From Amycolatopsis alkalitolerans (GTDB lineage: Bacteria > Actinomycetota > Actinomycetes > Mycobacteriales > Pseudonocardiaceae), in assembly GCF_006152065.1 (NCBI RefSeq), contig NZ_VDFW01000010.1, positions 124,001 to 188,000 of the forward strand: 64,000 nucleotides of DNA. The letters are read 5' to 3'. The position numbers and the translations under genes are program-made. Every line of letters starts with the position of its first letter. The first letter of the stretch is position 1. Positions 1 to 64,000 of this stretch are shown piece after piece. Below the pieces are notes generated by a model. It saw nothing but the letters and a program-made list of their open reading frames with translations. It was not told the origin of the DNA and ran no database searches.

Positions 1-852
1 CCGGTCGGCCGCGGTGGCGTACTGGAAGGCCCACCGTCCCTTGTCGCAGCTCCATTCCTCGTTGACCGCCGGATCGTCACCCGCGTTCCGTCGCACGACT
101 TCGCCGCCCCGCGAATCGGTACGGATGGCGCAGCCGGCGGCGCAGTGCTCGCACACCCCCCGCGTCGACACCAGGTCGAAGGGGCGGGAGCGGAACCGGT
201 ACGAGCTCGCGGTGAGCGCGCCGACCGGGCAGATCTGCACCGCGTTGCCGGAGAAGTACGAGTCGAACGTGGTCGACTCCCCCACCCCGATCTGCTGCTC
301 GGAACCTCGCTCCATCAGCGCGATCAGCGGATCGCCCGCCACCTGCTCGGCGAACCGGGTGCAGCGCGCGCACTGCACGCACCGCTCGCGGTCGAGCAGC
401 ACGAGGCTGGAGATCGCGACCGGCTTCGGGAAGGTGCGCTTGGGACCGGCGAACCGGGACCGGGTGCCGCCGTTCGTCATGGCCTGATTCTGCAGCGGGC
501 ATTCGCCGCCCTTGTCGCAGACCGGGCAGTCCAGCGGGTGGTTGATGAGCAGCAGTTCCATCACCCCGCGTTGCGCGCGCTCGGCCATCGGCGAGGTGAG
601 GTGGGTGCGCACCGCCATCCCAGGGGTCACCGCCGCCGTGCACGCGGTGACGGGTTTCGCCTGCCCGGTCACCTCCACGAGGCACTGGCGGCAGGCGCCA
701 GCCGGTTCGAGCAGCGGGTGATCGCAGAACCGGGGGATCTCGACGCCGGCCGCTTCGGCGGCGCGGATCACCAGCGTGCCCGGGGGCACGGTGATCTCGG
801 TTCCGTCGACGGTCAGCGTGACCAGCTCGGTCTCCTCGCTCGTGGCGGTCAC
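1..852 (-). CDS. nuoG: NADH-quinone oxidoreductase subunit G (partial, C-terminus beyond left edge)
   Basis: Peripheral-arm subunit of complex I carrying several Fe-S clusters between the NADH site in NuoF and the quinone site. The 284 codons present cover the N-terminal part: a plant-type [2Fe-2S] domain (Cys run around residues 43-70, ending ACRQC), the NuoG-type His/Cys cluster segment (CPVC, GGECPLQ) and a ferredoxin-like region (RCVQCARC, then QICPVGAL), followed by the start of the molybdopterin-type domain with CEHCAAGC. The GTG start overlaps the nuoF stop as GTGA. The C-terminal catalytic-fold remnant is outside the window, so completeness cannot be judged. Confident because of the motif order and position after nuoF. 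Confidence 0.93.
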
Positions 853-2147
853 CGCCGGGCTCCCTCGTCGGCGAAGAGCGCGCTGCGCTCAGGCGGGAAC
901 GGGCACGCGCCGAGCCGCAGATGCGCCAGGTACTCGTCCCGGAAGTGGGCGACCGACGAGACGATCGGGCTGGTGGCGGCGTCACCGAGGGCGCAGAACG
1001 AGCGGCCCGCGACGCTGTCGCACACGTCGAGCAGCTTGTCCAGGTCGTCCACGCCCGCAGTGCCGCGCTCCAGTTCTTCGAGGATCCGCGTCAGCCAGAA
1101 CGTGCCCTCGCGGCACGGCGTGCACTTGCCGCACGATTCGTGCGCGTAGAACTCCGACCAGCGCAGCACCGCACGCACCACACACGTCGTCTCGTCGAAG
1201 ATCTGCAGCGCCTTGGTGCCGAGCATGGATCCGGCCGCCGCGACGCCCTCGTAGTCGAGCGGGATGTCCAGATGTTCCGCGGTGAGGATGGGGGTCGAGG
1301 AACCACCCGGCGTCCAGAACTTCAGCCGGTGCCCGTCGCGGACGCCGCCCGCGCGGGTGAGCAGGTCTCGCAACGTGGTCCCGAGTGGAGCCTCGTACTG
1401 ACCGGGCCGCGCGACATGCCCGGAAAGCGAGTACAGCGTGAAACCCGGGGACTTCTCGGTGCCCATCGAGCGGAACCAGGCCGCGCCCTCGCGCAGGATC
1501 GCGGGCACGCTCGCGATCGTCTCGACGTTGTTGACCACGGTCGGGCAGGCGTAAAGGCCCGCGGTCGCGGGGAACGGCGGGCGCAGCCGTGGCTGCCCTC
1601 GCCGGCCCTCCAGCGAGTCCAGCAACGCCGTCTCTTCGCCGCAGATGTAGGCGCCCGCGCCCGCGTGCACCACGACGTCGAGGGAGAACCCCGAACCGAG
1701 GATGTCCTCGCCGAGGTAGCCGGCGGCGGCCGCCTCGGCGACGGCCGCGTGCAGCCTCCTCAGCACCGGGGCCACCTCGCCGCGGACGTAGATGAACGCC
1801 TGCCGCGCACGGATCGCGTAGGCGGCGATGACGACACCCTCGATCAGTTCGTGCGGGCAGGCCATCATCAGCGGCACGTCCTTGCACGTGCCCGGCTCCG
1901 ACTCGTCGGCGTTGACCACCAGGTAGTGCGGTTTGCCGTCGCCCTGCGGGATATAGCCCCATTTCACGCCGGTCGGGAAACCCGCCCCGCCACGCCCCCG
2001 CAGCCCGGCGGCCTTGACCGCGGCGATCACGTCGTCGGGCGGCATGGCCAGCGCGGTCGCGAGCGCGCGGTAGCCGTCGTGCCGCCGGTAGGTCTCCAGC
2101 GTCCACGACTCCGGCTCATCCCACGTCCGCGTGAGCACCGGCGTCAT
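849..2147 (-). CDS. nuoF: NADH-quinone oxidoreductase subunit F (NADH-binding)
   Basis: 432-residue NADH dehydrogenase module subunit that binds NADH, FMN and a [4Fe-4S] cluster. Visible features are the nucleotide-binding [13 protein letters not shown] segment near residue 50, the FMN/NADH region with [12 protein letters not shown], the glycine-rich [13 protein letters not shown] motif, and the cluster ligands [11 protein letters not shown] near residue 335 with a further Cys in SFCALGD. Length is normal for the family. The ATG start overlaps the nuoE stop as ATGA, and its stop overlaps the nuoG GTG start, so translation is probably coupled along the operon. Together with NuoE and NuoG it marks this as a true NADH-oxidising complex I and not a ferredoxin- or F420-linked form. 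Confidence 0.96.
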
Positions 2148-2707
2148 GGCGTGCCCCCTTCCTCGCAGAACCCGGCCAGGAGGCGCGAGGTCTGCCGGAA
2201 CGTGCACAGTGGACTCGTACCTCGCGAGGGCGACACCGCGCGCCCGGCACGCAGGTCGTCGACGAGCTGCCGCGCGGCCGCGGGGGTCATCGTGTCGAAG
2301 AACTCCCAGTTGACCATCATCACCGGCGCGTGGTCGCAGGCCGCGTTGCACTCCAATGCCTCGAGCGTGATGGAGCCGTCTTCGGGCACGTACTCCCGCA
2401 AGGCGGCGAGGATGGCGTCGCCGCCCATGACCGCGCACAGCGTGTTGGTGCAGACCCCGACGAGGTAGTCGCCGACCGGGGCGCGTTTGTACATCGTGTA
2501 GAAGGTCGCGACCGCCTGGACCTCGGCGACGGTGAGGCCGAGCCGCCGCGCGCAGAACTCGATGCCAGCGGCCGAGACGTGGCCTTCCGCCGACTGCACG
2601 AGGTGCAGCAACGGCAGCAGTGCCGAGCGGGCTTGCGGGTAGCGCGCGACGACCGCGTCCGCGTCCGCCGCCAGCTCAGTCCATACCGTACTGTCCACTG
2701 TGGTCAC
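2144..2707 (-). CDS. nuoE: NADH-quinone oxidoreductase subunit E
   Basis: 187-residue thioredoxin-fold [2Fe-2S] subunit of the NADH module. The four ligands appear as CTNTLC near residue 85 and CNAAC near residue 120, the expected two pairs. The helical N-terminal bundle is normal, and there is a short C-terminal extension past the conserved core that ends near the nuoF start. The GTG start lies inside a GTGA overlap with the nuoD stop. Order B-C-D-E-F-G is the standard arrangement for the soluble arm of complex I. Confidence 0.95.
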
Positions 2708-4017
2708 CGGTCGACACCTCCCATCACCGGGTCGATCGACGCGATCGAGGCGATCACGTCGGCGACCATGCCGCCCTCGCACATCGCGGGAACGGCCTGG
2801 AGGTTGACGAACGAGGGGTCGCGCATGTGCACGCGGTACGGGCGGGTGCCGCCGTCGCTGACCGCGTGCACGCCCATCTCCCCGCGCGGGGACTCCACCG
2901 CCGAGTACACCTGTCCCGGTGGCACCCGGAAACCCTCGGAGACCAGCTTGAAGTGGTGGATGAGCGACTCCATCGACTCGCCCATGATCTCGCGGACGTA
3001 CTCGTGGTCGTTGCCCAGACCGTCTCCGCCCACGGTCAGTTGCGCGGGCCAGGCGATCTTCCGGTCCGCCACCATCACCGGGCCCGGCCGCAGCCGGTCC
3101 AGGCACTGCTCGACGATCGACAGCGACTGCCTGATCTCCTCCAGCCGCACCCGGAACCGGCCGTAGGCGTCGCAGCCGTCCCAGGTCGCCACGTCGAACT
3201 CGTAGTTCTCGTAGCCGCAGTACGGCTCGCTCTTGCGCAGATCGTGCGGCAGCCCGGCGGCGCGCAGGATCGGCCCGGTGATCCCGAGCGCCAGGCAGCC
3301 GGCGAGGTCGAGGTAGCCGATATCCCGCGTGCGCGCCAGGAAGATCCGGTTCGCGGTGCACAGCTGCTCGTAGTCGCGGATCCGCTCGCGCATCACCTTC
3401 ACGAACCCCGCGATGTGCTCGTCCGCCCCCTCCGGCAGGTCGCGTGCCACGCCACCGGGCCGGACGAAGGCGTGGTTCATCCGCAGCCCGGTGATCAGCT
3501 CGAACAGGTCGAGGACCAGTTCGCGTTCCCGGAAACCGATGGTCATCACGGTGAGCGCGCCGATCTCCATCCCGCCGGTCGCGATCGACACCAGGTGCGA
3601 GGAGATCCGGTTGAGCTCCATCAGCAGGACGCGGATGACGCTCGCGCGCTCGGGCACCTGCTCGGTGATACCGAGGAGCTTCTCCACGGCGAGGCAGTAG
3701 GCGACCTCGTTCGCGAACGGAGCCAGGTAGTCCATCCGCGTGATGAACGTGACCGCCTGCGTCCATGTCCGGTATTCCAGGTTCTTCTCGATCCCGGTGT
3801 GCAGGTAGCCGATCCCGCACCGCGCATCGGTGACCGTCTCGCCCGCCAGCTCCAGGATCAGCCGCAGCACCCCGTGCGTGGACGGGTGCTGCGGTCCCAT
3901 GTTGACCACGACCCGCTCTTCCGGCACCTCGCCGGCGCCGTCGACGACGGTGTCCCAGTCGCCGCCGGCGACCGTGAACACCGCGGCACTCTCCTCGCGG
4001 AATTCCACTGTGGACAT
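2704..4017 (-). CDS. nuoD: NADH-quinone oxidoreductase subunit D
   Basis: 437-residue 49-kDa-type subunit that forms the quinone pocket together with NuoB. The diagnostic N-terminal [14 protein letters not shown] motif is at about residue 40 with the quinone-site His and the downstream GYLHTGIEK segment; the C-terminal [19 protein letters not shown] region is also intact. The gene begins one base inside the nuoC stop and ends in a 4-bp overlap with nuoE. No sign of hydrogenase-type nickel ligands, so this is a Nuo and not a Ni-hydrogenase large subunit. Confidence 0.96.
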
Positions 4018-4691
4018 CAGCGGTACGACCTCCGCTCGTCGGGCGGTGGCACGGACGCGTCCGGGTACTCGACGGGAATGCCGCCGAGCGGGTAGTCCTT
4101 GCGCTGCGGGTGCCCGTCCCAGTCGTCGGGCATCTGGATGCGGGTGAGCCCGGGGTGGCCGTCGAACACGACCCCGAAGAAGTCGTAGGTCTCGCGCTCG
4201 TGCCAGTCCGCGGTCGGGTACACCGGCACGATCGACGGGATCCGCGGATCGCCGTCGGGACAGGACACTTCGAGGCGGAGGCGCCGGTTGTGGGTGATGG
4301 ACAGGAAGTGGTAGGTCGCGTGCAGTTCGGCGCCCTCGTCCTGCGGGTAGTGCACGCCGGAAACCGAGCAGCACAGTTCGAACCGCAGGGCCGGCACGTC
4401 GCGCAGTGCCATGACGACCTGAAGGAGCCGTTCGCGCCGCACGACGAAGGTGAGCTCGCCGCGATCGACGACGGCACGCGGCACGGCATCGGTGAGCGGC
4501 ACCCCGTGCTCGGCGAGTTCGTTCGCCAGCTGGTCGGTCACCTCATCGAACCAGCCCCCGTATGGTCGCGGGCTTCCTTCGGGCTGCCGGACCGTGTGGC
4601 GCAGCCGGCCGTACCCGGACGTGTCACCGGGACCGTCCACTCCGAACATTCCGGCGCGGACGGAAACGACGCCCGGGCGCTCGGCGCTCAT
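4017..4691 (-). CDS. nuoC: NADH-quinone oxidoreductase subunit C
   Basis: 224-residue 30-kDa-type subunit of the complex I connecting module. The family signature [16 protein letters not shown] followed by [16 protein letters not shown] is present near the C-terminus. The first 50 residues (a glycine/proline-rich extension with VRAGMFG and a DTSGYG stretch) resemble the longer N-terminus usual in actinobacterial NuoC. It overlaps nuoB by ATGA at its start and nuoD by one base at its end. Separate from nuoD, as in actinobacteria, whereas enterobacteria fuse the two. Confidence 0.95.
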
Positions 4692-5167
4692 CGAGCCGCT
4701 CCCATCGGCCTTCGCTGGATTTCCTCGTGCAGGGTGAGGATCGCGTGCATGAGCATCTCGGGGCGGGGCGGGCAGCCGGGCAGGTACACGTCGACCGGCA
4801 CCACGTGATCGACGCCCTGGACGATCGCGTAGTTGTTGAACATGCCGCCCGAAGACGCGCACGCGCCCATCGACAGCACCCACTTCGGGCCGGCCATCTG
4901 GTCGTAGACCTGGCGCAGCACCGGTGCCATCTTCTGGCTCACCCGCCCGGCGACGATCATCAGGTCCGCCTGGCGCGGGGACGCGCGGAACACCTCCATC
5001 CCGAAGCGGGCCAGATCGTAGCGGCCCGCGCCGGTCGCCATCATCTCGATCGCGCAGCACGCCAGCCCGAACGTGGCCGGCCACAGCGAGTTCTTCCGCA
5101 CCCACCCGGCGAGCTTCTCGACGCCGGTGAGCAGGAAGCCGCTGGGCAGCTTCTCTTCCAGGCCCAT
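4688..5167 (-). CDS. nuoB: NADH-quinone oxidoreductase subunit B
   Basis: 159-residue subunit holding cluster N2, the last Fe-S centre before quinone. The tandem Cys pair in [11 protein letters not shown] near residue 35 and the later ligands in [10 protein letters not shown] and [10 protein letters not shown] are all present. The expected upstream partner nuoA is missing: the 22 bases before nuoB separate it from phosphoribulokinase on the same strand. The gene is complete and starts with ATG. Either nuoA lies elsewhere in the genome, or this nuo set is a second copy tied to the Calvin-cycle operon. Confidence 0.95.
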
Positions 5168-5189
5168 AGTTCCTCCGCGCGATCGACTG

Positions 5190-6134
5190 TCAGCGGTTGG
5201 GGTCGAGCAGGTGGGACAGCAACAGAAGCTGCGTGATGGCCAGCGGCTCGCTGCGCACGCCCCCGCCGAGGTTGCCGAGCGTGAGCGGCACCTCCCCGGC
5301 GTCGACGCCGAGCCGTTCCCAGATCGCCTTCTCCACCACGAGGCTTTCTTCGCGGGGCACGTACCCGTGGATGTGCAGGGTGTCGACCGGGCGGCCGTCG
5401 GCGTCCCTGGTGAGCTTGAGGTGGATGGCTCGCTGCTCGTTGCCGGCCAGCACCCGGCTCAGGTCCGGATGGTTCATCGTGGGCCGCAGCAGCAGCTCCG
5501 CCGACAGCGGCGTGCCGGGCGGATCGTGCCGGCCGGCGATCGGCGCGAAGCGGACCACGATATCGGCGAAGGCCCGCTGCGGGCGGATGAACTCGGCCGA
5601 CTCGGGCTCACGCCGCTCCAGCTCGGCGAGCACCGCTTCGGTCTGGTAACCGCGCTTCTCGGTGTCCCGCTTTACTTTCCACTGCCGCCGGACCTCCTCG
5701 GGCGGATCGAGATAGATCGAGATGTCGAAGCAGGCGCGAGTCAACCTGGTGTGCAGGGGAAGCAGCCCCTCGACGATCACGAACTCGTGCGGCTCCACCA
5801 GCTCGGGCCGGGTCAGCTCCCCCGTGTGGTGGTCGTAGACCGGCTTGAGGATCGGGCGGCCGGTCGCGAGCAGCTGCAGATGCTGTTCGATGATCTCGAC
5901 GTAGTTGCAGTCGGGATGCAGCGCCGTGAACGGCAGCCCCTTGCGTTCGCGGCGGTCATAACGGTGGTAGTCGTCCACGCAGATCGTGGTGACCCGGTCC
6001 GGGCCGAGTGCCTCGGCTAGTCCCGCGGTCAGCGTGGTCTTGCCGGCGGCGCTGTCGCCGGCGACGGCGATCATCACCGGCCGGCCGGGCCGGTCGTTTT
6101 CGACTCGCTCGATCCGGATCAGCTTGTGGGGCAT
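5190..6134 (-). CDS. cbbP: Phosphoribulokinase
   Basis: 314-residue kinase making ribulose 1,5-bisphosphate from ribulose 5-phosphate and ATP, the committed step of the Calvin-Benson cycle. The P-loop [10 protein letters not shown] is at about residue 27, followed by the VDDYHRYD segment with the catalytic acid, the sugar-phosphate-binding HPDCNYVE stretch, PVYDHHTG and a Walker-B-like IVEGLLPL; these separate it from uridine kinase. The ATG start lies 15 bases inside the transketolase gene, and nuoB follows after 22 bases, so carbon fixation and complex I appear to share a transcript. A short bacterial form without the regulatory Cys pair of plant enzymes. Confidence 0.93.
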
Positions 6135-8143
6135 GCCCGCTCCCGTCCCATCTTCCGCAGGGCCGTCTCCACCACGGCCGTGACCGTGAACCCGAGTTCG
6201 GCGTACACGGTCGCACCGGGTGCGCTCGCGCCGAACCGGCTCAGCCCGAGCACCGCGTCGCCGGTGCGGGCCAGTGCCTGCCATCCGCCGGGCACGCCGG
6301 CCTCGATCCACACCACCGGGCAGTCCGGCAGCCGGGCCTCGCCCGTGGCCAGTGCCCGCTCGAACTGCTCGCGCCACGGCACCGACAGGACCTCGACGGC
6401 GACGCCTTCATCCGCCAGTTCACCGGCGGCGCCGAGCGCCAGCGCGACCTCGGAACCCGTGGCGGCCAGCACGATCTCGGGCTCGCGCGCGTTCGTCCAC
6501 ACTGGACGGGCGCCGACGCGGCCGATCGGGTGGTCCTCCGACGGCGGCTGCAGTACGGGCAGATCCTGCCGGCTCAGCACGAGCGCGGTGGGCCCGCCGG
6601 CCCGCTCCAGCGCCACCTGCCAGCACGCCGCGGTTTCGTTGGCGTCGGCCGGCCGCAGCACCGCGAGGTCCGGGATGAGCCGCAGCGACTCCAGCTGCTC
6701 CACCGGCTGGTGGGTCGGGCCATCCTCGCCGACCATGATCGAGTCGTGGGTGAACACGAACACCACCGGCAGCCCCATCAGCGCGGCCAGCCGGATCGAC
6801 GGCCGCAGGTAATCGGAGAAGACCAGGAAAGTGCTGCCGTAGCACCGGAACCCGCCGTGCAGGGTGAGGCCGTTCAGCACGCCGGCCATCGCGTGCTCCC
6901 GGATGCCGAAATGCAGCGTCCGGCCGCCCTGGTCGGCCGCGGACACGTCGCCGCCGCCCGGGATCGTCGTGTTCGTGGAGGCCGCCAGATCCGCGGATCC
7001 GCCCACCAGGCTCGGAAAGACCGTGGCGACCGACTCCAGCACGATGCCGGAAGCCTTCCGGGTGGCCATTTTCGTGCCCGGTTCGAACACCGGCAGCCAT
7101 CCGGCGAGACCGGCCGGCGGGCCCAGCGGCGCCGCCGGATCCCACTGCGCGGCCAGCTCGGGATGCGCCTGGACCCACTGCCGGCGACGGTCGGTCCACG
7201 CGAACTGCTCGGTCTGCGCGCGGGCCGCCAGTTCGGCGCACCGCTTGCCGACTTCGGGCGGCACGTGGAACTTCTCCGCCGGCCAGCCGAAGGCCGCACG
7301 GGTGGCGGCGAGCCGCTCGTCGCCGAGCGGCGCGCCGTGTGCCTTGCTGGTGCCCGCCACCCCGGGTGCGCCGTACCCGATCGTGGTGCGCACCGCGACC
7401 AGGCTCGGCCTGCCTTCCTCGGCGGCCGCCTCGGCGAGCGCCGCGATCACCGCCGGCCCGTCGTTGCCGTCGGCGACACGCGTGGTGTGCCAGCCGTACG
7501 CCGCGAACCGGGCCGCCACGTCGTCGGAGCAACTCCGGCTCGCGGGCCCGTCGATCGTGACGTCGTTGTCGTCGAAGACGACGATCAGGCGGCCCAGGCC
7601 GAGGTGCCCGGCCAGCGACGCGGCCTCGTGGCTGATGCCTTCCATCAGGTCGCCGTCCCCGGCCAGCACCCAGGTGCGGTGGCCGACCACGGTGTGCTCC
7701 GGTGTGTTGGCACGGGCGGCGAGCATCCGCTCGCCCAGTGCCATCCCCACCGCGTTCGCCAGACCCTGCCCGAGCGGCCCCGTGGTGGTCTCCACGCCGG
7801 GCGTGTGGCCGTACTCCGGATGCCCCGGTGTGCGCGAACCCCACTGGCGGAACTCGCGCAGTTCCGAGGCCGCCAGGTCGTAGCCGAACAGGTGCAGCAA
7901 CGCGTAGAGCAGCATCGAACCGTGCCCGGCCGAGAGCACGAACCGGTCCCGGTCCGGCCATCCCGGCTCCGCCGGATCGTGCCGCAGGAACCGCGACCAC
8001 AGCGCCCACGCCGGCACCGCGGCGCCCATCGGGAGCCCGGGATGGCCACTGCGGGCCTCCTGCACGGCGTCGGCCGCGAGCATGCGGATCGTGGTGACCG
8101 CGAGGTCGTCCGCCTCGTCCCAGTGTTCGTCCCGCCGGTTCAT
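6119..8143 (-). CDS. cbbT: Transketolase
   Basis: 674-residue thiamine-diphosphate enzyme that moves two-carbon units between sugar phosphates in the Calvin and pentose phosphate cycles. The N-terminal [13 protein letters not shown] motif, the GDG...NDVTIDGP thiamine-binding region near residues 150-190, the pyrimidine-binding domain with [12 protein letters not shown] near residue 410 and the C-terminal [13 protein letters not shown] domain are all present, at full length. It overlaps rpe upstream by ATGA and cbbP downstream by 16 bases. Position between epimerase and phosphoribulokinase supports a role in ribulose 5-phosphate regeneration. Confidence 0.95.
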
Positions 8144-8832
8144 GCCGCGTCCTCGCGCACCGTCGCGAGCTGCCGCAGCCGCGCGAGTTCCGCCGCCATC
8201 GCGCCACGCCGGCGGAACAGCGCGGACCCGGTGCAGAAGGTGGTCGCCCCCGCACGCGCCGCGCCGCCGATGGTGTCCGGCCCGATCCCGCCGTCGACCT
8301 CCAGCTCGATCGGCCGCCCGGTCCGCTCGATGAGAGCTCGCGCCTCCGCGATCTTGGATTCCATTGTGGACAGGTAGGCCTGGCCGCCGAAACCGGGATT
8401 CACGGTCATCACCAGCACCAGATCCACGAGATCGAGCACATGCTCGATGGCCGACAGCGGCGTCGCCGGATTCACCGCGACGCCGGCGCGGACACCCAGA
8501 TCGAGGATCGCGGTCAGCGTCCGGTGCAGATGCCGGCACGTCTCCGCGTGCACGATCACGAGCTCGCAACCGGCCTCGACCCAGCGTTCGAGCAGGGGTT
8601 CGGGCCGCACTACCATCAGGTGTGCCTCGAATCCGACGTCGACCACGCGGCGCACCGACGCGATCACGTCGGGCCCGATGGTCAGGTTCGGCACGAAAAC
8701 GCCGTCCATGACGTCCCACTGGATGCGATCTATTCCGGCTTCCTCGAGGGAACGGCATTCCTCGCCGAGCCGGGCGAAATCCGCCGGCAGTATCGAAGCC
8801 ACCAGGCGCGGCCGCGGTGGGGTCGGCTGCAT
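8140..8832 (-). CDS. rpe: Ribulose-phosphate 3-epimerase
   Basis: 230-residue TIM-barrel enzyme interconverting xylulose and ribulose 5-phosphate. Motifs: [15 protein letters not shown] at the N-terminus, [16 protein letters not shown] with the metal and catalytic Asp, [17 protein letters not shown] and VDGGIGPDT with the second catalytic Asp. The start chosen is the ATG at 8832, preceded by GGAGG eight bases upstream; an in-frame ATG at 8859 would add nine residues but has no good ribosome-binding site. First gene of the minus-strand rpe-cbbT-cbbP-nuo run; divergent from the two-component genes. Confidence 0.94.
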
Positions 8833-8892
8833 TCTCCAGACCTCCCGAGTCGTTGTCATCCGAAAGGTAAGTCGGGGCCGCGGCGGGGCGAT

Positions 8893-8907
8893 CCCCCCGC
8901 ACGGGGG
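8893..8907. promoter_or_regulatory. G/C palindrome in the rpe / response-regulator divergent promoter
   Basis: In the 134-base divergent region a CCCCCC-GCAC-GGGGG inverted repeat sits about 60 bases before each start codon. It is the only clear symmetry there and is a plausible operator for the adjacent NarL-type regulator, which could then control both itself and the Calvin-cycle genes. No binding evidence; G/C runs can arise by chance in such DNA. Confidence 0.3.
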
Positions 8908-8966
8908 TGCGGACGGGGGAATCGCGAAATCGCCGGGAACAGGGTCGTTGCGCGTAAACTCCAGTT

Positions 8967-9629
8967 ATGCAGAACCAGCCGTTGCGAGTCCTGGTGGTCG
9001 ACGACCACGCCATGGTCCTCGAAGGACTCAAAGCGGTCCTGGGACGTTTTCGCGGTCGCGTACGGGTCGTCGGGCAGGCACTCGACGCGGACGAGGCGCA
9101 GTCACTGGTGGCCAGCCTCGATCCGGACATCGTCCTGGTGGATGTGCGGCTGCGTGGTTCGATGAGCGGGCTGGACCTGTGCCGCCGGCTGATCGACGCG
9201 GCCCCGGACCGCAGGGTGGTCCTGCTGAGCGCGTACGACGACGAGCAGTACCTCTTCCAGGCCATGCGGGCGGGCGCGGCGGGCTACCTGCTCAAGTCGA
9301 TCGGCGGCGAGGAACTGGTCCGCCAGCTCGAACTCGCCGCCGCCGGCGAGAAGGTCGTCGACCCCAGCATGGCCGGGCGGGCCGTCGCGTCCGCGGCACG
9401 GCTGCAGGCCGGCGAGTTCTGGCCGGGCGCGCACCTGTCGCTGACCCAGCGCGAAAGCGAGGTGCTCGGCCATCTCGTGGCGGGACTGTCCAACCGCGCC
9501 ATCGCCGGCAAGCTCGTGCTCGGCGAGGAGACGATCAAGAGCCACGTACGGGCCATCTTCCGCAAGCTCGACGTCAACGACCGGGCCGGTGCCGTCGCCA
9601 CCGCGCTGCGCGAAGGAATCTTCCAGTGA
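8967..9629 (+). CDS. NarL/FixJ-type response regulator
   Basis: 220-residue two-component regulator. Receiver domain at residues 5-125: acidic pair in VVDDHAMV, phospho-acceptor Asp in DIVLVDVRL, Lys in YLLKSIGG. A LuxR-type helix-turn-helix follows at about 155-215 ([24 protein letters not shown], ending [14 protein letters not shown]). It overlaps the histidine kinase gene by GTGA, so the two form a cognate pair. Its placement inside the Calvin-cycle block, divergent from rpe, suggests control of carbon fixation by a cytosolic signal; the regulon is not visible from sequence. Confidence 0.92.
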
Positions 9630-10816
9630 ACCAAGGTCTCGGCCTCGCCGACCCCGGGCGCGAAAACGCGTTGCTGGTCGGCATCATCGAAGCCATCTCC
9701 GCCGGGCCGGAGCTCACCCTGCTGGCGGCCAGGGTCGCGCCCCTGATCGCCGAGGCGACGAACACCGACGTGTGTTTCGTGCACGTGCTCGACGACACCG
9801 ACCGTTCGCTGACACTGGCCGGTGCCACGCCCCCGTTCGACGACCAGGTCGGCGCGGTACGGCTGCCGCTCGGCGAGGGCGTCGCGGGATGGGCCGCGAG
9901 CCACGGTCAGCCGGTGGTCCTCGTCGAGCACAAGGAACGGGACCCGCGCTACCGCTACTTCCCCCAGTTGCGCGGCGAGGACTACACGTCGATGGTGTCG
10001 GTGCCGATGGCGAGCGAACCCGGCGGCCTGGTCGGCGTGCTCAACGTGCACACCCGCGTCCGGCGCGATTTCACCGACCGGGACGTGCGGCTGCTCACCT
10101 CGATCGGCAGCCTGCTCGCCGGGGCGATCCACCAGGCCCGGCTGCATCGCCGGCTCACCGCGCGCGAACGCGCGCACGAGCGGTTCACCGAGCAGGTCAT
10201 CGCGGCGCAGGAGACCGAACGGCGCCGGCTGGCGGCGGACATCCACGACGGCATCACCCAGCGGCTGGTCAGCCTTCGCTTCCACCTCGACGCGGCGGCC
10301 GGCGCGCTGAGCGAGGGCTGCGGGTTCGCGGCCGAGCAGGTCGAGCGGGCACGCGAACTGGCCGACCTCACCTTCGACGAGGCACGGGCGGCGATCAACG
10401 GCCTGCGGCCGCCGGTGCTGGACGATCTCGGCCTCGCCGACAGCCTCGCGAGCCTCGCCCGGTCCCTCGGCGAACTGGACGTGCTGGTGGACACCGAGGA
10501 CTGCACGCTGCCGGACCACGCCGCGATCGCGCTGTACCGGATCGCGCAGGAGGCACTGCAGAACGTCGTCAAGCACGCGCAGACGAGGGCGGTCGCCCTG
10601 CGACTGAGGACCGATGCCGGCGAGGTCGTCCTCGAGGTCAGCGACACCGGGCGCGGTTTCGACCGGGACGGGGCGTTCTTCGGTGACGGCTCCCCTTCCG
10701 GCGGCTACGGCATGGTCAGCATGGCCGAGCGCGCGGAGCTCATCGGCGGCCGGCTGGCCATCACCTCGCGGCCAGGGCAGGGGACCACGGTCACCGCACG
10801 CGTTCCCGTCCGGTGA
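9626..10816 (+). CDS. GAF-domain sensor histidine kinase (NarX/LiaS family)
   Basis: 396-residue soluble kinase. Residues about 25-175 form a GAF domain (DVCFVHVLDD, then LPLGEGVAGWAAS and EDYTSMVSVPM). The dimerisation/phosphorylation segment has the HisKA_3 motif RRRLAADIHDGITQRL near residue 205, and the C-terminal ATPase has ALQNVVKHAQT, VSDTGRGF and GYGMVSMAERA. There are no membrane segments, so the signal is cytoplasmic (redox, gas, nucleotide or small ligand). No Cys cluster or haem-binding motif stands out in the GAF domain. The GTG start overlaps the regulator stop; the 3' end overlaps convergent cbbY by 26 bases. Confidence 0.9.
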   Translation: MNQGLGLADPGRENALLVGIIEAISAGPELTLLAARVAPLIAEATNTDVCFVHVLDDTDRSLTLAGATPPFDDQVGAVRLPLGEGVAGWAASHGQPVVLVEHKERDPRYRYFPQLRGEDYTSMVSVPMASEPGGLVGVLNVHTRVRRDFTDRDVRLLTSIGSLLAGAIHQARLHRRLTARERAHERFTEQVIAAQETERRRLAADIHDGITQRLVSLRFHLDAAAGALSEGCGFAAEQVERARELADLTFDEARAAINGLRPPVLDDLGLADSLASLARSLGELDVLVDTEDCTLPDHAAIALYRIAQEALQNVVKHAQTRAVALRLRTDAGEVVLEVSDTGRGFDRDGAFFGDGSPSGGYGMVSMAERAELIGGRLAITSRPGQGTTVTARVPVR

Positions 10817-11525
10817 CCCCGATCCCGGCGCTCAGCGGCCCGCCGTGGTCGGCCCGGCACGCCGCGAATCCGGGATAGACCGCGGCCGCGCCGGTGAAGT
10901 TCTGGCGGCGGGTGTAGTCGTTGGTCACCACGACGCACGAGAGGCCCGCGGCGACCGCGGCGCGCAGGCCGTTGGCGGAATCCTCCACCGCGACCGCGCG
11001 GGACGCGGGCAGCCCGAGGCGGCGCAGCACCTCGAGGTAGACCGCCGGATCCGGTTTGAGCGCGCGGATCTCGGTGCCGGTCACCACTTCCTCGAACAGG
11101 TCCGGGCCGAACAGGCGGTCCAGCAACGGTTCCACCCACTCGCGGGTGCCCGTCGTGGCGACGGCCAGCCGCACCCCGGCCGATGTCAGCTCCCGCAGCA
11201 GCTCCCGGAGCCCGGGCCGCGCGGCGATCCCGCCGTTCGTAACGAGATCTCGCATCCGCTCGGTCTTGTCACGGTGCAGCCGCGCCGCGAGATCGGCCGC
11301 CTCGCTCGCATCGTGCCCGCGGCTCTCCAGGTAGGCGGCCAGCCGGCGGCGGCCACCGGTGATGTCGAGCAGCCGGCCGTACTCCCCGACGTCCCAGCTG
11401 TAGGGCAGCTGGTTCGCCGCGAAGGCCGCGTTGAACGACGGCCGGTGCCCGTCGCGCTCGCTGTCGACGAGGGTGCCGTCGACGTCGAACACGACCGCCG
11501 CGAACGGCTCATGCGACATCGTCAC
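10791..11525 (-). CDS. cbbY: CbbY-type HAD phosphatase
   Basis: 244-residue haloacid dehalogenase-family phosphatase. The nucleophile motif VVFDVDGTLVDSERDGHRPSFN near residue 12 includes the RDGHR element typical of CbbY, which dephosphorylates xylulose 1,5-bisphosphate, a RuBisCO inhibitor. Motif II is AVATTG and the late motifs are KPDPAVY and AVEDSANGL. The start is GTG at 11525, with an ATG two codons in. It overlaps the aldolase gene upstream by 17 bases. Its presence argues that RuBisCO exists in this genome although it is not in the window. Confidence 0.85.
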   Translation of the reverse strand: MTMSHEPFAAVVFDVDGTLVDSERDGHRPSFNAAFAANQLPYSWDVGEYGRLLDITGGRRRLAAYLESRGHDASEAADLAARLHRDKTERMRDLVTNGGIAARPGLRELLRELTSAGVRLAVATTGTREWVEPLLDRLFGPDLFEEVVTGTEIRALKPDPAVYLEVLRRLGLPASRAVAVEDSANGLRAAVAAGLSCVVVTNDYTRRQNFTGAAAVYPGFAACRADHGGPLSAGIGVTGRERVR

Positions 11526-12513
11526 GCGCCAGTTCGCCGCCGTTCAGCGCGGCCGAGTTGCAGCGCACCCGGTCCGCCAGCGCGTCTTGCCCGGCCTCGA
11601 CCCGTTCCGGCTGCCCCTGCCAGGCCGCCAGCGCGGGGTCCACCAGAGCCCGGCCGAACGAGAACGTGAGCGGCCACGGCACGTCGAAGCCCTGCATCGC
11701 GGCCAGGTTTTCCGTCGCCTGGGTGACCGGCTGGCCGCCGGACAGGAAGGCGATCCCGGCGACCTCCTCCGGGACCACGCCGCGCAGCGTGGCGACCGTG
11801 GCCTTCGCGACCTGCTCGGGATCCGCGAGCTCACCGGAGGACTTGCCGGGTACCACCATGTTCGGCTTCAGCACGGCCCCCGCCAGAGCGACACCGGCCT
11901 CGCGCAGTTCGGCGAAGACGTCGACCAGCGTCGCCGTGGTCGCCGCGGCGCACGCCGCCATGGAGTGCTCACCGTCCATCAGGACCTCGGGTTCGACGAT
12001 CGGCACGACGCCGGCTTCCTGGCACAGTCCGGCGTAACGGGCCAGCGCGTGGGCGTTCGCCCGGCGTGCCCAGCTGCCCGGCCTGCCGTCGCCGATCACG
12101 ATCACCGCACGCCATTTGGCGAACCGCGCGCCGAGCCCGGCGTACTCGGTGAGCCGCTCGCGTAGCCCGTCGAGGCCCTCCGTGACCTTCTCCCCCGGCG
12201 CCCCCGCGAGCGGCTTCGCACCGGTGTCGACCTTGATGCCGGGCAGCAGCCCGGCGCCGGCGAGCGCCGCCGGGAACGTCTGTCCGTCCGATGTGGACTG
12301 ACGGAAGGTCTCGTCACAGAGGATCACGCCGCTGATCCCGTCCGCCAGGCCTGGAGTGGTGACGAGGAGCTCGCGGTAGGCCCGCCGGTTCTCCTCCGTC
12401 GGTGCGACGCCGGCCTTCTCCAGCCGGGCGGACATGGTCGCGATGCTTTCGTCCGCGGCGAGGATCCCCTTGCCCGGGGCCACCATTTCGGCGGCGGTGG
12501 CTTGCACGCTCAC
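11509..12513 (-). CDS. cbbA: Class I fructose-bisphosphate aldolase
   Basis: 334-residue Schiff-base aldolase. Class I hallmarks: N-terminal [20 protein letters not shown], the RAYRELL segment, the FAKWRAVI motif with a conserved Lys, [12 protein letters not shown], and the active-site Lys in [11 protein letters not shown] near residue 215; FLSGGQ and NLAAMQ complete the barrel. The class II Zn-binding His set is absent. A class I enzyme in a bacterial Calvin operon is a less common choice than the class II CbbA. GTG start overlapping glpX by GTGA; downstream overlap with cbbY. Confidence 0.92.
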
Positions 12514-13541
12514 GCGCTGAACTCCTTTTCTTCCGTGTGGTGGCGGTAGTCGACCACGCTGTAGGCGCCGAGGCGATCGAGCTTGTGCTCGCTGACCACA
12601 TACCGCACGGTGCCGCTGCGCGCGCGCATCACCAGCGATTCGGTGGTCGCCGCGAGCCGTCCATACCGGACCCCACGGAGCAGCTGGCCGTCGGTGACCC
12701 CGGTGGCGACGAAGAAGGCCTCCTCACCGGCCACGAGGTCGTTCGTGGTCAGCACCCGGCTCAAGTCGTGTCCCGCAGCCAGCGCCCGCTCGCGTTCCTC
12801 ATCGTCGCGAGGGGACAGGCGGGCCTGGATGACGCCGCCGAGACATTTCAGCGCGCAAGCGGCGATGACGCCCTCCGGAGTTCCGCCGACACCCAGCAGA
12901 AGGTCGATACCGGTACCCTCGCGCGCGGCCATCACCGCACCGGCCACGTCGCCGTCGGAGACGAACCGGATCCGGGCCCCGGCCTCACGTACTTCTTCGG
13001 CCAGACGGCTGTGCCGGGGCCGGTCGAGTATGCAGACGGTCACGTCCTCGGGATCGCCGCCCTTGGCCTTGGCGACCGCGCGGACGTTGTGCGCCACCGG
13101 GGCTTCGATGTCGACGGCGTCCGCCGCGTCGGGCCCGGTCACGAGCTTGTCCATGTAGAACACCGCGGACGGGTCGTACATCGTGCCGGCCGGGCTGACC
13201 GCGAGCACGGAGATCGCGTTGCCCATTCCCTTCGAGGTCAACGTCGTCCCGTCGATCGGGTCGACCGCCACGTCGCACGGCGGCCCGTCCCGGCTGCCGA
13301 TCTCCTCGCCGTTGTGCAGCATGGGCGCCTCGTCCTTCTCGCCCTCGCCGATCACCACGACGCCCCGGATCGGCAGCGTGTCGGTCATCGCGCGCATCGC
13401 GTCCACCGCCGCCCGGTCCGCGCCGTTCTTGTCGCCACGGCCCACCCACCGGCCGGCGGACATCGCGGCCGCTTCGGTGACCCGGACCAGATCGAGCGCG
13501 AGGTTTCGATCCGGCGCTGGCCGGGCTGTCCTGGATTCCAC
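12510..13541 (-). CDS. glpX: Class II fructose-1,6-bisphosphatase (GlpX-type)
   Basis: 343-residue Mg/Mn-dependent phosphatase. Motifs: [17 protein letters not shown] near residue 35, [36 protein letters not shown] with metal ligands, the GVGGTPEGV loop and a C-terminal VRYVVSEHK. In bacterial Calvin operons the enzyme often also cleaves sedoheptulose 1,7-bisphosphate; that dual activity is an inference here. The GTG start has a strong GGAAGGAGG sequence 5 bases upstream. Lies 46 bases after the LysR gene on the same strand. Confidence 0.92.
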
Positions 13542-13587
13542 GCGGCCTCCTTCCCGTGCTCAGCACGGTAGGAGTGCCACGAACCGG

Positions 13588-14496
13588 TCAGCTCCCCCTG
13601 CGGGTGGAACGGGCGGGGGAACCGCGTGGCCGCCGCCAGCCCCGTCCGGCGATCAGGTGCGTCACGAGCAGCTCGACGGTCGCCGGGGCCCGCCGGTGGG
13701 TCACCGCGTGCCACGGGCGGCGCAGCGGCGTGCCCGGCAACCGCACCGTCACCAGGTCGCCCGCGGCGAGCCGATGCGCCACCGCCTCACGTGACACCAG
13801 CGTGACGCCGAGCCCGGCGACGGCGCCGGCGACGACCGCGCCGTTGGATCCGAGCGTCAGCCGCGGTGGGTCGAGTTCCAGCCCGCCGAGCAGCGCCTCA
13901 CACGTCGAGCGCGTACCGGAGCCGGTCTCGCGCATCAACCACGTGGTGACGCCGGGCTCGAACGCCGCCGCGACGGAAGGCGCCGCGACCGGCACGAGAT
14001 CGTTCCGGCGTACGGCCCGGATCACGACGTCGGCGGTACGCTGCGGGGGCCGCCCGGCGATCACGAGATCGGTCTCGTGGCGGTCCAGCAAGGCCCACAC
14101 GTGCTCGCTCGTGCCCACGTCCAGCCGCAGCAGGACGTCCGGGTACTCGGCGCGGAAGCCGGCCAGCGCCGCCGGCAGCAGATGGTCGGCCGCGGTCGTC
14201 ACCGCGGCGAGCCGGATTCGCCCGCGGGCCGGGTCCGGGTCACCACGGGCCGCGGACAGCGCCTCGTCGTGGAGCCCGAGAATCGCGCGGGCGTAACCGG
14301 CGAAGGTCTCTCCGGACGGCGTGAGCCGCAGACCGCGCCCGTTCCGCTCGACCAGCGGCACGCCCACATCGTTGCTGAGCGCGCCGATCGCCGCGGACAC
14401 GGCGGACTCGGTCAGCACGAGGCGGGCCGCCGCCGCCCGCACCGATCCGGTGTCGGCCACCGCGACGAAGGCCCGCAGCCTCGCTGTGGTCGTCAT
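13588..14496 (-). CDS. cbbR: LysR-family regulator, CbbR-like
   Basis: 302-residue LysR regulator. Winged helix at residues 1-65 (LRAFVAVADTGSVRAAAARLVLTESAVS), then an effector domain with the inter-lobe features MRETGSGTR and GLGVTLVSREAVAHRL common to CbbR-type proteins. Unlike classic cbbR it is not divergent but lies directly upstream of glpX on the same strand, so it may be co-transcribed with the genes it controls. Identity as CbbR rests on family resemblance and location; the effector (RuBP, NADPH or another) cannot be read from sequence. Confidence 0.8.
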   Translation of the reverse strand: MTTTARLRAFVAVADTGSVRAAAARLVLTESAVSAAIGALSNDVGVPLVERNGRGLRLTPSGETFAGYARAILGLHDEALSAARGDPDPARGRIRLAAVTTAADHLLPAALAGFRAEYPDVLLRLDVGTSEHVWALLDRHETDLVIAGRPPQRTADVVIRAVRRNDLVPVAAPSVAAAFEPGVTTWLMRETGSGTRSTCEALLGGLELDPPRLTLGSNGAVVAGAVAGLGVTLVSREAVAHRLAAGDLVTVRLPGTPLRRPWHAVTHRRAPATVELLVTHLIAGRGWRRPRGSPARSTRRGS

Positions 14497-14517
14497 CCAC
14501 TCGTCTTACCCGTCACC

Positions 14518-14530
14518 GGCCCGCCGGGCC
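14518..14530 (-). terminator. Short hairpin between the A-type carrier gene and cbbR
   Basis: GGCCC-GCC-GGGCC perfect inverted repeat in the 131-base gap (14497-14627), downstream of the minus-strand hesB-like gene and upstream of cbbR. No U-run follows, as is common for actinobacterial terminators. The rest of the gap should hold the cbbR promoter; no clear -35/-10 pair was recognised. Confidence 0.35.
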
Positions 14531-14627
14531 AGTAGTTACTGCTCAAAAGGTGACTTGCGTGGCGGTGCGGGCAGCGGCGCCGGTTGACGGCCCACCGCAC
14601 GCGGCTCCGCCGCTTATCCAAGCCAAC

Positions 14628-14972
14628 TCAGTGGAACGAGTCGCCGCAGGCGCAGGAACCCGACGCGTTCGGGTTGTCGATCGTGAACCCCTGCTGCTCG
14701 ATCGTGTCGACGAAATCGATGACCGCGCCCGCCAGGTACGGGGCGCTCATCCGGTCCACCGCGATGCGCAGCCCGTCGAATTCGCGCACGAGGTCGTCCT
14801 CGAGGCTCCGATCGTCGAAGAAGAGCTGGTATCGCAGACCGGCGCAGCCGCCCGGCTGTACCGCGATGCGGAGCCGCAGGTCGCCGCCCTCTTCCTGGGC
14901 GAGCAGGGCCTTGGCCTTCCCGGCCGCGGCCTCGGTCACCGTGAGGTCGTGGGTCTGCTGTTCGAGTGTCAT
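14628..14972 (-). CDS. A-type iron-sulfur carrier protein (HesB/IscA/ErpA family)
   Basis: 114-residue Fe-S carrier. The three conserved ligands are visible: Cys in PGGCAGLRYQ near residue 44 and the C-terminal SGSCACGDSF pair. Such proteins deliver clusters to apo-enzymes. Start ATG at 14972 overlaps the thioredoxin-like gene upstream by ATGA. Its location between the Calvin and sulfur blocks, both rich in Fe-S enzymes (Nuo, sHdr, LipS, Soe), suggests a dedicated supply role; this is an inference from context. Confidence 0.88.
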   Translation of the reverse strand: MTLEQQTHDLTVTEAAAGKAKALLAQEEGGDLRLRIAVQPGGCAGLRYQLFFDDRSLEDDLVREFDGLRIAVDRMSAPYLAGAVIDFVDTIEQQGFTIDNPNASGSCACGDSFH

Positions 14973-15340
14973 GCCACTCCTTTCCCGGCCAGCGCCGGGT
15001 CCGAGGCGAGACGGCGTCGCACCGTCTCCATGTCCACGGTGCGCACCTTCGCGATCAGCTCCTCCAGCAGCGGCCCGGCCGTCGCGCCTTCGCGCGCGTA
15101 CAGCACGATCCCGTCGCGGACGATCATCAAGGCCGGCACGGCCGCGATTCCGAACGCACGGCCGAGTCCGGGTTCCGCCGTCACGTCGACGGTACCGAAC
15201 CTCAGCTCGGGATACCGTTCCGAAGCACGGGCGAACTCGGCGGTGACCGGCTCGCAGGAATCGCCGAACTCGATGAAGAGGATGTCCGCACTCGTCCCGA
15301 AAGCCGCGAAGCCCTCGGTCGTCACCGTCACCGGCGCCAT
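14969..15340 (-). CDS. Thioredoxin-like protein with a single active-site Cys
   Basis: 123-residue thioredoxin-fold protein. The fold is shown by ILFIEF, the FGTVDVTAEPGL strand-helix and the cis-Pro loop AAVPALMIVRDG. The usual WCGPC site is replaced by GDSCEPV: the first Cys is kept, the second and the Trp are lost, so ordinary disulfide exchange is unlikely; a persulfide or glutathione/mycothiol-type monothiol role is possible. Start chosen at the ATG at 15340, which has GAGGAGG upstream; an in-frame upstream start would add 22 unlikely residues. Coupled by ATGA to the Fe-S carrier gene. Confidence 0.75.
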   Translation of the reverse strand: MAPVTVTTEGFAAFGTSADILFIEFGDSCEPVTAEFARASERYPELRFGTVDVTAEPGLGRAFGIAAVPALMIVRDGIVLYAREGATAGPLLEELIAKVRTVDMETVRRRLASDPALAGKGVA

Positions 15341-15415
15341 GCATACCTCCTCGTATACCGTGCCGGGTATGGTACCGCCGATAGGGCCGGTTGCACACCC
15401 CCCCACCGTGGAACC

Positions 15416-15456
15416 GTTCCCGGGGCCGCCGGGGGAAGGCCGGCGGCCCCGGGAAC
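15416..15456 (-). terminator. Strong rho-independent-type hairpin after the beta-propeller gene
   Basis: Perfect 17-bp arms, GTTCCCGGGGCCGCCGG and its complement, with a 7-base loop, 8 bases past the minus-strand stop at 15464. No U-tract, as usual for high-GC actinobacteria. It separates the beta-propeller transcript from the thioredoxin-like gene that follows. Confidence 0.8.
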
Positions 15457-15463
15457 GCGACCG

Positions 15464-16906
15464 TCAGCCCCCTCCCGGATGAACCTTCGACATCGGTGTC
15501 GCCGTCACCCAGCCCCACGAGTTGCCGAGGTACATCGTGCCGCCGACGATGACCGGATTCACGATGCCGTAACGGCCGCCGGCGTCGAACCGCGACAGCA
15601 CCCGCCCGCTGGCGGGATCAACCGCGAACACGTACGCACCGGCCGCCTGGTACAGCACACCGTGATAGAAGACCGGCCCACCGCGGTTCTGGATGTGATA
15701 CTCCTTCCCCTTCCAGGTGTAGGTACCCAGATCCGTACGCCACAGCACGCGACCGCTCGTCTCGTCGAGCGCCGTCAGGAACCCGGTGGCGGGGTTGCCC
15801 ACGTAGACCACGCCGTCGCGCACCATGCTGATCGCCGCCTTGTAGGCGAGCGGGCTCGGCCCGCGGCCCAGCTTGGTCTCCCAGGTCACCTTCCCGCTGC
15901 TCGCATCGACCCCGAACAGCGCGAGGTCGGAGGTCTTCGTGGCCTGGTCGAAGTCCACCACGGAATCCTGGAAGACGAGCCCGCGCTGCGAATCGACGGT
16001 AGGCGTGTTGTCGCCCATGCCGGTGTTGTACACGCCCGGCACGGTGGCCTTCCACGCCACCTTCCCGGTCTCGGCATCGAACGCGTAGAGGTAGTTCGGC
16101 GCGCTGAAGCCCGCCACCACGAGGTCGCGGCCGGTCCGTGGATCGTGCCAGTAGTTGGCCGACGACATGCTGTCGAAGCCGCCCACCTGGGTCACCCACG
16201 CCGGCTTGCCGGTTTTCGCGTCCAGCGCGTACATGTGGCCGTCGCCGTTTCCGAAGTAGATACGGCCTTTGAGATACACCACGGACGGCATGTCCTCGCC
16301 GACCGTGGAGAAATGCCAGACCTCCTTGCCGGTCCGCTCATCCAGCGCCGACACCGCGCCGTAGCCCATGCCGCGGTTCACCTGCCCGCCGGCCGCGTAC
16401 CGCTGAACGTTGCTGAACGAGAACCCCGTGTCGCCGACGCCGACGAAGACCAGGCCGTCGGCGACGACCGGATTCCCCATCGCCTCGCTCATCAGCTCGG
16501 TCTCCCAGAGCTTCTTGCCGGTCTTCGCGTCCAGCGCGTACGCCCGGTTCCAGTCCGACTCCGCGAAGATCTTCCCGTCGACCGCGGTCACCCCGACGGC
16601 ATTGCCGATCATCTGGGTCGTCTTCACCGAAGCGGCGAGGTAACCGAGCACGTTCTCATCCTGGGGCCCACCGTCGAGTGGCAAGCCCATCGCCTCACGG
16701 AACTGCCATGACACACCGTCGCGGACCCAGGGCTGGGCGTCGCCGGGCACGTCGAACACGGCGTTGTGCTCGGGGTTGCCGCCGTAGACCGTCCAGGTAG
16801 CCGGGAACTGGCTCCCCGGCGGGCTACCCGCGTCCTGGCGGCCACACGCCGCCGTCACCATCATCAGCGCCACCGAAACGGCCGCGAGCGTCTTACTTGC
16901 ACGCAC
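15464..16906 (-). CDS. tth: PQQ-type beta-propeller lipoprotein, probable tetrathionate hydrolase
   Basis: 480-residue exported protein. GTG start with AAAGGAGG upstream; a signal peptide ends in the lipobox TAAC with the lipidated Cys at residue 21, so it sits on the outer face of the membrane. The rest is an eight-blade-like propeller with repeated YALDAKTGK/LWET units. Several stretches (DGVSWQF, FAESDWNRAYAL, VPGVYNTGMGDNTP, IVNPVIVGGTMYLGNSWGWV) look to me like tetrathionate hydrolases of Acidithiobacillus and Acidianus, which share this fold and hydrolyse tetrathionate outside the cytoplasm. The PQQ-ligand pattern of alcohol dehydrogenases is not evident. Function is a recognition-based inference supported by the adjacent sulfur genes. 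Confidence 0.62.
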   Translation of the reverse strand: MRASKTLAAVSVALMMVTAACGRQDAGSPPGSQFPATWTVYGGNPEHNAVFDVPGDAQPWVRDGVSWQFREAMGLPLDGGPQDENVLGYLAASVKTTQMIGNAVGVTAVDGKIFAESDWNRAYALDAKTGKKLWETELMSEAMGNPVVADGLVFVGVGDTGFSFSNVQRYAAGGQVNRGMGYGAVSALDERTGKEVWHFSTVGEDMPSVVYLKGRIYFGNGDGHMYALDAKTGKPAWVTQVGGFDSMSSANYWHDPRTGRDLVVAGFSAPNYLYAFDAETGKVAWKATVPGVYNTGMGDNTPTVDSQRGLVFQDSVVDFDQATKTSDLALFGVDASSGKVTWETKLGRGPSPLAYKAAISMVRDGVVYVGNPATGFLTALDETSGRVLWRTDLGTYTWKGKEYHIQNRGGPVFYHGVLYQAAGAYVFAVDPASGRVLSRFDAGGRYGIVNPVIVGGTMYLGNSWGWVTATPMSKVHPGGG

Positions 16907-16999
16907 GGCACCGCCTCCTTTCGTCGGGACGTACGAAGGCTGGAGCCGTGCGTGCCTATTTACCATGGTGCGAGACCCGCGAACTGGTTGGACTTCACG

Positions 17000-17027
17000 T
17001 AGACGGCGGCGTCTATTGAACCTAGAC
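17000..17027. promoter_or_regulatory. TAGAC half-sites in the propeller / LuxR divergent promoter
   Basis: The 188-base divergent gap holds TAGAC-N6-GTCTA (17000-17015) followed by a third copy, TAGACGGC, at 17023; TAGACGGC also begins at 17000, so the two direct copies are 23 bases apart. Two-fold and direct repeats of this kind are typical of regulator binding sites, here most simply the membrane LuxR protein encoded just downstream at 17095. Confidence 0.4.
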
Positions 17028-17094
17028 GGCCCACGCTTCACACTAGGCAGGCGTTTCGCGACGACGGAGTTGCGGCGCAGACCGCGAGGCGATC

Positions 17095-18036
17095 ATGACC
17101 GTCCACAGTGATCCGGCGACCGACACCTCGGGTATGGAGCGGATGCTCTGCTGGCTGCGGTACGCGGTGGCCGCATTGGCCGTCGCGACGGCGGCGATCC
17201 TCGGCGCGGGCCGTCTGTCGGGTACCGTCGAGCTGGCGCTCGCCGCGGTGGCCCTCAACGGATACGTCCACTTCGCGCTGCGAAGGCCGCGCTCCGCGGC
17301 CGAGCTGCGCAGTCTCGGCCGCCGGGTACTCGTCGCGGACACCGTGCTGACCGTGGCGGACTACGCCGCGTTCGTCGGCGACGCGCAGGCGATTCCGGCC
17401 GCTTTCGTGCCGCTGCTGGTGGTGGAGCTGGCCGCACGGTTCCGCAGACCCGGTATGGTCGCCGGCCTGATCCTGTTCGTGCTCGCGATCGGGGTCCGCC
17501 TGGTGCACCAGGTCTGGCTCATCCCGGACGGCGCGGTGCGCCTGCCACTGCTGCTGGTCTGGATCATGCTCGCCGCGTTCCTGCTCGCCCTGTGCCGGGA
17601 ACTGACCGTGCGGGAGCGGTTGCTGCGCGCCGCCGAGACGGAACGCGAACGGATCGCCGCGACCTTCCGCGGGGTCGTCGGCGAGGTGCTCAGCCGGTGC
17701 GGGGTGCCTCCGGAAGCGGCGTCGAGCACCGACGTCCTGGACGCGGTGCGGCGCATCTGCGAGGAACGCTCCAACGAGTACGAGTCGCTGGCCGCGGGCA
17801 TCGCCGACCAGCTCGTGCCCGCCGCCCGCGAGTTCGGCCTGACCCGGCGGGAACGGGAGATCATCGGCCTGCTCGCGATGGGCTACTCCTACGAGCGGAT
17901 CGCCCGCGCCCTGTTCGTGAGCGGTAGCACCGTGCGCAACCACGTCCACCACGTACGGCGCAAGCTGGGGCTGTCCTCACGAGAGGAGGTGGTCGCTTTC
18001 GCGCGCCGGCAAGGACTCGCCCCCTCCCACGGCTGA
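17095..18036 (+). CDS. Membrane-anchored LuxR-type transcriptional regulator
   Basis: 313-residue protein with about four or five hydrophobic segments in the first 175 residues (for example YAVAALAVATAAILGAG and LPLLLVWIMLAAFLLAL), a linker helix rich in Glu/Arg, and a C-terminal LuxR helix-turn-helix (LTRREREIIGLLAMGYSYERIA, ending TVRNHVHHVRRKLGL). There is no receiver domain, so it may sense a membrane or external cue directly. Divergent from the probable tetrathionate hydrolase gene, which is its likeliest target. The ATG start has GAGG upstream. Confidence 0.8.
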   Translation: MTVHSDPATDTSGMERMLCWLRYAVAALAVATAAILGAGRLSGTVELALAAVALNGYVHFALRRPRSAAELRSLGRRVLVADTVLTVADYAAFVGDAQAIPAAFVPLLVVELAARFRRPGMVAGLILFVLAIGVRLVHQVWLIPDGAVRLPLLLVWIMLAAFLLALCRELTVRERLLRAAETERERIAATFRGVVGEVLSRCGVPPEAASSTDVLDAVRRICEERSNEYESLAAGIADQLVPAAREFGLTRREREIIGLLAMGYSYERIARALFVSGSTVRNHVHHVRRKLGLSSREEVVAFARRQGLAPSHG

Positions 18037-18906
18037 AACCGCCGCCGCGTGGCCGCGGCGGCCCGGTGCCCGCGGGACCGTGCCAGGGCCCGCGTCCCAG
18101 AGTTCACACACACCGAGCCGCCGGACCGTTTCCACCGTGTCGGCCCAGCGAACGGGGAGCATGAGCGCCTTCGCGAGCAGTTCCCGCAGATCCGCCGGAT
18201 CGTCGTGCTGCTCCGCGTCCACGCACGAGACGACCCTGGTCCGGCACGGCGAGAACGTGGCCGCCCGCAACGCCGCCCGCCACCCGGGCAGAGCACCGAT
18301 CATGAGCGGGGAATGGAAAGCCCCGCCGATGGGCAGCTCGACCGCGCGCGCGGCGGTGTCCGCCACCCGCGCGACCGCCAGCGCCACCGAGGCACGGTCG
18401 CCGGACAGCACGACCTGCCGCTGCCCGTTCACGGCGGCGATCTCAAGCACACCGGGCCGCTCTGCGACCACCTGCCGGCGCAGCCACTCCACCGCCACCG
18501 GTTCGAGCCCGACCACGGCGGCCATCGCACCCGGACGCTTCCGCTGCACGGCCTGGCAAAGCCGCCCGCGCGCCAAGGCGAGCCGGAGCCCGTCCTCCGC
18601 GCCGACAACACCGGCGTAGGCGAGCGCCGCCAGCTCGCCGAGACTGTGGCCGGCAACGAGGGGAACCTCGGCGGCCGGGCCGAAGCGAGCCTCCGCCGCG
18701 GCCAGCCCGGCGACGTAGATCGCCGGTTGCACGACGCGCGTGTCGGTCAGGTCGAGCGCCTCCAGCGTGGGCGCCCGCAGCGCATCGAGCAACGCCGGGA
18801 CGAGGGGATGCGCCCCGTGCCGCCGCAGGCTCTCCAGCACGACCTCCGGCCGGACCCCCTGCCCCGCGAACGCGACACCGGGCAAACTCGTGGCGCGCAC
18901 GGTCAA
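17977..18906 (-). CDS. Malonyl-CoA:ACP transacylase-like protein (FabD family)
   Basis: 309-residue acyltransferase. FabD signatures are intact: FAGQGVRP near residue 13, nucleophile Ser88 in VAGHSLGELAAL, the malonate-binding Arg in ARGRLCQAV, NGQRQVVLSGD and the catalytic His in GGAFHSPLM. TTG start at 18906 overlapping the FabL-like stop; a GTG two codons later is an alternative. Overlaps the convergent LuxR gene by 60 bases. No ACP or ketosynthase lies beside it. Paired with an enoyl-ACP reductase-like gene next to lipoate-assembly genes, it may serve octanoyl-ACP supply; this is inference. Confidence 0.78.
   Translation of the reverse strand: MTVRATSLPGVAFAGQGVRPEVVLESLRRHGAHPLVPALLDALRAPTLEALDLTDTRVVQPAIYVAGLAAAEARFGPAAEVPLVAGHSLGELAALAYAGVVGAEDGLRLALARGRLCQAVQRKRPGAMAAVVGLEPVAVEWLRRQVVAERPGVLEIAAVNGQRQVVLSGDRASVALAVARVADTAARAVELPIGGAFHSPLMIGALPGWRAALRAATFSPCRTRVVSCVDAEQHDDPADLRELLAKALMLPVRWADTVETVRRLGVCELWDAGPGTVPRAPGRRGHAAAVSAVGGGESLPARESDHLLS
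18041..18062 (+). terminator. Hairpin after the LuxR gene
   Basis: GCCGCCGCG-TGGC-CGCGGCGGC perfect 9-bp stem starting 4 bases after the plus-strand stop. It lies inside the 3' end of the convergent FabD-like gene, so it can only be judged as a likely terminator from position and stability. Confidence 0.5.
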
Positions 18907-19685
18907 TCACCTGCCGCGCCGGCGAACAGCGCGGTGCCCAGGGACAGCCCGCCGTCGGCGACCAGCACCTGCCCGGTGACCCAGCTCGCGGCCGGCGACG
19001 CCAGGAACAGCACGACTTCGGCGAGCTCGCTTTCGGTGCCGAACCTGCCCAGCGGGGTCGCGTCGAGCATCGCCTTCCTCGCCTCGGTCGCGGGTGCGAA
19101 CAGGCGGAGCGCTTCCCCGTCCAGCGGCCCCGCCGACGCCGTGTTGACCCGGATACCACGCGGCCCGTACTCCGCGGCGAGATAGCGCGTCAGCGCCTCG
19201 ATCGCGGCTTTGGTGGTGCCGACCGCGGCGTAGTTGGCCGGCGCGAGCCTCGCCCCCAGCGAAGACAGGTTCACGATCGCGCCGCCGCGGGGCATCAGGT
19301 CCGCCGCGCTCCGGGAACACCACAACGTCCCTTTGAGATTGATGTCCACCGCGCGCCCCCAGTCCTTCTCCGCGAGCTCGCCGATCGGCCGGAACGCGCC
19401 GGAAGCCGCGTTGTTCACCAGGATGTCCACGCGGCCGTGCCGCTCGCCGACACCGTCGAACAGGCGCGTGACCCAGTCGTGCCTGCCGATACTGCAGCGA
19501 ACCAGTTCCGCGGACTGGCCGCGGCCGGTCAACTCGCGCAAGGTCCGCTGCGCGGCGCTGTCCGCGCGCAAGTAATTGATGACGACGTGCGCGCCGCGCG
19601 CCGCAAGCCTGTCGACCACCGCCCTGCCGACGCCGTGGGCGCCTCCGGTCACGACCGCGATCTTCCCGGTCAGGTCCTGTTCCAT
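18903..19685 (-). CDS. SDR-family enoyl-ACP reductase-like protein (FabL type)
   Basis: 260-residue short-chain dehydrogenase. Cofactor motif VTGGAHGVGRA near residue 12 and NNAASGAFRP near 91. The catalytic Tyr152 and Lys159 are spaced Tyr-x6-Lys (NYAAVGTTK), the enoyl-reductase spacing, not the Tyr-x3-Lys of FabG, and the surrounding NLSSLG and KAAIEALTRYLAAE stretches resemble Bacillus FabL. It would reduce enoyl-ACP with NADPH. ATG start at 19685 with GGAGG upstream. Divergent from the Mrp gene across a promoter carrying the sHdr-type operator motif. Confidence 0.78.
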   Translation of the reverse strand: MEQDLTGKIAVVTGGAHGVGRAVVDRLAARGAHVVINYLRADSAAQRTLRELTGRGQSAELVRCSIGRHDWVTRLFDGVGERHGRVDILVNNAASGAFRPIGELAEKDWGRAVDINLKGTLWCSRSAADLMPRGGAIVNLSSLGARLAPANYAAVGTTKAAIEALTRYLAAEYGPRGIRVNTASAGPLDGEALRLFAPATEARKAMLDATPLGRFGTESELAEVVLFLASPAASWVTGQVLVADGGLSLGTALFAGAAGD

Positions 19686-19742
19686 GGGCCTCCGCCGCTC
19701 CGGTCGGCCGCCTTGCCGCGGCACTGCCAGAGACCTACTATA

Positions 19743-19759
19743 TGCTTATATAATTATAT
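19743..19759. promoter_or_regulatory. AT-rich operator-like motif, copy 1 (fabL-like / mrp divergent promoter)
   Basis: TGCTTATATAnTnATAT occurs here and again at 38117 in front of tusA. In this copy its right part is a perfect 12-bp palindrome, ATATAATTATAT (19748-19759). Such AT-rich dyads stand out sharply in roughly 70% GC DNA and match the general form of ArsR/SmtB operators. Probable target of the ArsR regulators at 39.1-39.8 kb. Confidence 0.65.
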
Positions 19760-19768
19760 CCAGACGTA

Positions 19769-19810
19769 TCGTCATTGCGGTGCCTGACATCGTCATTGCG
19801 GTGCCTGACA
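19769..19810 (+). repeat. Two perfect tandem 21-bp direct repeats before mrp
   Basis: Two identical 21-base units (19769-19789 and 19790-19810; each begins TCGTCATTGCGG) lie end to end between the AT-rich motif and the ATG at 19821. The unit length is two helical turns, so bound proteins would sit on one face. Could be a second regulator site, an mRNA-leader element or a recent duplication. Confidence 0.75.
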
Positions 19811-19820
19811 AGGGAGTCAG

Positions 19821-20918
19821 ATGTCAACGAGCCGGCCGGTGATCACACGGGAAAGCATCCTCGACGCGCTTCGCGGCGTCGACGACCCGGAACTCCATCG
19901 ATCCGTCGTCGACCTCGGCATGGTGCGTGAGATCAAGATCGACGGCACCGAGGTGACCGTCCACCTGGCACTGACGATCGCGGGCTGCCCGCTGCGCGAA
20001 TACTTCCACCGCGTGGTGCCGGAGCGGGTCCGCGCCGAGTGCCCGGAGGTCACCGCCGTACAGGTGGAACTGAGCGCGATGACCGACGAAGAGCGCACGG
20101 AGGCCGTGGGCGGCGTACGGGTCACGGTGCCGCGCGTCGGCGAGAGCGGGTCGCGCACCCGGATCATCGCCGTCGGCAGCGGCAAGGGCGGTGTCGGAAA
20201 GTCCACCGTGGCGGTGAACCTCGCCGCCGCCCTCGCCGCGGAGGGGCACCGGGTCGGCCTGCTCGACGCCGATATCTGGGGCTTTTCCGTACCCCACATG
20301 CTCGGCGCGACCGGGCGCCCCACGATCGTCGGCGATCTCATCATGCCGCTGGACGCGCACGGGCTCGCCGTGCTGTCGATCGGCAACTTCCTTCCCGAGG
20401 AGGGCCCGGTGGTCTGGCGCGGTCCCATGCTGCACAAGGCGCTCGAGCAGATGCTCGGCGACGTGCACTGGGACGACCGGGATTACCTGGTGATCGACAT
20501 GCCGCCGGGCACCGGTGATGTCTCGATCTCGCTGTCACAGTTCCTGCCCAACGCGGATTTCCTGCTCGTGACGACCCCGCACGAGAGCGCCGAACGGGTC
20601 GCGCTGCGCGCCGCCCGCATGATGACCAAGGTCGGCCTGCGGTTGACCGGGGTCGTGGAGAACATGGCCAGCTTCGTCTGCGACGACTGCGGCCGGGAAC
20701 ACGAACTCTTCGGGACCGGCGCCGGGACACGGCTCGCGGAACTGCTTGATGTTCCCCTGCTGGCGCGGATCCCGCTCGAGCCGGCGTGCACCACCACCGG
20801 AACGCCCACGGTGCTCGCCCATCCGGAAGCCGCCGCCTCGCTGCGATTCGGGGAACTGGCCAAGACAATCGCCGCGAAGCCGTCCCTGCTGCACCGCCCG
20901 CTACCGCTGTTCACCTGA
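19821..20918 (+). CDS. mrp: Mrp/ApbC-type iron-sulfur carrier ATPase with MIP18 domain
   Basis: 365-residue P-loop ATPase that binds and transfers Fe-S clusters. N-terminal MIP18/DUF59 domain at residues 8-95 (DALRGVDDPELHRSVVDLGMV), then the ATPase: deviant Walker A GSGKGGVGKST near 118, DADIWGFSVPHML, and IDMPPGTGDV. The cluster-binding pair CDDC is near residue 290 in ENMASFVCDDCG. Start ATG at 19821 with AGGGAG upstream. Transcribed away from fabL-like; its 3' end overlaps the convergent Rieske gene by 18 bases. Likely matures the sHdr, LipS or Soe Fe-S proteins. Confidence 0.9.
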   Translation: MSTSRPVITRESILDALRGVDDPELHRSVVDLGMVREIKIDGTEVTVHLALTIAGCPLREYFHRVVPERVRAECPEVTAVQVELSAMTDEERTEAVGGVRVTVPRVGESGSRTRIIAVGSGKGGVGKSTVAVNLAAALAAEGHRVGLLDADIWGFSVPHMLGATGRPTIVGDLIMPLDAHGLAVLSIGNFLPEEGPVVWRGPMLHKALEQMLGDVHWDDRDYLVIDMPPGTGDVSISLSQFLPNADFLLVTTPHESAERVALRAARMMTKVGLRLTGVVENMASFVCDDCGREHELFGTGAGTRLAELLDVPLLARIPLEPACTTTGTPTVLAHPEAAASLRFGELAKTIAAKPSLLHRPLPLFT

Positions 20919-21569
20919 GTTCAGGATCAGGAAGATCTGGCCTCCCTCCCGTGTCACGGTGAAGACCGGCACTTCCGCATCGGCGGGCCCGCGGACCCGC
21001 TCGCCGGTGCGGACGTCGAACTGGCTGCCGTGCCGCGGGCAGGTGAGGACCGTGCCCTCGAGCTCTCCTGTGGACAGTTCGGCACCCGCATGCGGGCAGC
21101 GGTCGGACACCGCGCACAGCCGCCCTTCCACCTGATACACCGCCACCGGCCCGACCGGGGTCTCCGGGATCCGGCACACCAGGCCCAGCCGGCCCGCGGC
21201 GTCGGCCGCGTCGAGCAGCGGGAACCGCCGGTCGGCCGTCCCGGCCGCCAACCGTGCCGCCAGCTGTGCCGCGAGCGCGCCGCGGTTCACCACGACATCG
21301 CAGCCCGCCCGCTGGGCGGTACGCCACAGCTTCGGGTCCGGCACGGCCGAGTAGGCGAGGACGACCGTCCCCGGCCACCGCTCGCGCCACTCCCGCACCA
21401 TTTCGACGGCACCGGGGCCGTCGAGCTCCACGACAGCCGCGGCCGGCTCACCATCCACTTCGGACGGTGAGCCGACCGCGAACCCGTGCCGCGTGGCGAC
21501 AACGCGGACACGCTTGGCGACCATCGCGTCACGACCGTGCAGGACGATCGTGGCTGTTGATCGCGTCAT
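20901..21569 (-). CDS. Receiver-like domain fused to a Rieske [2Fe-2S] domain
   Basis: 222-residue protein, last gene of the sHdr operon. Residues 5-105 have the alpha/beta pattern of a CheY-type receiver (IVLHGRD, AAAVVELDG with Asp50 at the phospho-acceptor place, TVVLAYSAVPDP), but the acidic pair and the conserved Lys are missing, so it is a pseudo-receiver. Residues 125-222 are a Rieske ferredoxin: Cys158-Pro-His160 and Cys177-x2-His180. No transmembrane segment. Start chosen at ATG 21569, one base after the DsrE stop. Probably a cytoplasmic electron carrier of the sulfur pathway; I know of no described fusion of this type. Confidence 0.75.
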   Translation of the reverse strand: MTRSTATIVLHGRDAMVAKRVRVVATRHGFAVGSPSEVDGEPAAAVVELDGPGAVEMVREWRERWPGTVVLAYSAVPDPKLWRTAQRAGCDVVVNRGALAAQLAARLAAGTADRRFPLLDAADAAGRLGLVCRIPETPVGPVAVYQVEGRLCAVSDRCPHAGAELSTGELEGTVLTCPRHGSQFDVRTGERVRGPADAEVPVFTVTREGGQIFLILNSGEQR

Positions 21570-21570
21570 C

Positions 21571-22077
21571 TCAGATGAACAATGTGATGTCGGCCTTCGC
21601 TGCCATATCGATGAAGCTGGCCGCACCGAGCGAAGGCTGCAGACCGTCGACGAAGTCCTCCGCCTTCAGCCCGTAGAGATCCATAGTCATCTGGCACGGA
21701 TGCATCCGCACACCGACGGCGGTCGCCATCTCGAACAGCTCCGTCGGGCTCGCCACCTTGTACTGCTTGGCGAGCTTCTTGATCATCGCGGTGCCCGCGC
21801 CGCCGAAGTGGATCTTGCCGAGCTTCAGGTGGTCGGTACCACCCCGGTCGACCAGCGATTCGGCCTTCTGCATCAAGTTCGTTCCGGTCACCCGCTTGTC
21901 ATTGCGTTGCAGGACCCGCAGGCCCCAGAAGGTGAAGAAGATGTCCACCTCCAATCCCGATGCGGCTGCCGTGCTGGCCAGGATCAGGGTGGGCCACACC
22001 CGATCCAGGTCGCTGCTCCAGCACACCATCGCGAGCCGCTTGGCTCGCTCCTCAACCTCAACCCCGTCCTCGGCCAT
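21571..22077 (-). CDS. dsrE3A: DsrE3A-like sulfur carrier
   Basis: 168-residue DsrE/DsrF-family protein. The family fold shows in LAMVCWSSDLDRVWPTLIL and VDIFFTFWGL; the persulfide-carrying Cys is in MHPCQMTMDLYG near residue 128, matching the CQMSMD-type site of DsrE2/DsrE3A. These proteins exchange sulfane sulfur with TusA in sulfur oxidisers. ATG at 22077 follows AAAGGTG; an upstream ATG at 22104 is less likely. Lies between the small membrane peptide and the Rieske gene. Confidence 0.86.
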   Translation of the reverse strand: MAEDGVEVEERAKRLAMVCWSSDLDRVWPTLILASTAAASGLEVDIFFTFWGLRVLQRNDKRVTGTNLMQKAESLVDRGGTDHLKLGKIHFGGAGTAMIKKLAKQYKVASPTELFEMATAVGVRMHPCQMTMDLYGLKAEDFVDGLQPSLGAASFIDMAAKADITLFI

Positions 22078-22149
22078 GACACACCTTTCAGTTCTGTTAA
22101 CCAACCTCCCGGTCCCGGGTCGTGGTAACGGCTCGTACCGGACGTCTTC

Positions 22150-22287
22150 CTACAAGTGCGCGATCAGCCAGGTGACGCCCTGAACCAACCGGAAAACCAG
22201 GTATCCGGCGAACACCAGCGCCACCACCAGCCACCATGGCGACACCCGGCGCCGGCTGCGCCCGGTCCCTTCGGGAACACCACTCAT
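22150..22287 (-). CDS. 45-residue single-span membrane peptide
   Basis: Short ORF between lbpA and dsrE3A: an Arg-rich cytoplasmic N-terminus (GRSRRR, residues 9-14) followed by one hydrophobic helix of about 25 residues starting at SPWWLVVALV. ATG at 22287 with GAGAGGTG upstream, stop TAG. Orientation by the positive-inside rule puts the N-terminus in the cytoplasm. It could anchor LbpA, DsrE3A or the EMO complex at the membrane. No family recognised; supported by ribosome-binding site, membrane-like composition and the tight operon gap. Confidence 0.6.
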   Translation of the reverse strand: MSGVPEGTGRSRRRVSPWWLVVALVFAGYLVFRLVQGVTWLIAHL

Positions 22288-22300
22288 CGCGCAACACCTC

Positions 22301-22765
22301 TCATTCGGCACACCGGTAACAGTGAATGTCGTGCTCTGCCATGAACTCGCGGTAGGCCTCCATCGCGGCGTGCCCGTCGACGAGGTGCTCGCGCTCCTCG
22401 GCGAACCGCTCCGGGCGCACCCGCGCGATCCAGCCCGCGCCGTAGGGATCCCGGTTGGCCACCGCGATGTCCTCGGCGAACGCCTTTTCGTTCGACGCCA
22501 CCAGTTCCCCGGTCAACGGCGTGGGAAAAGGCCCCACCCACTTCGCGCTCTCGATGGTCGCCACGGACTTCCCGCGCGCGAACGCCTTTCCCACGCGCCG
22601 CCAGGTGATCTGCACCATCCGCCCGCCCATCGTCTGCGCGATGTCGGTCATGCCGAGCACCACCACGTCACCCTCCGGGCGCACCCATACGTTCATCCCG
22701 ACGTCGTAGAGAAGGTCATCCGGGACGACGCATCCGCGCCACACGACATCCGTCACCGCACTCAC
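22301..22765 (-). CDS. lbpA: Lipoate-binding protein LbpA-like (GcvH fold), copy 1
   Basis: 154-residue GcvH-like carrier. Lipoyl-lysine motif IESAKWVG with Lys75; the flanking PTPLTGELVASN and DPYGAGWIARVRP match the hammerhead fold. sHdr-associated LbpA proteins carry sulfur-oxidation intermediates on the lipoyl arm and differ from glycine-cleavage H protein (motif ESVKA). No gcvP or gcvT is nearby. GTG start inside a GTGA overlap with the second copy. A C-terminal Cys pair (HCYRCAE) is specific to this copy. Confidence 0.88.
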   Translation of the reverse strand: MSAVTDVVWRGCVVPDDLLYDVGMNVWVRPEGDVVVLGMTDIAQTMGGRMVQITWRRVGKAFARGKSVATIESAKWVGPFPTPLTGELVASNEKAFAEDIAVANRDPYGAGWIARVRPERFAEEREHLVDGHAAMEAYREFMAEHDIHCYRCAE

Positions 22766-23199
22766 CCGTCACACGAGATGCCCTCGGCGTCCAGGAACTG
22801 GTGGTACGCCTCGATTCCGGCCGCGCCCGTGACGAGGTCCGCGGAGTCCGCGGCCCAGTCGGCGGGGCGCAACTTCGCCACCCATCCGGCACCGTAGGGA
22901 TCGGAGTTGATCAGAGCGGGCGAGGTGGTCAGGGTGTCGTTGACCTCGACGATCTCGCCGGACACCGGAGCCGGTACGGGCCCGACCCACTTCCCGCTCT
23001 CCACCGTCGCGACGTTGCGCCCCTTGCGAACCTCCTTGCCCGCCTTCTTCAGCGTGACCGAGATGATCGTCTTCGCGAGGTTCTGCGCGACGTCGGTCAT
23101 GCCGATGGTGACCAGGTCGCCTTCCTGGCGAACCCACACGTGCCGTTCCACGAGGTAGTGCAGATCCTCGGGAAGGTTGCAGTTCTTGACCATCGCCAC
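22762..23199 (-). CDS. lbpA: Lipoate-binding protein LbpA-like (GcvH fold), copy 2
   Basis: 145-residue GcvH-like carrier with lipoyl-lysine motif VESGKWVG at Lys70, GMTDVAQNL and DPYGAGWVAKLRP. The most LbpA-like of the three copies. The GTG start at 23199 is nine bases after AGGAG; an ATG two codons downstream is too far from that site. Paired with copy 1 by GTGA overlap. Two different Cys flank the fold (KNCNLP near the start and ISCDG at the end). Confidence 0.9.
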   Translation of the reverse strand: MAMVKNCNLPEDLHYLVERHVWVRQEGDLVTIGMTDVAQNLAKTIISVTLKKAGKEVRKGRNVATVESGKWVGPVPAPVSGEIVEVNDTLTTSPALINSDPYGAGWVAKLRPADWAADSADLVTGAAGIEAYHQFLDAEGISCDG

Positions 23200-23203
23200 C
23201 GTT

Positions 23204-23485
23204 TCAAGCTCCTGTCTGCTGTTCGGTGTGTTCGGCCACCAGGTGGTGGACCAGCATGTCCAGGGCGACCATCCGGATCTCGCCGCCGAACTCGTCGAGG
23301 AACCGCGGGTCGCGGGTGCCCTTGCGAAGCCGGTGCTCGTAGCTTTCGCCGCAGACCGGGCAGGTCACCTCGTAGAACTGGGTCCCGTTCATTTCCTTGG
23401 TGCGCACCGCGTCCGGGTGCTCGCCGGCGAGATGCGCGTGCAGGGCGCGTGGCGCCCCCTCGAACGCGCACCACGGGCAGTTCAT
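23204..23485 (-). CDS. Small zinc-ribbon protein of unknown role
   Basis: 93 residues with two likely metal sites: CPWC at the N-terminus followed by HAHLAGEH, and CPVCGESYEH in the middle followed by a late His pair (VHHLVAEH). The pattern suggests two small Zn fingers or a Zn/Fe site. ATG at 23485 overlaps the winged-helix gene by ATGA, and the stop is 4 bases from lbpA copy 2. Not recognised as a named family; within the sHdr operon it may be an assembly or regulatory factor. Confidence 0.7.
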   Translation of the reverse strand: MNCPWCAFEGAPRALHAHLAGEHPDAVRTKEMNGTQFYEVTCPVCGESYEHRLRKGTRDPRFLDEFGGEIRMVALDMLVHHLVAEHTEQQTGA

Positions 23486-23913
23486 GGCGCCACCACCCCG
23501 GCCGCGGCCCACGCCATCAGCTCCACCAGCTCGACGATCCCGTGCCCGGCCTCGGTCAGCCGCACCTGATCCCCGTCGAGCTCCCGGCTCACCAGTCCGA
23601 CCTGCACGAGATCGTTCACCTGCTCCCAGGCCACGATGCGCGGGCTGGACAGCTCGGCCGCGAGCTCCGCGGTCGTGGTCGTTTCCGCGGCGAGCCGGGC
23701 GAGTATGCGCCAGCCGACCGGATCGCACGCGGTGCGCAGCGCGCGCACCACGAACGCCAGCGCCGCGTCGGCGACGGCCGAATCGTCGGGCGCGGTGGAC
23801 TCGGCCTGGCCCGGCCGGAACGCGAAACCGTCGTAGCGCTCCAGCGCGGTCCGGAGCGCGGCCAACCGGACGCCGAGCCCTTTCCCGGTCAGCTCCGGGT
23901 CGAATCCGCTCAC
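23482..23913 (-). CDS. Winged-helix protein of unknown role in the sHdr operon
   Basis: 143 residues. The C-terminal half has winged-helix character (WRILARLAAETTTTAELAAEL, then VNDLVQVGLVSREL and VRLTEAGHGIVELVE), as in MarR/ArsR proteins, while the N-terminal half is helical without a recognised domain. GTG start in a GTGA overlap with the EMO stop and an ATGA overlap with the zinc-ribbon gene. It may bind DNA, or use the fold for protein contacts with the partner encoded next. No function assigned. Confidence 0.65.
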   Translation of the reverse strand: MSGFDPELTGKGLGVRLAALRTALERYDGFAFRPGQAESTAPDDSAVADAALAFVVRALRTACDPVGWRILARLAAETTTTAELAAELSSPRIVAWEQVNDLVQVGLVSRELDGDQVRLTEAGHGIVELVELMAWAAAGVVAP

Positions 23914-26120
23914 GTCGCCACCACCTCCAGCACGCCGGGCTCCGCGGGTCGGCGGAGCGCCTCGCGGACCAGCAGCGTGATGTCCCGCACCGCCATCCGG
24001 TCCTCGTTCCCGGTGGTCTTGACGGCGTCGGAGTACATCGTCACGTCCTTCGGGCAGGCCACGACGAAGTGATCGACGCCGAGCTCCATCGCCTCGCGGA
24101 TCCGGTTCTCGCTGGGACGTTCGGCGAGGAAGCTGTCATCCATCCAGATGCGGCCACCGCCGGCCCCGCAGCAGAACGTGTTCGCGCCGTTGCGCGGCAT
24201 CTCGACCAGCTCGCAGCCCAGTGCCCGCAGCAACCGCCGCGGCGCCTCGACCACGCCGTTGTAGCGGGCCAGGTAGCACGGATCGTGGTAGGTCACCCGG
24301 TAGCCGAGCGGCTCCACCTTGATGGTGCCGTTCTCCACGAGATCGGCCAGCAGTTCCGTGTAGTGCCACACGGTGTGCTTCGCGCCCCGCGCCGGGTACT
24401 CGTTGCGCAACGTGTTGAGCGAATGCGGGTCCGTCGTGAAGATCTCGTCGAACTGTGCCTGTTCCAGCGCGGAGATGTTGTGCTCGGCGAGCAGTTCGAA
24501 CAGGCCTTCCTCACCGACCCGGCGCACGTCGTTGCCCGCGTTGCGCTCACCGTCGTACAACAGCCCGAAGTCGACTCCCGCGCCGTGCAGGATCTCCGCG
24601 AGCGCCTGGGAATTCCCCTGCAGCCGGTCGTCGAAGCTGGCGAAGTCGCCGACGAACCACAGGTAGCGAACGGGTTCCTTGCGCGCGTCGGGGATCTTGA
24701 AGTCCAGCCCCTTCGTCCACCTCGCCCGCATCCGGGCGGACTTGCCGAACGAGTTGCCCTGTGTGGACAGGTTCTTCAGCGCCTGCTGCAACGTCGGGTC
24801 CATGTCACCCTCGTCGACCAGGCCGCGCCGCAGCTGCACGATGGTCGGCACATGCTCGATCCCGACCGGGCACACCTCGACACAGTGCATGCACGTGGTG
24901 CACGACCAGAGCGTGCGCGTCGAGACGACCCCACCGGCGACCTTCCCGTCGTCGCCGGAGGAGAGCGGGCCCGAGCCGTCGGTGCGGGTCTCGCGGTCGA
25001 GCACGGTCACTCCACCGGCCTGGGTGTCCGCCCACTGACGCAGATCGAGGATCAGGTCGCGGGGCGAAAGCGGGGCTCCCGCGGTCCGTGCCGGGCACAC
25101 CTCGTGGCAGCGCCCGCATTTGGTGCACGCGTCGAGATCCAGCAGTTCCTTCCAGGTGAAGTCGGCGAGCTCGCGGTAGCCGGCGTGCTCGGCGTCAGCC
25201 GGCGGCGCCGGCAGCTGCCGTGCCGTCGACCGGTCGTGCACCAGCAGGTTCGCCGCGTCCAGCAGCATGTGCATCGCCTTGGAGAACGGGATGTAGACGA
25301 CGAAGCCCAGCGCGAGCACCGCATGCACCCACCACTGCACCAGGTGCGCCCCGTCCCCGCCCGCGGGCGACATGCCCAGCGCGGAAAACAACCGTGCCAG
25401 CACCCAGCCGACCGGCGACCAGACCTCGAACGACGGGAACCGTTCACCGACGATCCGGAAGGCCTCCAGCAGGTAGCCGCTGACCAGGATCGCGCCGAGC
25501 AGGCCGAGGAAGAGCCAGTCACCGGCCACGATCCGCTTGCGGGAATAGCCGCCTTCGGGTTGTTCGGCGCGCTGGTAATCCAGCTTGCGCGGCCGCATGA
25601 ACCCGCGCCGCACCGCCATGTACGCCAGGCCGAGCACCGCGGTCAGCCCCATCGTGTCCAGGATGACCGAATACACGATGTAGAAGACGCCGTGGAAGAA
25701 GCTCAGCTCATGCCCCGAGATCAGGCTCGAGGCCTTGCGCAGGATGTCGTAGTCGATGGTGAGGATCACGGTGCCGATGAACAGGGTGATGAAACCCCAG
25801 AAGATGAAGAAGTGCGCGATCCCGGCCGCGCGGTCGCGGCGGCCCACCGAGGTGTTCGCCGCGACCGCACCGACCGACCAGTTGTCGCCCCGGCGCCGCA
25901 CGCCCTGCGCCGGGCTGGTGAACAGCGCCTTCCACAGTGTCGCCATCCTGGCGGCCGGACGCCCTCGCCGGTACTTGCGCACCCTGCGGTAGAAGCCCCA
26001 GAAGAACAGCACGATGGTGGCGGTCGCGAGCACGTAGAACGCGGCCTCCCCCACCGTGCCGATGCCCTGGAAGACCGGGCGGGTCTCGTCCTGGCCCGCC
26101 AGTGCGTCCGAGAGAACCAC
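23910..26120 (-). CDS. emo: Membrane ETF:quinone oxidoreductase, HdrD-like (EMO/EtfD type)
   Basis: 736-residue protein joining a membrane cytochrome-like domain to HdrD-type Fe-S modules. About six hydrophobic segments lie in residues 25-300 (for example FFIFWGFITLFIGTVILTI). Two [4Fe-4S] motifs follow: CTKCGRCHEVCPA and CTTCMHCVEVCPVG. The C-terminal half has two Cys-rich CCG domains (HDPCYLARYN, FCCGAGGGR, VVACPKD). Such proteins pass electrons from electron-transfer flavoprotein to (methyl)menaquinone. GTG start with AAGGAG, three bases after etfA. Together with EtfAB it links the sHdr complex to the respiratory chain. Confidence 0.88.
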   Translation of the reverse strand: MVLSDALAGQDETRPVFQGIGTVGEAAFYVLATATIVLFFWGFYRRVRKYRRGRPAARMATLWKALFTSPAQGVRRRGDNWSVGAVAANTSVGRRDRAAGIAHFFIFWGFITLFIGTVILTIDYDILRKASSLISGHELSFFHGVFYIVYSVILDTMGLTAVLGLAYMAVRRGFMRPRKLDYQRAEQPEGGYSRKRIVAGDWLFLGLLGAILVSGYLLEAFRIVGERFPSFEVWSPVGWVLARLFSALGMSPAGGDGAHLVQWWVHAVLALGFVVYIPFSKAMHMLLDAANLLVHDRSTARQLPAPPADAEHAGYRELADFTWKELLDLDACTKCGRCHEVCPARTAGAPLSPRDLILDLRQWADTQAGGVTVLDRETRTDGSGPLSSGDDGKVAGGVVSTRTLWSCTTCMHCVEVCPVGIEHVPTIVQLRRGLVDEGDMDPTLQQALKNLSTQGNSFGKSARMRARWTKGLDFKIPDARKEPVRYLWFVGDFASFDDRLQGNSQALAEILHGAGVDFGLLYDGERNAGNDVRRVGEEGLFELLAEHNISALEQAQFDEIFTTDPHSLNTLRNEYPARGAKHTVWHYTELLADLVENGTIKVEPLGYRVTYHDPCYLARYNGVVEAPRRLLRALGCELVEMPRNGANTFCCGAGGGRIWMDDSFLAERPSENRIREAMELGVDHFVVACPKDVTMYSDAVKTTGNEDRMAVRDITLLVREALRRPAEPGVLEVVAT

Positions 26121-26123
26121 GAA

Positions 26124-27089
26124 TCACTCCTTGATCTTGTCCACCAGCGTGGGCACCAGGTCGAACAGATCCTCGGTCGTGCCGTAGTGCGCGACTTCGA
26201 AGATCGGGGCGTTCTCGTCGGTGTTGCACGCGATGATCAGCTCGGCGTCGCGCATACCCTCCAGGTGCTCGGGCGCACCGGAGATGCCGAACGCGAGGTA
26301 GGCCTTCGGCTTGACCTTCAACCCGGACTTGCCCACCTGCCGCGTCTTGGGCAGCCAGCCGGAGTCGATGATCGGCCGGGACGCCGACAGCGGCACGCCC
26401 AGCGTGTCCGCCAGTTCCTGCACCAGCTCGAGGTTGTCCTGCGAGTCGATGCCACGCCCGACCGAGACGAGCAGGTCGGCGTCGGTGATGTTGACGTCCC
26501 CGCCCTCGGGCTCGATGACCCGCGCCAGGTTCGTCTGCAGCGTCTCCAGCGCCTCCGGCGCCGCCGCGCTGACCACCTCGTGGTGGTGCGAGGCCTCCTG
26601 CCCGTGCGCCGCGGGGAAGGCACCGGCGAGCACGGTACAGACGGCGCGCTCGGCGGTGAGCTCCACCTCGGCCATGATCTTGCCGCCCATCACCTGGCAG
26701 GTGGCCACCAGCGAGTCGCCGTGGGCCCACAGGCCGCCCACGTAGGCGGCCAGCGGGGCGTCCCACAGCACCGACAGCGCCGCGCCGAGGTCCAGCCCGA
26801 CCGTCGCGTTGGACAGCAGGACCAGCCGCGGGGACCGCTCGGCGAGCACGCTCCGCAGTGCGGTCTCGTAGCCCTCGCACGTGTAGTCGGCCAGTGCCGG
26901 GTGGTCGATCGACACGACGGTGTCGGCGCCGTCCAGCCAGGAGGCCAGCTCCGCGGGGCCGAACAGCGCCACCTCCGCCTTGCCGCCCCAGGCCGCCGCG
27001 AGCTCCTTCGCCTTGCCGAGCAGTTCGTAGGTGCTCTCGGAGATCTGCCCGCCGACGTGTTCGGCGAGGACCAGAACGTCGTTACTCAT
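26124..27089 (-). CDS. etfA: Electron transfer flavoprotein alpha subunit
   Basis: 321-residue EtfA. The N-terminal domain begins VLVLAEHVGGQISESTYELLG; the C-terminal FAD-binding domain has SRPIIDSGWLPKTRQVGKSG, KAYLAFGISGAPEHLEGM and IIACNTDENAPIF. In type II sHdr clusters EtfAB is thought to take electrons from the sHdrB3-containing complex and hand them to EMO. Starts with ATG, 9 bases after etfB, and ends 3 bases before emo, so the order etfB-etfA-emo matches the electron path. Confidence 0.94.
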   Translation of the reverse strand: MSNDVLVLAEHVGGQISESTYELLGKAKELAAAWGGKAEVALFGPAELASWLDGADTVVSIDHPALADYTCEGYETALRSVLAERSPRLVLLSNATVGLDLGAALSVLWDAPLAAYVGGLWAHGDSLVATCQVMGGKIMAEVELTAERAVCTVLAGAFPAAHGQEASHHHEVVSAAAPEALETLQTNLARVIEPEGGDVNITDADLLVSVGRGIDSQDNLELVQELADTLGVPLSASRPIIDSGWLPKTRQVGKSGLKVKPKAYLAFGISGAPEHLEGMRDAELIIACNTDENAPIFEVAHYGTTEDLFDLVPTLVDKIKE

Positions 27090-27098
27090 GATCTTTCC

Positions 27099-27863
27099 TC
27101 ACGCCTTCACGATGCCGCGCTCACGCAGCAGTTCGATGATCTTGCCGGCCACTTCTTCGGTGTCCCCGGAGAACATCTCGGCGTGACCGGTCGCCTCCGG
27201 CCGGTACATCCGCCGCACCGTCAGGCCCGAGGCTTCCGCCCCGGCGTCGACCGTGGCCTCCTGCAGGCCACCCGCCTGCATGGCCTGCCGGATGCGGGTG
27301 ATGGGCGCATACCGCGGCGTCTCCCGCGAAGCCTGCAGGCCGATCACCGCGGGCGTCGGCAGCTGCAGCTCGTGCGAACGGCCACCCGAGAACTCCTGGC
27401 GCACCACCAGGTTCCCGTCCTGCACGGTCACGCCGACCACGACCGAAACGTGCCGCTGGCCCAGCCGCGCGGCGAGCATCGGGGCCAGCTGCCCATCGAG
27501 GTCGTCGGGGGCCTGCACGCCGGTGATCACCAGATCCGCCGGCTCCTGCGCGAGGTAGGCGGCGAACGCCGCCGCCCGCGCGTGCGTGTCCAGCCCGCCA
27601 CCGGTGAGCTTGACCGCCCCGTCCGCGCCCTTCGCGATGGCGGTGTACAGCGCCTGCTCCATGTCCGGGTCGTCGGCCAGTCCGACGGCGACGACCTCGG
27701 CGCCGGTGGCGTCCTTGACGAGCAGGGCCTCCTCCAGCGCCTGGTCGTCCCACTCGTTGAGCACGAACTTCAGGTACTCGCGGTCGATGCCGGTCTCGTC
27801 GGGAGTCAGCTCGATCTCCTCGACAAGGTCCGGAACCGCTTTCATGGCAACGACAATGCGCAC
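27099..27863 (-). CDS. etfB: Electron transfer flavoprotein beta subunit
   Basis: 254-residue EtfB. Starts GTG with GGAAGG seven bases upstream; N-terminus VRIVVAMKAVPDLVEEIEL. Contains the nucleotide-binding VVAVGLADDPDMEQALYTAIAKGAD segment and the ETF beta signature region with ITGVQAPDDLDGQLAPMLAARLG, and ends with the RRMYRPE segment. AMP or a second flavin is the expected ligand; which cannot be decided by eye. Preceded by lipS1 with a 13-base gap. Confidence 0.93.
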   Translation of the reverse strand: MRIVVAMKAVPDLVEEIELTPDETGIDREYLKFVLNEWDDQALEEALLVKDATGAEVVAVGLADDPDMEQALYTAIAKGADGAVKLTGGGLDTHARAAAFAAYLAQEPADLVITGVQAPDDLDGQLAPMLAARLGQRHVSVVVGVTVQDGNLVVRQEFSGGRSHELQLPTPAVIGLQASRETPRYAPITRIRQAMQAGGLQEATVDAGAEASGLTVRRMYRPEATGHAEMFSGDTEEVAGKIIELLRERGIVKA

Positions 27864-27876
27864 GTTCTCACCTTCC

Positions 27877-28968
27877 TTACTGCAGGACTTCGTCCAGCCG
27901 CAGCTGCTGGCGGATCTCGGCCAGGTCATCTGCGGTCGGGACGAAGGGATAGTCACGGAACGGCTCGCTCGGCCGGTACGAGCCATACGGCCTGGTGCAT
28001 CCGGGCTCGCCGTTCTCACCGGGGCAGCCGTTGGTCACGAAGGGTACCCCGGTGTCCACAACGGACTCGAGCAGGCGCTCGCCGCCGCCGATGTGCAGCA
28101 GGTTCCCGTCCTCGCCGAACCGGAAGTCCGCCAGCCCGTAGCCCTCGGTCTCGATCAGGTGCTTGGCCAGCTGCACCCGCCGCCACCGCTGGATCGGCGA
28201 TTTGGGATGGTCTGCCATCCGGGAGTCCGGCTCCGGGTTGAAGCAGAACAGGTAGGGGAAGATCTCCCGCTCGTTCAGCTGCACGAAGAGCCGGATCAGG
28301 TCCTCGTCGGCCTCGCCGAGCCCGACCAGCGTGTGCACGTTGACCTTCCACGGGCCGAAGATCTCCCGGGCGTCGGTGACGACCTCCCAGTACTTCTCCC
28401 ATTTCAGCCCGCCGGCCGGCACGTTCGTGCGCAGGTTGCGGAACAGGTCCTCGGTCACCGCGTCGAGCCCGATGCCGATCATGTCCACGCCGAGGGCCTT
28501 GAAGCGTTCCAGGCGCTCCCGGTTCAGCGTCGGCGGCGCCACCAGGATCGACAGCGGGGTCCGCACGCGGGCCGCGATGCGCTCGGTGATGTCGCAGGTG
28601 TCGGTGTAGGCGTGCCCGTGCGTCACCATCGAGATGCACAGCCGGGTCAGCTTTTCTTCGTGCTCGGCCATTCTTTCGACGAGTTCGTCGGTGCGCACGA
28701 GCGGCCATTCGACCCGGATGAACGACTTGTCGTTGTAGTCGCCGGGGCGCGTGCGGGCCAGGCCGCAGTAGCCGCAGTCCGAACGGCAGCCTTCGTCGTA
28801 GTTCAGCAGCAGGTTGATACCGCCGAAGTCGAACTCACGGGAAAACCGCCCGGACCGGAACCGCAACGCGATCGCGCTCGCCATCGAGATGCGGACCCAC
28901 TCTGGACTGATCTGCCGATCGCCGGCCGGAGCCGGCGACGGGAGAACGGGAAGCTGACGGCCTGCCAA
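27877..28968 (-). CDS. lipS1: Radical SAM lipoyl synthase component LipS1
   Basis: About 363 residues. Radical SAM triad CRSDCGYCGL in an N-terminal position after a GRFSREFDFGGINLLLNYD lead-in; also HGHAYTDTCDIT and DAVTEDLFRNLR. In the sLpl(AB)-LipS1/S2 route, LipS1 and LipS2 each insert one sulfur into protein-bound octanoate. The start is uncertain: a TTG at 28968 (after AAAGGGG) keeps a probably conserved WVRISMASAI stretch, while the first in-frame ATG is at 28884 (335 residues) without a good ribosome-binding site. Confidence 0.85.
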   Translation of the reverse strand: MAGRQLPVLPSPAPAGDRQISPEWVRISMASAIALRFRSGRFSREFDFGGINLLLNYDEGCRSDCGYCGLARTRPGDYNDKSFIRVEWPLVRTDELVERMAEHEEKLTRLCISMVTHGHAYTDTCDITERIAARVRTPLSILVAPPTLNRERLERFKALGVDMIGIGLDAVTEDLFRNLRTNVPAGGLKWEKYWEVVTDAREIFGPWKVNVHTLVGLGEADEDLIRLFVQLNEREIFPYLFCFNPEPDSRMADHPKSPIQRWRRVQLAKHLIETEGYGLADFRFGEDGNLLHIGGGERLLESVVDTGVPFVTNGCPGENGEPGCTRPYGSYRPSEPFRDYPFVPTADDLAEIRQQLRLDEVLQ

Positions 28969-28979
28969 CTCGGCCCCTT

Positions 28980-30092
28980 TCAACTCTGCTCGGGGAAATA
29001 ACAGGAACCAGCGGACCGCACCGGCGCGGCGGCGGCCAGCGTGCCGGCCTGGCGCCCCGCGGTCAGGACCGTCTGGACGAGCCGGTCCGCGCCGACGCCC
29101 AGCGCGCGGTCCGCGCCTGAGGCCGACACGATCCCGTTGACCACGACGGGATCGAGCCGCCGCCACCGCAGATCCGCCTCCAGCCGCCCCAGCGCGGGCG
29201 GCATGATCGCGAAATCTCCGACCACCACGGCACTCTTGACGAGATCGCCGTGTGTGGACAGGTAGATCCGAACCAGACCCTCGGGCGTCTTGAGCAGCGC
29301 CGAACCGCTCCCGTCCGGGATGGCGCCCTGCTCGGACAGCCACGAGGTCGCGCGGTACCGGTCACGGGCGAGCCCGGCTGCGCTCGCGACCTCCGCGTCC
29401 CCGGGAGTGCCTGGCTCCAGCTCGACGCCGAAAGCCTTGGCGAACCCGAGCGCCACGTGGTCGCGGATGGCGGCGCCGTCGACCTCGCGGCCGGTTTCCC
29501 GGGTCACGGTGGTCACCCGTTCCTCCACGGCGGCGGCCGCCTTGTCCGCGAGCTTGGCCGCGGGGATGCGCAGCACCTCGAGCATGAACCCGACGTCGAG
29601 ACCGGCGAGCACGCTGGCGTGGAAGAGCATCCCGCCGCGCTCGTCGATGTAGAGGCCGAGCCCGGCGATCTTGCGACCACCCACTTCGAGGTCGTTCTTG
29701 CCGCGGAACGTCGCGGTGATGCCGAGTTCGGCGAGCCCGGCGGAGACGGCGGCCGAGCACTCCTCGATGATCTCGCGCGGGCGCTTGCCCACCGGGGCGC
29801 GATCGATCATGGCCACCCCGAGCTGTCCGGCGCCCATGATGATCGCGCCACCGCCGGTCGGGCGGCGGCTCACCTCGGTCCCCGTGCGCTCGCACGCGCC
29901 GAGATCGACTTCCGCGGCGAGGTTCTGGTAGCGGCCGACCAGGGCGCAGTGGTTGCGGTAGGTGTAGAGCCGCAGCGTCGGCGGGCGCGCATCCGCGTCA
30001 CGGGCGTAACCGGCCATCAGCGCCTCGTCGAGCGCGAGCCCTTCGGCCGCACCGGCACCGTCGTCGGTGAGCAGCCGCCAGTGGGCGCGCAT
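28980..30092 (-). CDS. slpl(AB): sLpl(AB)-type lipoate:protein ligase
   Basis: 370-residue ligase of the BPL/LplA/LipB superfamily with an attached C-terminal accessory (LplB-like) domain. Motifs: RRPTGGGAIIMG near residue 75, the conserved Lys in GRKIAGLGLY near residue 140 and MLFHASVL. The C-terminal third (PEGLVRIYLSTHGDL and on) matches the accessory domain seen in LplA. sLpl(AB) attaches lipoate or octanoate to LbpA in sulfur oxidisers. ATG at 30092 overlaps the lipS2 stop by one base. Confidence 0.85.
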   Translation of the reverse strand: MRAHWRLLTDDGAGAAEGLALDEALMAGYARDADARPPTLRLYTYRNHCALVGRYQNLAAEVDLGACERTGTEVSRRPTGGGAIIMGAGQLGVAMIDRAPVGKRPREIIEECSAAVSAGLAELGITATFRGKNDLEVGGRKIAGLGLYIDERGGMLFHASVLAGLDVGFMLEVLRIPAAKLADKAAAAVEERVTTVTRETGREVDGAAIRDHVALGFAKAFGVELEPGTPGDAEVASAAGLARDRYRATSWLSEQGAIPDGSGSALLKTPEGLVRIYLSTHGDLVKSAVVVGDFAIMPPALGRLEADLRWRRLDPVVVNGIVSASGADRALGVGADRLVQTVLTAGRQAGTLAAAAPVRSAGSCYFPEQS

Positions 30093-31072
30093 CACGCCAC
30101 CTCCACCGTCTGGTACGCGATGTCCGAGTCGCCGGTCCACGTCAGCGAGCAGCAGTACTCGAACAGCCGGGTCTCAAGCCCCCGAGAACGCGCGTACGCG
30201 ATCGCCCCGTCCGCCGGGTACGCAATGCCGTTGAGCCCGAGATCGATCGCCGCCTGGTCCAGGTCGGTCTTCATCTGGCCGAGCGGCCGCGCGCACCCCA
30301 GGTTCACCGTCGTCGTGGGCGCGGCGAGCCGGGTCGCGCGGAAGAACTCGGTGACGTCCTCGACCGGTGGCGGCGGCAGATGCGCCATCGGCGTGCCCAC
30401 CAGCGGCACCAGCACCACGAGGATGATCGTGGACACCGGATGGCGGGTGATGATGTCCAGCGCCCGGTATTCGCCGAGGAACCGGCCGTAGTGCAGGCCC
30501 AGCACGATATGCGGGATGATGCGCAGCCCTCGTTCGGACAGCAGCCCGAGCGCCCGGTCGAAGTCGGCGACGGTGAGGTCGAGGTGGTAGACGTCGCGGA
30601 TCGTCTCGTCGGCGCCGATGATGTCGAGCATCACGCCGTCCACGCCGGCGTCGGCCAGCCCGGCGGCCAGCTCCGGCGACACCACTCCCGAGTGGACGAT
30701 CACCTTCATCCCGAGCTCCTCGCGGATGCGCCGGACGTGCCGCAAGTGCGGCAGCAGCGGCACGCCGCCGGTGCGGGTGGAGCCGCCGGACACCAGCAGG
30801 CCCTCACTGCCCTGGGCGCGCAGCCGCTGCGCCAGCGCGAAGAGGTCCTCGTCCGCCTTCACCGACACCATGCCGTGCAACACCTTGGTCTGGCAGTGGT
30901 CACAGCTGAGCGCGCAGGCCGACCCGGTGACCGAGACCGGCAGGAACCGGCGCGGGTTCTCGGGTGTCCACTCCGAGGTCTCCCAGCGCTTCAGGCCGGG
31001 GGCGAAGAAGTCCATCACGTTGCCGAAGTGCGCCTGCCGCACGTCGAAGGGCGTCGCCGTGTCCATCGTCAT
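30092..31072 (-). CDS. lipS2: Radical SAM lipoyl synthase component LipS2
   Basis: 326 residues. Radical SAM cluster motif CALSCDHCQT near residue 55, then LLVSGGSTRTGGVPL and VMLDIIGADETI of the SAM barrel, and a C-terminal CCSLTWTGDSDIAYQ. Partner of LipS1. ATG at 31072 lies in an ATGA overlap with the third lbpA-like gene. The order lbpA-lipS2-slpl-lipS1 keeps the whole lipoyl-assembly set contiguous with a lipoyl acceptor. Confidence 0.87.
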   Translation of the reverse strand: MTMDTATPFDVRQAHFGNVMDFFAPGLKRWETSEWTPENPRRFLPVSVTGSACALSCDHCQTKVLHGMVSVKADEDLFALAQRLRAQGSEGLLVSGGSTRTGGVPLLPHLRHVRRIREELGMKVIVHSGVVSPELAAGLADAGVDGVMLDIIGADETIRDVYHLDLTVADFDRALGLLSERGLRIIPHIVLGLHYGRFLGEYRALDIITRHPVSTIILVVLVPLVGTPMAHLPPPPVEDVTEFFRATRLAAPTTTVNLGCARPLGQMKTDLDQAAIDLGLNGIAYPADGAIAYARSRGLETRLFEYCCSLTWTGDSDIAYQTVEVA

Positions 31073-31548
31073 TCGGCGATCACGCCCTTCAGCCGGTACT
31101 CGTCCACCTTCCGCGCGAACCACGCTTCGATCTCTTCGGGGATCGTCAGCAGGGACGACAGTTCGTCGGTGCCGTCATAGGCCAGTTCCAGCAACCAGCC
31201 CGCGCCGAACGGGTCCTCCTCGACCAGGCCGGGATCGGCGAGCACGGCCGGGTTGGCGCCGAGCGCGGTGCCCGAGACCGGGCTGATCAGCGGACCGACG
31301 AACTTCGCGGCCTCCAGCTGCCCGAACGCCCGGCCGCGGACCAGCGGCGTTCCGCTGTCCACAACGGACAGCTGGGCGAGCGTGCCGCTCGTCTCCACGC
31401 CCAGCGGATCGAGACCGATGCGCAGTTCACCCAGCCCCGTCGATTTCGCCCAGACATGGGTGTCCGGGTCGTACATCCGGTCCAGTGCTACCTGGTAGCC
31501 GCGGACCTCGACCAGCGCGCTCGCGCCGCCGATGTGCGTGTTCGTCAT
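31069..31548 (-). CDS. Divergent GcvH/LbpA-like lipoyl carrier, copy 3
   Basis: 159-residue GcvH-like protein embedded in the lipoate-assembly genes. Lipoyl site LEAAKFVG with Lys82, followed by SPVSGTALGANP and DPFGAGWLLELAY. It has a 20-residue N-terminal extension and an altered front half (DPDTHVWAKSTGLGELRIG) compared with the two copies at 22.3-23.2 kb, so it probably has a different job: an octanoyl/lipoyl relay protein for LipS1/S2, or a specialised LbpA. ATGA overlaps on both sides. Confidence 0.82.
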   Translation of the reverse strand: MTNTHIGGASALVEVRGYQVALDRMYDPDTHVWAKSTGLGELRIGLDPLGVETSGTLAQLSVVDSGTPLVRGRAFGQLEAAKFVGPLISPVSGTALGANPAVLADPGLVEEDPFGAGWLLELAYDGTDELSSLLTIPEEIEAWFARKVDEYRLKGVIAE

Positions 31549-32363
31549 GAAAGCGTCCCCTTCGTCGCGCCGACCCAGACACCGGCCCTGATCTTGATCC
31601 CGCCGGGTGGTCTCGCCGCCCGCTCGCCGGGTCCGGCCATCCAGGCCTCACTGGTGAACCGCGCGTCGAGTTCGGTCAGCGCCGCCTCCTCGTCGCCGGT
31701 AAGCTCGCCCGCCTGCGGCGTCAGGCCGAGCGCCGCCGCATACGCCTCGACGGCGGCGTCGCGGAACGCGACGGGATCCGCCGGCGTCGCCGCCACGTAC
31801 CGCCGCATCTGGCGGAGCACCTCCGCGCGGGTTTCCTCGTCCGGAACCCGCAACACCGCCGTGGCGCGCTCGTGATCGAACCGCTCGATCAGGTTGCCGC
31901 ACAACACGACCGCGTCCTCGATCTGCCCCGCGCCGTGCCCGCAGATCTTGCGGTCACCGACGCTGATCTCGAGGTTGCCGTCCAGTTCCGCCGGCACCCC
32001 GACCGCCCGGAACGCCGTGACCGCCGGCGCCAGCAGGTCACGGACGGCGGTGGCCCGCGCGGGCGAAACCCCGCCCACCGGCAGGCAGATCTGAAAAAAC
32101 AGCTGATCGGCGTCGAGGTACACCGGACCGCCGCCGACCATCCGGCGGTAGACCGGCAACCCCTGTGCCGCGCAGTACTTCTCATCCACCTCGTCCAGCC
32201 GCCGGTGGTAGCCCAGGCAGACGTAGGGCTCGGCGGGCCGCGCGAACGACAGGGTGGGCGGAGCGCCGCCGGACACGCCGTAGGCGACGGCGTGCCACAG
32301 CGTCTGCGACCGCAGCGCGGAGACGCGGCCGAAGTCGATCACCCGGAGCTGGCTACCCGGCAT
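31545..32363 (-). CDS. Second lipoate ligase/octanoyltransferase-like protein
   Basis: 272-residue BPL/LplA/LipB-superfamily protein without the C-terminal accessory domain. Motifs: RRMVGGGPVYLD near residue 73, LFFQICLP, the conserved Lys in GDRKICGHGAGQ near residue 138, and VLCGNLIE. Could be an octanoyltransferase (LipM-like), a lipoyl-relay amidotransferase or a second ligase; the sequence does not decide. Overlaps sHdrB3 by 11 bases and the third lbpA-like gene by 4. Confidence 0.8.
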   Translation of the reverse strand: MPGSQLRVIDFGRVSALRSQTLWHAVAYGVSGGAPPTLSFARPAEPYVCLGYHRRLDEVDEKYCAAQGLPVYRRMVGGGPVYLDADQLFFQICLPVGGVSPARATAVRDLLAPAVTAFRAVGVPAELDGNLEISVGDRKICGHGAGQIEDAVVLCGNLIERFDHERATAVLRVPDEETRAEVLRQMRRYVAATPADPVAFRDAAVEAYAAALGLTPQAGELTGDEEAALTELDARFTSEAWMAGPGERAARPPGGIKIRAGVWVGATKGTLS

Positions 32364-33651
32364 GGTCCATCGCTTCGTCGATGAGCTCGATGATGTCGCG
32401 CACCTTCAGGTGCCCGTTGCCCGTCGACTTCGCCGCGTCCTCGAACCGGGAGACCTCGTACGGGCAGCACACCACGAGCGTGTCGGCACCGGTCTCGGCG
32501 GCCTCGCGGACACGCCGCTCGGACAGGCGCTCGCTCGTGTGGTCCCGGGTGAACCCGTCCAGCCACATCCCGCCGCCACCGCCGCCGCAGCAGTACCCGT
32601 TCTCCCGGCAGCGCCCCATCTCCCGCAGTTCGATGCCGGGAATCGCGTTGATGAGCTTGCGCGGCGCGTCGTACTCGCCGTTGTGCCGGCCGAGGTAGCA
32701 CGGATCGTGGAAGGTCACCTTGTAGGGCAGCTCCTTCGCCCAGGTGATCTTGTCCACCAGCGGCGAGAGCAGCTGGGTGTAGTGCAGCGCGTCGAAGGTG
32801 TGGCCGCGCTTGGGGTATTCCTTGACCAGCGCGTTGAACCCGTGCGGGTCGGGGGTGGCGATCCGGGCGAAATCATACTTGGCCAAGGTCGCCGTGACGT
32901 CCTCGACGAGCGCGTCGAACAGCCCCTTCTCGCCGGCCAGGCGCTGCGAGTCGCCGAGGGTCTTCTCCTCGGGCCCGAGGATCGCCCAGTCGATTCCGAG
33001 CGCGTGGGCGACCCGGGCGAACGCCCGCGCCGCCTCCTGGCCGCGCGGATGGTAGCTCCAGTAGTCCTCCACGTAGAACAGGACGTCCACCGGACCCGGC
33101 TCCTTCGAGAGGATCCGCACCGGCACCCCGGCGTCCCGTGTCCACTGTGCGCGGCGGCGCGGGTTCTCACCGAGCGCGTTGCCGTAGCGGAACGTCTTCT
33201 CGAACACGTCCTGCAGCTCGCCCGGCACGTTGCCGTCGGCGAGCGCCGCTTCCCTGGCGGCCGGCATGATCTGGATCATGTCGACCTCCTTCGGGCAGAC
33301 CCGCAGGCAGTTCCCGCAGCTCGTGCACATCCACAGGTCGGGATCGGTCAGCAGATCCACCCCGGTTTGGACCTTCCGGTGGAGCTTCCGCGGGCCGTAC
33401 TCACCGACCAGGTCCACGGGGCAGACCGGAATGCACTTGCCGCAGCCGTAACACCATTCGAGAGACTCGGCACCGGGCAGCTCGGCGAGCTTCGCGAAGC
33501 CGTCCGGGCTGTGTTCGGTGAGCACGCGCGGCTCGAACATTCGATTCCACATCGCCGGCAGCTCGACCTCACGGCCGGAGATCGTCGAGGCGACGGTGGC
33601 TTGTTCCTTCTCGATGGCACGGGGCGGAACCTTGCGCCCGGAGATGGGCAT
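32353..33651 (-). CDS. shdrB3: sHdrB3, HdrD-like iron-sulfur protein
   Basis: 432 residues. N-terminal ferredoxin-like part with WCYGCGKCIPVCPVD and MCTSCGNCLRVCPKE; C-terminal HdrB-like part with two CCG motifs (HDPCYLGRHN...YCCGGGGGGMW, then VVCCPYE). No membrane segments, unlike EMO, whose soluble half it resembles. sHdrB3 is the marker separating type II sHdr clusters (C1-B1-A-H-B3 with etfAB and emo) from type I (ending C2-B2). Probably the electron exit from the sHdr core to EtfAB. Starts ATG, 3 bases after shdrH. Confidence 0.87.
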   Translation of the reverse strand: MPISGRKVPPRAIEKEQATVASTISGREVELPAMWNRMFEPRVLTEHSPDGFAKLAELPGAESLEWCYGCGKCIPVCPVDLVGEYGPRKLHRKVQTGVDLLTDPDLWMCTSCGNCLRVCPKEVDMIQIMPAAREAALADGNVPGELQDVFEKTFRYGNALGENPRRRAQWTRDAGVPVRILSKEPGPVDVLFYVEDYWSYHPRGQEAARAFARVAHALGIDWAILGPEEKTLGDSQRLAGEKGLFDALVEDVTATLAKYDFARIATPDPHGFNALVKEYPKRGHTFDALHYTQLLSPLVDKITWAKELPYKVTFHDPCYLGRHNGEYDAPRKLINAIPGIELREMGRCRENGYCCGGGGGGMWLDGFTRDHTSERLSERRVREAAETGADTLVVCCPYEVSRFEDAAKSTGNGHLKVRDIIELIDEAMDHAG

Positions 33652-33654
33652 GGT

Positions 33655-34383
33655 TCAGACCTCCAGACGGTAGACGCCGAGCAGGCGGCGGACGAGATCG
33701 GGCAGTGAGGGCACCACCCGGTTGAACTCCTGGGTCATGCGCATCCGCAACACGGTGTAGAGATAGATGCCGTAGACGGCGGCCAGGAACACATCGGTAC
33801 CGAACAGGCCGGGACCCGCGGCGGTGAAACCGGCGGCCTTCCCCGTCTCGTCGACGAAGGCCATCGCCTCCCCCACCGACAGGTAGGTCTCGCCACGCGA
33901 GGTCCCGGCGGCGAGATCGACGTCGTCGGTGACCACCAGCCGCAGGGCCCCGGTCTCGACACGCGGATCCCAGATCCACCGGGTCCACAGCCAGTACCGG
34001 TCCGGGAAGGCGAAGTGCAGCAGCTCTCCCGGCAGGTCGAAGCCCGGATCGGCGAAATCGGCCAGCACCGTGTCGAACCGGTCGAACCGTTGCACGAGCC
34101 CGCCCTTGGCATAGAGCAGGTCGTCGATGGCGGCCGCGAGCCGGTCCGCCGAGACCTCGTCCAGGATGCGGTCCGCCCTGCGCCGGGTGGCGAAGACGTT
34201 ACGCAGCACCAGGCGCAGGCCGTCCCGGTCCAGCGCGCGGGGTTCGGCGAGCAGGTCCCGCAGCAACCGGGACTTGCGCTCGACGTCCGCGGCGATGGTC
34301 CCGAGTTCGGCCGTGGGCATCTTCTCGGAGATCTCGCGCACGAACTCCTGCGCGCTGGGGGTGTCGACGACGGGTCCGGGCAT
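33655..34383 (-). CDS. shdrH: sHdrH, conserved sHdr-cluster protein of unknown function
   Basis: 242-residue soluble protein with no known cofactor motif. It begins after a Pro-rich start with SAQEFVREISEKMPTAEL; the middle has GLVQRFDRFDTVLADF and YWLWTRWIWDP, an aromatic-rich patch. The position between shdrA and shdrB3, and lack of Cys, fit the hypothetical protein (called HypC/H) present in all sHdr operons. Assigned by context. Its role is unknown even in studied organisms. Confidence 0.8.
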   Translation of the reverse strand: MPGPVVDTPSAQEFVREISEKMPTAELGTIAADVERKSRLLRDLLAEPRALDRDGLRLVLRNVFATRRRADRILDEVSADRLAAAIDDLLYAKGGLVQRFDRFDTVLADFADPGFDLPGELLHFAFPDRYWLWTRWIWDPRVETGALRLVVTDDVDLAAGTSRGETYLSVGEAMAFVDETGKAAGFTAAGPGLFGTDVFLAAVYGIYLYTVLRMRMTQEFNRVVPSLPDLVRRLLGVYRLEV

Positions 34384-34400
34384 GTTCGGCGGCTCCGGTC

Positions 34401-35465
34401 TCAGCTCGCGGCCGCGGCGGCGCGGGAACGGACGAAGGACACGGCCTTGAGCGCGGCGTTGGACGCCGAGGACACGGTGTCTTCGAGATCGGCCGGGCCG
34501 AGCGCCGCGCCGCACGCGTAGATGCCCTCCCGGTCCGTCGACACCGGATCCAGCGGAGCCCCGACCGCATTGATGAAGCCGTACTTGTTCTGGCCGACCC
34601 CGAGCAGCTCGGAGATCTGCCGGGTGCCTGCCGAGGGTTCCATCCCCACCGAGAGCACGACCATGTCCATCGGGATCTCCATCGGACGGCCCATCGTGGT
34701 GTCCTCGCCGCGGACGATCAGCTTGTCCGCCTTGGGCAGTACCTCCGTGACCATGCCCTTGACGTACTGGACATGGTGCTTCTCCTGGGCGGGCCAGTAG
34801 ATCTCGCTCTCCCAGTAGCCGTACATGCGCATGTCGATGTAGAAGATGTAGACCTTGCAGTCCGGCAGCAGCTGGCGGACCTCGATCGCCTCCTTGGACG
34901 CGATCCCGCAGCACACCTTCGAGCAGTACTCGTTGCCGATATGCCGGTCACGGCTGCCGACGCACTGGATGAAGCACAGCCGCTCCGGCGTTTCGCCGTT
35001 CGAGGGCCGCACCACCCGGTGTTCCTTGAGCATCGCCTCGAGGTCCTGCAGGGCGATCACGTCCGGGAACTCGTAGTAGCCGTACATCTGGGTCTCGCGT
35101 CCCGGATCGAAATGCTGAAACCCGGTCGCCACCACGACGGCGCCGCACTCGACGGACTCCACTCCCCCGGGCCCGTCCACGGTCAACGTGAACGCGCCCG
35201 GCTCACCGTCGAACCCGGTCACCCGGGTGGACAGCCGCACCTCGGCGAGTGGATGTGAAGTGACCAGCTCGGCCATCCGCCGCATCTGCGGTTCGGCTTC
35301 CTCGCCGTGCGGGGTCAGGCCCGCGTAGTTCTCCGCGATCGGCGTGCCGCCGAGAAAATCGTGTTGCTCGATGAGCACAACCTTCGCGCCCACCTCGGCA
35401 ATACCGTGCGCGGCGCGCAGGCCGCCAGGGCCGCCACCGATAACGGCCACCGTGTCCGATGCCAT
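34401..35465 (-). CDS. shdrA: sHdrA, FAD- and Fe-S-binding subunit of the sHdr complex
   Basis: 354-residue HdrA-like flavoprotein. N-terminal FAD-binding GGGPGGLRAAHGIAE at residue 10, second dinucleotide-type motif AVVVATGFQHFDP, and the HdrA-specific cluster segment IQCVGSRD then YCSKVCCGIASKEA around residues 168-195; the C-terminal FAD contact is GIYACGAALGP. It lacks the extra ferredoxin domains of methanogen HdrA, as expected of sHdrA. Proposed to bifurcate or channel electrons released as sulfane sulfur on LbpA is oxidised. ATG start, 38 bases after shdrB1. Confidence 0.92.
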   Translation of the reverse strand: MASDTVAVIGGGPGGLRAAHGIAEVGAKVVLIEQHDFLGGTPIAENYAGLTPHGEEAEPQMRRMAELVTSHPLAEVRLSTRVTGFDGEPGAFTLTVDGPGGVESVECGAVVVATGFQHFDPGRETQMYGYYEFPDVIALQDLEAMLKEHRVVRPSNGETPERLCFIQCVGSRDRHIGNEYCSKVCCGIASKEAIEVRQLLPDCKVYIFYIDMRMYGYWESEIYWPAQEKHHVQYVKGMVTEVLPKADKLIVRGEDTTMGRPMEIPMDMVVLSVGMEPSAGTRQISELLGVGQNKYGFINAVGAPLDPVSTDREGIYACGAALGPADLEDTVSSASNAALKAVSFVRSRAAAAAS

Positions 35466-35503
35466 CTGCCCTTCCTCAAGTTTCGTCGCGCCAGGTGCGC
35501 GGT

Positions 35504-36694
35504 TCAGTCGACGTCATCCCAGTCGAGATAGCGTTTCTCGCCCTTCTCGAGCTTCTTGAGCCCTTCCTGGAACTCCGCCCAGGCCTGTTCCCAGTCGATG
35601 CCCATCTTCTCCAGCAACGGCCGGTAGTCCGCGGAATGCCAGTGCAGCTGGCACACCTTGTACGGGTGCGCACCCATCGCCAGCGCGGCGAACTGGGCCT
35701 CGCTCATCACGGCGACGCCGACGTTGCGCTCGTGCGCCTTGGCCGCGAACTGGCTCTTGTCCAGTGTGGTCACGCAGCCGGTGTCGTGGGTGAGCACGAC
35801 GTCGGGGTCGGCCTCCTCCTTCATCACCTCGATCTTGCGCATCGTGGCGAAGGAGCGGGTGAAGTCCCGCTGCACCAGGATGTGCCGGAAACCGAAGCCG
35901 CAGCAGTCGAACCAGGTGGAGTACTCGCGGACGTCGGCGCCGAGGCGCTGGGCCAGCCCGGTCACCACCGCGGTGCGCTGACCGCCGTAGACGTCGGGAT
36001 CGTAGATCGCGTCACCCTCGACGAGCTTGTAGTAGTGGCAGGCGGGATGCACGGTGACGCGGACACCGGACAGGTCACGGGTCTGCAGCGCCGCGATCTC
36101 GTGGCGCATCGCGTAGAACCACTCCGAATAGTGGACCAGCTCTTCTGGGAACACCAGTTCCTTGCCGAGCTTGCCCATGATCTCCCGCACCTCGGCCCGC
36201 AGCTCGGGATGCGTCAGCAGCTCCTCGCGCACTTCCTTGTAGTGCCCGTACGAGGTTCCACAATGGACGAGCGGGAAGTAGCCGGTCTCCGCCGCGGCCG
36301 CGAAGTTGCGCACCGCGACCGACGCCTGAGCGGCGACGTTGGAGGTCGCACTCGCGTAGTAGTTCCAGGCGGTGCAGGAAGTCTGGTCACGCGGATCGTG
36401 GTAGTCGTACCCGAGCTTGCGCATCACCCAGAAGATCGAGGTCGAGTAGCCGGGGATGTGCCCGCACTGCCCGCAGGACTTGTGGTGCCACAGATGTCCT
36501 TTTTGGATCCGCTTCTCCCTGCCGTACTTCGTCGGCACGGTGATCACGTCACCCTGGATCTTCTGCACGACCAGCTCGCCCTGCTCTTCCAGGTGCAGCA
36601 GTTCGGCCCTGGGATCCTCGAGCGACCGGCGGTCCGCGCCGCGCTCGAAATGCTCTTTCTTCTGCCTGAGGGCTTCGATCGGAATCGTGGTCAT
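35504..36694 (-). CDS. shdrB1: sHdrB1, HdrB-like subunit with CCG domains
   Basis: 396 residues. Two CCG-type cysteine domains that bind the non-cubane Fe-S clusters of HdrB: HKSCGQCGHIPGYSTSIFW (early) with HPACHYYK and FDCCGFG, and TGCVTTLDKSQ later with HWHSADYRP. Function in sHdr is proposed to be the active site that handles the disulfide or sulfane substrate. ATG at 36694 overlaps shdrC1 by ATGA; ends 38 bases before shdrA. Confidence 0.92.
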   Translation of the reverse strand: MTTIPIEALRQKKEHFERGADRRSLEDPRAELLHLEEQGELVVQKIQGDVITVPTKYGREKRIQKGHLWHHKSCGQCGHIPGYSTSIFWVMRKLGYDYHDPRDQTSCTAWNYYASATSNVAAQASVAVRNFAAAAETGYFPLVHCGTSYGHYKEVREELLTHPELRAEVREIMGKLGKELVFPEELVHYSEWFYAMRHEIAALQTRDLSGVRVTVHPACHYYKLVEGDAIYDPDVYGGQRTAVVTGLAQRLGADVREYSTWFDCCGFGFRHILVQRDFTRSFATMRKIEVMKEEADPDVVLTHDTGCVTTLDKSQFAAKAHERNVGVAVMSEAQFAALAMGAHPYKVCQLHWHSADYRPLLEKMGIDWEQAWAEFQEGLKKLEKGEKRYLDWDDVD

Positions 36695-37404
36695 AGCTCG
36701 ATACCTTCCTCTTCGAGGCGCTCCTCCATCACGTCCTGCAGGATCGAGTGCAGGCTTGCGTCGACGTCGGCGATCATGTCCAGCGCCCCGGTGTGCAGCC
36801 AGATCAGGTAGAGCTCGACCAGCGTCTTCTCCGAGACATCCCAGCCCGTGCTCGTCGTGTGCAGCGTCTCCGACGGCAGCGCCCGGCGCCACAGGTCCAG
36901 GTTGTTCGACACATCGCCGGTTTCCGGTCCCCAGTCGGGAAACGCGTCCGGCTGCAGCATGTCCGGGGACACCTGGGTGCCGGTGGACATGATCTTGTAG
37001 ATGATGCGCGAGTAGCCCTCGAGAGCCTCCTTGGCCGAGGCCATCCCGTTGTTGATGGCGACCTCACGCATGATCGTGATGATCCCGCCAGGGTTGTTGC
37101 CACGCGGGCAGCGCAGGCACGAGAAGCACTGGGAGCACTCCCAGATGTCCTCCTGCATCTGCTGGTAGATCAGCTCCACGTCCTCGCGGGCCGCGGCCTG
37201 CGCGACCCGGCGGGGACTGAAGTCGTAGAACCGGGCCGACGGGCAGGCGGCCACGCAGATCCCGCATTCGTAGCAGCCGTAGAGGTAGTCGGAGAACCGG
37301 ATGTCGTTCTTCACTTCGCCGAACAGGCGCTCCTTCTCCTCGAAGGGAACGTCCGGATAGCCGGCGACGGTGGGAGCCTTGTAGTAGCTCAGTGCTTCGG
37401 TCAC
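36691..37404 (-). CDS. shdrC1: sHdrC1, iron-sulfur subunit of the sHdr complex
   Basis: 237-residue HdrC-like protein. Two [4Fe-4S] motifs: CYECGICVAACP near residue 44, and CSQCFSCLRCP near residue 90. The second has the unusual CxxCxxCxxCP spacing seen in sHdrC proteins. A long helical C-terminal half follows. GTG start after AGGAG; 11 bases after the DsrE-like gene and ATGA-coupled to shdrB1. Confidence 0.92.
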   Translation of the reverse strand: MTEALSYYKAPTVAGYPDVPFEEKERLFGEVKNDIRFSDYLYGCYECGICVAACPSARFYDFSPRRVAQAAAREDVELIYQQMQEDIWECSQCFSCLRCPRGNNPGGIITIMREVAINNGMASAKEALEGYSRIIYKIMSTGTQVSPDMLQPDAFPDWGPETGDVSNNLDLWRRALPSETLHTTSTGWDVSEKTLVELYLIWLHTGALDMIADVDASLHSILQDVMEERLEEEGIEL

Positions 37405-37415
37405 GAGCTCATCTC

Positions 37416-37799
37416 CTAGAAGCTGATGACCGCGTCGGCGTTGATCGCCAGATCGTTGAAGGCGGCGCCCCCGATCATGTCGACCCCGTCGATGAGGCTG
37501 TCCAGGCTGAGGTCGTTGAGATCCAGCGACGGCTGGCAGACCAGCAGTCGCACCCCCAGACTCGTCGCCTGCTCGATGAAGTGCCGGAGCGGCTGGCCCC
37601 GGTCTCCCTTGGGGCCGATCTTGTCGACGACGTCACGCTGCAGGAGCGTCGGGCCGTACATGGTGAAGTAGATCATCACCTCGCAGTCCATCGCCGCCGC
37701 GGACGCCGCGAGGAAGAACGGTGTCGCCGACCGCCCGGGATCGGTGACACCGTGGGTCTGCACGTACAGGATCTTGCTGTCGAACTCTCCAGACCACAT
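37416..37799 (-). CDS. dsrE: DsrE-family sulfur carrier (DsrE3B/C-like)
   Basis: 127-residue DsrE-fold protein. DsrE signatures: ILYVQTHGVTDPG, MIYFTMYGPTLL and the Cys in LLVCQPSLDLNDL near residue 95, a probable persulfide carrier. It differs from the DsrE3A protein at 21.6 kb, so the operon codes for two types at its two ends. ATG at 37799 preceded by AGGGAG; gaps of 11 bases on each side tie it to tusA and shdrC1. Confidence 0.84.
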   Translation of the reverse strand: MWSGEFDSKILYVQTHGVTDPGRSATPFFLAASAAAMDCEVMIYFTMYGPTLLQRDVVDKIGPKGDRGQPLRHFIEQATSLGVRLLVCQPSLDLNDLSLDSLIDGVDMIGGAAFNDLAINADAVISF

Positions 37800-37810
37800 T
37801 GGACGCTCCC

Positions 37811-38056
37811 TCACTTCACCCGGCGGATGAGGACGTGGAACACGTCGCCGTCCTTGCGGATGTCAACCAGGTCGTTTCCGGTGCGGCCGGTCCAGGCACG
37901 CATATCGGGATCGACTCCGGGATCGGTGGCAAGCAGTTCCAGGACTTGACCGGTGGACAGCGTCTTGATCGCCTGCGCCGTCTTGATCACGGGAAGCGGG
38001 CACTGCAGCCCGGTGCAGTCGAGCACCTGGTCGGCCGCCGGCTGGGACTCGGGCAC
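37811..38056 (-). CDS. tusA: TusA-family sulfurtransferase
   Basis: 81-residue TusA-like protein, first gene of the sHdr operon. The CPxP motif is LDCTGLQCPLPV with Cys14 and the catalytic Cys19. TusA is the central sulfur carrier that delivers sulfane sulfur to sHdr in many oxidisers. The GTG start at 38056 has GAGGAG eight bases upstream; an ATG 11 codons earlier would place a non-conserved Arg-rich tail before the domain. No thiouridine-pathway genes are nearby, which supports the dissimilatory role. Confidence 0.9.
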   Translation of the reverse strand: MPESQPAADQVLDCTGLQCPLPVIKTAQAIKTLSTGQVLELLATDPGVDPDMRAWTGRTGNDLVDIRKDGDVFHVLIRRVK

Positions 38057-38103
38057 GGCATCGTCTCCTCGCTGAGATCGTGCACACATGGGTGATCCAC
38101 ACC

Positions 38104-38134
38104 ACACATGTGTTATTGCTTATATACTGATATA
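38104..38134. promoter_or_regulatory. AT-rich operator-like motif, copy 2, in the tusA / zinc-protein divergent promoter
   Basis: Contains ACACATGTGT, a perfect 10-bp palindrome (38104-38113), then TGCTTATATAnTnATAT (38117-38133), the motif shared with 19743; within it TATAT-ACTG-ATATA is a 14-bp dyad. It lies 50-80 bases before the tusA GTG and overlaps any likely -10 region. Candidate operator for the ArsR proteins encoded 1 kb away. Confidence 0.68.
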
Positions 38135-38197
38135 CGCCTGTAGTTCTGTCCAGTACTTCGCCGGAATTTTTCGGCACGTTCTCGAGAAAGCGTGGCC

Positions 38198-38551
38198 ATG
38201 ACCGTCTCTGACCTGCACTGCGACCGTTGCGGCCGCTTCGTTTCCAGCCCCGCCGATGGCCGGCGCTTCGTCTACCACCCCGGGCGCGCGCAGTTCCGGG
38301 ACACCTCGGGTCTACTCTGCGTTCCGTGTTGGGACGGGCTGGCGGGGTGGCTGGGCGCGGAGCGCCCGTTGCGCCGGTGCGCCGTGTGCGGCGAAGAGGT
38401 GACGCGGGAACAGAGCCTGCACGTGCACACGATCGAAGATCCCCAAGCCTGGCGCCTGTGCTCCCCGCACGCGGTCGAGTTCCTCAACAGCCTGCGCACC
38501 GTCGACCCCAAACTCGACGCGGCGACCTTCCGGTTCCCGGGGTCGGACTAG
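38198..38551 (+). CDS. Small cysteine-rich (zinc-ribbon-like) protein
   Basis: 117 residues with paired Cys motifs CDRCGRF near the start, CVPCW near residue 42, and CAVCGEE near residue 62, plus a later Cys-x2-His; together enough for one or two Zn sites. ATG at 38198 (GTG two codons earlier) after GAGAAAG. Divergent from the sHdr operon and sharing its AT-rich promoter, so it is probably co-regulated. Not recognised; unlike the operon's other Zn-finger protein in length and spacing. Confidence 0.65.
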   Translation: MTVSDLHCDRCGRFVSSPADGRRFVYHPGRAQFRDTSGLLCVPCWDGLAGWLGAERPLRRCAVCGEEVTREQSLHVHTIEDPQAWRLCSPHAVEFLNSLRTVDPKLDAATFRFPGSD

Positions 38552-38567
38552 GGCCGGGAGGTGGTGC

Positions 38568-38588
38568 GGGACCCGTACCGGGGGTCCC
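38568..38588 (+). terminator. Hairpin after the zinc-protein gene
   Basis: GGGACCC-N7-GGGTCCC inverted repeat 16 bases past the stop at 38551, followed by C-rich DNA without a U-run. Confidence 0.45.
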
Positions 38589-38639
38589 CCGCGCCGTAGC
38601 ATCAAAACCACGACCCCCGGCGCCTGCCGACGAGGCATT

Positions 38640-39040
38640 CGATGCGGAGATCCACAAGCAACTCAAAGGCAATCAGGCAGTGGTCGCCCCGCCTGCGAAA
38701 CACGCACCAGCGGCGCGCCGCGGCCAACCGGCGAGCCAGCCGGAGTCGGGTGTAGGCGGCCAGGACCAGCCAACCCCACCGATCGGCCTGCTCAAGTAGG
38801 CGCAGCTTCGGGCAGGTGTCGAGAGCGATCTCGGGTTGGCCCCGGGTGGCCGGGTCGCCGAAGCCGAACTCGCTGCCATGGCGGCGTGGCCGGCCCACCG
38901 TGTGCGGTGTGTGCAGCGGGGTCCAGCGGCGCAGGACTCGGGCGGTAGCGGCCCGGCTAGCGCGGCGTCGCGCAACCACTCGATGTCCACACGGCCACGG
39001 GCCAGGCCCGCATACAGCACGCCCTGGTTTCACCCATGAT
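38640..39040 (-). pseudogene. Transposase remnant with internal deletion and frameshifts
   Basis: On the minus strand a reading frame gives RRHGSEFGFGDPATRGQPE and then, after only a few codons, LLEQADRWGWLVLAAYTRLRLARRLAA. These look like the middle and C-terminal parts of a common actinobacterial DDE transposase family that normally has about 150 residues between them, including catalytic residues. A neighbouring frame continues the upstream part (YAGLARGRVDIEWLRDAAL), so there are frameshifts as well. No intact ends or target duplication found. The region between 38590 and 39088 holds no other gene that I can support. Confidence 0.6.
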
Positions 39041-39088
39041 CAACTGGGGCCGGTCGCCGCACTCCAGACGCAAAACACGCAGCTGGGC

Positions 39089-39406
39089 TCAGCTGGCGCG
39101 GCGGCCGGGGGCGTGCTGCTCGCGCATGAACTCGCAGAGCAGATCCAGGGCCTGCACGACCTTCTGGCTCGTCAGCGCGTAATAGACGTTGTTGCCGTCG
39201 CGGCGGGCGGTCAGGATGCCGCGATCGCGCAGCATCCTCAGGTGCTGGCTGGCGTTCGGCTGGGAGGTGCCCAGTGCATCGACGATCTCACCGACCGTGC
39301 GGGGGCCGTCTCGCAACTCGTCGATGATGGATAGCCGCATGGGTTCGGCGATCGCCTTGCACACACGCGCGTACAGCTCGTACATCTCCTGCGCTTCGAC
39401 GTGCAC
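39089..39406 (-). CDS. shdrR: ArsR-family regulator with two Cys (sHdrR/BigR-like)
   Basis: 105-residue winged-helix repressor: RLSIIDELRDGPRTVGEIVDAL then SQPNASQHLRMLRDRG. It has exactly two Cys, Cys16 (ARVCKAIAEP) and Cys91 (LLCEFM), in positions near the start of the first helix and in the last helix, where sulfane-sulfur sensors of the SqrR/BigR/sHdrR group form a disulfide or polysulfide bridge. Metal-site motifs (ELCVCDL) are absent. GTG start after GGGAGG. Likely derepresses the sHdr operon when reduced sulfur is present. Confidence 0.82.
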   Translation of the reverse strand: MHVEAQEMYELYARVCKAIAEPMRLSIIDELRDGPRTVGEIVDALGTSQPNASQHLRMLRDRGILTARRDGNNVYYALTSQKVVQALDLLCEFMREQHAPGRRAS

Positions 39407-39475
39407 GACAACGCCTCCCGGCCCTCGCGTTACAGCTTAGCGGCGGCCTCGCGGACCCAGCTGGAATCCGTGAGG

Positions 39476-39805
39476 TCATCCGGCCAGGTTGGCCCTGCCG
39501 CGCGCGCCCAGCTCCTCGGCCATGAACTCGCGCAGCAGGTCGACGGCCGCCACGACCTTGTCACTGGTCAGGGCGTAGAAGATCGTGCTGCCGGCGCGTT
39601 CCGTCGCCACGATTCCCCGGTCGCGCAGGACGGCGAGATGCCGGCTGGCATTGGGCTGCGAGATACGCAGCTCGTCGGCGATCTCGCCGACCGAGCGCCG
39701 CCCGTCCCGCAGCTCATTGATGATGAGCAGCCTTGTCGGATCGGCCAGCGCCTTGCAGATTCGGGCATGCAGCTCGGTCAGCTCCGCCCGGTCCGTCTTT
39801 CTCAC
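39476..39805 (-). CDS. ArsR-family regulator with one Cys, paralogue of the neighbour
   Basis: 109 residues, clearly homologous to the 39089 gene (RLLIINELRDGRRSVGEIADEL, SQPNASRHLAVLRDRG). It keeps the N-terminal Cys17 (ARICKALADP) but the second position is Arg92 (LLREFM), so it cannot form the intramolecular bridge. It may form an intermolecular link, heterodimerise with its neighbour, or respond to another signal. GTG start after GGAG. Both regulators are on the same strand as soeA-mrp and downstream of them. Confidence 0.8.
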   Translation of the reverse strand: MRKTDRAELTELHARICKALADPTRLLIINELRDGRRSVGEIADELRISQPNASRHLAVLRDRGIVATERAGSTIFYALTSDKVVAAVDLLREFMAEELGARGRANLAG

Positions 39806-39891
39806 ACCAGCTCCATCCGCCCGCAGCTCTCACCAACGCTACCCCCAGATTACCCTGAGCAGCCGGATTCCAAGCGAACGCGCGAAATGCC

Positions 39892-40998
39892 CTATCTCAC
39901 CATCAGCGGCAGCGACCTGCCGAGCAGGCTGCGGCGTGCAACCGGCAGCGTGGCCGCGATGCGGGTGAGCTCGACCGCGGACGGCACGCCGGGCGACCGC
40001 AGCACCACCGGCACACCCTCGTCCCCGGCCTCCCGGAGCGGCAGGTCGAGCGGTACCCGCCCGAGGACTTCCGTGCCGGCCTGCTCGGCCAGCGCGTCGC
40101 CGCCGCCTTCGCCGAACAGCGGTGTGCTGTCCCCGCAGTGCGCGCACACTGCGGCCGACATGTTCTCCACCACACCGGCGACCGGCATCCGCGCGTCGCG
40201 CGCCATCCGGACGACCCGGGCCGCCACGGCCCTCGCCGCGGCCTGCGGGGTGGTCACCGCGAGCAGCGCGGCGTCGGGGACGAGCTCCAGCAACGAAAGC
40301 GTGATGTCGCCGGTGCCGGGTGGCAGGTCGAGCAGCAGCACGTCCAGCTCACCCCAGCACACGTCGGCGAGGAACTGCTCCAGTGCCTTGTGCAGCATGG
40401 GACCCCGCCACACCACCGGCTGATCCTCGGAGACGAAGAACCCGGTCGACATCAGCCGGACCCCGTGCGCGCGCACCGGCAGCATGACCCCGCCGATCGC
40501 GATGGGGCTGCGCCGCACCCCGAACAGCTGCGGCACCGAGTAGCCCCAGACGTCCGCGTCGAGCACCCCCACCCGCTGTCCCGCGGCGGCCAGCGCCGCG
40601 GCCAGGTTGGCGGTGATCGTGGACTTGCCGACCCCGCCCTTGCCGCTCGCGACCGCGTAGATGCGGGGGGTGCGGCCCGCGGGCGGTGATCCCGCCCGGA
40701 GCCGGTCCCCCAGTTCGGCCCGCGCCCGTTCCGGCAGGGGCGCGAGATCCACCGACGCCCGGCGCACCCCGCTCACTTTCGACACGGCGGCCCGCACCGC
40801 CTCGGCGAGCGCGTCGGCCGAGGGATGGTCCCGGGTGAGCAGGTGCACCCGCACCCGGACGCGGCCGCCCGGGTGCACCGACACGTCATCGACGAGGCCG
40901 AGGTCGGCCAGTGGCACGCCGGCCTCGGGTTCGAGCACGGCACCTGCCGCGGCCCTGGCCTCGCCGGCGTCCACGGACCGGGCGGCCAGCATGCTCAT
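39892..40998 (-). CDS. mrp: Second Mrp/ApbC-type iron-sulfur carrier ATPase
   Basis: 368 residues. N-terminal MIP18-like domain (weaker than in the first copy), then ASGKGGVGKST near 115, LDADVWGYSVPQLFG and LDLPPGTGDITL, with the cluster-binding CAHC near residue 290. ATG at 40998 overlaps the soeA stop by ATGA, so it is translated with the sulfite dehydrogenase and is likely to load its many Fe-S clusters. The other copy (19.8 kb) sits at the opposite end of the sulfur island. Confidence 0.89.
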   Translation of the reverse strand: MSMLAARSVDAGEARAAAGAVLEPEAGVPLADLGLVDDVSVHPGGRVRVRVHLLTRDHPSADALAEAVRAAVSKVSGVRRASVDLAPLPERARAELGDRLRAGSPPAGRTPRIYAVASGKGGVGKSTITANLAAALAAAGQRVGVLDADVWGYSVPQLFGVRRSPIAIGGVMLPVRAHGVRLMSTGFFVSEDQPVVWRGPMLHKALEQFLADVCWGELDVLLLDLPPGTGDITLSLLELVPDAALLAVTTPQAAARAVAARVVRMARDARMPVAGVVENMSAAVCAHCGDSTPLFGEGGGDALAEQAGTEVLGRVPLDLPLREAGDEGVPVVLRSPGVPSAVELTRIAATLPVARRSLLGRSLPLMVR

Positions 40999-43859
40999 TC
41001 GGCCACTCGGAACGCGCGCCGCTTCGGTTTGACCGGGCGCATGAGGAACTCCGGCCGCCGCTGACCGCCCGGGCCGCGGGTCGCCTTGGTCATGGCCAGC
41101 CATTCCCGGTAGACCTCGATCGAGCGTCGCGTGTCGACGAACACGTCGCCGTACTGGTCTCCGGGGTGTGCGGCCTCCATCCGGACCTTCTGCAGCCAGC
41201 AGTGCATCCCCGACCACGGGTCCGGCTGGACGCCGAACGCCAGGTTCTGGTGCACACCGGGGTCGGTCCACCAGATCCGCGAGGAGTCCGGGTCGTCGGA
41301 CTTGAAGGGCGCCACGCCGCCCTTGTAGCGCAGCAGCCAGGATTCGTCGCCGTCGGGGTGGGTGATGTCGACGAGGCCGGAGACCCAGCGGCTGCCTTCC
41401 TGGTCCTGCAACCGCCACCGTCCCATGTGGTGCGACAGCGCGCACACCCCGGGCCGGATTCCTTCGGTGACCCAGACGCGGGCGACGAAGTAGCCGATCG
41501 AGGTGGACACGCGCACCAGATCGTCGGTGCGCACGCCGAGCCTGGCCGCGTCCCGCGAGTTGAGCCAGAGCGGGTGGGAGTTCGAGATCTCGTTGAGGTA
41601 CTTGGCATTCCCCGACCGGGTGTGGATCAGCGTCGGGAGCCGGAACGTCGGCACCAGGACCAGTTCACCCTTGTCGAGGTCGATCTCGGACCGGGCGACG
41701 TGCGAGCGGATGTAGCCCGGCGTCGCCTGGTCCTCCCAGCCCCAGTCCGCCATCGAGGTGGAGTAGACCTCGAGCTTGCGTGACGGGGTGAGCCAGCCGG
41801 CCGTCGTCGTGCCGTCCTCGTGCTGGAGGCCGACCGCGCCGGCCTCGCCGACCAGCGGTGGTGTCGAGTCGAGGTCGGACGGCTTGCGCAGCACGCCTTC
41901 GGCGTCGGGTTCGGCACCCTCGAGCTCCGCCGCGGTCAGGGGCCGTTCGTCGGCGCGGTAGATGTCGCTTTGCACTTCGACGACGCCGTAGCGGCGCATG
42001 TACTGCAACGGCGTCATGTCCTGGGCGGCGGCCTTGTCCGGCAGCCCGGGCACCTGGTTTTCGAAGATCCACCGGTAGTACTCGTCGACCGTGATCTTCT
42101 CCCCCGGCCGGTAGGGCGATTCGAAGTACTTGCGGATGCCGAGCGAGCCGTCCGGATCGATCCGCCAGGACAGGTCGAACCAGAACTCGTTCTCTTCCCA
42201 CACCTCGCCGGGATTCGCGTCGCGCGTGTCGGCGACCGGATGGCCCGCGCGCTCCAGCGCGACCCGCCGCACCGGCTGGCGGAACCCGAGCCATCTTCCG
42301 GCGTGGGTCTCGTAGGAGTGGGTGTCGTGCCGCTCGACCGCGTTGCCCGTGGGCAACACGTAGTCGGCGAACTCCGCGGTCTCCGACCAGGTCGGTGTCA
42401 ACGCCACGTGCAGCCCGACCTGATCGGTGTCGCGCAGGGTCTTCATCCAGCTGAACCCGTCCGGATAGGTCCACACCGGATTGAACACGCGCGAGAAGTA
42501 CACCGACAGCCGGCCTCGGCCCTCCTGCAGGAAATGCGGCAGGAGGATGGACAGCTCGTTGCACGACAACGGGTACTCGGCCGGCCAGGCCAGCTCGTTC
42601 CAGTGATCGTGCGACGGGGGCATGTTCGGGCCGTGCGGGATGAACTTGTCCCAGCCGTTCGGGCTGGTCCCGCCGACCGTGCCGATCGAGCCGGTCAGCG
42701 CCAGCACGAACCACAGCGTGCGGGCGACCTGCCAGCCACCGAGGTTGCCGGCCGCCGCGGAACGCCAGACGTGTGCCGCGAGGCGGTGGTCGCTGGACGC
42801 GACGAGCTTCGCGATCTCCTCGATCCGGGCCGCGGGCACCTGCGCCTCGTCCGCCGCGAACTCGAAGGTGTATTCGGCATAGTCCGCTTCCAGCGCGTCC
42901 AGAAAGGACTCGAAGGTCGGTTCGCGGTCCGGGTGGCGGCGGGCGAGGTAGGTCTGCCAGTTGAACCACCGCCGCAGGTACGGCTCGTCGATCTGCCGCG
43001 TGCGCAGCAGGTAGGACGCCACCGCCAGCAGGATCGCCGCCTCGCTGCCCGGCCACGGGGCCAGCCACACGTCGGCGTGGGACGCGGTGTTCGACATGCG
43101 CGGGTCGATCACGACCAGCTTCGCGCCGCCCTGCTTGCCTTCCATGATCCGCTGGGCGTGCGGATTGAAGTAGTGCCCGGTCTCGAGGTGACTGGACAGC
43201 AGCAGGATCACCTTGGCGTTGGCGTGATCCGGCGAAGGGCGGTCGTAGCCGCCCCACAGCGTCTGCCCGAGCCTCGCGCCCGACGAGCACACGTTGGTGT
43301 GGCTGTTGTGCCCGTCGACGCCCCAGGCCTGCAGGAAGCGCTCGGCGAAGCCGTCCTCGCCGGGACGGCCGACGTGGTACATGACCTCCTCGTGCCGTCC
43401 GTCCACAATGGATTTGCGGATCCGGGCGGCGATGTCGTCCAGCGCCTCGTCCCAGCTGACCCGTTCCCACTCGCCGCCGCCACGAGCACCGGTGCGGCGC
43501 AACGGGTGCAGGATCCGCTCCGGATCGTTGACCTGGTTGATCGTCGCCGGTCCCTTGGCGCAGTTGCGCCCGCGCGAGCCGGGATGCGCCGGGTTGCCCT
43601 CGACCTTCTTGAGGGAGAAGTCTTCCTTGTCCACATACGCCAGGAGCCCGCACGCGCTCTCGCAGTTGAAGCACGTCGTGGGGACGAGCATGTAGTGCCG
43701 CGGCACCTTGCGCGGATGCGCCTTCGCGTCGTAGGCGACGACGTCGTCCCACTGCTCGGGCGGCGGGTAGTTGCGCAGGCGCTCGTGGGTGCGCTCCCCC
43801 GGAAGTTCGACGGGTTCCGTGTGAGCGGCCGACGGACGCTCAGGAACGATGCGGGTCAC
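40995..43859 (-). CDS. soeA: Cytoplasmic molybdopterin sulfite dehydrogenase, SoeA-like
   Basis: 954-residue DMSO-reductase-family catalytic subunit. A [4Fe-4S] site opens the domain (TTCFNCESACGLLAYV, with the fourth Cys in GRNCAKGP), followed by NVCSSGARLG whose Cys is a likely Mo ligand, and the C-terminal MGD-binding domain with FRLPTLIHTRSGN and HPLWLNSRDAARLGV. No Tat or Sec signal, so it acts in the cytoplasm, as SoeA does and as polysulfide or tetrathionate reductases do not. GTG start after AGGAGG at 43859. Partner gene with Fe-S and membrane parts lies 28 bases upstream. Confidence 0.85.
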   Translation of the reverse strand: MTRIVPERPSAAHTEPVELPGERTHERLRNYPPPEQWDDVVAYDAKAHPRKVPRHYMLVPTTCFNCESACGLLAYVDKEDFSLKKVEGNPAHPGSRGRNCAKGPATINQVNDPERILHPLRRTGARGGGEWERVSWDEALDDIAARIRKSIVDGRHEEVMYHVGRPGEDGFAERFLQAWGVDGHNSHTNVCSSGARLGQTLWGGYDRPSPDHANAKVILLLSSHLETGHYFNPHAQRIMEGKQGGAKLVVIDPRMSNTASHADVWLAPWPGSEAAILLAVASYLLRTRQIDEPYLRRWFNWQTYLARRHPDREPTFESFLDALEADYAEYTFEFAADEAQVPAARIEEIAKLVASSDHRLAAHVWRSAAAGNLGGWQVARTLWFVLALTGSIGTVGGTSPNGWDKFIPHGPNMPPSHDHWNELAWPAEYPLSCNELSILLPHFLQEGRGRLSVYFSRVFNPVWTYPDGFSWMKTLRDTDQVGLHVALTPTWSETAEFADYVLPTGNAVERHDTHSYETHAGRWLGFRQPVRRVALERAGHPVADTRDANPGEVWEENEFWFDLSWRIDPDGSLGIRKYFESPYRPGEKITVDEYYRWIFENQVPGLPDKAAAQDMTPLQYMRRYGVVEVQSDIYRADERPLTAAELEGAEPDAEGVLRKPSDLDSTPPLVGEAGAVGLQHEDGTTTAGWLTPSRKLEVYSTSMADWGWEDQATPGYIRSHVARSEIDLDKGELVLVPTFRLPTLIHTRSGNAKYLNEISNSHPLWLNSRDAARLGVRTDDLVRVSTSIGYFVARVWVTEGIRPGVCALSHHMGRWRLQDQEGSRWVSGLVDITHPDGDESWLLRYKGGVAPFKSDDPDSSRIWWTDPGVHQNLAFGVQPDPWSGMHCWLQKVRMEAAHPGDQYGDVFVDTRRSIEVYREWLAMTKATRGPGGQRRPEFLMRPVKPKRRAFRVAE

Positions 43860-43887
43860 GGGCACTGCCTCCTGAAGATGATTCTGG

Positions 43888-45417
43888 TTAAGACAGGGGA
43901 ACGTCCTGCGCGGCACGGACGAAGACGCTCTCGTAGGCCAGCAGCGCGACCTGCACGACCACGCCGGCGACCGCGGCGGCGGCCAGCGGGCCCGCCCAGC
44001 CGATCCCGGCGAGCACCGCGCCCACCGCGGCCAGCGCGATGCCGCCACCCCAGAACGTCCGCGCGTACCGGCCGCGCACCGCCATCTCCGCCGCCGCGGC
44101 GGCGTTCGTGGTGGGATGACGGCCGAGGTACTCCAGCAGCGTCATCCCGATGTGCACGGCGGTGGCCGTGGTGAACGCGGCGACCAGCAGCGTGCGCGCC
44201 GGGCCGGTCACGTCCCCGGCGACCGCGGCGATCACCAGCACCCCGCCGCCGACCATCACGGCCTGCACGACCAGGTGCCAGAACAGCAGCGGCGACTGCC
44301 ACAGATCGCGGCCCTCGGCCTGGCCGAAGAGGAACGCGGTGTAGCCGGTGACCATCGCCCCGGCCAGCAGCGCCGGCACGGCCAGCCAGGTCAGCGCCGC
44401 CCCGATGCCGATCCCTGCCATGGAGAGCACACCGAGCAGCAGCCAGGCCGAGAACACCGCGGCCCCGGCGGCAAGCACCACCGCCCCCCAGAACAGCCAC
44501 GACCTGGGGTTCGGCTTGAGCAGGATGTAGAGGAACCGCTCCGGCCGCTTGAGGTCGGTTACGAGCAGCAGCCCGGTGAGCGCCACCCCGGCCACGCCGG
44601 CCGCCGGGGCGAGCACGGTGCCGATCCAGCCCAGATCGACGCCGAGCAGCTGGGCCAGCGCGGCCAGCATCATCGTGCCGGCGCCCACCGCCTTCGTCCA
44701 CAGGTACGTGGTCACGCGCCAGCCCCACGGGCGCGGGTGCGCGGTGTTCAGCGTGGTCCTCGCCCGGGTCACCGGGTCGGTCGGCAGATCCGCGGCCACC
44801 TCGGCCCGGTGCGGATCGGGCGTGGAGAAGATGTAGCCGTCGGACACGGGCGCCGCGAGCGGGTCGAGCACCGCGCGGTCGGCTCCGAGGTAGAAGACGT
44901 TCGGGCCGGTCCCCTGCTCGGGCGCGCGGACGCTCACCGGATTGGTCCGGACCAGTTGGGAGATCCCGGACTCCGGATCGTCGAGGTCGCCGACCCAGAT
45001 GGAGTGGGTCGGGCAGACCACCACGCACGCCGGTTCCAGGTCGGCGTCGACCCGGTGCGCGCAGAAGTTGCACTTCGCCGCGGTGTGGGTGTCCTCGTCG
45101 ATGTAGATCGCGTCGTAGGGGCATCCCTGCATGCAACTCTTGCAGCCGATGCACCGGTCGCGGTCGAAATCGACGATGCCGTCCTCTCGGGTGAACAGGG
45201 CCTTCGTCGGGCAGATCTTCACACACGGGGCATCGGTGCAGTGGTTGCACCGCATGACGCCGAAGTCACGCGTGGTCGCCGGGAACTCGCCGGAGTCGAC
45301 GTACTTGACCCACGTCCGGAACTGCCCGACCGGCACCTCGTGTTCGGTCTTGCAGGCGACCGTGCAGGCATGACAGCCGACGCATGTCCGCTGATCGATC
45401 GCGAAGCCATATCGCAT
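43888..45417 (-). CDS. soeBC: Fused SoeB-SoeC: four-cluster ferredoxin plus membrane subunit
   Basis: 509 residues. Residues 1-165 carry four Cys-rich cluster motifs (CVGCHACTVACK, CNHCTDAPCVKICP, CIGCKSCMQGCP, CNFCAHRVD...CVVVCP), the DmsB/SoeB pattern. Residues about 230-500 are a NrfD/DmsC-like membrane part with eight or so hydrophobic helices. In Allochromatium these are separate proteins. The fusion should pass electrons from SoeA directly to quinone. ATG start. The N-terminal part has no signal peptide, consistent with a cytoplasmic-facing ferredoxin domain. Confidence 0.87.
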   Translation of the reverse strand: MRYGFAIDQRTCVGCHACTVACKTEHEVPVGQFRTWVKYVDSGEFPATTRDFGVMRCNHCTDAPCVKICPTKALFTREDGIVDFDRDRCIGCKSCMQGCPYDAIYIDEDTHTAAKCNFCAHRVDADLEPACVVVCPTHSIWVGDLDDPESGISQLVRTNPVSVRAPEQGTGPNVFYLGADRAVLDPLAAPVSDGYIFSTPDPHRAEVAADLPTDPVTRARTTLNTAHPRPWGWRVTTYLWTKAVGAGTMMLAALAQLLGVDLGWIGTVLAPAAGVAGVALTGLLLVTDLKRPERFLYILLKPNPRSWLFWGAVVLAAGAAVFSAWLLLGVLSMAGIGIGAALTWLAVPALLAGAMVTGYTAFLFGQAEGRDLWQSPLLFWHLVVQAVMVGGGVLVIAAVAGDVTGPARTLLVAAFTTATAVHIGMTLLEYLGRHPTTNAAAAAEMAVRGRYARTFWGGGIALAAVGAVLAGIGWAGPLAAAAVAGVVVQVALLAYESVFVRAAQDVPLS

Positions 45418-45461
45418 GCGGTAACCGTAGGTCGCGCGGCCACGCCTGGGGGCCCATAGCA

Positions 45462-45482
45462 GGCTTTGGGACCCCTAAGCCG
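45462..45482. promoter_or_regulatory. Imperfect dyad upstream of soeBC
   Basis: GGCTTTGGGACCCCTAAGCC-type symmetry (GGCTT ... AAGCC) about 50 bases before the soeBC ATG, overlapping the 3' end of the LysR gene, with a second AGCTTTGG just beside it. The spacing is suitable for a LysR-type T-N11-A site. Weak evidence; overlap with coding DNA limits what can be said. Confidence 0.3.
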
Positions 45483-46482
45483 AGCTTTGGACCCGGCCTG
45501 GCTGCCGCCCGCCCGACCTCGCCACCGCGACCACATCGCGGAGCACCCCGGTCAGGCGCCGCCCGGCGGGCCAGACCGCGCGAAGCACCCGGTTCAGCTC
45601 CATTCCGGCCATCTCGACGCCCACGAGCCGCCCGTCGGCCAGCTCCGCCGCCACCGCGAGCGAACTCAGGATCGCCGGGCCCACGCCGGCCTCCACCGCC
45701 GCCTTGATCGCGGTCGTCGAGGACAGCTCGACCAGCGGACCGGCAAGCGGGCCGTGCTCGGCGAGCACGGCTTCGACGGTTTCGCGCGTGCCGGAGCCGG
45801 GCTCGCGGGCGACCAGCGCGGTGGTGGCCACGTCAGCGGCGCCCACGGGATGCCGCCGCCGCGCCCACGGGTGCCCGGGCGCGACCACGAGCCGAAGCCG
45901 GTCGTGCCCCACGACCTGGCATTGCAGCCCCTCCGGCATTTCGGGTCCCTCGATGAACCCGATGTCGGCGGCGTCGCTCGCGACGAGCCGGGCGACCTCG
46001 GTGGAGTTGGTGACCTGCAGCGCCACGGTGGCCCGTGGCCGCCGGGCGTGCAGTTCGGTCAGCCAGCCCGGGATCAGGTACTCGGCGACCGTCATGCTGG
46101 CGGCGATCCGCAGCCGGCGCTCGTGCTGCGCGCGCAGCGCGGCGGCCGCGGCATCCAGGCCGGCCGCGGCGCGGACCACCTCACGCGCCCACTGCTCGAC
46201 CATCGCCCCCTCGGGCGTCAGCCGGGAACCGGCGGCCGACCGTTCGATCAACGCCAGCCCCAGCACGCGTTCCAGGTTGCGGATACGCGAGCCCGCCGCC
46301 GGCTGCGAGATGCCGTGCTCGCGCGCGGCCTGGCCGAGGCTGCCGAACCGCGCGACCGACAGGAAGAGTTCGAGCGCGCCGATCTCCGGCACGCGCGAGG
46401 ACAGCCGCGCGAACGGCGGCCGCAACTGGGGCGCGGGCACTTCTTCGGCTTCCCGGTGACCGTCCGGGTGCAGTGCGGGCAT
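45475..46482 (-). CDS. LysR-family regulator next to the sulfite dehydrogenase genes
   Basis: 335-residue LysR protein. Helix-turn-helix at about residues 38-95 (LFLSVARFGSLGQAAREHGISQPAAG), effector domain with IGFIEGPEMPEG, AREPGSGTRETVE and a late AGVGPAILSSLAV. ATG at 46482 preceded by GGAAGG. Same strand and directly upstream of soeBC-soeA-mrp (57-base gap), so it most likely controls them. The 30-residue N-terminal extension before the DNA-binding part is unusual but translation signals support it. Confidence 0.85.
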   Translation of the reverse strand: MPALHPDGHREAEEVPAPQLRPPFARLSSRVPEIGALELFLSVARFGSLGQAAREHGISQPAAGSRIRNLERVLGLALIERSAAGSRLTPEGAMVEQWAREVVRAAAGLDAAAAALRAQHERRLRIAASMTVAEYLIPGWLTELHARRPRATVALQVTNSTEVARLVASDAADIGFIEGPEMPEGLQCQVVGHDRLRLVVAPGHPWARRRHPVGAADVATTALVAREPGSGTRETVEAVLAEHGPLAGPLVELSSTTAIKAAVEAGVGPAILSSLAVAAELADGRLVGVEMAGMELNRVLRAVWPAGRRLTGVLRDVVAVARSGGRQPGRVQSSA

Positions 46483-46633
46483 GAGGCTCACCTTCCAGAC
46501 CGGACCACTGCCCTGGACAACCGCCAATGTATCCCATCGCCGGCGCGAACAACCGATCGTCGTGTTAGCCTGTCGCGGTGCCGCGCCATCTGACGTCCAA
46601 GCGAGTCGTAAGCAGGCGCGCCGGCTGAACCAG

Positions 46634-46658
46634 GTCGCCGGCGCGCACCGCCGGCGAC
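46634..46658 (+). promoter_or_regulatory. Perfect 10-bp hairpin in the leader of the ACT-domain gene
   Basis: GTCGCCGGCG-CGCAC-CGCCGGCGAC, 58 bases before the ATG at 46716, inside the 233-base divergent region between the LysR gene and the ACT gene. Another short hairpin (GCGG-TG-CCGC) lies upstream at about 46575. This could be an attenuator or an mRNA structure; no riboswitch family was recognised. Confidence 0.4.
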
Positions 46659-46715
46659 ATCGCATTCTCGGGACCTGGCCCGGATCCATCCGTTTCCCGC
46701 CTTCGGAGATCCGCC

Positions 46716-46988
46716 ATGTCCTCCACCACCGCCCCACCCCGCCGCCCCGCGCTGCTCGTGCGGCGCCGGATCGCGACCTACTTCCTCGGTGGCGTCACCG
46801 AGATCCCGTGCCTTGTCGGCGCGCTGGCGAAGCAGGGCTGCGCCGTGCACGAACTGTCCGTCGACATCCGCGACGGGGTCAGGGAAAGCGCCATGATCTG
46901 CACCGTGATGGCGCCCGGCGAAGAGATCGAACTCCTGCTCGCGCGCCTTCGCGGACTTCCGGCCGTCGTGTCGTCCGAACTCGGCTGA
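46716..46988 (+). CDS. ACT-domain protein
   Basis: 90-residue protein with the beta-alpha-beta pattern of an ACT domain (GGVTEIPCLVGALAKQGCAVHELSVDI, then MICTVMAPGEEIELLLARLRG), resembling the regulatory domain of acetolactate synthase small subunit. It stands alone, not joined to an enzyme, so it may bind an amino acid and regulate a partner. ATG with GGAG seven bases upstream. Convergent with the fatty-acid hydroxylase gene, stop codons 2 bases apart. Confidence 0.65.
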   Translation: MSSTTAPPRRPALLVRRRIATYFLGGVTEIPCLVGALAKQGCAVHELSVDIRDGVRESAMICTVMAPGEEIELLLARLRGLPAVVSSELG

Positions 46989-46989
46989 G

Positions 46990-47844
46990 CTACCGGCCCG
47001 GCAGGGAGCCGGGTTCCCAGCCGGGCGGGCCGAACACGTAGCCCAGCCGAGCGCGGATCCCGCGTGCCGCACGGAGATCGCGCCACAGCGCGCCGAACTC
47101 GTAGTACTGCAGGGTCAGCACGTTGGTGCTGTCGATGTTCTTGGTCAGGCCGTAGGTCGGCCGGAACGTCTCCGCGCGGAAGCTGCCGAACATCCGGTCC
47201 CAGATGATCAGGATGCCGCCGAAGTTCTTGTCGAGGTACTCGGGATCGCTCGCGTGGTGCACCCGGTGATGCGAAGGGGTGTTGAACACGAACTCGAACC
47301 ACCGGGGCAGCTTCCCGATGGTCTCGGTGTGCACCCAGAACTGGTAGATCAGGTTCACCGAGAACGCGGTGAACACCATCCACGGCGGCACGCCGAGCAG
47401 CGGCAGCGGTGTCCAGGCCAGGATCTCGAACCACGGGTTCCACTTCTGCCGCAAGGCGGTGGAGTAGTTGAAATACCGGCTGTTGTGGTGCACCTGATGG
47501 GCCGCCCACACCAGCCGGACCCGGTGGGAGATCCGGTGGTAGACGTACCACAGCAGGTCGACGGCGATCACCACGCCGGCCCAGACCCGCCAGTCGTGCG
47601 GATCGAGCCGGAACGGCGACACGACGTAGAGCAGGGCATAACCGAACAGGGCGAGCACTCGCGCGCTCCCGCTGAAGATCAGCGAGACGACGCCCATCAC
47701 GAGACTGTTGCGCGCATCGGTCCGTTCATAGCCCTTGCGCTCGGAGCCCGGTTCCCGCAGCGACAGCATTTCGACGACGAGCGCCGCGATGAAGAACGGG
47801 ATCGCATAGGTCACCGGTTCGTTCAACTGGTCCCACGGCGACAC
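46990..47844 (-). CDS. Fatty-acid hydroxylase / sterol desaturase family membrane enzyme
   Basis: 284-residue di-iron membrane oxygenase. Histidine-box set: YHRISH (HxxxH), HQVHHNSR (HxxHH) and SHHRVHHAS, with four or so membrane helices. Substrate is unknown; homologues act on sterols, hopanoids, carotenoids or fatty acids. GTG start after GGGAGG. Divergent from a TetR gene across a perfect operator, which probably represses it. Confidence 0.85.
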   Translation of the reverse strand: MSPWDQLNEPVTYAIPFFIAALVVEMLSLREPGSERKGYERTDARNSLVMGVVSLIFSGSARVLALFGYALLYVVSPFRLDPHDWRVWAGVVIAVDLLWYVYHRISHRVRLVWAAHQVHHNSRYFNYSTALRQKWNPWFEILAWTPLPLLGVPPWMVFTAFSVNLIYQFWVHTETIGKLPRWFEFVFNTPSHHRVHHASDPEYLDKNFGGILIIWDRMFGSFRAETFRPTYGLTKNIDSTNVLTLQYYEFGALWRDLRAARGIRARLGYVFGPPGWEPGSLPGR

Positions 47845-47871
47845 GGCCCGTCCTCCCGGATCATCGATATG

Positions 47872-47907
47872 ACCCTACGGTCACTTCGCGTGAAGTGACC
47901 GTAGGGT
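47872..47907. promoter_or_regulatory. Perfect 16-bp-arm palindrome between hydroxylase and TetR genes
   Basis: ACCCTACGGTCACTTC-GCGT-GAAGTGACCGTAGGGT, 36 bases in all with 4-base centre, between the GTG of the hydroxylase (47844) and the ATG of the regulator (47920). It covers the likely promoter of both genes. Long perfect symmetry in a TetR divergent gap is a textbook operator layout. Confidence 0.85.
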
Positions 47908-47919
47908 AAGTTCAGGACC

Positions 47920-48552
47920 ATGTCAACGGCGGCAGGGCTGGGAACCAAGGGGATGCCGCAGGCCGACCGGCGGCACGAGATCGTCGCGGCGGCGACGGCC
48001 GAATTCGCCGAACACGGCTTCGCCGGCGCGTCGATGGCCGAGATAGCCCGCACCGCGGGTATCTCCAAAGCCCTGATCTACCAGCATTTCGACACGAAGG
48101 AGCACCTCTACCTCGCGTGCTTCCGCCGCATCGCGGAGCCGCTCGTCGCCCGTATCCGGGCCGAACTGGACGGCGGCGACGCCCCGTTCTCCGTCCCGAT
48201 CAAGGTGCTCAACGGCATCTTCGAGACGCTGGGCCCGCAGCGCGCGGCGTGGCGGGTGTTCTACGACCCGACCGCGCCCAGGTCCGGCGAAACCGGCTCG
48301 CTCATCAGCCACTACCGCCGCCATCTCACCGACTTCGCCGTCAGTGGGGTCGCCGGTTTCCTCGGCGCGCTCGGCGACGACGACGCGCGGGACGTCGACG
48401 CGCTCGCCACGGTGTGGACGGCCATCGTCGACGCGGTGGTCGGCTGGGCGATCGCGCATCCCGAGGAAACCGTCGAGGACCTGACCGCACGCTGGGAACG
48501 CATCATCACCGCGATCTTCAGCATCGGCGCGAGACCCTCTACAGTCCTGTAG
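47920..48552 (+). CDS. TetR-family repressor
   Basis: 210 residues. Helix-turn-helix at residues 18-65 (RHEIVAAATAEFAEHGFAGASMAEIARTAGISKALIYQHFDTKE), the TetR/AcrR form, with a ligand-binding C-terminal domain. Most likely represses itself and the divergent membrane hydroxylase through the palindrome at 47872. The stop codon lies inside a BlaI-type site belonging to the next gene. Confidence 0.9.
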   Translation: MSTAAGLGTKGMPQADRRHEIVAAATAEFAEHGFAGASMAEIARTAGISKALIYQHFDTKEHLYLACFRRIAEPLVARIRAELDGGDAPFSVPIKVLNGIFETLGPQRAAWRVFYDPTAPRSGETGSLISHYRRHLTDFAVSGVAGFLGALGDDDARDVDALATVWTAIVDAVVGWAIAHPEETVEDLTARWERIITAIFSIGARPSTVL

Positions 48553-48553
48553 A
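48538..48553 (+). promoter_or_regulatory. BlaI/MecI-type operator, copy 1
   Basis: TCTACAGTCCTGTAGA, a perfect 7-bp-arm dyad with the TACA/TGTA core expected of BlaI/MecI boxes, 9 bases before the blaI-like ATG and overlapping the TetR stop codon. Indicates autoregulation. Confidence 0.75.
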
Positions 48554-48561
48554 TTGAGACG

Positions 48562-48939
48562 ATGGCACGGCTGAGAGGCGGGCACCGGCGGGGCCCGGGT
48601 GAGCTGGAGACCGAGGTGCTCGCGGCCCTGTGGAACCGCCGTGGCCCGATGACGGCGGCCGACGTGCAGCAAGGCCTCGGCGGCGACCTCGCCTACACCA
48701 CCGTCGTGACGATCCTGACGCGGCTGTCCGACAAAGGCGCGGTGACGCGCGAAAAGCAGGGCCGGTCCTACCTTTACGCGCCGGTGGAGGACGAGGCGGG
48801 CCTCGCCGCCCGGCGAATGGGCAAGCTGCTCGACGCGCATCCCGACCGAGCGCGCGTGCTGGCGCGGTTCGTGTCGAACCTGTCCAGCGCCGACGAGGAG
48901 ACCCTGCGCGCCGCCCTGCGGGACCCGGATGGAGACTGA
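48562..48939 (+). CDS. blaI: BlaI/MecI-family repressor
   Basis: 125-residue winged-helix repressor: ELETEVLAALWNRRGPMTAADVQQGLGG, then YTTVVTILTRLSDKGAVTREKQGRSYLY. Such repressors control beta-lactamase, cell-wall or respiratory genes and are cut by a BlaR/MecR-type peptidase. Followed by an M56 peptidase gene five bases later, the usual pairing in actinobacteria. Confidence 0.9.
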   Translation: MARLRGGHRRGPGELETEVLAALWNRRGPMTAADVQQGLGGDLAYTTVVTILTRLSDKGAVTREKQGRSYLYAPVEDEAGLAARRMGKLLDAHPDRARVLARFVSNLSSADEETLRAALRDPDGD

Positions 48940-48944
48940 CGCCC

Positions 48945-49901
48945 GTGGACCCCGGCGTGTATGTCCCCCTGCTGCTACCGCTCACCGCTTGGCCGCTGGC
49001 GCGCCTGGTGACCGCGTGGGCGCGCCCTCGCCCCGCGATGTGGCTGATCACCGGCGGGGCGCTGGCCCTCGCGGCGGCGAGCACCGCCGCGTTGTGTGTG
49101 CTGGCCTTGGCGGGACTGTCGCTGATCCCGCTCGTCGCTCGCCTCGGTGAGTGGTCCCCGGCCAAGCTGCGCGGGCTGGAGATCGCGAGTATCCCGGTGG
49201 AGGCGTTGAGCGGAGTCCTGCTCATCGCGATCGCGGTGTCCACAGTGGTCAGTGCGGTCGGCCGTTTCCGGTGGCTGCGCGGGGTTGTCCGGTCCGTCGG
49301 CCAGGTGCCCGCGCGGGCGGGCCTCGTCGTGTTGCCGGATATGGCACCCCTCGCGCTGGCTGTGCCGTGGCGGGGCGGCGGGCGGATCGTCGTGTCGCGC
49401 TCGATGCTCGACGCGCTGACCACGGCCGAGCGGCGGGCGCTGCTCGCGCACGAACGGGCGCACCTGCGCGGGCGCCATCACGTGTTCCTGACGGTGCTGT
49501 GGCTTTCCGCCACGCTGAACCCGTTGCTGTGGCCGCTGCGCTCGGCAGGAGTGTTCGTGCTGGAACGCCACGCCGACGAGGAAGCCTGCCGCCGGGTAGG
49601 GAGCCGGCGTGTGGTGGCCTCGGCGATCGCGAAGGCCGCGCTCGCGGGGAGGATGCCCGAGGCCCCCGCACCGGCGGCGACGGGCGGCCCGGTGCCGCGC
49701 AGGGTCGCCGCGCTGCTGCACCCCCCGGCGCCCCGGCTGGACTGGCGGTTCGTGGCGGGCGCCGCCGCGGCGCTGACCTTCGCGATCGCCCTGTGGTCGG
49801 CCGTGGCAAGCCTCGACGCGGCCGCCGATCTGCACGCCGGCATCGAGGTGGCCAGCATCACGCCGGTCCACCATCATCACGACGGATGGCCACGCCCGTG
49901 A
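48945..49901 (+). CDS. M56-family membrane metallopeptidase (BlaR1-like)
   Basis: 318 residues. Several membrane helices (N-terminal three, plus one near residue 280), and the Zn-peptidase motif HERAH near residue 167 with a downstream Glu region (LERHADEEA). No penicillin-binding sensor domain, so it is the shorter actinobacterial form. GTG at 48945 with GGAG upstream. Likely inactivates the adjacent BlaI repressor. Ends with a His-rich tail (HHHHDG); overlaps the convergent deacetylase gene by 25 bases. Confidence 0.85.
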   Translation: MDPGVYVPLLLPLTAWPLARLVTAWARPRPAMWLITGGALALAAASTAALCVLALAGLSLIPLVARLGEWSPAKLRGLEIASIPVEALSGVLLIAIAVSTVVSAVGRFRWLRGVVRSVGQVPARAGLVVLPDMAPLALAVPWRGGGRIVVSRSMLDALTTAERRALLAHERAHLRGRHHVFLTVLWLSATLNPLLWPLRSAGVFVLERHADEEACRRVGSRRVVASAIAKAALAGRMPEAPAPAATGGPVPRRVAALLHPPAPRLDWRFVAGAAAALTFAIALWSAVASLDAAADLHAGIEVASITPVHHHHDGWPRP

Positions 49902-50602
49902 TCGGCCAGCGGGCCGACCCGCAGCCCCCGCCGCTCGCACTCGTCGAGAAGCGGGCCCAGCGCGCCGAGCGCCGAGCGCCACGCGCCCGGACTGGCCGCG
50001 TGGTCGGAGTCGTGCAGCAGGATCGTGCCGCCACCGCGGAGATCCTTCAGCACGGTGCGCCGTACGGAACCGGCGGTCGCGCGCCGCGTCCAGTCGAAAC
50101 CCCAGCACGTCCACAGCACCGGGGTCAGCCCCAGCCGCCGCGCCGCCACCAGTGACGGCGTGCTGAACACCCCGTAGGGTGCCCGTATCCATTGTGGACG
50201 GTGGCCGGTGGCGTCCTCGATCGCCTCGCAGGCGCGGGCGAGCTCGTCGTACACCCGCCCCGGGCCGTAGCGCAGCAAGCACCGGTGTACCCAGCCGTGT
50301 ACCCCGATCTCGTGTCCCGCCCCGGCGATCTCCGCCGCGAGCCGGGGCGCCCGCGCGACCTGGTCGCCGAGCAGGAAGAAGCTGGCCCGCACCCCGCGCG
50401 CGTCGAGCAGGCGCAGGAAATGCGGTGTGGACAGCGGGTTCGGCCCGTCGTCGAAAGTCAGCGCGACATGATCGGGGTCGCCGGTACCGGCCAGCCGCGG
50501 CAAGAACCGGTCACGCAGCGGCGGAACGAACGCCGCGGCGGGTGCGGCGTGCATCACCGCCGCACCCGCGAGCACGGACGCGACTCCCGCGACGGTCCTC
50601 AT
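49877..50602 (-). CDS. Polysaccharide deacetylase (NodB domain)
   Basis: 241-residue exported or membrane-attached protein; hydrophobic N-terminal signal-like segment up to about residue 24. NodB motifs: TFDDGPNP (metal and catalytic Asp), HEIGVHGWVHRC, RAPYG and LLHDSDH. Probable substrate is peptidoglycan or another N-acetylated glycan. ATGA overlap with the glycosyltransferase upstream, which has a BlaI-type box in its promoter. Confidence 0.87.
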   Translation of the reverse strand: MRTVAGVASVLAGAAVMHAAPAAAFVPPLRDRFLPRLAGTGDPDHVALTFDDGPNPLSTPHFLRLLDARGVRASFFLLGDQVARAPRLAAEIAGAGHEIGVHGWVHRCLLRYGPGRVYDELARACEAIEDATGHRPQWIRAPYGVFSTPSLVAARRLGLTPVLWTCWGFDWTRRATAGSVRRTVLKDLRGGGTILLHDSDHAASPGAWRSALGALGPLLDECERRGLRVGPLADHGRGHPS

Positions 50603-51675
50603 GCGGCCGACACCTCCTCGACGGCCTCACCCACCAGCGCCGCCAGCAACTCCGCCGGATCCACCCCGTCCGGCAGGCCGGGTGAACGAGCCGACCGCAG
50701 CGCGTCCGCGAGCGCGCCGGCATCGGGCACGGCCGGCACGAGACCGATCTCGTCCAGGACCCGGGCGTTCGCGCGACCGTGCCCCGGCAGGGACCGGTAG
50801 GTGATCACCGGCAGCCCGGACGCGAGCGCTTCCAGCGTGGTGAGGCCACCGGCGTTCTGGACCACCACGTCGCAGGCCCGCAGCAGCGCGGGCATGTCGT
50901 CGACCCAGCCGAGCACTCGGGGCACGCCCGCCCGCCGCAACCGCTGCGCGAGCGCGTCGTTGCGGCCGCAGACGACCACCGGCTGCGCCGCACCCGTGGC
51001 CGCCACGTCGGCCGTGATGCCCTCCACCTCACCGACGCCCCACGAGCCGGCCACCACCAACGCGAACCGCTCTTGCCCCGCGAGCCCGAACCGCCGGCGC
51101 GCCCGATCTCGTTCACCGGGCAAGGCGGGCCGGAACCCCGGCGCCACCACCGGTCGCGCGACCACCACGCGGGGTGCCCCGAGCCTCCGCGCCGCCTGCG
51201 CCGCGTGCCGGTTCGGCGCGAGGTGGAGATCGGCATGCTCGGTCACCACCAGCCGGTGCACCGACGGATCCGTCAGGTACACCGCCAGCGGCGCGGTCAG
51301 CTCACCCCGCCGCCGCAAGGCACCGAGTGCCTGGCTGGCCAGCGGATAGGTCGAGACCACCAGATCCGGCATCGGGTCGAGCACCTCACGCAGTCTCGGC
51401 GACGCGAGCCTCGACGCGGCCTTGGCCATCCCGGCCAGCGGCGGGCGGCCCAGCGCGCCGAGCAGCCAGTCCCAGCTACCCGGGGCGATCTCGAGCTCGC
51501 GGTGGTACGCGTCGCACAACCGTTGCCCCAGCCGGCCCGGCAGCAGATCGAGATAGTCATGACGATCGATCGCGAACCCGCGTGCGCGCAGCCGCCGCGC
51601 CACTTCCGCGGCGGCGCCGTCGTGCCCCGCACCGATCCGCGCGGAGATCACCACGGCCCGAACTTCTACAGCCAT
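50599..51675 (-). CDS. GT28-type glycosyltransferase (MGDG synthase/MurG-like)
   Basis: 358 residues. N-terminal SARIGAGHDGAAAEVA acceptor-binding motif, middle VVVAGSWGVGEVEG, and the sugar-nucleotide-binding NAGGLTTLEALASGLPVI. Matches monogalactosyl-diacylglycerol synthase and processive lipid glycosyltransferases. Start ATG at 51675. It forms an operon with the deacetylase, suggesting a glycolipid or wall glycan modified after synthesis. Confidence 0.8.
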   Translation of the reverse strand: MAVEVRAVVISARIGAGHDGAAAEVARRLRARGFAIDRHDYLDLLPGRLGQRLCDAYHRELEIAPGSWDWLLGALGRPPLAGMAKAASRLASPRLREVLDPMPDLVVSTYPLASQALGALRRRGELTAPLAVYLTDPSVHRLVVTEHADLHLAPNRHAAQAARRLGAPRVVVARPVVAPGFRPALPGERDRARRRFGLAGQERFALVVAGSWGVGEVEGITADVAATGAAQPVVVCGRNDALAQRLRRAGVPRVLGWVDDMPALLRACDVVVQNAGGLTTLEALASGLPVITYRSLPGHGRANARVLDEIGLVPAVPDAGALADALRSARSPGLPDGVDPAELLAALVGEAVEEVSAA

Positions 51676-51684
51676 GTCGTAGTT

Positions 51685-51698
51685 CTACACCACTGTAG
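51685..51698 (-). promoter_or_regulatory. BlaI/MecI-type operator, copy 2
   Basis: CTACACCACTGTAG, 10 bases before the glycosyltransferase ATG (51675), with the same CTACA/TGTAG arms and 14-bp size as the box before blaI (CTACAGTCCTGTAG at 48539). Supports control of the glycosyltransferase-deacetylase operon by BlaI. Confidence 0.65.
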
Positions 51699-51762
51699 TA
51701 ATAACGGACCGGGCGGGGCCCGTGGGCCGCATGCCACAGGAGCAGGCGGCCCTGGAACCGCG

Positions 51763-52899
51763 CTACCGCTTGAGGTACTTGAGGCTGTTGGTCAGCGAAC
51801 CCGACCACGGGGACGCCAGGTCAAGCCGCCGCAGTTCGTCGGCATGCTGGACGGCCGCGAGTTCCGCCATCAGCCGGGATCGCATCCGGTCGTCGTGTGC
51901 GGCGTTCGCCGAACGCAGCGCGCGGTCGAGCCGCGCCTTGCGGAACGGCGTGAACCAGGACGCGCGAGCCAGGTGCGCGGCACGGCGGGCGGCACGGTCG
52001 CGGGTGCGGGCCAGCGCGTCCCGCTCGTCATCGCCCAGACCGAGCCGCGACAGGAACCGCTCCTTCAGTTCGCGGCTGACCCGGGACCACGTGGTGACCC
52101 GCGTGCGCCGGTGCCTGATCTCGATGCCGAGCGCCAGGTGCAGCATGACCACGCCGAGCACCGGGCCCAGCGTGACCCGCGCGAGCCCGGACACGGGACC
52201 GGCCAGGTCGAAGGCCATGTACCCGGACGCGGCACACAGCGCCCACAGGATCAGGCGCGCAGGGCCGGGTTTCCCGGTGCGGCTGCGGATCCCGGCGCGC
52301 ATCGCGAAACCGCAGGCGATCAGCGCGACCTCCACCACGGCGAACATGGCGGCCCGCTCGTAGACGTTCGCGATCCCGAGCTTCTCCCCGAAGAACCGCC
52401 ACGAGGTGTCCACCGAGACCAGCAGCGACATGAACGCGACGAGGTAGAAGCCGCGCGAGCCCTCCGGCGGCGTCCGCCTGGGCGGAGCGGTGGTCTCGGT
52501 GCTTTCCGGAGCCTGCCCGGTGGGCGGTTCGGTCTGTTCGCCCGCCGGCTCGGCCTTGGCGTCCGGGGCCGCGTCGCCCGCTTCGGCGTTCCGGCGGCTG
52601 TCCAGTTCGGTCAGCATCTCCACGGACAGTCGCGGCAGGTCCCCGGTGTCGCCCAGACCGCGCTCCTCGCGCCATTTGTCCACTTGAGCCGATACGTGCG
52701 CGCGCTCGCGCTTGGGGTCGGTCACGACCCCGTAGGTCATCAGGAAGGCCAGTACGTCCGATGTCGACGGCCGGTCGAGGGCCTCGCAGGCGTAGCGGAT
52801 CCTCTCGTCCATCGTGTCCAACATGACCAAGCGGGCAGCGTGGGCGGCGCTGCTGAGGACATCCGCTGAGGCATCCTGCTGGTCGCTCTCAGTTTCCAT
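51763..52899 (-). CDS. Membrane protein with DUF2637-like core
   Basis: 378 residues. The N-terminal 140 are hydrophilic with a Pro/Glu/Thr-rich linker; about four hydrophobic segments lie at 150-265 (FYLVAFMSLLVSVDTSW, MFAVVEVALIACGFAM, ARLILWALCAASGYMAF, LGPVLGVVMLHLALG), and the C-terminus is a charged helical region. The membrane part resembles the DUF2637/SpdB-like proteins of actinobacteria, some of which lie in conjugative elements, but nothing else here indicates an element. Function not known. Confidence 0.6.
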   Translation of the reverse strand: METESDQQDASADVLSSAAHAARLVMLDTMDERIRYACEALDRPSTSDVLAFLMTYGVVTDPKRERAHVSAQVDKWREERGLGDTGDLPRLSVEMLTELDSRRNAEAGDAAPDAKAEPAGEQTEPPTGQAPESTETTAPPRRTPPEGSRGFYLVAFMSLLVSVDTSWRFFGEKLGIANVYERAAMFAVVEVALIACGFAMRAGIRSRTGKPGPARLILWALCAASGYMAFDLAGPVSGLARVTLGPVLGVVMLHLALGIEIRHRRTRVTTWSRVSRELKERFLSRLGLGDDERDALARTRDRAARRAAHLARASWFTPFRKARLDRALRSANAAHDDRMRSRLMAELAAVQHADELRRLDLASPWSGSLTNSLKYLKR

Positions 52900-52984
52900 G
52901 TTGTTATCCTTGTTCAGTTCTCATCGGTGGGGGCTCGCGAGCATAGCCGGTCACCGCTCGCCCGTGTTGACCGGCCTGTCGTGG

Positions 52985-53446
52985 CTAGCCCGGGACGGGG
53001 CAGGCCCATGGGCCGCGCCCGGCCCCCGCGATGGTGACCTCCCCGCCGCCTGCCGCCACCGTGCACACGATCTGGTCCATGGCCACTGTGGACAGTCGAT
53101 CGGCCGGTATGGACGGTGTGACCACGATCGGTCCCGGCGGGACGGCGGTCACCGAGAACGGTGCGGCACCGGGCGGGACCTGGCTGCTCAGCCCGCGCGC
53201 ACGTTCACTCGCGGTGGGCCCCTGGGCCAGCAGCGCGAGCGTGTCCGCAGGCGAGAGCGGCAGGCCGGCGCGCCGGACGGGGGTGACGTGGCCGCCCGAC
53301 ACCAGGTACAGGGTGATTCCCCCGGGGCGCCCGGCCCCGCCACTCGGCGGGGACGCGCCGACGATGACCCCGCTGGGCTGCACCCCGCATCCGGCGAGGG
53401 TGAGTGCCGCGGCCGCGGCGGCCAGTGCCCGGCGAACGCGCCTCAT
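52985..53446 (-). CDS. GerMN-domain-like lipoprotein
   Basis: 153 residues. Signal peptide with lipobox LAGC (Cys near residue 20); the rest (ITLYLVSGGHVTPVRR, ADTLALLAQGPTASERARGLSSQVP) resembles a GerMN domain. Found beside OmpR-type kinases in actinobacteria, where such lipoproteins modulate envelope signalling. ATG at 53446 overlaps the histidine kinase stop by ATGA. Confidence 0.75.
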   Translation of the reverse strand: MRRVRRALAAAAAALTLAGCGVQPSGVIVGASPPSGGAGRPGGITLYLVSGGHVTPVRRAGLPLSPADTLALLAQGPTASERARGLSSQVPPGAAPFSVTAVPPGPIVVTPSIPADRLSTVAMDQIVCTVAAGGGEVTIAGAGRGPWACPVPG

Positions 53447-54864
53447 CCCCGCTCCCGACCGGCCCACCGTGGCAGGCGCAGGGTGAACACGGCGCCGCCG
53501 CCGGGACTGTTCCCTGCCGCGATGCTGCCCCCGTGCAGGTTCGCGTTCTCCCGCGCGATCGCCAGGCCGAGGCCGCTGCCCGCCGAGCGGGCCCTCGCCG
53601 CGTCCGCCTTCCAGAACCGGTCGAACACGCGCGGCAGGATCGCCGGATCCAGCCCCGGCCCGTGATCGCGGAGTTCGACGGTGAGCCATTCCGGATCCGC
53701 CGCCAGCGTTACGGAAACCTCGGGCTCGCCGTGCCGCAGCGCGTTGCCGACCAGGTTCGCGACCATGACGTCCACCCGGCGCGCATCGAGCCGGGCCGTG
53801 ACCGCGGGCGCCAGATCGGTCCGGACCAGGTCCGTCCAGCCCCGTGCCCGCAGGGACGCCTGGATCACGGCGGCCACCTCGACCTCGTCGAGCGCGAGTG
53901 CCGCGGTGCCGGAGTCGAACCTGCTGATCTCCATCAGGTCGTTCACCAGCCGGGTGAGATTGTGCGTCTCCTCGCTGACCAGCCTGGCGGCCTTGCCGGC
54001 GTCCTCGGGCAGGCGGCCCGCCTCCTCTTCCAGCACACCGGCCACCGCGGCGACCGCCGCCAGTGGCGTCCGCAGCTCGTGCGAGACGTCTGCCACGAAC
54101 CGCCGCGCGTCGGCCTCCATCGCGCGAAGCCGTTCGACGTGCCGTTCCAGCTCCCCGGCGGTGGTGTTGAACGTCCGTGCCACATCGGCGAGCTCGTCGG
54201 TTCCGTGCACGGCGATCCGCGTCCACAACTCCCCTTCGCCCAGCCGCCGCGCCGCCCGGCCGAGTTCGCGGACCGGCCGCAGCACACCACGAGCGGCCAG
54301 CAACGCCAGCACGACCGAGAACAGCAACGCCACGCCGCCGGCGAGCGACGCCCGGGTGGCCAGCTGCGCGATGCTGGCCTGTTCGGCGAGCAGGCTGCGC
54401 GCGGTGTAGACCTCGATGCCCGACGGCGTCGTCCCGTCCGGGCCTGTGATCAGCAACGGGGTGCCGATGATCAGGACCGGGGCGGCCCCCCACCGCACGC
54501 GCTGCCAGGCGATCTTGCCGTCGCCGACCACCGCCCGCAGTTCGGCCGGAATGACCCCGGGGTCGAGCCCGGCGGCGGAGCGCATGTTGTGGTAGATCGC
54601 GACCGCGGTGGCGTCGCGATCGGTCACCGCGCCGGCGATTTCGCCCAATGCGGTGGGATCCGGGGCCGGATCGCGCAGCGGGAACAGTGCCTGCAGCCGG
54701 GTGGTCATCGCCTGCACGGCGGCGTCCTGCGCCTGCTGCAGGATCAGGTTGCGCGCCAGCACATAGCTGCCGCCCGCCACGGCCACCGCCGTCACCACGG
54801 TCAGCAGGGCGAAGGCCAGCAGCAACCGGGCCCGCAGGCCGACGGCGGGCCACCGGCGGTTCAC
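53443..54864 (-). CDS. Transmembrane sensor histidine kinase (CseC/AfsQ2-like)
   Basis: 473 residues. Two membrane segments (about 12-36 and 172-195) flank an extracytoplasmic sensor of about 130 residues; a HAMP segment follows, then HisKA with VADVSHELRTPLAAV near residue 255 and HATPase motifs VGNALRHGEP, DHGPGLDP, SGLGLAIA. ATGA-coupled to the response regulator and to the lipoprotein. Set resembles envelope-stress systems of Streptomyces (CseABC or AfsQ). Confidence 0.9.
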   Translation of the reverse strand: MNRRWPAVGLRARLLLAFALLTVVTAVAVAGGSYVLARNLILQQAQDAAVQAMTTRLQALFPLRDPAPDPTALGEIAGAVTDRDATAVAIYHNMRSAAGLDPGVIPAELRAVVGDGKIAWQRVRWGAAPVLIIGTPLLITGPDGTTPSGIEVYTARSLLAEQASIAQLATRASLAGGVALLFSVVLALLAARGVLRPVRELGRAARRLGEGELWTRIAVHGTDELADVARTFNTTAGELERHVERLRAMEADARRFVADVSHELRTPLAAVAAVAGVLEEEAGRLPEDAGKAARLVSEETHNLTRLVNDLMEISRFDSGTAALALDEVEVAAVIQASLRARGWTDLVRTDLAPAVTARLDARRVDVMVANLVGNALRHGEPEVSVTLAADPEWLTVELRDHGPGLDPAILPRVFDRFWKADAARARSAGSGLGLAIARENANLHGGSIAAGNSPGGGAVFTLRLPRWAGRERG

Positions 54865-55550
54865 AGCGGCCCGAACCGGTACCCGAACCCGCGCACCGTC
54901 TGAACGTACACCGGGGCCGCCGAGTCGTCCTCGATCTTCGTGCGCAGCCGCTGCACGCAGGCGTCCACCAGCCGCGAATCACCGAGATAACCGTGGTCCC
55001 ACACCGATTCCAGCAGCTGCTGGCGGCTGTGCACGCGGCCAGGCGTCGCGGACAGTTCCAGCAGCAGGCGCAGCTCGGTCGGGGTCAGCCCGACCGGGGC
55101 GCCCCGTTTGGTCACCACCAGCGCGGCCCGGTCGACGGTCAGCTCGCCGTGGCGTTCCAGCTCCGCCTGCTCGCGGGCGGTGCGCCGGAGCACCGCGTGG
55201 ATCCTGGCCTCCAGCACCCTCGCCTGCACCGGTTTGACCACGTAGTCGTCGGCGCCGGCTTCCAGCCCGGCCACCACGTCCATATCGTCCCCGCGCGCGG
55301 TCACCATGATGATCGGCACGTCGCCCGCGGCCCGGATCCGGCGGCAGACCTCGAACCCGTCGATGCCGGGCAGCATGAGATCGAGGACCACGACGTCCGG
55401 CCGGTCCGCGCGGATCCGCTCCAGCCCCCGCTCCCCCGACTCCGCCGCGTCCACCCGGTGCCCGTGCCGGGTCAGCGCCAGCTCGAGCCCCTCTCGCACG
55501 GCGGGATCGTCTTCGATCAGCAACACCCGGGGCACGCCGCCGAGTATCAC
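54861..55550 (-). CDS. OmpR-family response regulator
   Basis: 229 residues. Receiver with IEDDPAVREG, phospho-Asp in VVLDLMLPGIDG, and Lys in YVVKPV; winged-helix domain with LTPTELRLLLEL and VQTVRGFGYRF. GTG at 55550 is chosen because GGAG lies six bases upstream and the start overlaps the PAP2 stop as GTGA. Partner of the kinase that follows. Confidence 0.92.
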   Translation of the reverse strand: MILGGVPRVLLIEDDPAVREGLELALTRHGHRVDAAESGERGLERIRADRPDVVVLDLMLPGIDGFEVCRRIRAAGDVPIIMVTARGDDMDVVAGLEAGADDYVVKPVQARVLEARIHAVLRRTAREQAELERHGELTVDRAALVVTKRGAPVGLTPTELRLLLELSATPGRVHSRQQLLESVWDHGYLGDSRLVDACVQRLRTKIEDDSAAPVYVQTVRGFGYRFGPL

Positions 55551-56194
55551 ATCCCGCTCCGCCCCTCGCCCGTCAATGCCGCGGCGAAGCAGGCCAGCGC
55601 CGTCGCCAGGAACACCGCACCGAGCGTATCGCTGAGGCGATGCCATCCCACGATCATCGTCGCCGCGGCCACGACGGCGACCGCCGCCGCGCCGGGCACG
55701 GCGCACCACCAGCGGGCGCGGGCCGGCAGCACGAGCAGGAACGCGAGCACCACGGCCGCCGCGACCGCGACGTGACCGCTGGGAAAGCTGTTGTGCGTCG
55801 TCGATCCGCCCACGTCGAGATCAGGTCGCGAAACCAGCAGTTTCAGCAGCTGCGCGCCCGCGAGCGAGCACCCGATCACCGCGGTGCCCGCCAGCGCGCC
55901 GCGGATCCGGCCGGTGAGCGCGCCCACCACGAAGACACCGGCGACCAGACCGGCCAGCACGACCGTGTCACCGAGGTACGCCAGGACATGCCGGGCCAGT
56001 CCGAAAAGGACCTCCGAGCGGGGCCTTTCGGGCAGGAACCGCTGATCGAGGCGCTGGCCGCCCGGTGTCCACACGAACACCACGCAGGTCAGCACGAGCG
56101 CGAGCAGGCAGGCCACCGCCCCGCCGAGCAGGCGAGCCGACGGACCGCTGCGGCCGGTACGCAAATCGGATATCACGTCGCCAGCATCGGGCAC
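55547..56194 (-). CDS. PAP2-family membrane phosphatase
   Basis: 215 residues with five or six membrane segments. The acid-phosphatase motifs are KLLVSRPD, FPSGHVAV and GWHRLSDT. Likely dephosphorylates undecaprenyl pyrophosphate or another lipid phosphate on the outer face. First gene of the minus-strand run that includes the two-component system, suggesting an envelope link. GTG start. Confidence 0.88.
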   Translation of the reverse strand: MPDAGDVISDLRTGRSGPSARLLGGAVACLLALVLTCVVFVWTPGGQRLDQRFLPERPRSEVLFGLARHVLAYLGDTVVLAGLVAGVFVVGALTGRIRGALAGTAVIGCSLAGAQLLKLLVSRPDLDVGGSTTHNSFPSGHVAVAAAVVLAFLLVLPARARWWCAVPGAAAVAVVAAATMIVGWHRLSDTLGAVFLATALACFAAALTGEGRSGM

Positions 56195-56304
56195 CGATGT
56201 CCCGCGCTCGTCCGCGGAATGTCATGGTTGTGTCACAAGCACTGTCGAAGAACCGTGACCTGAGCACGGCGAGACGCGCACATTCCGCGCCCACCGTTGC
56301 CGGT

Positions 56305-56874
56305 ATGGACCAACTCCGTGCCCGCGACCGGCTGTTCACCGCCGTCACGCTGATCCTCGGCATCGTGCTGCTGCCCGTGGCCGCCCTGTACCGCCCGCGC
56401 CGTGCCCTCGAACTGGCCTGCCGGTGGGCCTTGCGGATGCGCTATCCCGCCGAGGACCTAACCGGGCTGACCGGACGGGCCAAAGCGGCGTTCGCCGCGG
56501 CACGCACCGAGGCGTTCTGGCGCCATGGCCGGCTCATCGGCCTCACCTCGGGGTATCGCGATCCCGTCACCCAGCAGCGCCTGTTCGACGAGCAGGTCCG
56601 CCGCTCCGGTTCACCGGCGGCGGCGCGGCGGCGCGTGCTGCCCGCGGCGGAATCCGGTCATGTCAGGGGAATCGCGCTCGACGTGCGCCCGCGAGAAGGC
56701 GCCGGCTGGCTGGACGAGCACGGCGCACGCCACCACCTCTACCGCACGTACGACAACGAGTGGTGGCATTTCGAACACCACCCCGGACCTGGCGAGCCGT
56801 TACGGGTCCCCCACCCCGGCGCACGAGCGCGGTATCACCCCGCGGCCGCTAGCGGGCAGGCCGCCCGGACCTGA
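56305..56874 (+). CDS. VanY-type D-alanyl-D-alanine carboxypeptidase-like protein
   Basis: 189 residues. One N-terminal membrane segment (about 12-28), then a LAS-type Zn-peptidase domain: SGYRDPVTQQRLF, the ligands in ESGHVRGIALDV (SxHxxxxxxxD form) and EWWHFE near the end. Acts on peptidoglycan outside the cell. ATG at 56305 is the best start; a long upstream extension of the frame is Arg-rich and improbable. Overlaps the convergent glycosyltransferase gene by 26 bases. Confidence 0.8.
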   Translation: MDQLRARDRLFTAVTLILGIVLLPVAALYRPRRALELACRWALRMRYPAEDLTGLTGRAKAAFAAARTEAFWRHGRLIGLTSGYRDPVTQQRLFDEQVRRSGSPAAARRRVLPAAESGHVRGIALDVRPREGAGWLDEHGARHHLYRTYDNEWWHFEHHPGPGEPLRVPHPGARARYHPAAASGQAART

Positions 56875-58945
56875 CCCGCACGCCCGGCTGGCCGCGCCGG
56901 TCCAGTTTGTGCCACGGCAGCCTGGCGCCCGCGAGAGCCGTGACCACGGACTGGATCACCACGAGGTACATCAGCTGCCGGTACACGATCTGCTGCAGCG
57001 GCAGCGTGAGCAACGGGCGCAGCCGCTCACCGTCCAGTTTGAACGCCACCACACCCGGAACGGCCTGCAGCAGCAGGAATCCCAGCCAGATCGCCGCGAT
57101 GGACACCGCGTCCTGGGTGAACAGGCCGAAGAAGCCCACCAGGTCGATCACCGGCGCGATGACCTGCAGCACCACCTGGAACAGCACCAGATAGGGCAGG
57201 CCCCGCCGGCCCAGCTTGCCGGCCGCACCGCGCTCGATCAGCGCGCGCCGGTGCTTCCAGCTCGCCTGCAGGGTCCCGTAGCACCACCGGTAACGCTGCT
57301 TCCACAACTGCCCGATCGTGGCGGGCGCCTCGGTCCACGCCACCGCGTTCTCCTCGTAGGCCACGCGCCATCCGGCGCGCTCCAGCGCCATGGTGAGGTC
57401 GGTGTCCTCGGCGAGCGTGTCCACCGAAACCCCGCCGGCGCGCCGGACCGCCGAGCGGCGGAAGGCCCCGATCGCGCCGGGAACCGTCGGCATGCACCGA
57501 AGGGTGTCGTACACGCGGCGATCGAGGTTGAAGCCGATCACGTACTCGATGTGCTGCCATCGCCCCAGTAGCCCTTGCCGGTTCCCGACCTTCGCGTTTC
57601 CGGACACCGCGCCGACACTCGCGTCGCCGAAATGCGCGACGAGCCGCGCGACGGCGTCGCGGTCGAGGATCGTATCCCCGTCCACCATCACCACGAACTC
57701 GGTCCGGGCGGCGGAGAGTCCGCTGTTGAGTGCGGCCGCCTTGCCCGCGTTGGACTGGCGCAGCAGCCGGACGGCGGGCACCCGCCGCCGCAGGCGCCGG
57801 ACGACCTCGACGGTCCCGTCGGTGGACCCGTCGTCCACCACGATCACGTCGACGGGATGCCGGGACGCGAGCGCCGACCGGATCGTGGCGGCGATCCCGG
57901 TCTCCTCGTTGTAGGCCGGGATGATCACGGTGACGCGATCATCGATCCGCCGCGGCGGCCGCCAGCGCCGGGCGCGCCGCACATGCACCGGCGTCACGAT
58001 CAGCACGACGGCGGACCGCAGCACGGCGAGCGCGGTGGCGGCCAGCAGCAGGAACCGCAGCGCACCGGCGACCCAGCCCGACACCTGCACCGCGCCGATC
58101 AGCAACAGCCCGGTGCCCCGGTCGAGGAGGCCGGCCTCGCTGGTGGTCCCGGACACGTTGAGCGCGCCGCCGACCGAGTCGATCCGCCAGCCCCTGTCCC
58201 GCAGCGCCGGCAGCAGGCGGTCGAGTGCGGCGGCGGTGCCCACGGAATCGTGCATGAGCAGCACGGTGCCGCGATCGTCCCGGGGCAGGGATTTCGCGAC
58301 GATCTGCCCGGCCGCTGTCCCGGCGTCGGTGTCCGCGACCACCACCTGGCGTCCGCCGTTGCCGATGCGGAGGATCGCCTTCCACGCGTCGTAGTCGAGC
58401 GAGGCCGCGGTCGCCGCGTACGGCAACTGGACGAGGTCGGCGGTGATACCGGCCGCGCCGGCCAGCACGAGATCGGTGGCCCGCAGTTCGAGTTGCACGC
58501 GGTCGTCGCCAACCTGGCGCAGATCGGGCCTGGTCATCGTGCCGTTGCCGATTTCGTTGCCCCCGGCCAGGATCCGCCGGACGAGACCGGGATGCCTCGC
58601 GGCGTTCGCACCCGTGACGAAGAAGGTGGCGTGGACATGGTGCCTGGCCAGCGCGTCGAGCAAGCCGGGTGTGCTCTCCGGATCTGGTCCGTCCACAACG
58701 GTCAGTGCCATCGTGCGGTCCGGCAGGTGCCGCACCGACGGTTCGCGGGGATCGATCACCGAACCGCCCGAGAGCGCGGCGGCCGGGACGAAGTCCCGCG
58801 CCCCGCCCGGCTGGATTTCGTGACCGCCCAGTTGCCCGCTGACCAGGAGATCGAAGGTGAGCAGTGCGCAGACGGCCGACAGCAGCAGGCCGAAGAGCAA
58901 CCAGTGCGCCCGGGGTGCCCGGGCGCCCTTGCGAGGACGCGGCAC
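56849..58945 (-). CDS. Fused NodB-like deacetylase and GT2 glycosyltransferase
   Basis: 698 residues. Order: N-terminal membrane segment (about 15-35), NodB-like domain at 75-275, membrane segments near 285-310, GT2 domain at 330-560 (VIIPAYNEETG, VDDGSTDGT, MVDGD, EDTDLT, QRYRW) and C-terminal helices. The GT2 has the processive QxxRW site, as in chitin, hyaluronan or poly-N-acetylglucosamine synthases. The NodB motif reads VVDGPDP instead of TFDDGP, losing one of the catalytic/metal Asp, so this domain may be inactive. GTG start. Confidence 0.83.
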   Translation of the reverse strand: MPRPRKGARAPRAHWLLFGLLLSAVCALLTFDLLVSGQLGGHEIQPGGARDFVPAAALSGGSVIDPREPSVRHLPDRTMALTVVDGPDPESTPGLLDALARHHVHATFFVTGANAARHPGLVRRILAGGNEIGNGTMTRPDLRQVGDDRVQLELRATDLVLAGAAGITADLVQLPYAATAASLDYDAWKAILRIGNGGRQVVVADTDAGTAAGQIVAKSLPRDDRGTVLLMHDSVGTAAALDRLLPALRDRGWRIDSVGGALNVSGTTSEAGLLDRGTGLLLIGAVQVSGWVAGALRFLLLAATALAVLRSAVVLIVTPVHVRRARRWRPPRRIDDRVTVIIPAYNEETGIAATIRSALASRHPVDVIVVDDGSTDGTVEVVRRLRRRVPAVRLLRQSNAGKAAALNSGLSAARTEFVVMVDGDTILDRDAVARLVAHFGDASVGAVSGNAKVGNRQGLLGRWQHIEYVIGFNLDRRVYDTLRCMPTVPGAIGAFRRSAVRRAGGVSVDTLAEDTDLTMALERAGWRVAYEENAVAWTEAPATIGQLWKQRYRWCYGTLQASWKHRRALIERGAAGKLGRRGLPYLVLFQVVLQVIAPVIDLVGFFGLFTQDAVSIAAIWLGFLLLQAVPGVVAFKLDGERLRPLLTLPLQQIVYRQLMYLVVIQSVVTALAGARLPWHKLDRRGQPGVRVRSGRPAR

Positions 58946-58952
58946 GACCGTC

Positions 58953-59300
58953 TCAACCGGACTGACCTGGCCGCGCCGGTGCCGGGGGAACGGGCGTGGC
59001 AGGCGAGGCGGGAGGCGTGCTGGGAACAGACGTCAAAGGAGGGCGATCGCGCTCCGCGAACATCGCCGTCGCCAAAAGCAGACCACAACAGCCGAGGACA
59101 CAACTCGACACCACGGCGAAAATGCGAATCGCGCGTCTGCGGCGGCCGTTCCGGGATACGAAAACCGGACCTGTCCGCGCGCGCCGTGGCCGGAAATTCC
59201 GCACCTGGTCACGGTCGATGACCTCCGTGTCCGCCAGTGCGTCCCGATCACGGATCCTGGTGCTACTGCGGTGTTTCAGGCGGTGCCGGTGCATTCTCAC
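58953..59300 (-). CDS. Small membrane-anchored proline-rich protein
   Basis: 115 residues: an Arg/His-rich cytoplasmic N-terminus, one hydrophobic segment (AIRIFAVVSSCVLGCCGLLL) near residue 65, then a Pro/Ser/Thr tail outside. GTG at 59300, or ATG two codons later. Lies 7 bases upstream of the synthase fusion on the same strand and probably acts with it. No family recognised. Confidence 0.6.
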   Translation of the reverse strand: MRMHRHRLKHRSSTRIRDRDALADTEVIDRDQVRNFRPRRARTGPVFVSRNGRRRRAIRIFAVVSSCVLGCCGLLLATAMFAERDRPPLTSVPSTPPASPATPVPPAPARPGQSG

Positions 59301-59433
59301 TCCGGTTCGGGAACGGGGACGGGGACTCGCTCGAGCGGCGCCCGTACGATAACGTTGCGATTACGGGGACACAAGAGCTGATTTATTTTCCCGCGCTCCC
59401 AGAATTTAACCTGAAAGTAGGTAAGAACCAACT

Positions 59434-60369
59434 GTGCGATCCTTCTTGCGTCGCGTTCGCAGAATTCTGGTGACCGCGCTGGCGGCGGCGCTGCTGGCGG
59501 TCTGCGGGGCGGCACTCGGCCTGGACCTGTCGCTGACACGGGTCCCCGCCTTCACCGACTACGGCGGGCGGCTCACCGGCACGGGCGGCACCAACTGGCT
59601 GCTGGTCGGTTCGGACAGCCGGGAAGGCCTTTCCGCACAACAAGAACAGCGGCTGGACACCGGGGACACGGCCACGGCTTCGGGTGCGCGGACCGACTCG
59701 ATCATGCTGCTGCACATGCCTTCCGGGCGGGGGCCGGCAACGCTCGTCAGCCTCCCGCGTGACTCGCTGGTCCCGATTCACGGCTACGGCGAGAACAAGC
59801 TCAACGCCGCGTACTCGTTCGGCGGTCCCACGCTGCTTTCCCGGACCGTCGAGGAGACCACCGGTCTCCACGTCGATCATTACCTCGAAATCGGCTTCGG
59901 CGGGTTCGCCGGCGTGGTCGACACCGTCGGCGGGGTGCGGGTCTGCCTGCCCGAAGCCCTGCACGATCCCAAGATCGATCTCGACCTCGCACCGGGCTGC
60001 CAGTCGCTCGACGGCGCGCACGCGCTCAAGTACATGCGCACGCGCGCGTTCGCCCGCGGCGACCTGGAACGGGTCGAGCACCAGCGGCAGTTCCTCGCGG
60101 CGCTCGCCGCCAAGTGCACCAGCCGCCGGGTCCTGCTCGACCCGCTTCAGTCCGTTCCGATGGTGCTGCGCCTTTCCGGCGGCCTTACCGTGTCCGACCA
60201 CGATCACCTTGACGATCTCTTGCGGCTCGGTGCCGCGCTGACCAGTGGCCTGGTCACCACCACCGTGCCGGTCGGCGGATCGCGGAACCTGCCCGGCGTC
60301 GGCGCGGCCCTGTTGTGGAACCAGGAGCAGGCGGCACAACTGTTCGCCGGGCTCAGAACAGGCGGGTGA
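59434..60369 (+). CDS. LytR-CpsA-Psr family protein
   Basis: 311 residues. N-terminal membrane segment (11-30), then the LCP domain with LLVGSDSREG, ARTDSIMLLHM, VSLPRDSLVPI and LKYMRTRAFARGDLERVEHQR, containing the Arg/Asp residues that bind polyprenyl pyrophosphate. LCP proteins attach wall glycopolymers to peptidoglycan. GTG at 59434; the gap 59301-59433 is locally AT-richer than its surroundings (for example GATTTATTTTCC near 59382) and should hold its promoter. Confidence 0.88.
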   Translation: MRSFLRRVRRILVTALAAALLAVCGAALGLDLSLTRVPAFTDYGGRLTGTGGTNWLLVGSDSREGLSAQQEQRLDTGDTATASGARTDSIMLLHMPSGRGPATLVSLPRDSLVPIHGYGENKLNAAYSFGGPTLLSRTVEETTGLHVDHYLEIGFGGFAGVVDTVGGVRVCLPEALHDPKIDLDLAPGCQSLDGAHALKYMRTRAFARGDLERVEHQRQFLAALAAKCTSRRVLLDPLQSVPMVLRLSGGLTVSDHDHLDDLLRLGAALTSGLVTTTVPVGGSRNLPGVGAALLWNQEQAAQLFAGLRTGG

Positions 60370-60725
60370 GCGGCGTGTCTGATCATCGAGTACGTCTCCG
60401 TAACCGAGATGGCGGGCAGGGCAAGCGATCGAGCGCTCGCGACGCTGCGTGCTCGTCTCACCTTGTTCAGCGCCGAAGGTCTCGTTTCTGTCACGCTCGC
60501 CGACGGGACGTACTGTATGTCCGGGAATCCTTCACAGGTCTACTCAGAGTTGGTAGCGTGGCCCGCGCTGGGGTTGAGCCCGCCTGGGGGCGGCTTTCGC
60601 GATGGGGGATTTTCTTTGACAGCAACGGTTTTCTGACGCGCCACGTTCGGCGGCACACGCATCTCACGCGCACGCGCGGATCCCGCGCGCGCTGATCTCC
60701 TCACCCACTTTCAGGAGTGCACAGC
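60370..60725. other. 356-base gap without a supported gene
   Basis: Between the LCP gene and the haem peroxidase. A 75-codon frame (60409-60636) is open but has no recognisable domain, no good ribosome-binding site and no membrane or repeat features. A TTGACA box at 60616 could be part of the peroxidase promoter, but no matching -10 was found. I see no RNA gene here. Confidence 0.5.
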
Positions 60726-62207
60726 ATGGCTGTAACACATGGTTCGCTGTCGCGCGGGCTCGCAATCCCCCCGGGATCGCACGGCACCGCGGGCAGTTTC
60801 GGCCGGATGTTCCCGACCCTGCCCGCGCGCAAGGCCACCGGGCTGGAGGCGGCGAAGAAGGTCGGCCTTCCCGGCGGCCTCATGGACGGCGGACAGACCA
60901 CCGACGACCAGCAGAACCGGGGATTTCCCTCGGGGTTCACCTACTTCGGGCAGTTCATCGACCACGATCTGACCCTCGACGCGACCTCGTCCTTCGACCG
61001 CGGCGCCGATCCAGGCGGCCTGGTCGACTTCCGCTCACCGCGGCTGGACATGGACAACGTCTACGGCAACGGCCCGGTCGTGAGCGCGCATCTGTACGAC
61101 CCGGGCTCCCATCAGACGAAACTGGCGCTGTCGGCAGACGGCGTCGACCTCGCCCGCACCACCGGCGGCGTGGCGCTGATCGGGGATCCTCGCAACGACG
61201 AGAACCTGATCATCGCGCAGCTCCACGTGGCGCTCATCAAGTTCCACAACAGGGTCGTCGACCTGCTGCGTGCCGGGAAGATCACCGACGCGCTCGGGCA
61301 CCACCTCCCGCCGAAGCCGCCGGACGAGCCCGGCACCGAGCAGCCCGGCGCCCCGCTCGATCAGTTGCTCGACGTCGAGAACTACTACAACGACGTCTTC
61401 GCGAGCGCGCAGCGACTCGTGCGCTGGCACTACCAGTGGATCATCGTCCACGAGTTCCTGCCCACCATCGCCGATCCGGGCGTGGTGCACGACATCGAGC
61501 GCAACGGCCCGCGCTTCTACCGTCCCGGTGACAGGCCGTTCATCCCGGCGGAGTTCGCGGTGGCCGCGTACCGGTTCGGCCATCCCACCGTGCGTTCGAG
61601 CTACCGGGTCAACGAGAACTTCAGCGGCAAGATCTTCCCGGACGACCCGGAGGCACCGCCGGCGCCTCGTACCGACCTCCGCGGCGGGCCGGTCGACGCC
61701 GAGCACGCGATCGACTGGAGGCTGTTCTTCCACGTGGGCGGGCACGGAAAGCCTCAGTTCGCGAAGCGGATCGAGGCGAAGCTCAACACGCAGCTGCTGG
61801 ACCTGCCGGTCAGCGCCATCCCCGGCGCCAAGGACGGTGCGCTGGCGCGCCCGGTCGCCTCGCTGGCCGTGCGGAACCTCCTCCGCAGCGAGACCCAGGG
61901 CCTGCCTTCAGGTCAGGACGTCGCGCGCAAGATCGGCGAAGACCCGTTGACCGACGAGCAACTGGGCACCGCGGGCCCGAGCTACCTCTGGTACTACATC
62001 CTCAAGGAAGCCGAGGTGCTGGCCCACGGCCGCCACCTCGGACCGGTCGGCAGCCGGCTGGTCGCCGAGGTGCTCATCGGCCTGCTCGACGCCGACCCGA
62101 CCTCATACCGCTCGGCCTTCCCAGCCTGGCGGCCCACGCTCGCCGAAGGCGACCGCGAGTTCGGCATCGCCCAGCTGCTCCGCATCGCGGGCGTGCTCCG
62201 GGAGTGA
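60726..62207 (+). CDS. Animal-type haem peroxidase family protein
   Basis: 493 residues. The haem-peroxidase (An_peroxidase) core shows YFGQFIDHDLTLD with the distal His near residue 82, LDMDNVYGNGP, and the proximal region LIIAQLHVALIKFHNRVVD and LVRWHYQWIIVHEFLP. No signal peptide, so probably cytoplasmic or released by other means. ATG at 60726 with AGGAG eight bases upstream. Substrate cannot be predicted; bacterial members are little studied. Stands alone. Confidence 0.85.
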   Translation: MAVTHGSLSRGLAIPPGSHGTAGSFGRMFPTLPARKATGLEAAKKVGLPGGLMDGGQTTDDQQNRGFPSGFTYFGQFIDHDLTLDATSSFDRGADPGGLVDFRSPRLDMDNVYGNGPVVSAHLYDPGSHQTKLALSADGVDLARTTGGVALIGDPRNDENLIIAQLHVALIKFHNRVVDLLRAGKITDALGHHLPPKPPDEPGTEQPGAPLDQLLDVENYYNDVFASAQRLVRWHYQWIIVHEFLPTIADPGVVHDIERNGPRFYRPGDRPFIPAEFAVAAYRFGHPTVRSSYRVNENFSGKIFPDDPEAPPAPRTDLRGGPVDAEHAIDWRLFFHVGGHGKPQFAKRIEAKLNTQLLDLPVSAIPGAKDGALARPVASLAVRNLLRSETQGLPSGQDVARKIGEDPLTDEQLGTAGPSYLWYYILKEAEVLAHGRHLGPVGSRLVAEVLIGLLDADPTSYRSAFPAWRPTLAEGDREFGIAQLLRIAGVLRE

Positions 62208-62222
62208 CCGGCACGTGCCTCA

Positions 62223-62254
62223 GTCTCAAAAGTGAGACCCCGCGGCCCGGGGTC
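62223..62254. promoter_or_regulatory. Two adjoining inverted repeats before the dehydrogenase operon
   Basis: GTCTCA-AAAG-TGAGAC (62223-62238), directly followed and overlapped by GACCCCG-CGGCC-CGGGGTC (62236-62254). The second lies 29 bases after the peroxidase stop and may be its terminator; the first could be an operator for the 2-oxo acid dehydrogenase genes starting at 62309. Confidence 0.45.
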
Positions 62255-62308
62255 GCGATGCGATGCTGGGCTGGTCGGTGACGGCGATGCGGCCGGGCGG
62301 GAGGCGCG

Positions 62309-63337
62309 ATGACGACTGGGCTCGACGAGACGGCGCCGGGCGGGCGGCTCGGCGGCGGGCCGACACCATCGGAAGCACTCCGGCTTTACGAGTCGATGGT
62401 CCTGATCCGCCGCGTCGAGGAGCGGCTGAGAGACGACAGTGCCGCGGGCAAGCTGCCGGGAGCCGTGCACCTCTACATCGGTGAGGAGGCGATCGCGGCC
62501 GGGGTGTGCGCGCACCTCGAAGATCGCGACTACGCCACCTCCACCCACCGCGGCCACGGGCATTTCCTCGCCAAGGGCGGCGACGTGCGGAAGATGATGG
62601 CCGAGATCTGGGCCCGGCGCGAAGGCATCTGCCAGGGCATGGGCGGCTCGATGCACGTGGCCGATCTCGCCAGGGGGATCCTCGGCGCGAACGGGATCGT
62701 GGGCGCGGGCCTCGCGATCGCGACCGGCGCCGCGTTCGGCGCGAAGCTCGACGGGGACGGCAAGGTCGCGGTGTGCTTCTTCGGGGACGGCGCCTCGAAC
62801 CAGGGCGCGCTCATGGAGACCCTGAACGTGTCGGCCCTTTGGGGGCTTCCTGTGGTCTTCGTCTGCGAGCACAACGGGTTCTCCGAGTTCACCCCGGCCG
62901 CCGACGTGACGGCCGGGCGCATCGCCGACCGCGCCCGGGCGTTCTCGATACCCGCCACCGAGATCGACGGCAACGACGTGACGGAGGTCTGGCGTGCGGC
63001 CGGCGAGGCGATCAGCCGCGCCCGCGCGGGCGGTGGCCCGTCGTTCGTCGAGGCGCGCACCTACCGGATCCAGGGCCATTTCGAGGCCGAGCCCGTCGTG
63101 CTCAGCGGCGGCCGCTACCGGGACCCCGACGAGATCGAGTCATGGCGGCGTAACGATCCGATCGCCCGGTTCCGCGCCCGGCTGCTCTCCTCAAGCGTTG
63201 CCGACGAGACCGCGCTGGACGGCGTCGAGGCCGCGGTGGCCGAACGCGTGCGAGAAGCCGTGGCCTACGCCGAGGCCGGTCAACCCGCCGATCCCGAACT
63301 CGCCGAGAAGCTGATGTTCGCCCCCGAGGAGGCCTGA
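62309..63337 (+). CDS. Thiamine-diphosphate dehydrogenase E1 alpha subunit (acetoin/pyruvate dehydrogenase type)
   Basis: 342 residues. Motifs: MVLIRRVEERL, STHRGHGHFLAKGGD, GICQGMGGSMH and the thiamine-binding FFGDGASNQG ending in CEHNGFSEF. The short alpha subunit followed by a separate beta subunit is the acetoin or branched-chain/pyruvate dehydrogenase form; the substrate cannot be settled without the E2 gene. ATG with GGGAGG upstream. Beta subunit gene begins 3 bases after its stop. Confidence 0.87.
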   Translation: MTTGLDETAPGGRLGGGPTPSEALRLYESMVLIRRVEERLRDDSAAGKLPGAVHLYIGEEAIAAGVCAHLEDRDYATSTHRGHGHFLAKGGDVRKMMAEIWARREGICQGMGGSMHVADLARGILGANGIVGAGLAIATGAAFGAKLDGDGKVAVCFFGDGASNQGALMETLNVSALWGLPVVFVCEHNGFSEFTPAADVTAGRIADRARAFSIPATEIDGNDVTEVWRAAGEAISRARAGGGPSFVEARTYRIQGHFEAEPVVLSGGRYRDPDEIESWRRNDPIARFRARLLSSSVADETALDGVEAAVAERVREAVAYAEAGQPADPELAEKLMFAPEEA

Positions 63338-63340
63338 GGT

Positions 63341-64000
63341 ATGGCTCGCACCCGGCTCATCCAGGCCATCCGCGACGGCGTCGTCGAGGAGATGGAGCGC
63401 GACGCGAAGGTCGTCGTCTACGGCGAGGACGTCGAGCTTTCGATCGTCGGCGACCTGCGCGGGGTGCACGAACGGTTCGGTCCCGGGCGGATCCGCAACA
63501 CGCCGATCTGCGAGACGACACTGACCGGCATGGCGGTCGGTCTCGCGGCGGCCGGTTACCACGTCGTCGTGCAGATGATGTTCTCGAACTTCCTCTACAC
63601 GGGTATGGACGCGATCGGGAACCAGATGTCGAAGCTGCGCCTGATGACCGGTGGGCAGGTCGAACTCCCGATCACCGTGATCGCCACCTTCGGCGGCGGC
63701 GCGGCGAACGCGGCGCAGCATTCGGACACCCCGTACGCGATGCTCATGAACCTCGGCGGGCTCAACGTCGCCGTGCCGACGACGCCCGCCGACGCGAAGG
63801 GCCTGGTGAAAACGGCGATCCGCAGCCGGAATCCGTGCTTCGTGCTCGAACCGAACGGCCGGGGCGGCGAGGCCGGCGAGGTGCCCGACGGCGAACATCT
63901 CGTCCCGTTCGGGAAGGCGGCCGTGCGCCGGGAGGGCGACGCCGCCACGGTTGTCGCGATCGGGAGGATGCTGAAGCCGGCTCTCGCCGCCGCGGCCTCG
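63341..64000 (+). CDS. Thiamine-diphosphate dehydrogenase E1 beta subunit (partial, runs off right edge)
   Basis: First 220 codons. N-terminal RLIQAIRDGVVEEMERD, then VVYGEDVELSIVGDLRGVHERFG, the typical TPICETTLTGMAVGLAAAG and YTGMDAIGNQMSKLR stretches of E1 beta. The C-terminal transketolase-like domain is only begun. ATG at 63341 after GAGG. E2 and E3 are expected past the edge. Confidence 0.88.
   Translation, partial: MARTRLIQAIRDGVVEEMERDAKVVVYGEDVELSIVGDLRGVHERFGPGRIRNTPICETTLTGMAVGLAAAGYHVVVQMMFSNFLYTGMDAIGNQMSKLRLMTGGQVELPITVIATFGGGAANAAQHSDTPYAMLMNLGGLNVAVPTTPADAKGLVKTAIRSRNPCFVLEPNGRGGEAGEVPDGEHLVPFGKAAVRREGDAATVVAIGRMLKPALAAAAS

What the first reader, a model, noticed from the sequence alone, without database searches (positions are those of the whole stretch)
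20901..38056. Complete type II sHdr-LbpA sulfur-oxidation operon in an actinobacterium
Seen: about 22 minus-strand genes in tight succession, many with 4-bp overlaps, from tusA through dsrE, shdrC1-B1-A-H-B3, lipoyl assembly, etfBA, emo, two lbpA, dsrE3A and a Rieske protein. Known: type II sHdr clusters (with shdrB3, etfAB, emo) oxidise sulfane sulfur to sulfite with LbpA as carrier. Inference: this organism is a sulfur chemolithotroph, and the operon shows an arrangement with extra genes not in standard descriptions.
Basis: partly seen in the sequence, partly recalled or inferred. Interest (0 to 1): 0.9.

Follow-up and report, generated by a model that had tools for sequence, protein, structure and literature searches.

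The report
Sulfur-fed carbon-fixing gene island, Amycolatopsis
A soil-type actinomycete of the genus Amycolatopsis carries, close together, genes for oxidising sulfur compounds and genes for fixing carbon dioxide, in a block that seems to have been passed between species; this suggests, but does not show, that it can live partly on sulfur and air.

Summary
In detail: 21 minus-strand genes at 20901-38056, perhaps 22, form a type II sHdr-LbpA operon. The published definition, shdrC1B1AHB3 plus etfAB in one cluster (PMC11582611, passages), is met. The arrangement is not exceptional: the order recurs in public genomes, and a Group III layout was described for Actinobacteria in 2018 (PMC6067878). 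The genus is Amycolatopsis. About 47 kb aligns with A. acididurans at ~92% DNA identity, with synonymous identity above background (0.828 against 0.663 and 0.783), so it was probably exchanged between lineages. sHdrB1 is in 2 of 19 sampled genomes of the genus. Within the operon, the third GcvH-like protein lacks the LbpA cysteine pair (0 of 33 relatives) and may be a lipoyl relay. The operon is a new member of a known kind; lithoautotrophic growth is inferred, not shown.

The parts
37811..38056 (-). tusA, sulfur carrier
   Evidence: PF01206 75.7 bits; Cys19 in 79 of 79 aligned
37416..37799 (-). dsrE-type sulfurtransferase
   Evidence: PF02635/PF13686; Cys88 in 84 of 84
36691..37404 (-). shdrC1, two [4Fe-4S] motifs
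   Evidence: Fer4_8; best NCBIfam HdrC 83.7 bits, below cut-off 350; 8 Cys in 84 of 84
35504..36694 (-). shdrB1, proposed catalytic CCG subunit
   Evidence: PF02754 44.5 bits; best NCBIfam HdrB 133.5, below cut-off 450; CCG-site Cys in 86 of 86
34401..35465 (-). shdrA, FAD/FeS subunit
   Evidence: best solved match 6tjr, 349 aa, 300 bits; CoB-CoM HdrA chains 196.6 or less
33655..34383 (-). shdrH, helical protein of unknown role
   Evidence: no Pfam/NCBIfam match; AF2 pLDDT 92.2; no Foldseek PDB match at E<=0.001
32353..33651 (-). shdrB3, ferredoxin and CCG parts in one protein
   Evidence: Fer4_8 plus PF02754
31545..32363 (-). single-domain lipoate ligase/transferase-like protein (Lpl1)
   Evidence: PF21948 80.2 bits; Lys139 in 42 of 42
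31069..31548 (-). GcvH-like lipoyl protein without the LbpA cysteines (Lbp3)
   Evidence: PF01597 67 bits; Lys82 in 39 of 39; Cys pair in 0 of 33
30092..31072 (-). LipS1-like radical SAM protein
   Evidence: NF053742 224.5 bits, just below cut-off 230
28980..30095 (-). lipoate-protein ligase-like protein (Lpl2), sLpl(AB) candidate
   Evidence: PF21948 124.6 bits; TIGR00545 117.4, below cut-off 280
27877..28884 (-). LipS2-like radical SAM protein
   Evidence: NF053743 185.7 bits, below cut-off 270
27099..27863 (-). etfB (start uncertain)
   Evidence: PF01012 83.6 bits
26124..27089 (-). etfA
   Evidence: best NCBIfam families are EtfA-type, below cut-offs
23910..26120 (-). emo-like membrane protein with FeS and CCG domains (function name recalled)
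   Evidence: Fer4 domains and PF02754 70.9 bits; N-terminal part weakly like QmoC
23482..23913 (-). winged-helix-like protein, unknown role
   Evidence: PF25213 20.9 bits, below cut-off 35; in 14 of 27 loci spanning the position
23204..23485 (-). small protein with two CxxC...H...H sites
   Evidence: zf-Di19 27.6 bits, cut-off 27.5; in 25 of 27 loci; Cys/His kept
22762..23193 (-). lbpA (Lbp1)
   Evidence: PF01597 130.9 bits; Lys68, Cys5, Cys141 conserved; nearest solved chains are GcvH
22301..22765 (-). lbpA (Lbp2)
   Evidence: PF01597 97.8 bits; Lys75, Cys12, Cys149, Cys152 conserved
21571..22077 (-). dsrE3A-like sulfurtransferase
   Evidence: PF13686 145 bits; Cys128 in 41 of 41
20901..21569 (-). 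receiver-like domain plus Rieske ferredoxin domain
   Evidence: PF00355 55.6 bits; AF2 pLDDT 90.8, alternating beta/alpha N-terminal half; Rieske part by Foldseek
39089..39406 (-). ArsR-type regulator 1
   Evidence: NF033788 86.7 bits, cut-off 55
39476..39805 (-). ArsR-type regulator 2
   Evidence: NF033788 87.2 bits, cut-off 55
15464..16906 (-). tetrathionate hydrolase homologue with lipoprotein-like signal
   Evidence: PDB 6l8a 316 bits, E 3.8e-93, Asp325 kept; signal read by eye
40995..43865 (-). molybdopterin oxidoreductase, proposed sulfite dehydrogenase subunit
   Evidence: PF00384, PF01568, PF04879; relatives beside other sHdr clusters
43888..45417 (-). FeS protein fused to NrfD membrane domain
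   Evidence: PF13247 plus PF03916
39892..40998 (-). Mrp/ApbC-type FeS carrier 2
   Evidence: PF10609 294.7 bits
19839..20918 (+). Mrp/ApbC-type FeS carrier 1
   Evidence: PF10609 281.1 bits
5190..6134 (-). phosphoribulokinase
   Evidence: NF005655 381.5 bits, cut-off 236
6119..8143 (-). transketolase
   Evidence: TIGR00232 757.6 bits, cut-off 682.25
8140..8802 (-). ribulose-phosphate epimerase
   Evidence: TIGR01163 238.8 bits, cut-off 212.6
11509..12507 (-). class I fructose-bisphosphate aldolase
   Evidence: NF033379 470.7 bits, cut-off 250
12510..13463 (-). class II fructose-bisphosphatase
   Evidence: TIGR00330 329 bits, cut-off 259.3
13588..14496 (-). LysR-type regulator, CbbR candidate by position
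   Evidence: several LysR families, none over cut-off; NF045990 CbbR 138 of 450 bits
1..5167 (-). part of a second complex I operon (nuoB-F, end of nuoG by eye)
   Evidence: TIGR01959 and TIGR01962 over cut-off; PF01058, PF01257; two NuoD in the genome

Best explanation
The operon encodes a type II sHdr-LbpA system that oxidises sulfane sulfur in the cytoplasm, and it is the energy module of a larger sulfur-lithoautotrophy island in an Amycolatopsis. Proposed flow: a cell-surface lipoprotein tetrathionate hydrolase splits tetrathionate; sulfane sulfur enters the cell by an unknown route and passes along DsrE3A/DsrE/TusA to LbpA and the sHdrC1-B1-A-H-B3 complex, which forms sulfite; electrons go through EtfAB and the Emo protein to menaquinone; the neighbouring molybdoenzyme with its FeS-NrfD partner oxidises sulfite to sulfate; a dedicated second complex I supplies NADH by reverse electron flow; RuBisCO, PRK and the other Calvin enzymes fix CO2. 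LipS1, LipS2 and Lpl2 build lipoate on the two true LbpA proteins. Shown by sequence: gene content, order, conserved catalytic residues, family matches, sharing of the block with A. acididurans. Inferred: every reaction, direction of electron flow, growth mode, sulfur uptake route.
For: The operon meets the published type II definition (genes). sHdrA scores 300 bits with 6tjr (recalled as Hyphomicrobium sHdrA; the record title names only a flavoprotein) and 196.6 or less with CoB-CoM HdrA chains. In a tree of C1+B1+A, 81 rows, the window groups with A. acididurans (98*) and a Nocardioidaceae MAG (99*) inside an actinobacterial set. Cluster and lipoyl residues are conserved; Lbp1 in 30 of 31 and Lbp2 in 29 of 30 complete relatives have the N- and C-terminal Cys pair named as the LbpA hallmark. 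RuBisCO large, the only PF00016 match in the genome, lies 12 kb left of the window, with small subunit, CbbX and GAPDH; PRK, TKT, RPE, FBA and FBPase are in the window. Two NuoD in G000 and in G018, one in each of G011, G003, G005. Tetrathionate hydrolase homologue over nearly full length with Asp325. A molybdoenzyme relative (59-80% identity) lies within the 10-kb flanks of 5 of 80 sHdr loci (L048 Gordonia rhizosphera; L082, L096, L102, L105 Chloroflexota), and a partial one in G061; a 94% copy is elsewhere in A. acididurans.
Against: No expression, growth or enzyme data. No sulfur importer or thiosulfate-oxidising enzyme was identified; the SoxY search gave 0 of 3 genomes but its control rang nowhere. 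LipS1, LipS2 and both ligases score below NCBIfam cut-offs. The molybdoenzyme's best NCBIfam match is thiosulfate reductase PhsA, 166 of 694 bits, so substrate and direction are open. The tetrathionate hydrolase gene is missing from the shared A. acididurans block, and such enzymes are described as acting at acid pH in acidophiles. Most sHdr loci fetched show no RuBisCO within 10 kb (seen in 2 of 80). A Thermomicrobium roseum cluster of this kind serves a heterotroph in starvation. By sequence alone the nearest solved relatives of Lbp1 are GcvH proteins. Base composition shows no step at the island.
Confidence: 0.72

Rival explanations
1. The sHdr system is real, but it only supplements heterotrophic growth or persistence (oxidation of thiosulfate, organic sulfur or thiols during starvation), and the Calvin genes serve other electron donors or CO2 recycling, so the organism is not a sulfur lithoautotroph.
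For: Hyphomicrobium denitrificans is called obligately chemoorganoheterotrophic and uses thiosulfate as a supplemental donor (PMC12423496, abstract); T. roseum raises a similar 19-gene cluster about 45-fold in persistence (PMC6776052, passages). One other Amycolatopsis (G011) has RuBisCO and PRK without an sHdrB1 match, and RuBisCO was seen near only 2 of 80 sHdr loci.
Against: Calvin genes, second complex I and sHdr operon are shared as one collinear block by two species. L028 and L086 have RuBisCO and PRK, and G061 (L022) has PRK and transketolase, near sHdr. Autotrophic sulfur-oxidising actinobacteria are in print for acidic sites (Norris et al. 2011, seen only as a reference-list entry).
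Confidence: 0.3
2. The Hdr-like complex works in another direction or on another substrate, for example thiol/disulfide exchange or sulfur detoxification, as suggested for T. roseum.
For: The T. roseum authors propose disulfide formation between a thiol and a carrier. I saw no proven substrate for a type II system in the passages read.
Against: TusA, DsrE, DsrE3A and two LbpA with conserved cysteines recur in these clusters; a possible sulfite-oxidising enzyme lies beside some of them.
Confidence: 0.08
3. The contig is a contaminant in the assembly and does not belong to an Amycolatopsis.
For: Assembly contamination estimate 2.94%.
Against: A gene about 5 kb left of RuBisCO has 82-90% matches in G004, G005 (one internal stop) and G009 of the genus; the block is present at ~92% in A. 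acididurans strain K13G38.
Confidence: 0.03

Closest known systems
Group III / type II sHdr-LbpA clusters of Actinobacteria and Firmicutes (Cao et al. 2018, PMC6067878, section 5 read; definition in PMC11582611, passages)
   Same: shdrC1B1AHB3, etfBA and two to three GcvH-like genes in one cluster
   Different: Here Lpl1-Lbp3-LipS1-Lpl2-LipS2 lie between B3 and etfB, as in 24 other loci; the third GcvH-like protein lacks the LbpA cysteines; the cluster sits by Calvin genes in Amycolatopsis
Thermomicrobium roseum 19-gene cluster trd_0160-0142 (PMC6776052, passages)
   Same: Hdr-like, EtfAB, TusA, DsrE and three lipoate-binding proteins
   Different: Chloroflexi member; no Calvin island or tetrathionate hydrolase in the passages seen
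Tetrathionate hydrolase of acidophiles (PMC10859504, passages)
   Same: Nearly full-length homologue with the catalytic Asp325
   Different: In an actinomycete, with a lipoprotein-type signal, near a type II sHdr operon
SoeABC-type sulfite dehydrogenase (family recalled)
   Same: Molybdoenzyme, FeS part and NrfD membrane part
   Different: FeS and NrfD parts are one protein; substrate untested
sLpl(AB)-LipS1/LipS2 lipoate assembly (PMC10332631, passages)
   Same: Two radical SAM proteins and a ligase beside LbpA genes
   Different: No LipT-like gene among the operon's gene calls by the scans (rest of genome not searched); a second, single-domain ligase-like gene and a GcvH-like gene without the LbpA cysteines are added
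Autotrophic sulfur-oxidising actinobacteria of acidic sites (Norris et al. 2011; reference entry only)
   Same: Sulfur-based autotrophy in Actinobacteria
   Different: Named there for Acidithiomicrobium; here a member of Pseudonocardiaceae

Membership tests
Type II sHdr-LbpA system | shdrC1B1AHB3 and etfAB in a single syntenic cluster (PMC11582611) | tested here: met
Type II sHdr-LbpA system | C2 and B2 fused as B3 | tested here: met
   one 432-aa protein with two 4Fe-4S motifs and one CCG domain
Type II sHdr-LbpA system | sHdrA of the short sulfur-oxidiser type, not methanogen HdrA | tested here: met
   354 aa; 6tjr (349 aa, recalled as sHdrA) 300 bits; CoB-CoM HdrA chains of 643-671 aa 196.6 or less
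Type II sHdr-LbpA system | HMSS2 profile assignment | not tested
   HMSS2 not available here
LbpA (22762-23193 and 22301-22765) | lipoyl Lys plus N- and C-terminal Cys that GcvH lacks (PMC6067878) | tested here: met
   window residues; 30 of 31 and 29 of 30 relatives
LbpA (31069-31548) | N- and C-terminal Cys pair | tested here: not met
   window protein has no Cys; pair in 0 of 33 complete relatives, 25 of 33 with no Cys (two genomes stand twice among the 33)
sLpl(AB)-LipS1/LipS2 lipoate assembly | LipS1 and LipS2 over curated NCBIfam cut-offs | tested here: inconclusive
   224.5 of 230 and 185.7 of 270 bits; best family in each case
Sulfur oxidation in vivo | sulfane sulfur oxidised to sulfite | not testable with these tools
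   needs culture or enzyme work
Tetrathionate hydrolase | homologue over the whole propeller with catalytic Asp325 | tested here: met
Tetrathionate hydrolase | hydrolysis of tetrathionate | not testable with these tools
   no assay
SoeABC sulfite dehydrogenase | SoeA-type molybdoenzyme | tested here: inconclusive
   no NCBIfam over cut-off; no PDB match at the strict limit E<=1e-40; near 5 of 80 sHdr loci; no SoeA tree made
Calvin cycle | RuBisCO and phosphoribulokinase | tested here: met
sHdrR sulfane-sulfur repressor | two conserved cysteines at the sHdrR positions | tested here: inconclusive
   ArsR1 has two Cys, kept in 0.74 and 0.23 of 39 aligned relatives; ArsR2 has one Cys; register with Cys50/Cys116 not aligned

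The most novel reading that the evidence does not exclude
The block is a transferable lithoautotrophy island: one horizontally exchanged unit carrying sulfur oxidation, a private complex I for reverse electron flow and the Calvin cycle can turn a heterotrophic actinomycete into a tetrathionate-fed autotroph. Within it, the GcvH-like protein without LbpA cysteines (Lbp3), with its single-domain partner Lpl1, is not an LbpA but a dedicated lipoyl relay that charges the true LbpA proteins, an analogue of the GcvH relay of Bacillus subtilis.
Probability: 0.35. Interest if true: 0.8.

Novelty: new member of a known kind. Interest (0 to 1): 0.55.

Why it matters
A genus that can be cultured, with type II sHdr, Calvin cycle, second complex I and a tetrathionate hydrolase homologue on one contig, would let the pathway, its proposed electron route (EtfAB-Emo) and its coupling to CO2 fixation be tested. 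It would extend sulfur-based autotrophy to Amycolatopsis, for which my library searches turned up no such report, and would show energy metabolism moving as one block within an actinomycete genus. The third lipoyl protein without LbpA cysteines, the conserved zinc-site protein and the receiver-like/Rieske protein are concrete unknown parts to study.

Tried and rejected
Viral contigs searched with sHdrB3: no relative. Plasmid collection: no tetrathionate hydrolase at E<=1e-40; sHdrB1 relatives (54.6%) on 3 Acidithiobacillus plasmids, one opened, with a lone HdrB-like gene among unrelated genes. SoxY: inconclusive. sHdrH fold: no PDB match at E<=0.001. Promoter scan of 20700-38300: 0 sigma-70-like sites against 1.1 expected; terminator-like sites 5 against 5.0. 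tRNA genes in the window: none. No integrase was noticed by eye in the gene lists; no search for one was made. Empty-site comparison: in the stretches fetched, G005 and G004 matched only left-flank genes (two places in G005, three in G004), so no clean empty site. The 'TM' query was in a wrong frame; its column is disregarded. The relay idea rests on sequence alone; an inactive copy or a third carrier is not excluded. Contamination considered and judged unlikely.

Full report
What is there. The minus strand from 38056 to 20901 carries tusA, dsrE, shdrC1, shdrB1, shdrA, shdrH, shdrB3, Lpl1, a GcvH-like gene (Lbp3), lipS1, Lpl2, lipS2, etfB, etfA, emo, a winged-helix-like gene, a small CxxC/His gene (ZnF), two lbpA, dsrE3A and a Rieske gene with an extra N-terminal domain: 21 gene calls (sequences). 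Domain scans agree, most NCBIfam matches lying below the cut-offs made for methanogen or other named relatives. sHdrH has no Pfam or NCBIfam match. A 45-codon membrane ORF near 22150-22287 was read by eye and is not counted.

Is it type II sHdr? PMC11582611 (passages) asks for shdrC1B1AHB3 and etfAB in one cluster, B3 being fused C2B2. All are met. sHdrA matches the solved chain 6tjr (349 aa; recalled as Hyphomicrobium sHdrA) with 300 bits and CoB-CoM HdrA chains with 196.6 bits or less. sHdrB1 matches HdrB chains only weakly, 56 bits or less. The sHdrB1 alignment brought 344 encoding stretches, of which the best 80 were kept. Of these 80, 71 have C1-B1-A-H-B3, 57 of them also etfB and 52 of those also etfA; loci cut by contig ends count as misses. 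The cluster cysteines of C1, B1 and B3 are kept in all or nearly all aligned relatives (a few genomes stand twice and cross-hits between paralogues are possible). In a quick tree of C1+B1+A with 81 rows (78 different) the window sits with A. acididurans (98*) and a Nocardioidaceae MAG (99*) in a set of 51 rows, 47 titled Actinomycetota and four without a group; the other 30 rows are mostly Chloroflexota, with Gemmatimonadota, Rokubacteria, KSB1/Calditrichota and five rows titled Actinomycetota. Rows L018/L047 and L022/L076 are the same genomes.

Is the arrangement new? Not by itself. Cao et al. [quoted passage not shown] In 71 loci with B3, the next gene is Lpl1 in 34, etfB in 33 and something else or out of sight in 4; the module down to etfB is complete in 24 of the 34. 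Of 27 loci spanning emo to Lbp1, 25 have the ZnF gene (not L051, L073) and 14 a hit to the winged-helix-like gene. So these are normal members of the cluster.

A detail not in the passages I read: LbpA proteins are marked by an N-terminal and a C-terminal cysteine that GcvH lacks (PMC6067878). By a first-25/last-25-residue test, Lbp1 has both in 30 of 31 complete relatives and Lbp2 in 29 of 30. Lbp3 has the pair in 0 of 33 and no cysteine at all in 25 of 33 (two genomes stand twice; a few starts are uncertain), while its lipoyl lysine is kept in 39 of 39 aligned rows. Lbp3 lies about 0.8-1.1 kb (hit start to hit start) from Lpl1 in all loci of that list with both, except L104, 7.8 kb. I propose a lipoyl relay; this is inference. 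The Bacillus GcvH relay is described in PMC6067878 (passage).

What lies around it. To the left are nuo genes, PRK, transketolase, epimerase, aldolase, FBPase and a LysR-type regulator. Twelve kb beyond the window edge is RuBisCO large, the only PF00016 match in the genome, with small subunit, CbbX and GAPDH; further nuo genes there were recognised by eye. NuoD occurs twice in G000 and G018 but once in each of G011, G003 and G005, so the island appears to have its own complex I. At 15464-16906 is a homologue of tetrathionate hydrolase: 316 bits to 6l8a over nearly the whole chain, with the Asp that is Asn in entry 7cqy (role of Asp325 from passages of PMC10859504); it starts with a lipoprotein-like signal (by eye). 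It was found in 1 of 396 sampled genomes of the phylum at E<=1e-40, the window's own (at most four candidates scored per genome). To the right are an Mrp/ApbC carrier, a 956-aa molybdoenzyme and an FeS-NrfD fusion. Relatives of the molybdoenzyme (59-80%) are within 10 kb of sHdrB1 in 5 of 80 loci, and a partial one is in G061; G018 has a 94% and a 61% copy on another contig and G042 a 60% one. The best NCBIfam match is PhsA, far below cut-off. I read it as a sulfite dehydrogenase by association only. RuBisCO lies within 10 kb in 2 of 80 loci (L028, L086).

Organism and history. G018's contig has the length of A. acididurans K13G38 NODE_9, so the genus is Amycolatopsis. sHdrB1 is in 2 of 19 sampled genomes of the genus, in 3 of 61 relatives and in 5 of 396 genomes of the phylum, one of them at 39%; RuBisCO is in 3 of 19. 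Window and G018 are collinear from C2:110559 to about window 39886 at about 92%, about 47 kb aligned; outside, no other match of 400 bases or more in the fetched parts but a 71% stretch of the two ApbC-type genes. The window's genome alone has, in this block, GAPDH, a 4.3-kb piece with the tetrathionate hydrolase, and a 530-bp piece at 38555-39084. The rest of G018 was not searched for the hydrolase. Fourfold synonymous identity is 0.828 in the island (50 of 76 gene calls matched, 8823 sites; single genes 0.61-0.91), against 0.663 left of rpoB (24 of 54 calls) and 0.783 right of it (20 of 23, mostly ribosomal by position). The background is one region and includes some low-identity matches that may be paralogues; none was dropped. 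This suggests transfer after the species split. Base composition does not stand out. G011 has a smaller Calvin cassette at 83-86%. A gene left of the island has 82-90% matches in three other Amycolatopsis, against contamination.

Likely working. Outside the cell tetrathionate is split; sulfane sulfur reaches TusA/DsrE carriers, LbpA and sHdr; sulfite is formed and passed to the molybdoenzyme; electrons enter menaquinone through EtfAB and Emo; complex I runs in reverse; CO2 is fixed. Gene presence and residues are shown; reactions and direction are inferred. How sulfur enters and how thiosulfate would become tetrathionate is unknown; SoxY was not detected, but the control was silent.

Literature limits. 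Only open-licence PMC papers could be searched. (sHdr, LbpA, Actinobacteria together): 0 papers. Searches (15 of 123 listed; 10 of 103 listed) rank papers with more terms first, and none listed contains Amycolatopsis. (12 of 1,244 listed) has two papers with all terms: in PMC8402940 Amycolatopsis stands only in the reference list; in PMC4585250 the 12 of 22 passages shown do not tie it to sulfur or CO2 fixation, but it names A. methanolica as a facultative methylotroph and cites Norris et al. 2011 on autotrophic sulfur-oxidising actinobacteria. A. acididurans in 2 papers, seen as listing only. Sulfur autotrophy in Actinobacteria as such is therefore not new. HMSS2 was not run. Whether the two ArsR regulators are sHdrR-like is open; the sHdrR authors note that many regulators found by their sHdrR model lack the two cysteines (PMC12423496, passages).

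Noticed in passing
window 38555-39084: 530-bp piece absent from the A. acididurans block; by eye one frame looks like a decayed transposase, but Pfam gives no match.
   Followed up: partly
   Followed up: partly
window 38192-38551: Plus-strand 119-aa protein with several CxxC pairs, divergent from the operon; hits in 13 of the 80 loci L026-L105; no Pfam match.
   Followed up: partly
window 33655-34383: sHdrH gives a confident helical AF2 model (pLDDT 92.2) with no Foldseek match in the PDB at E<=0.001.
   Followed up: yes
window 17095-18036: Protein with a LuxR-type DNA-binding end and a hydrophobic N-terminal part (by eye), next to the tetrathionate hydrolase gene; possible regulator.
   Followed up: no
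G011:C18 about 52863-59909 (L140, L141): A third Amycolatopsis has a small Calvin cassette (RbcL, RbcS, CbbX, PRK, two-component pair, LysR) without an sHdrB1 match.
   Followed up: partly
L024 (G065:C22): A 1.3-Mb genome of the phylum has a distant cluster with a 39% sHdrB1 relative and TusA, DsrE, LbpA-like and LipS1-like hits.
   Followed up: no
L164 (Acidithiobacillus ferrooxidans plasmid p1): Lone HdrB-like gene near a glycine-cleavage-H gene and hemerythrin, globin and hydroxylamine reductase genes.
   Followed up: no
G018:C35:392841-395639: A. acididurans has a second, 61% copy of the molybdoenzyme besides the 94% one.
   Followed up: no
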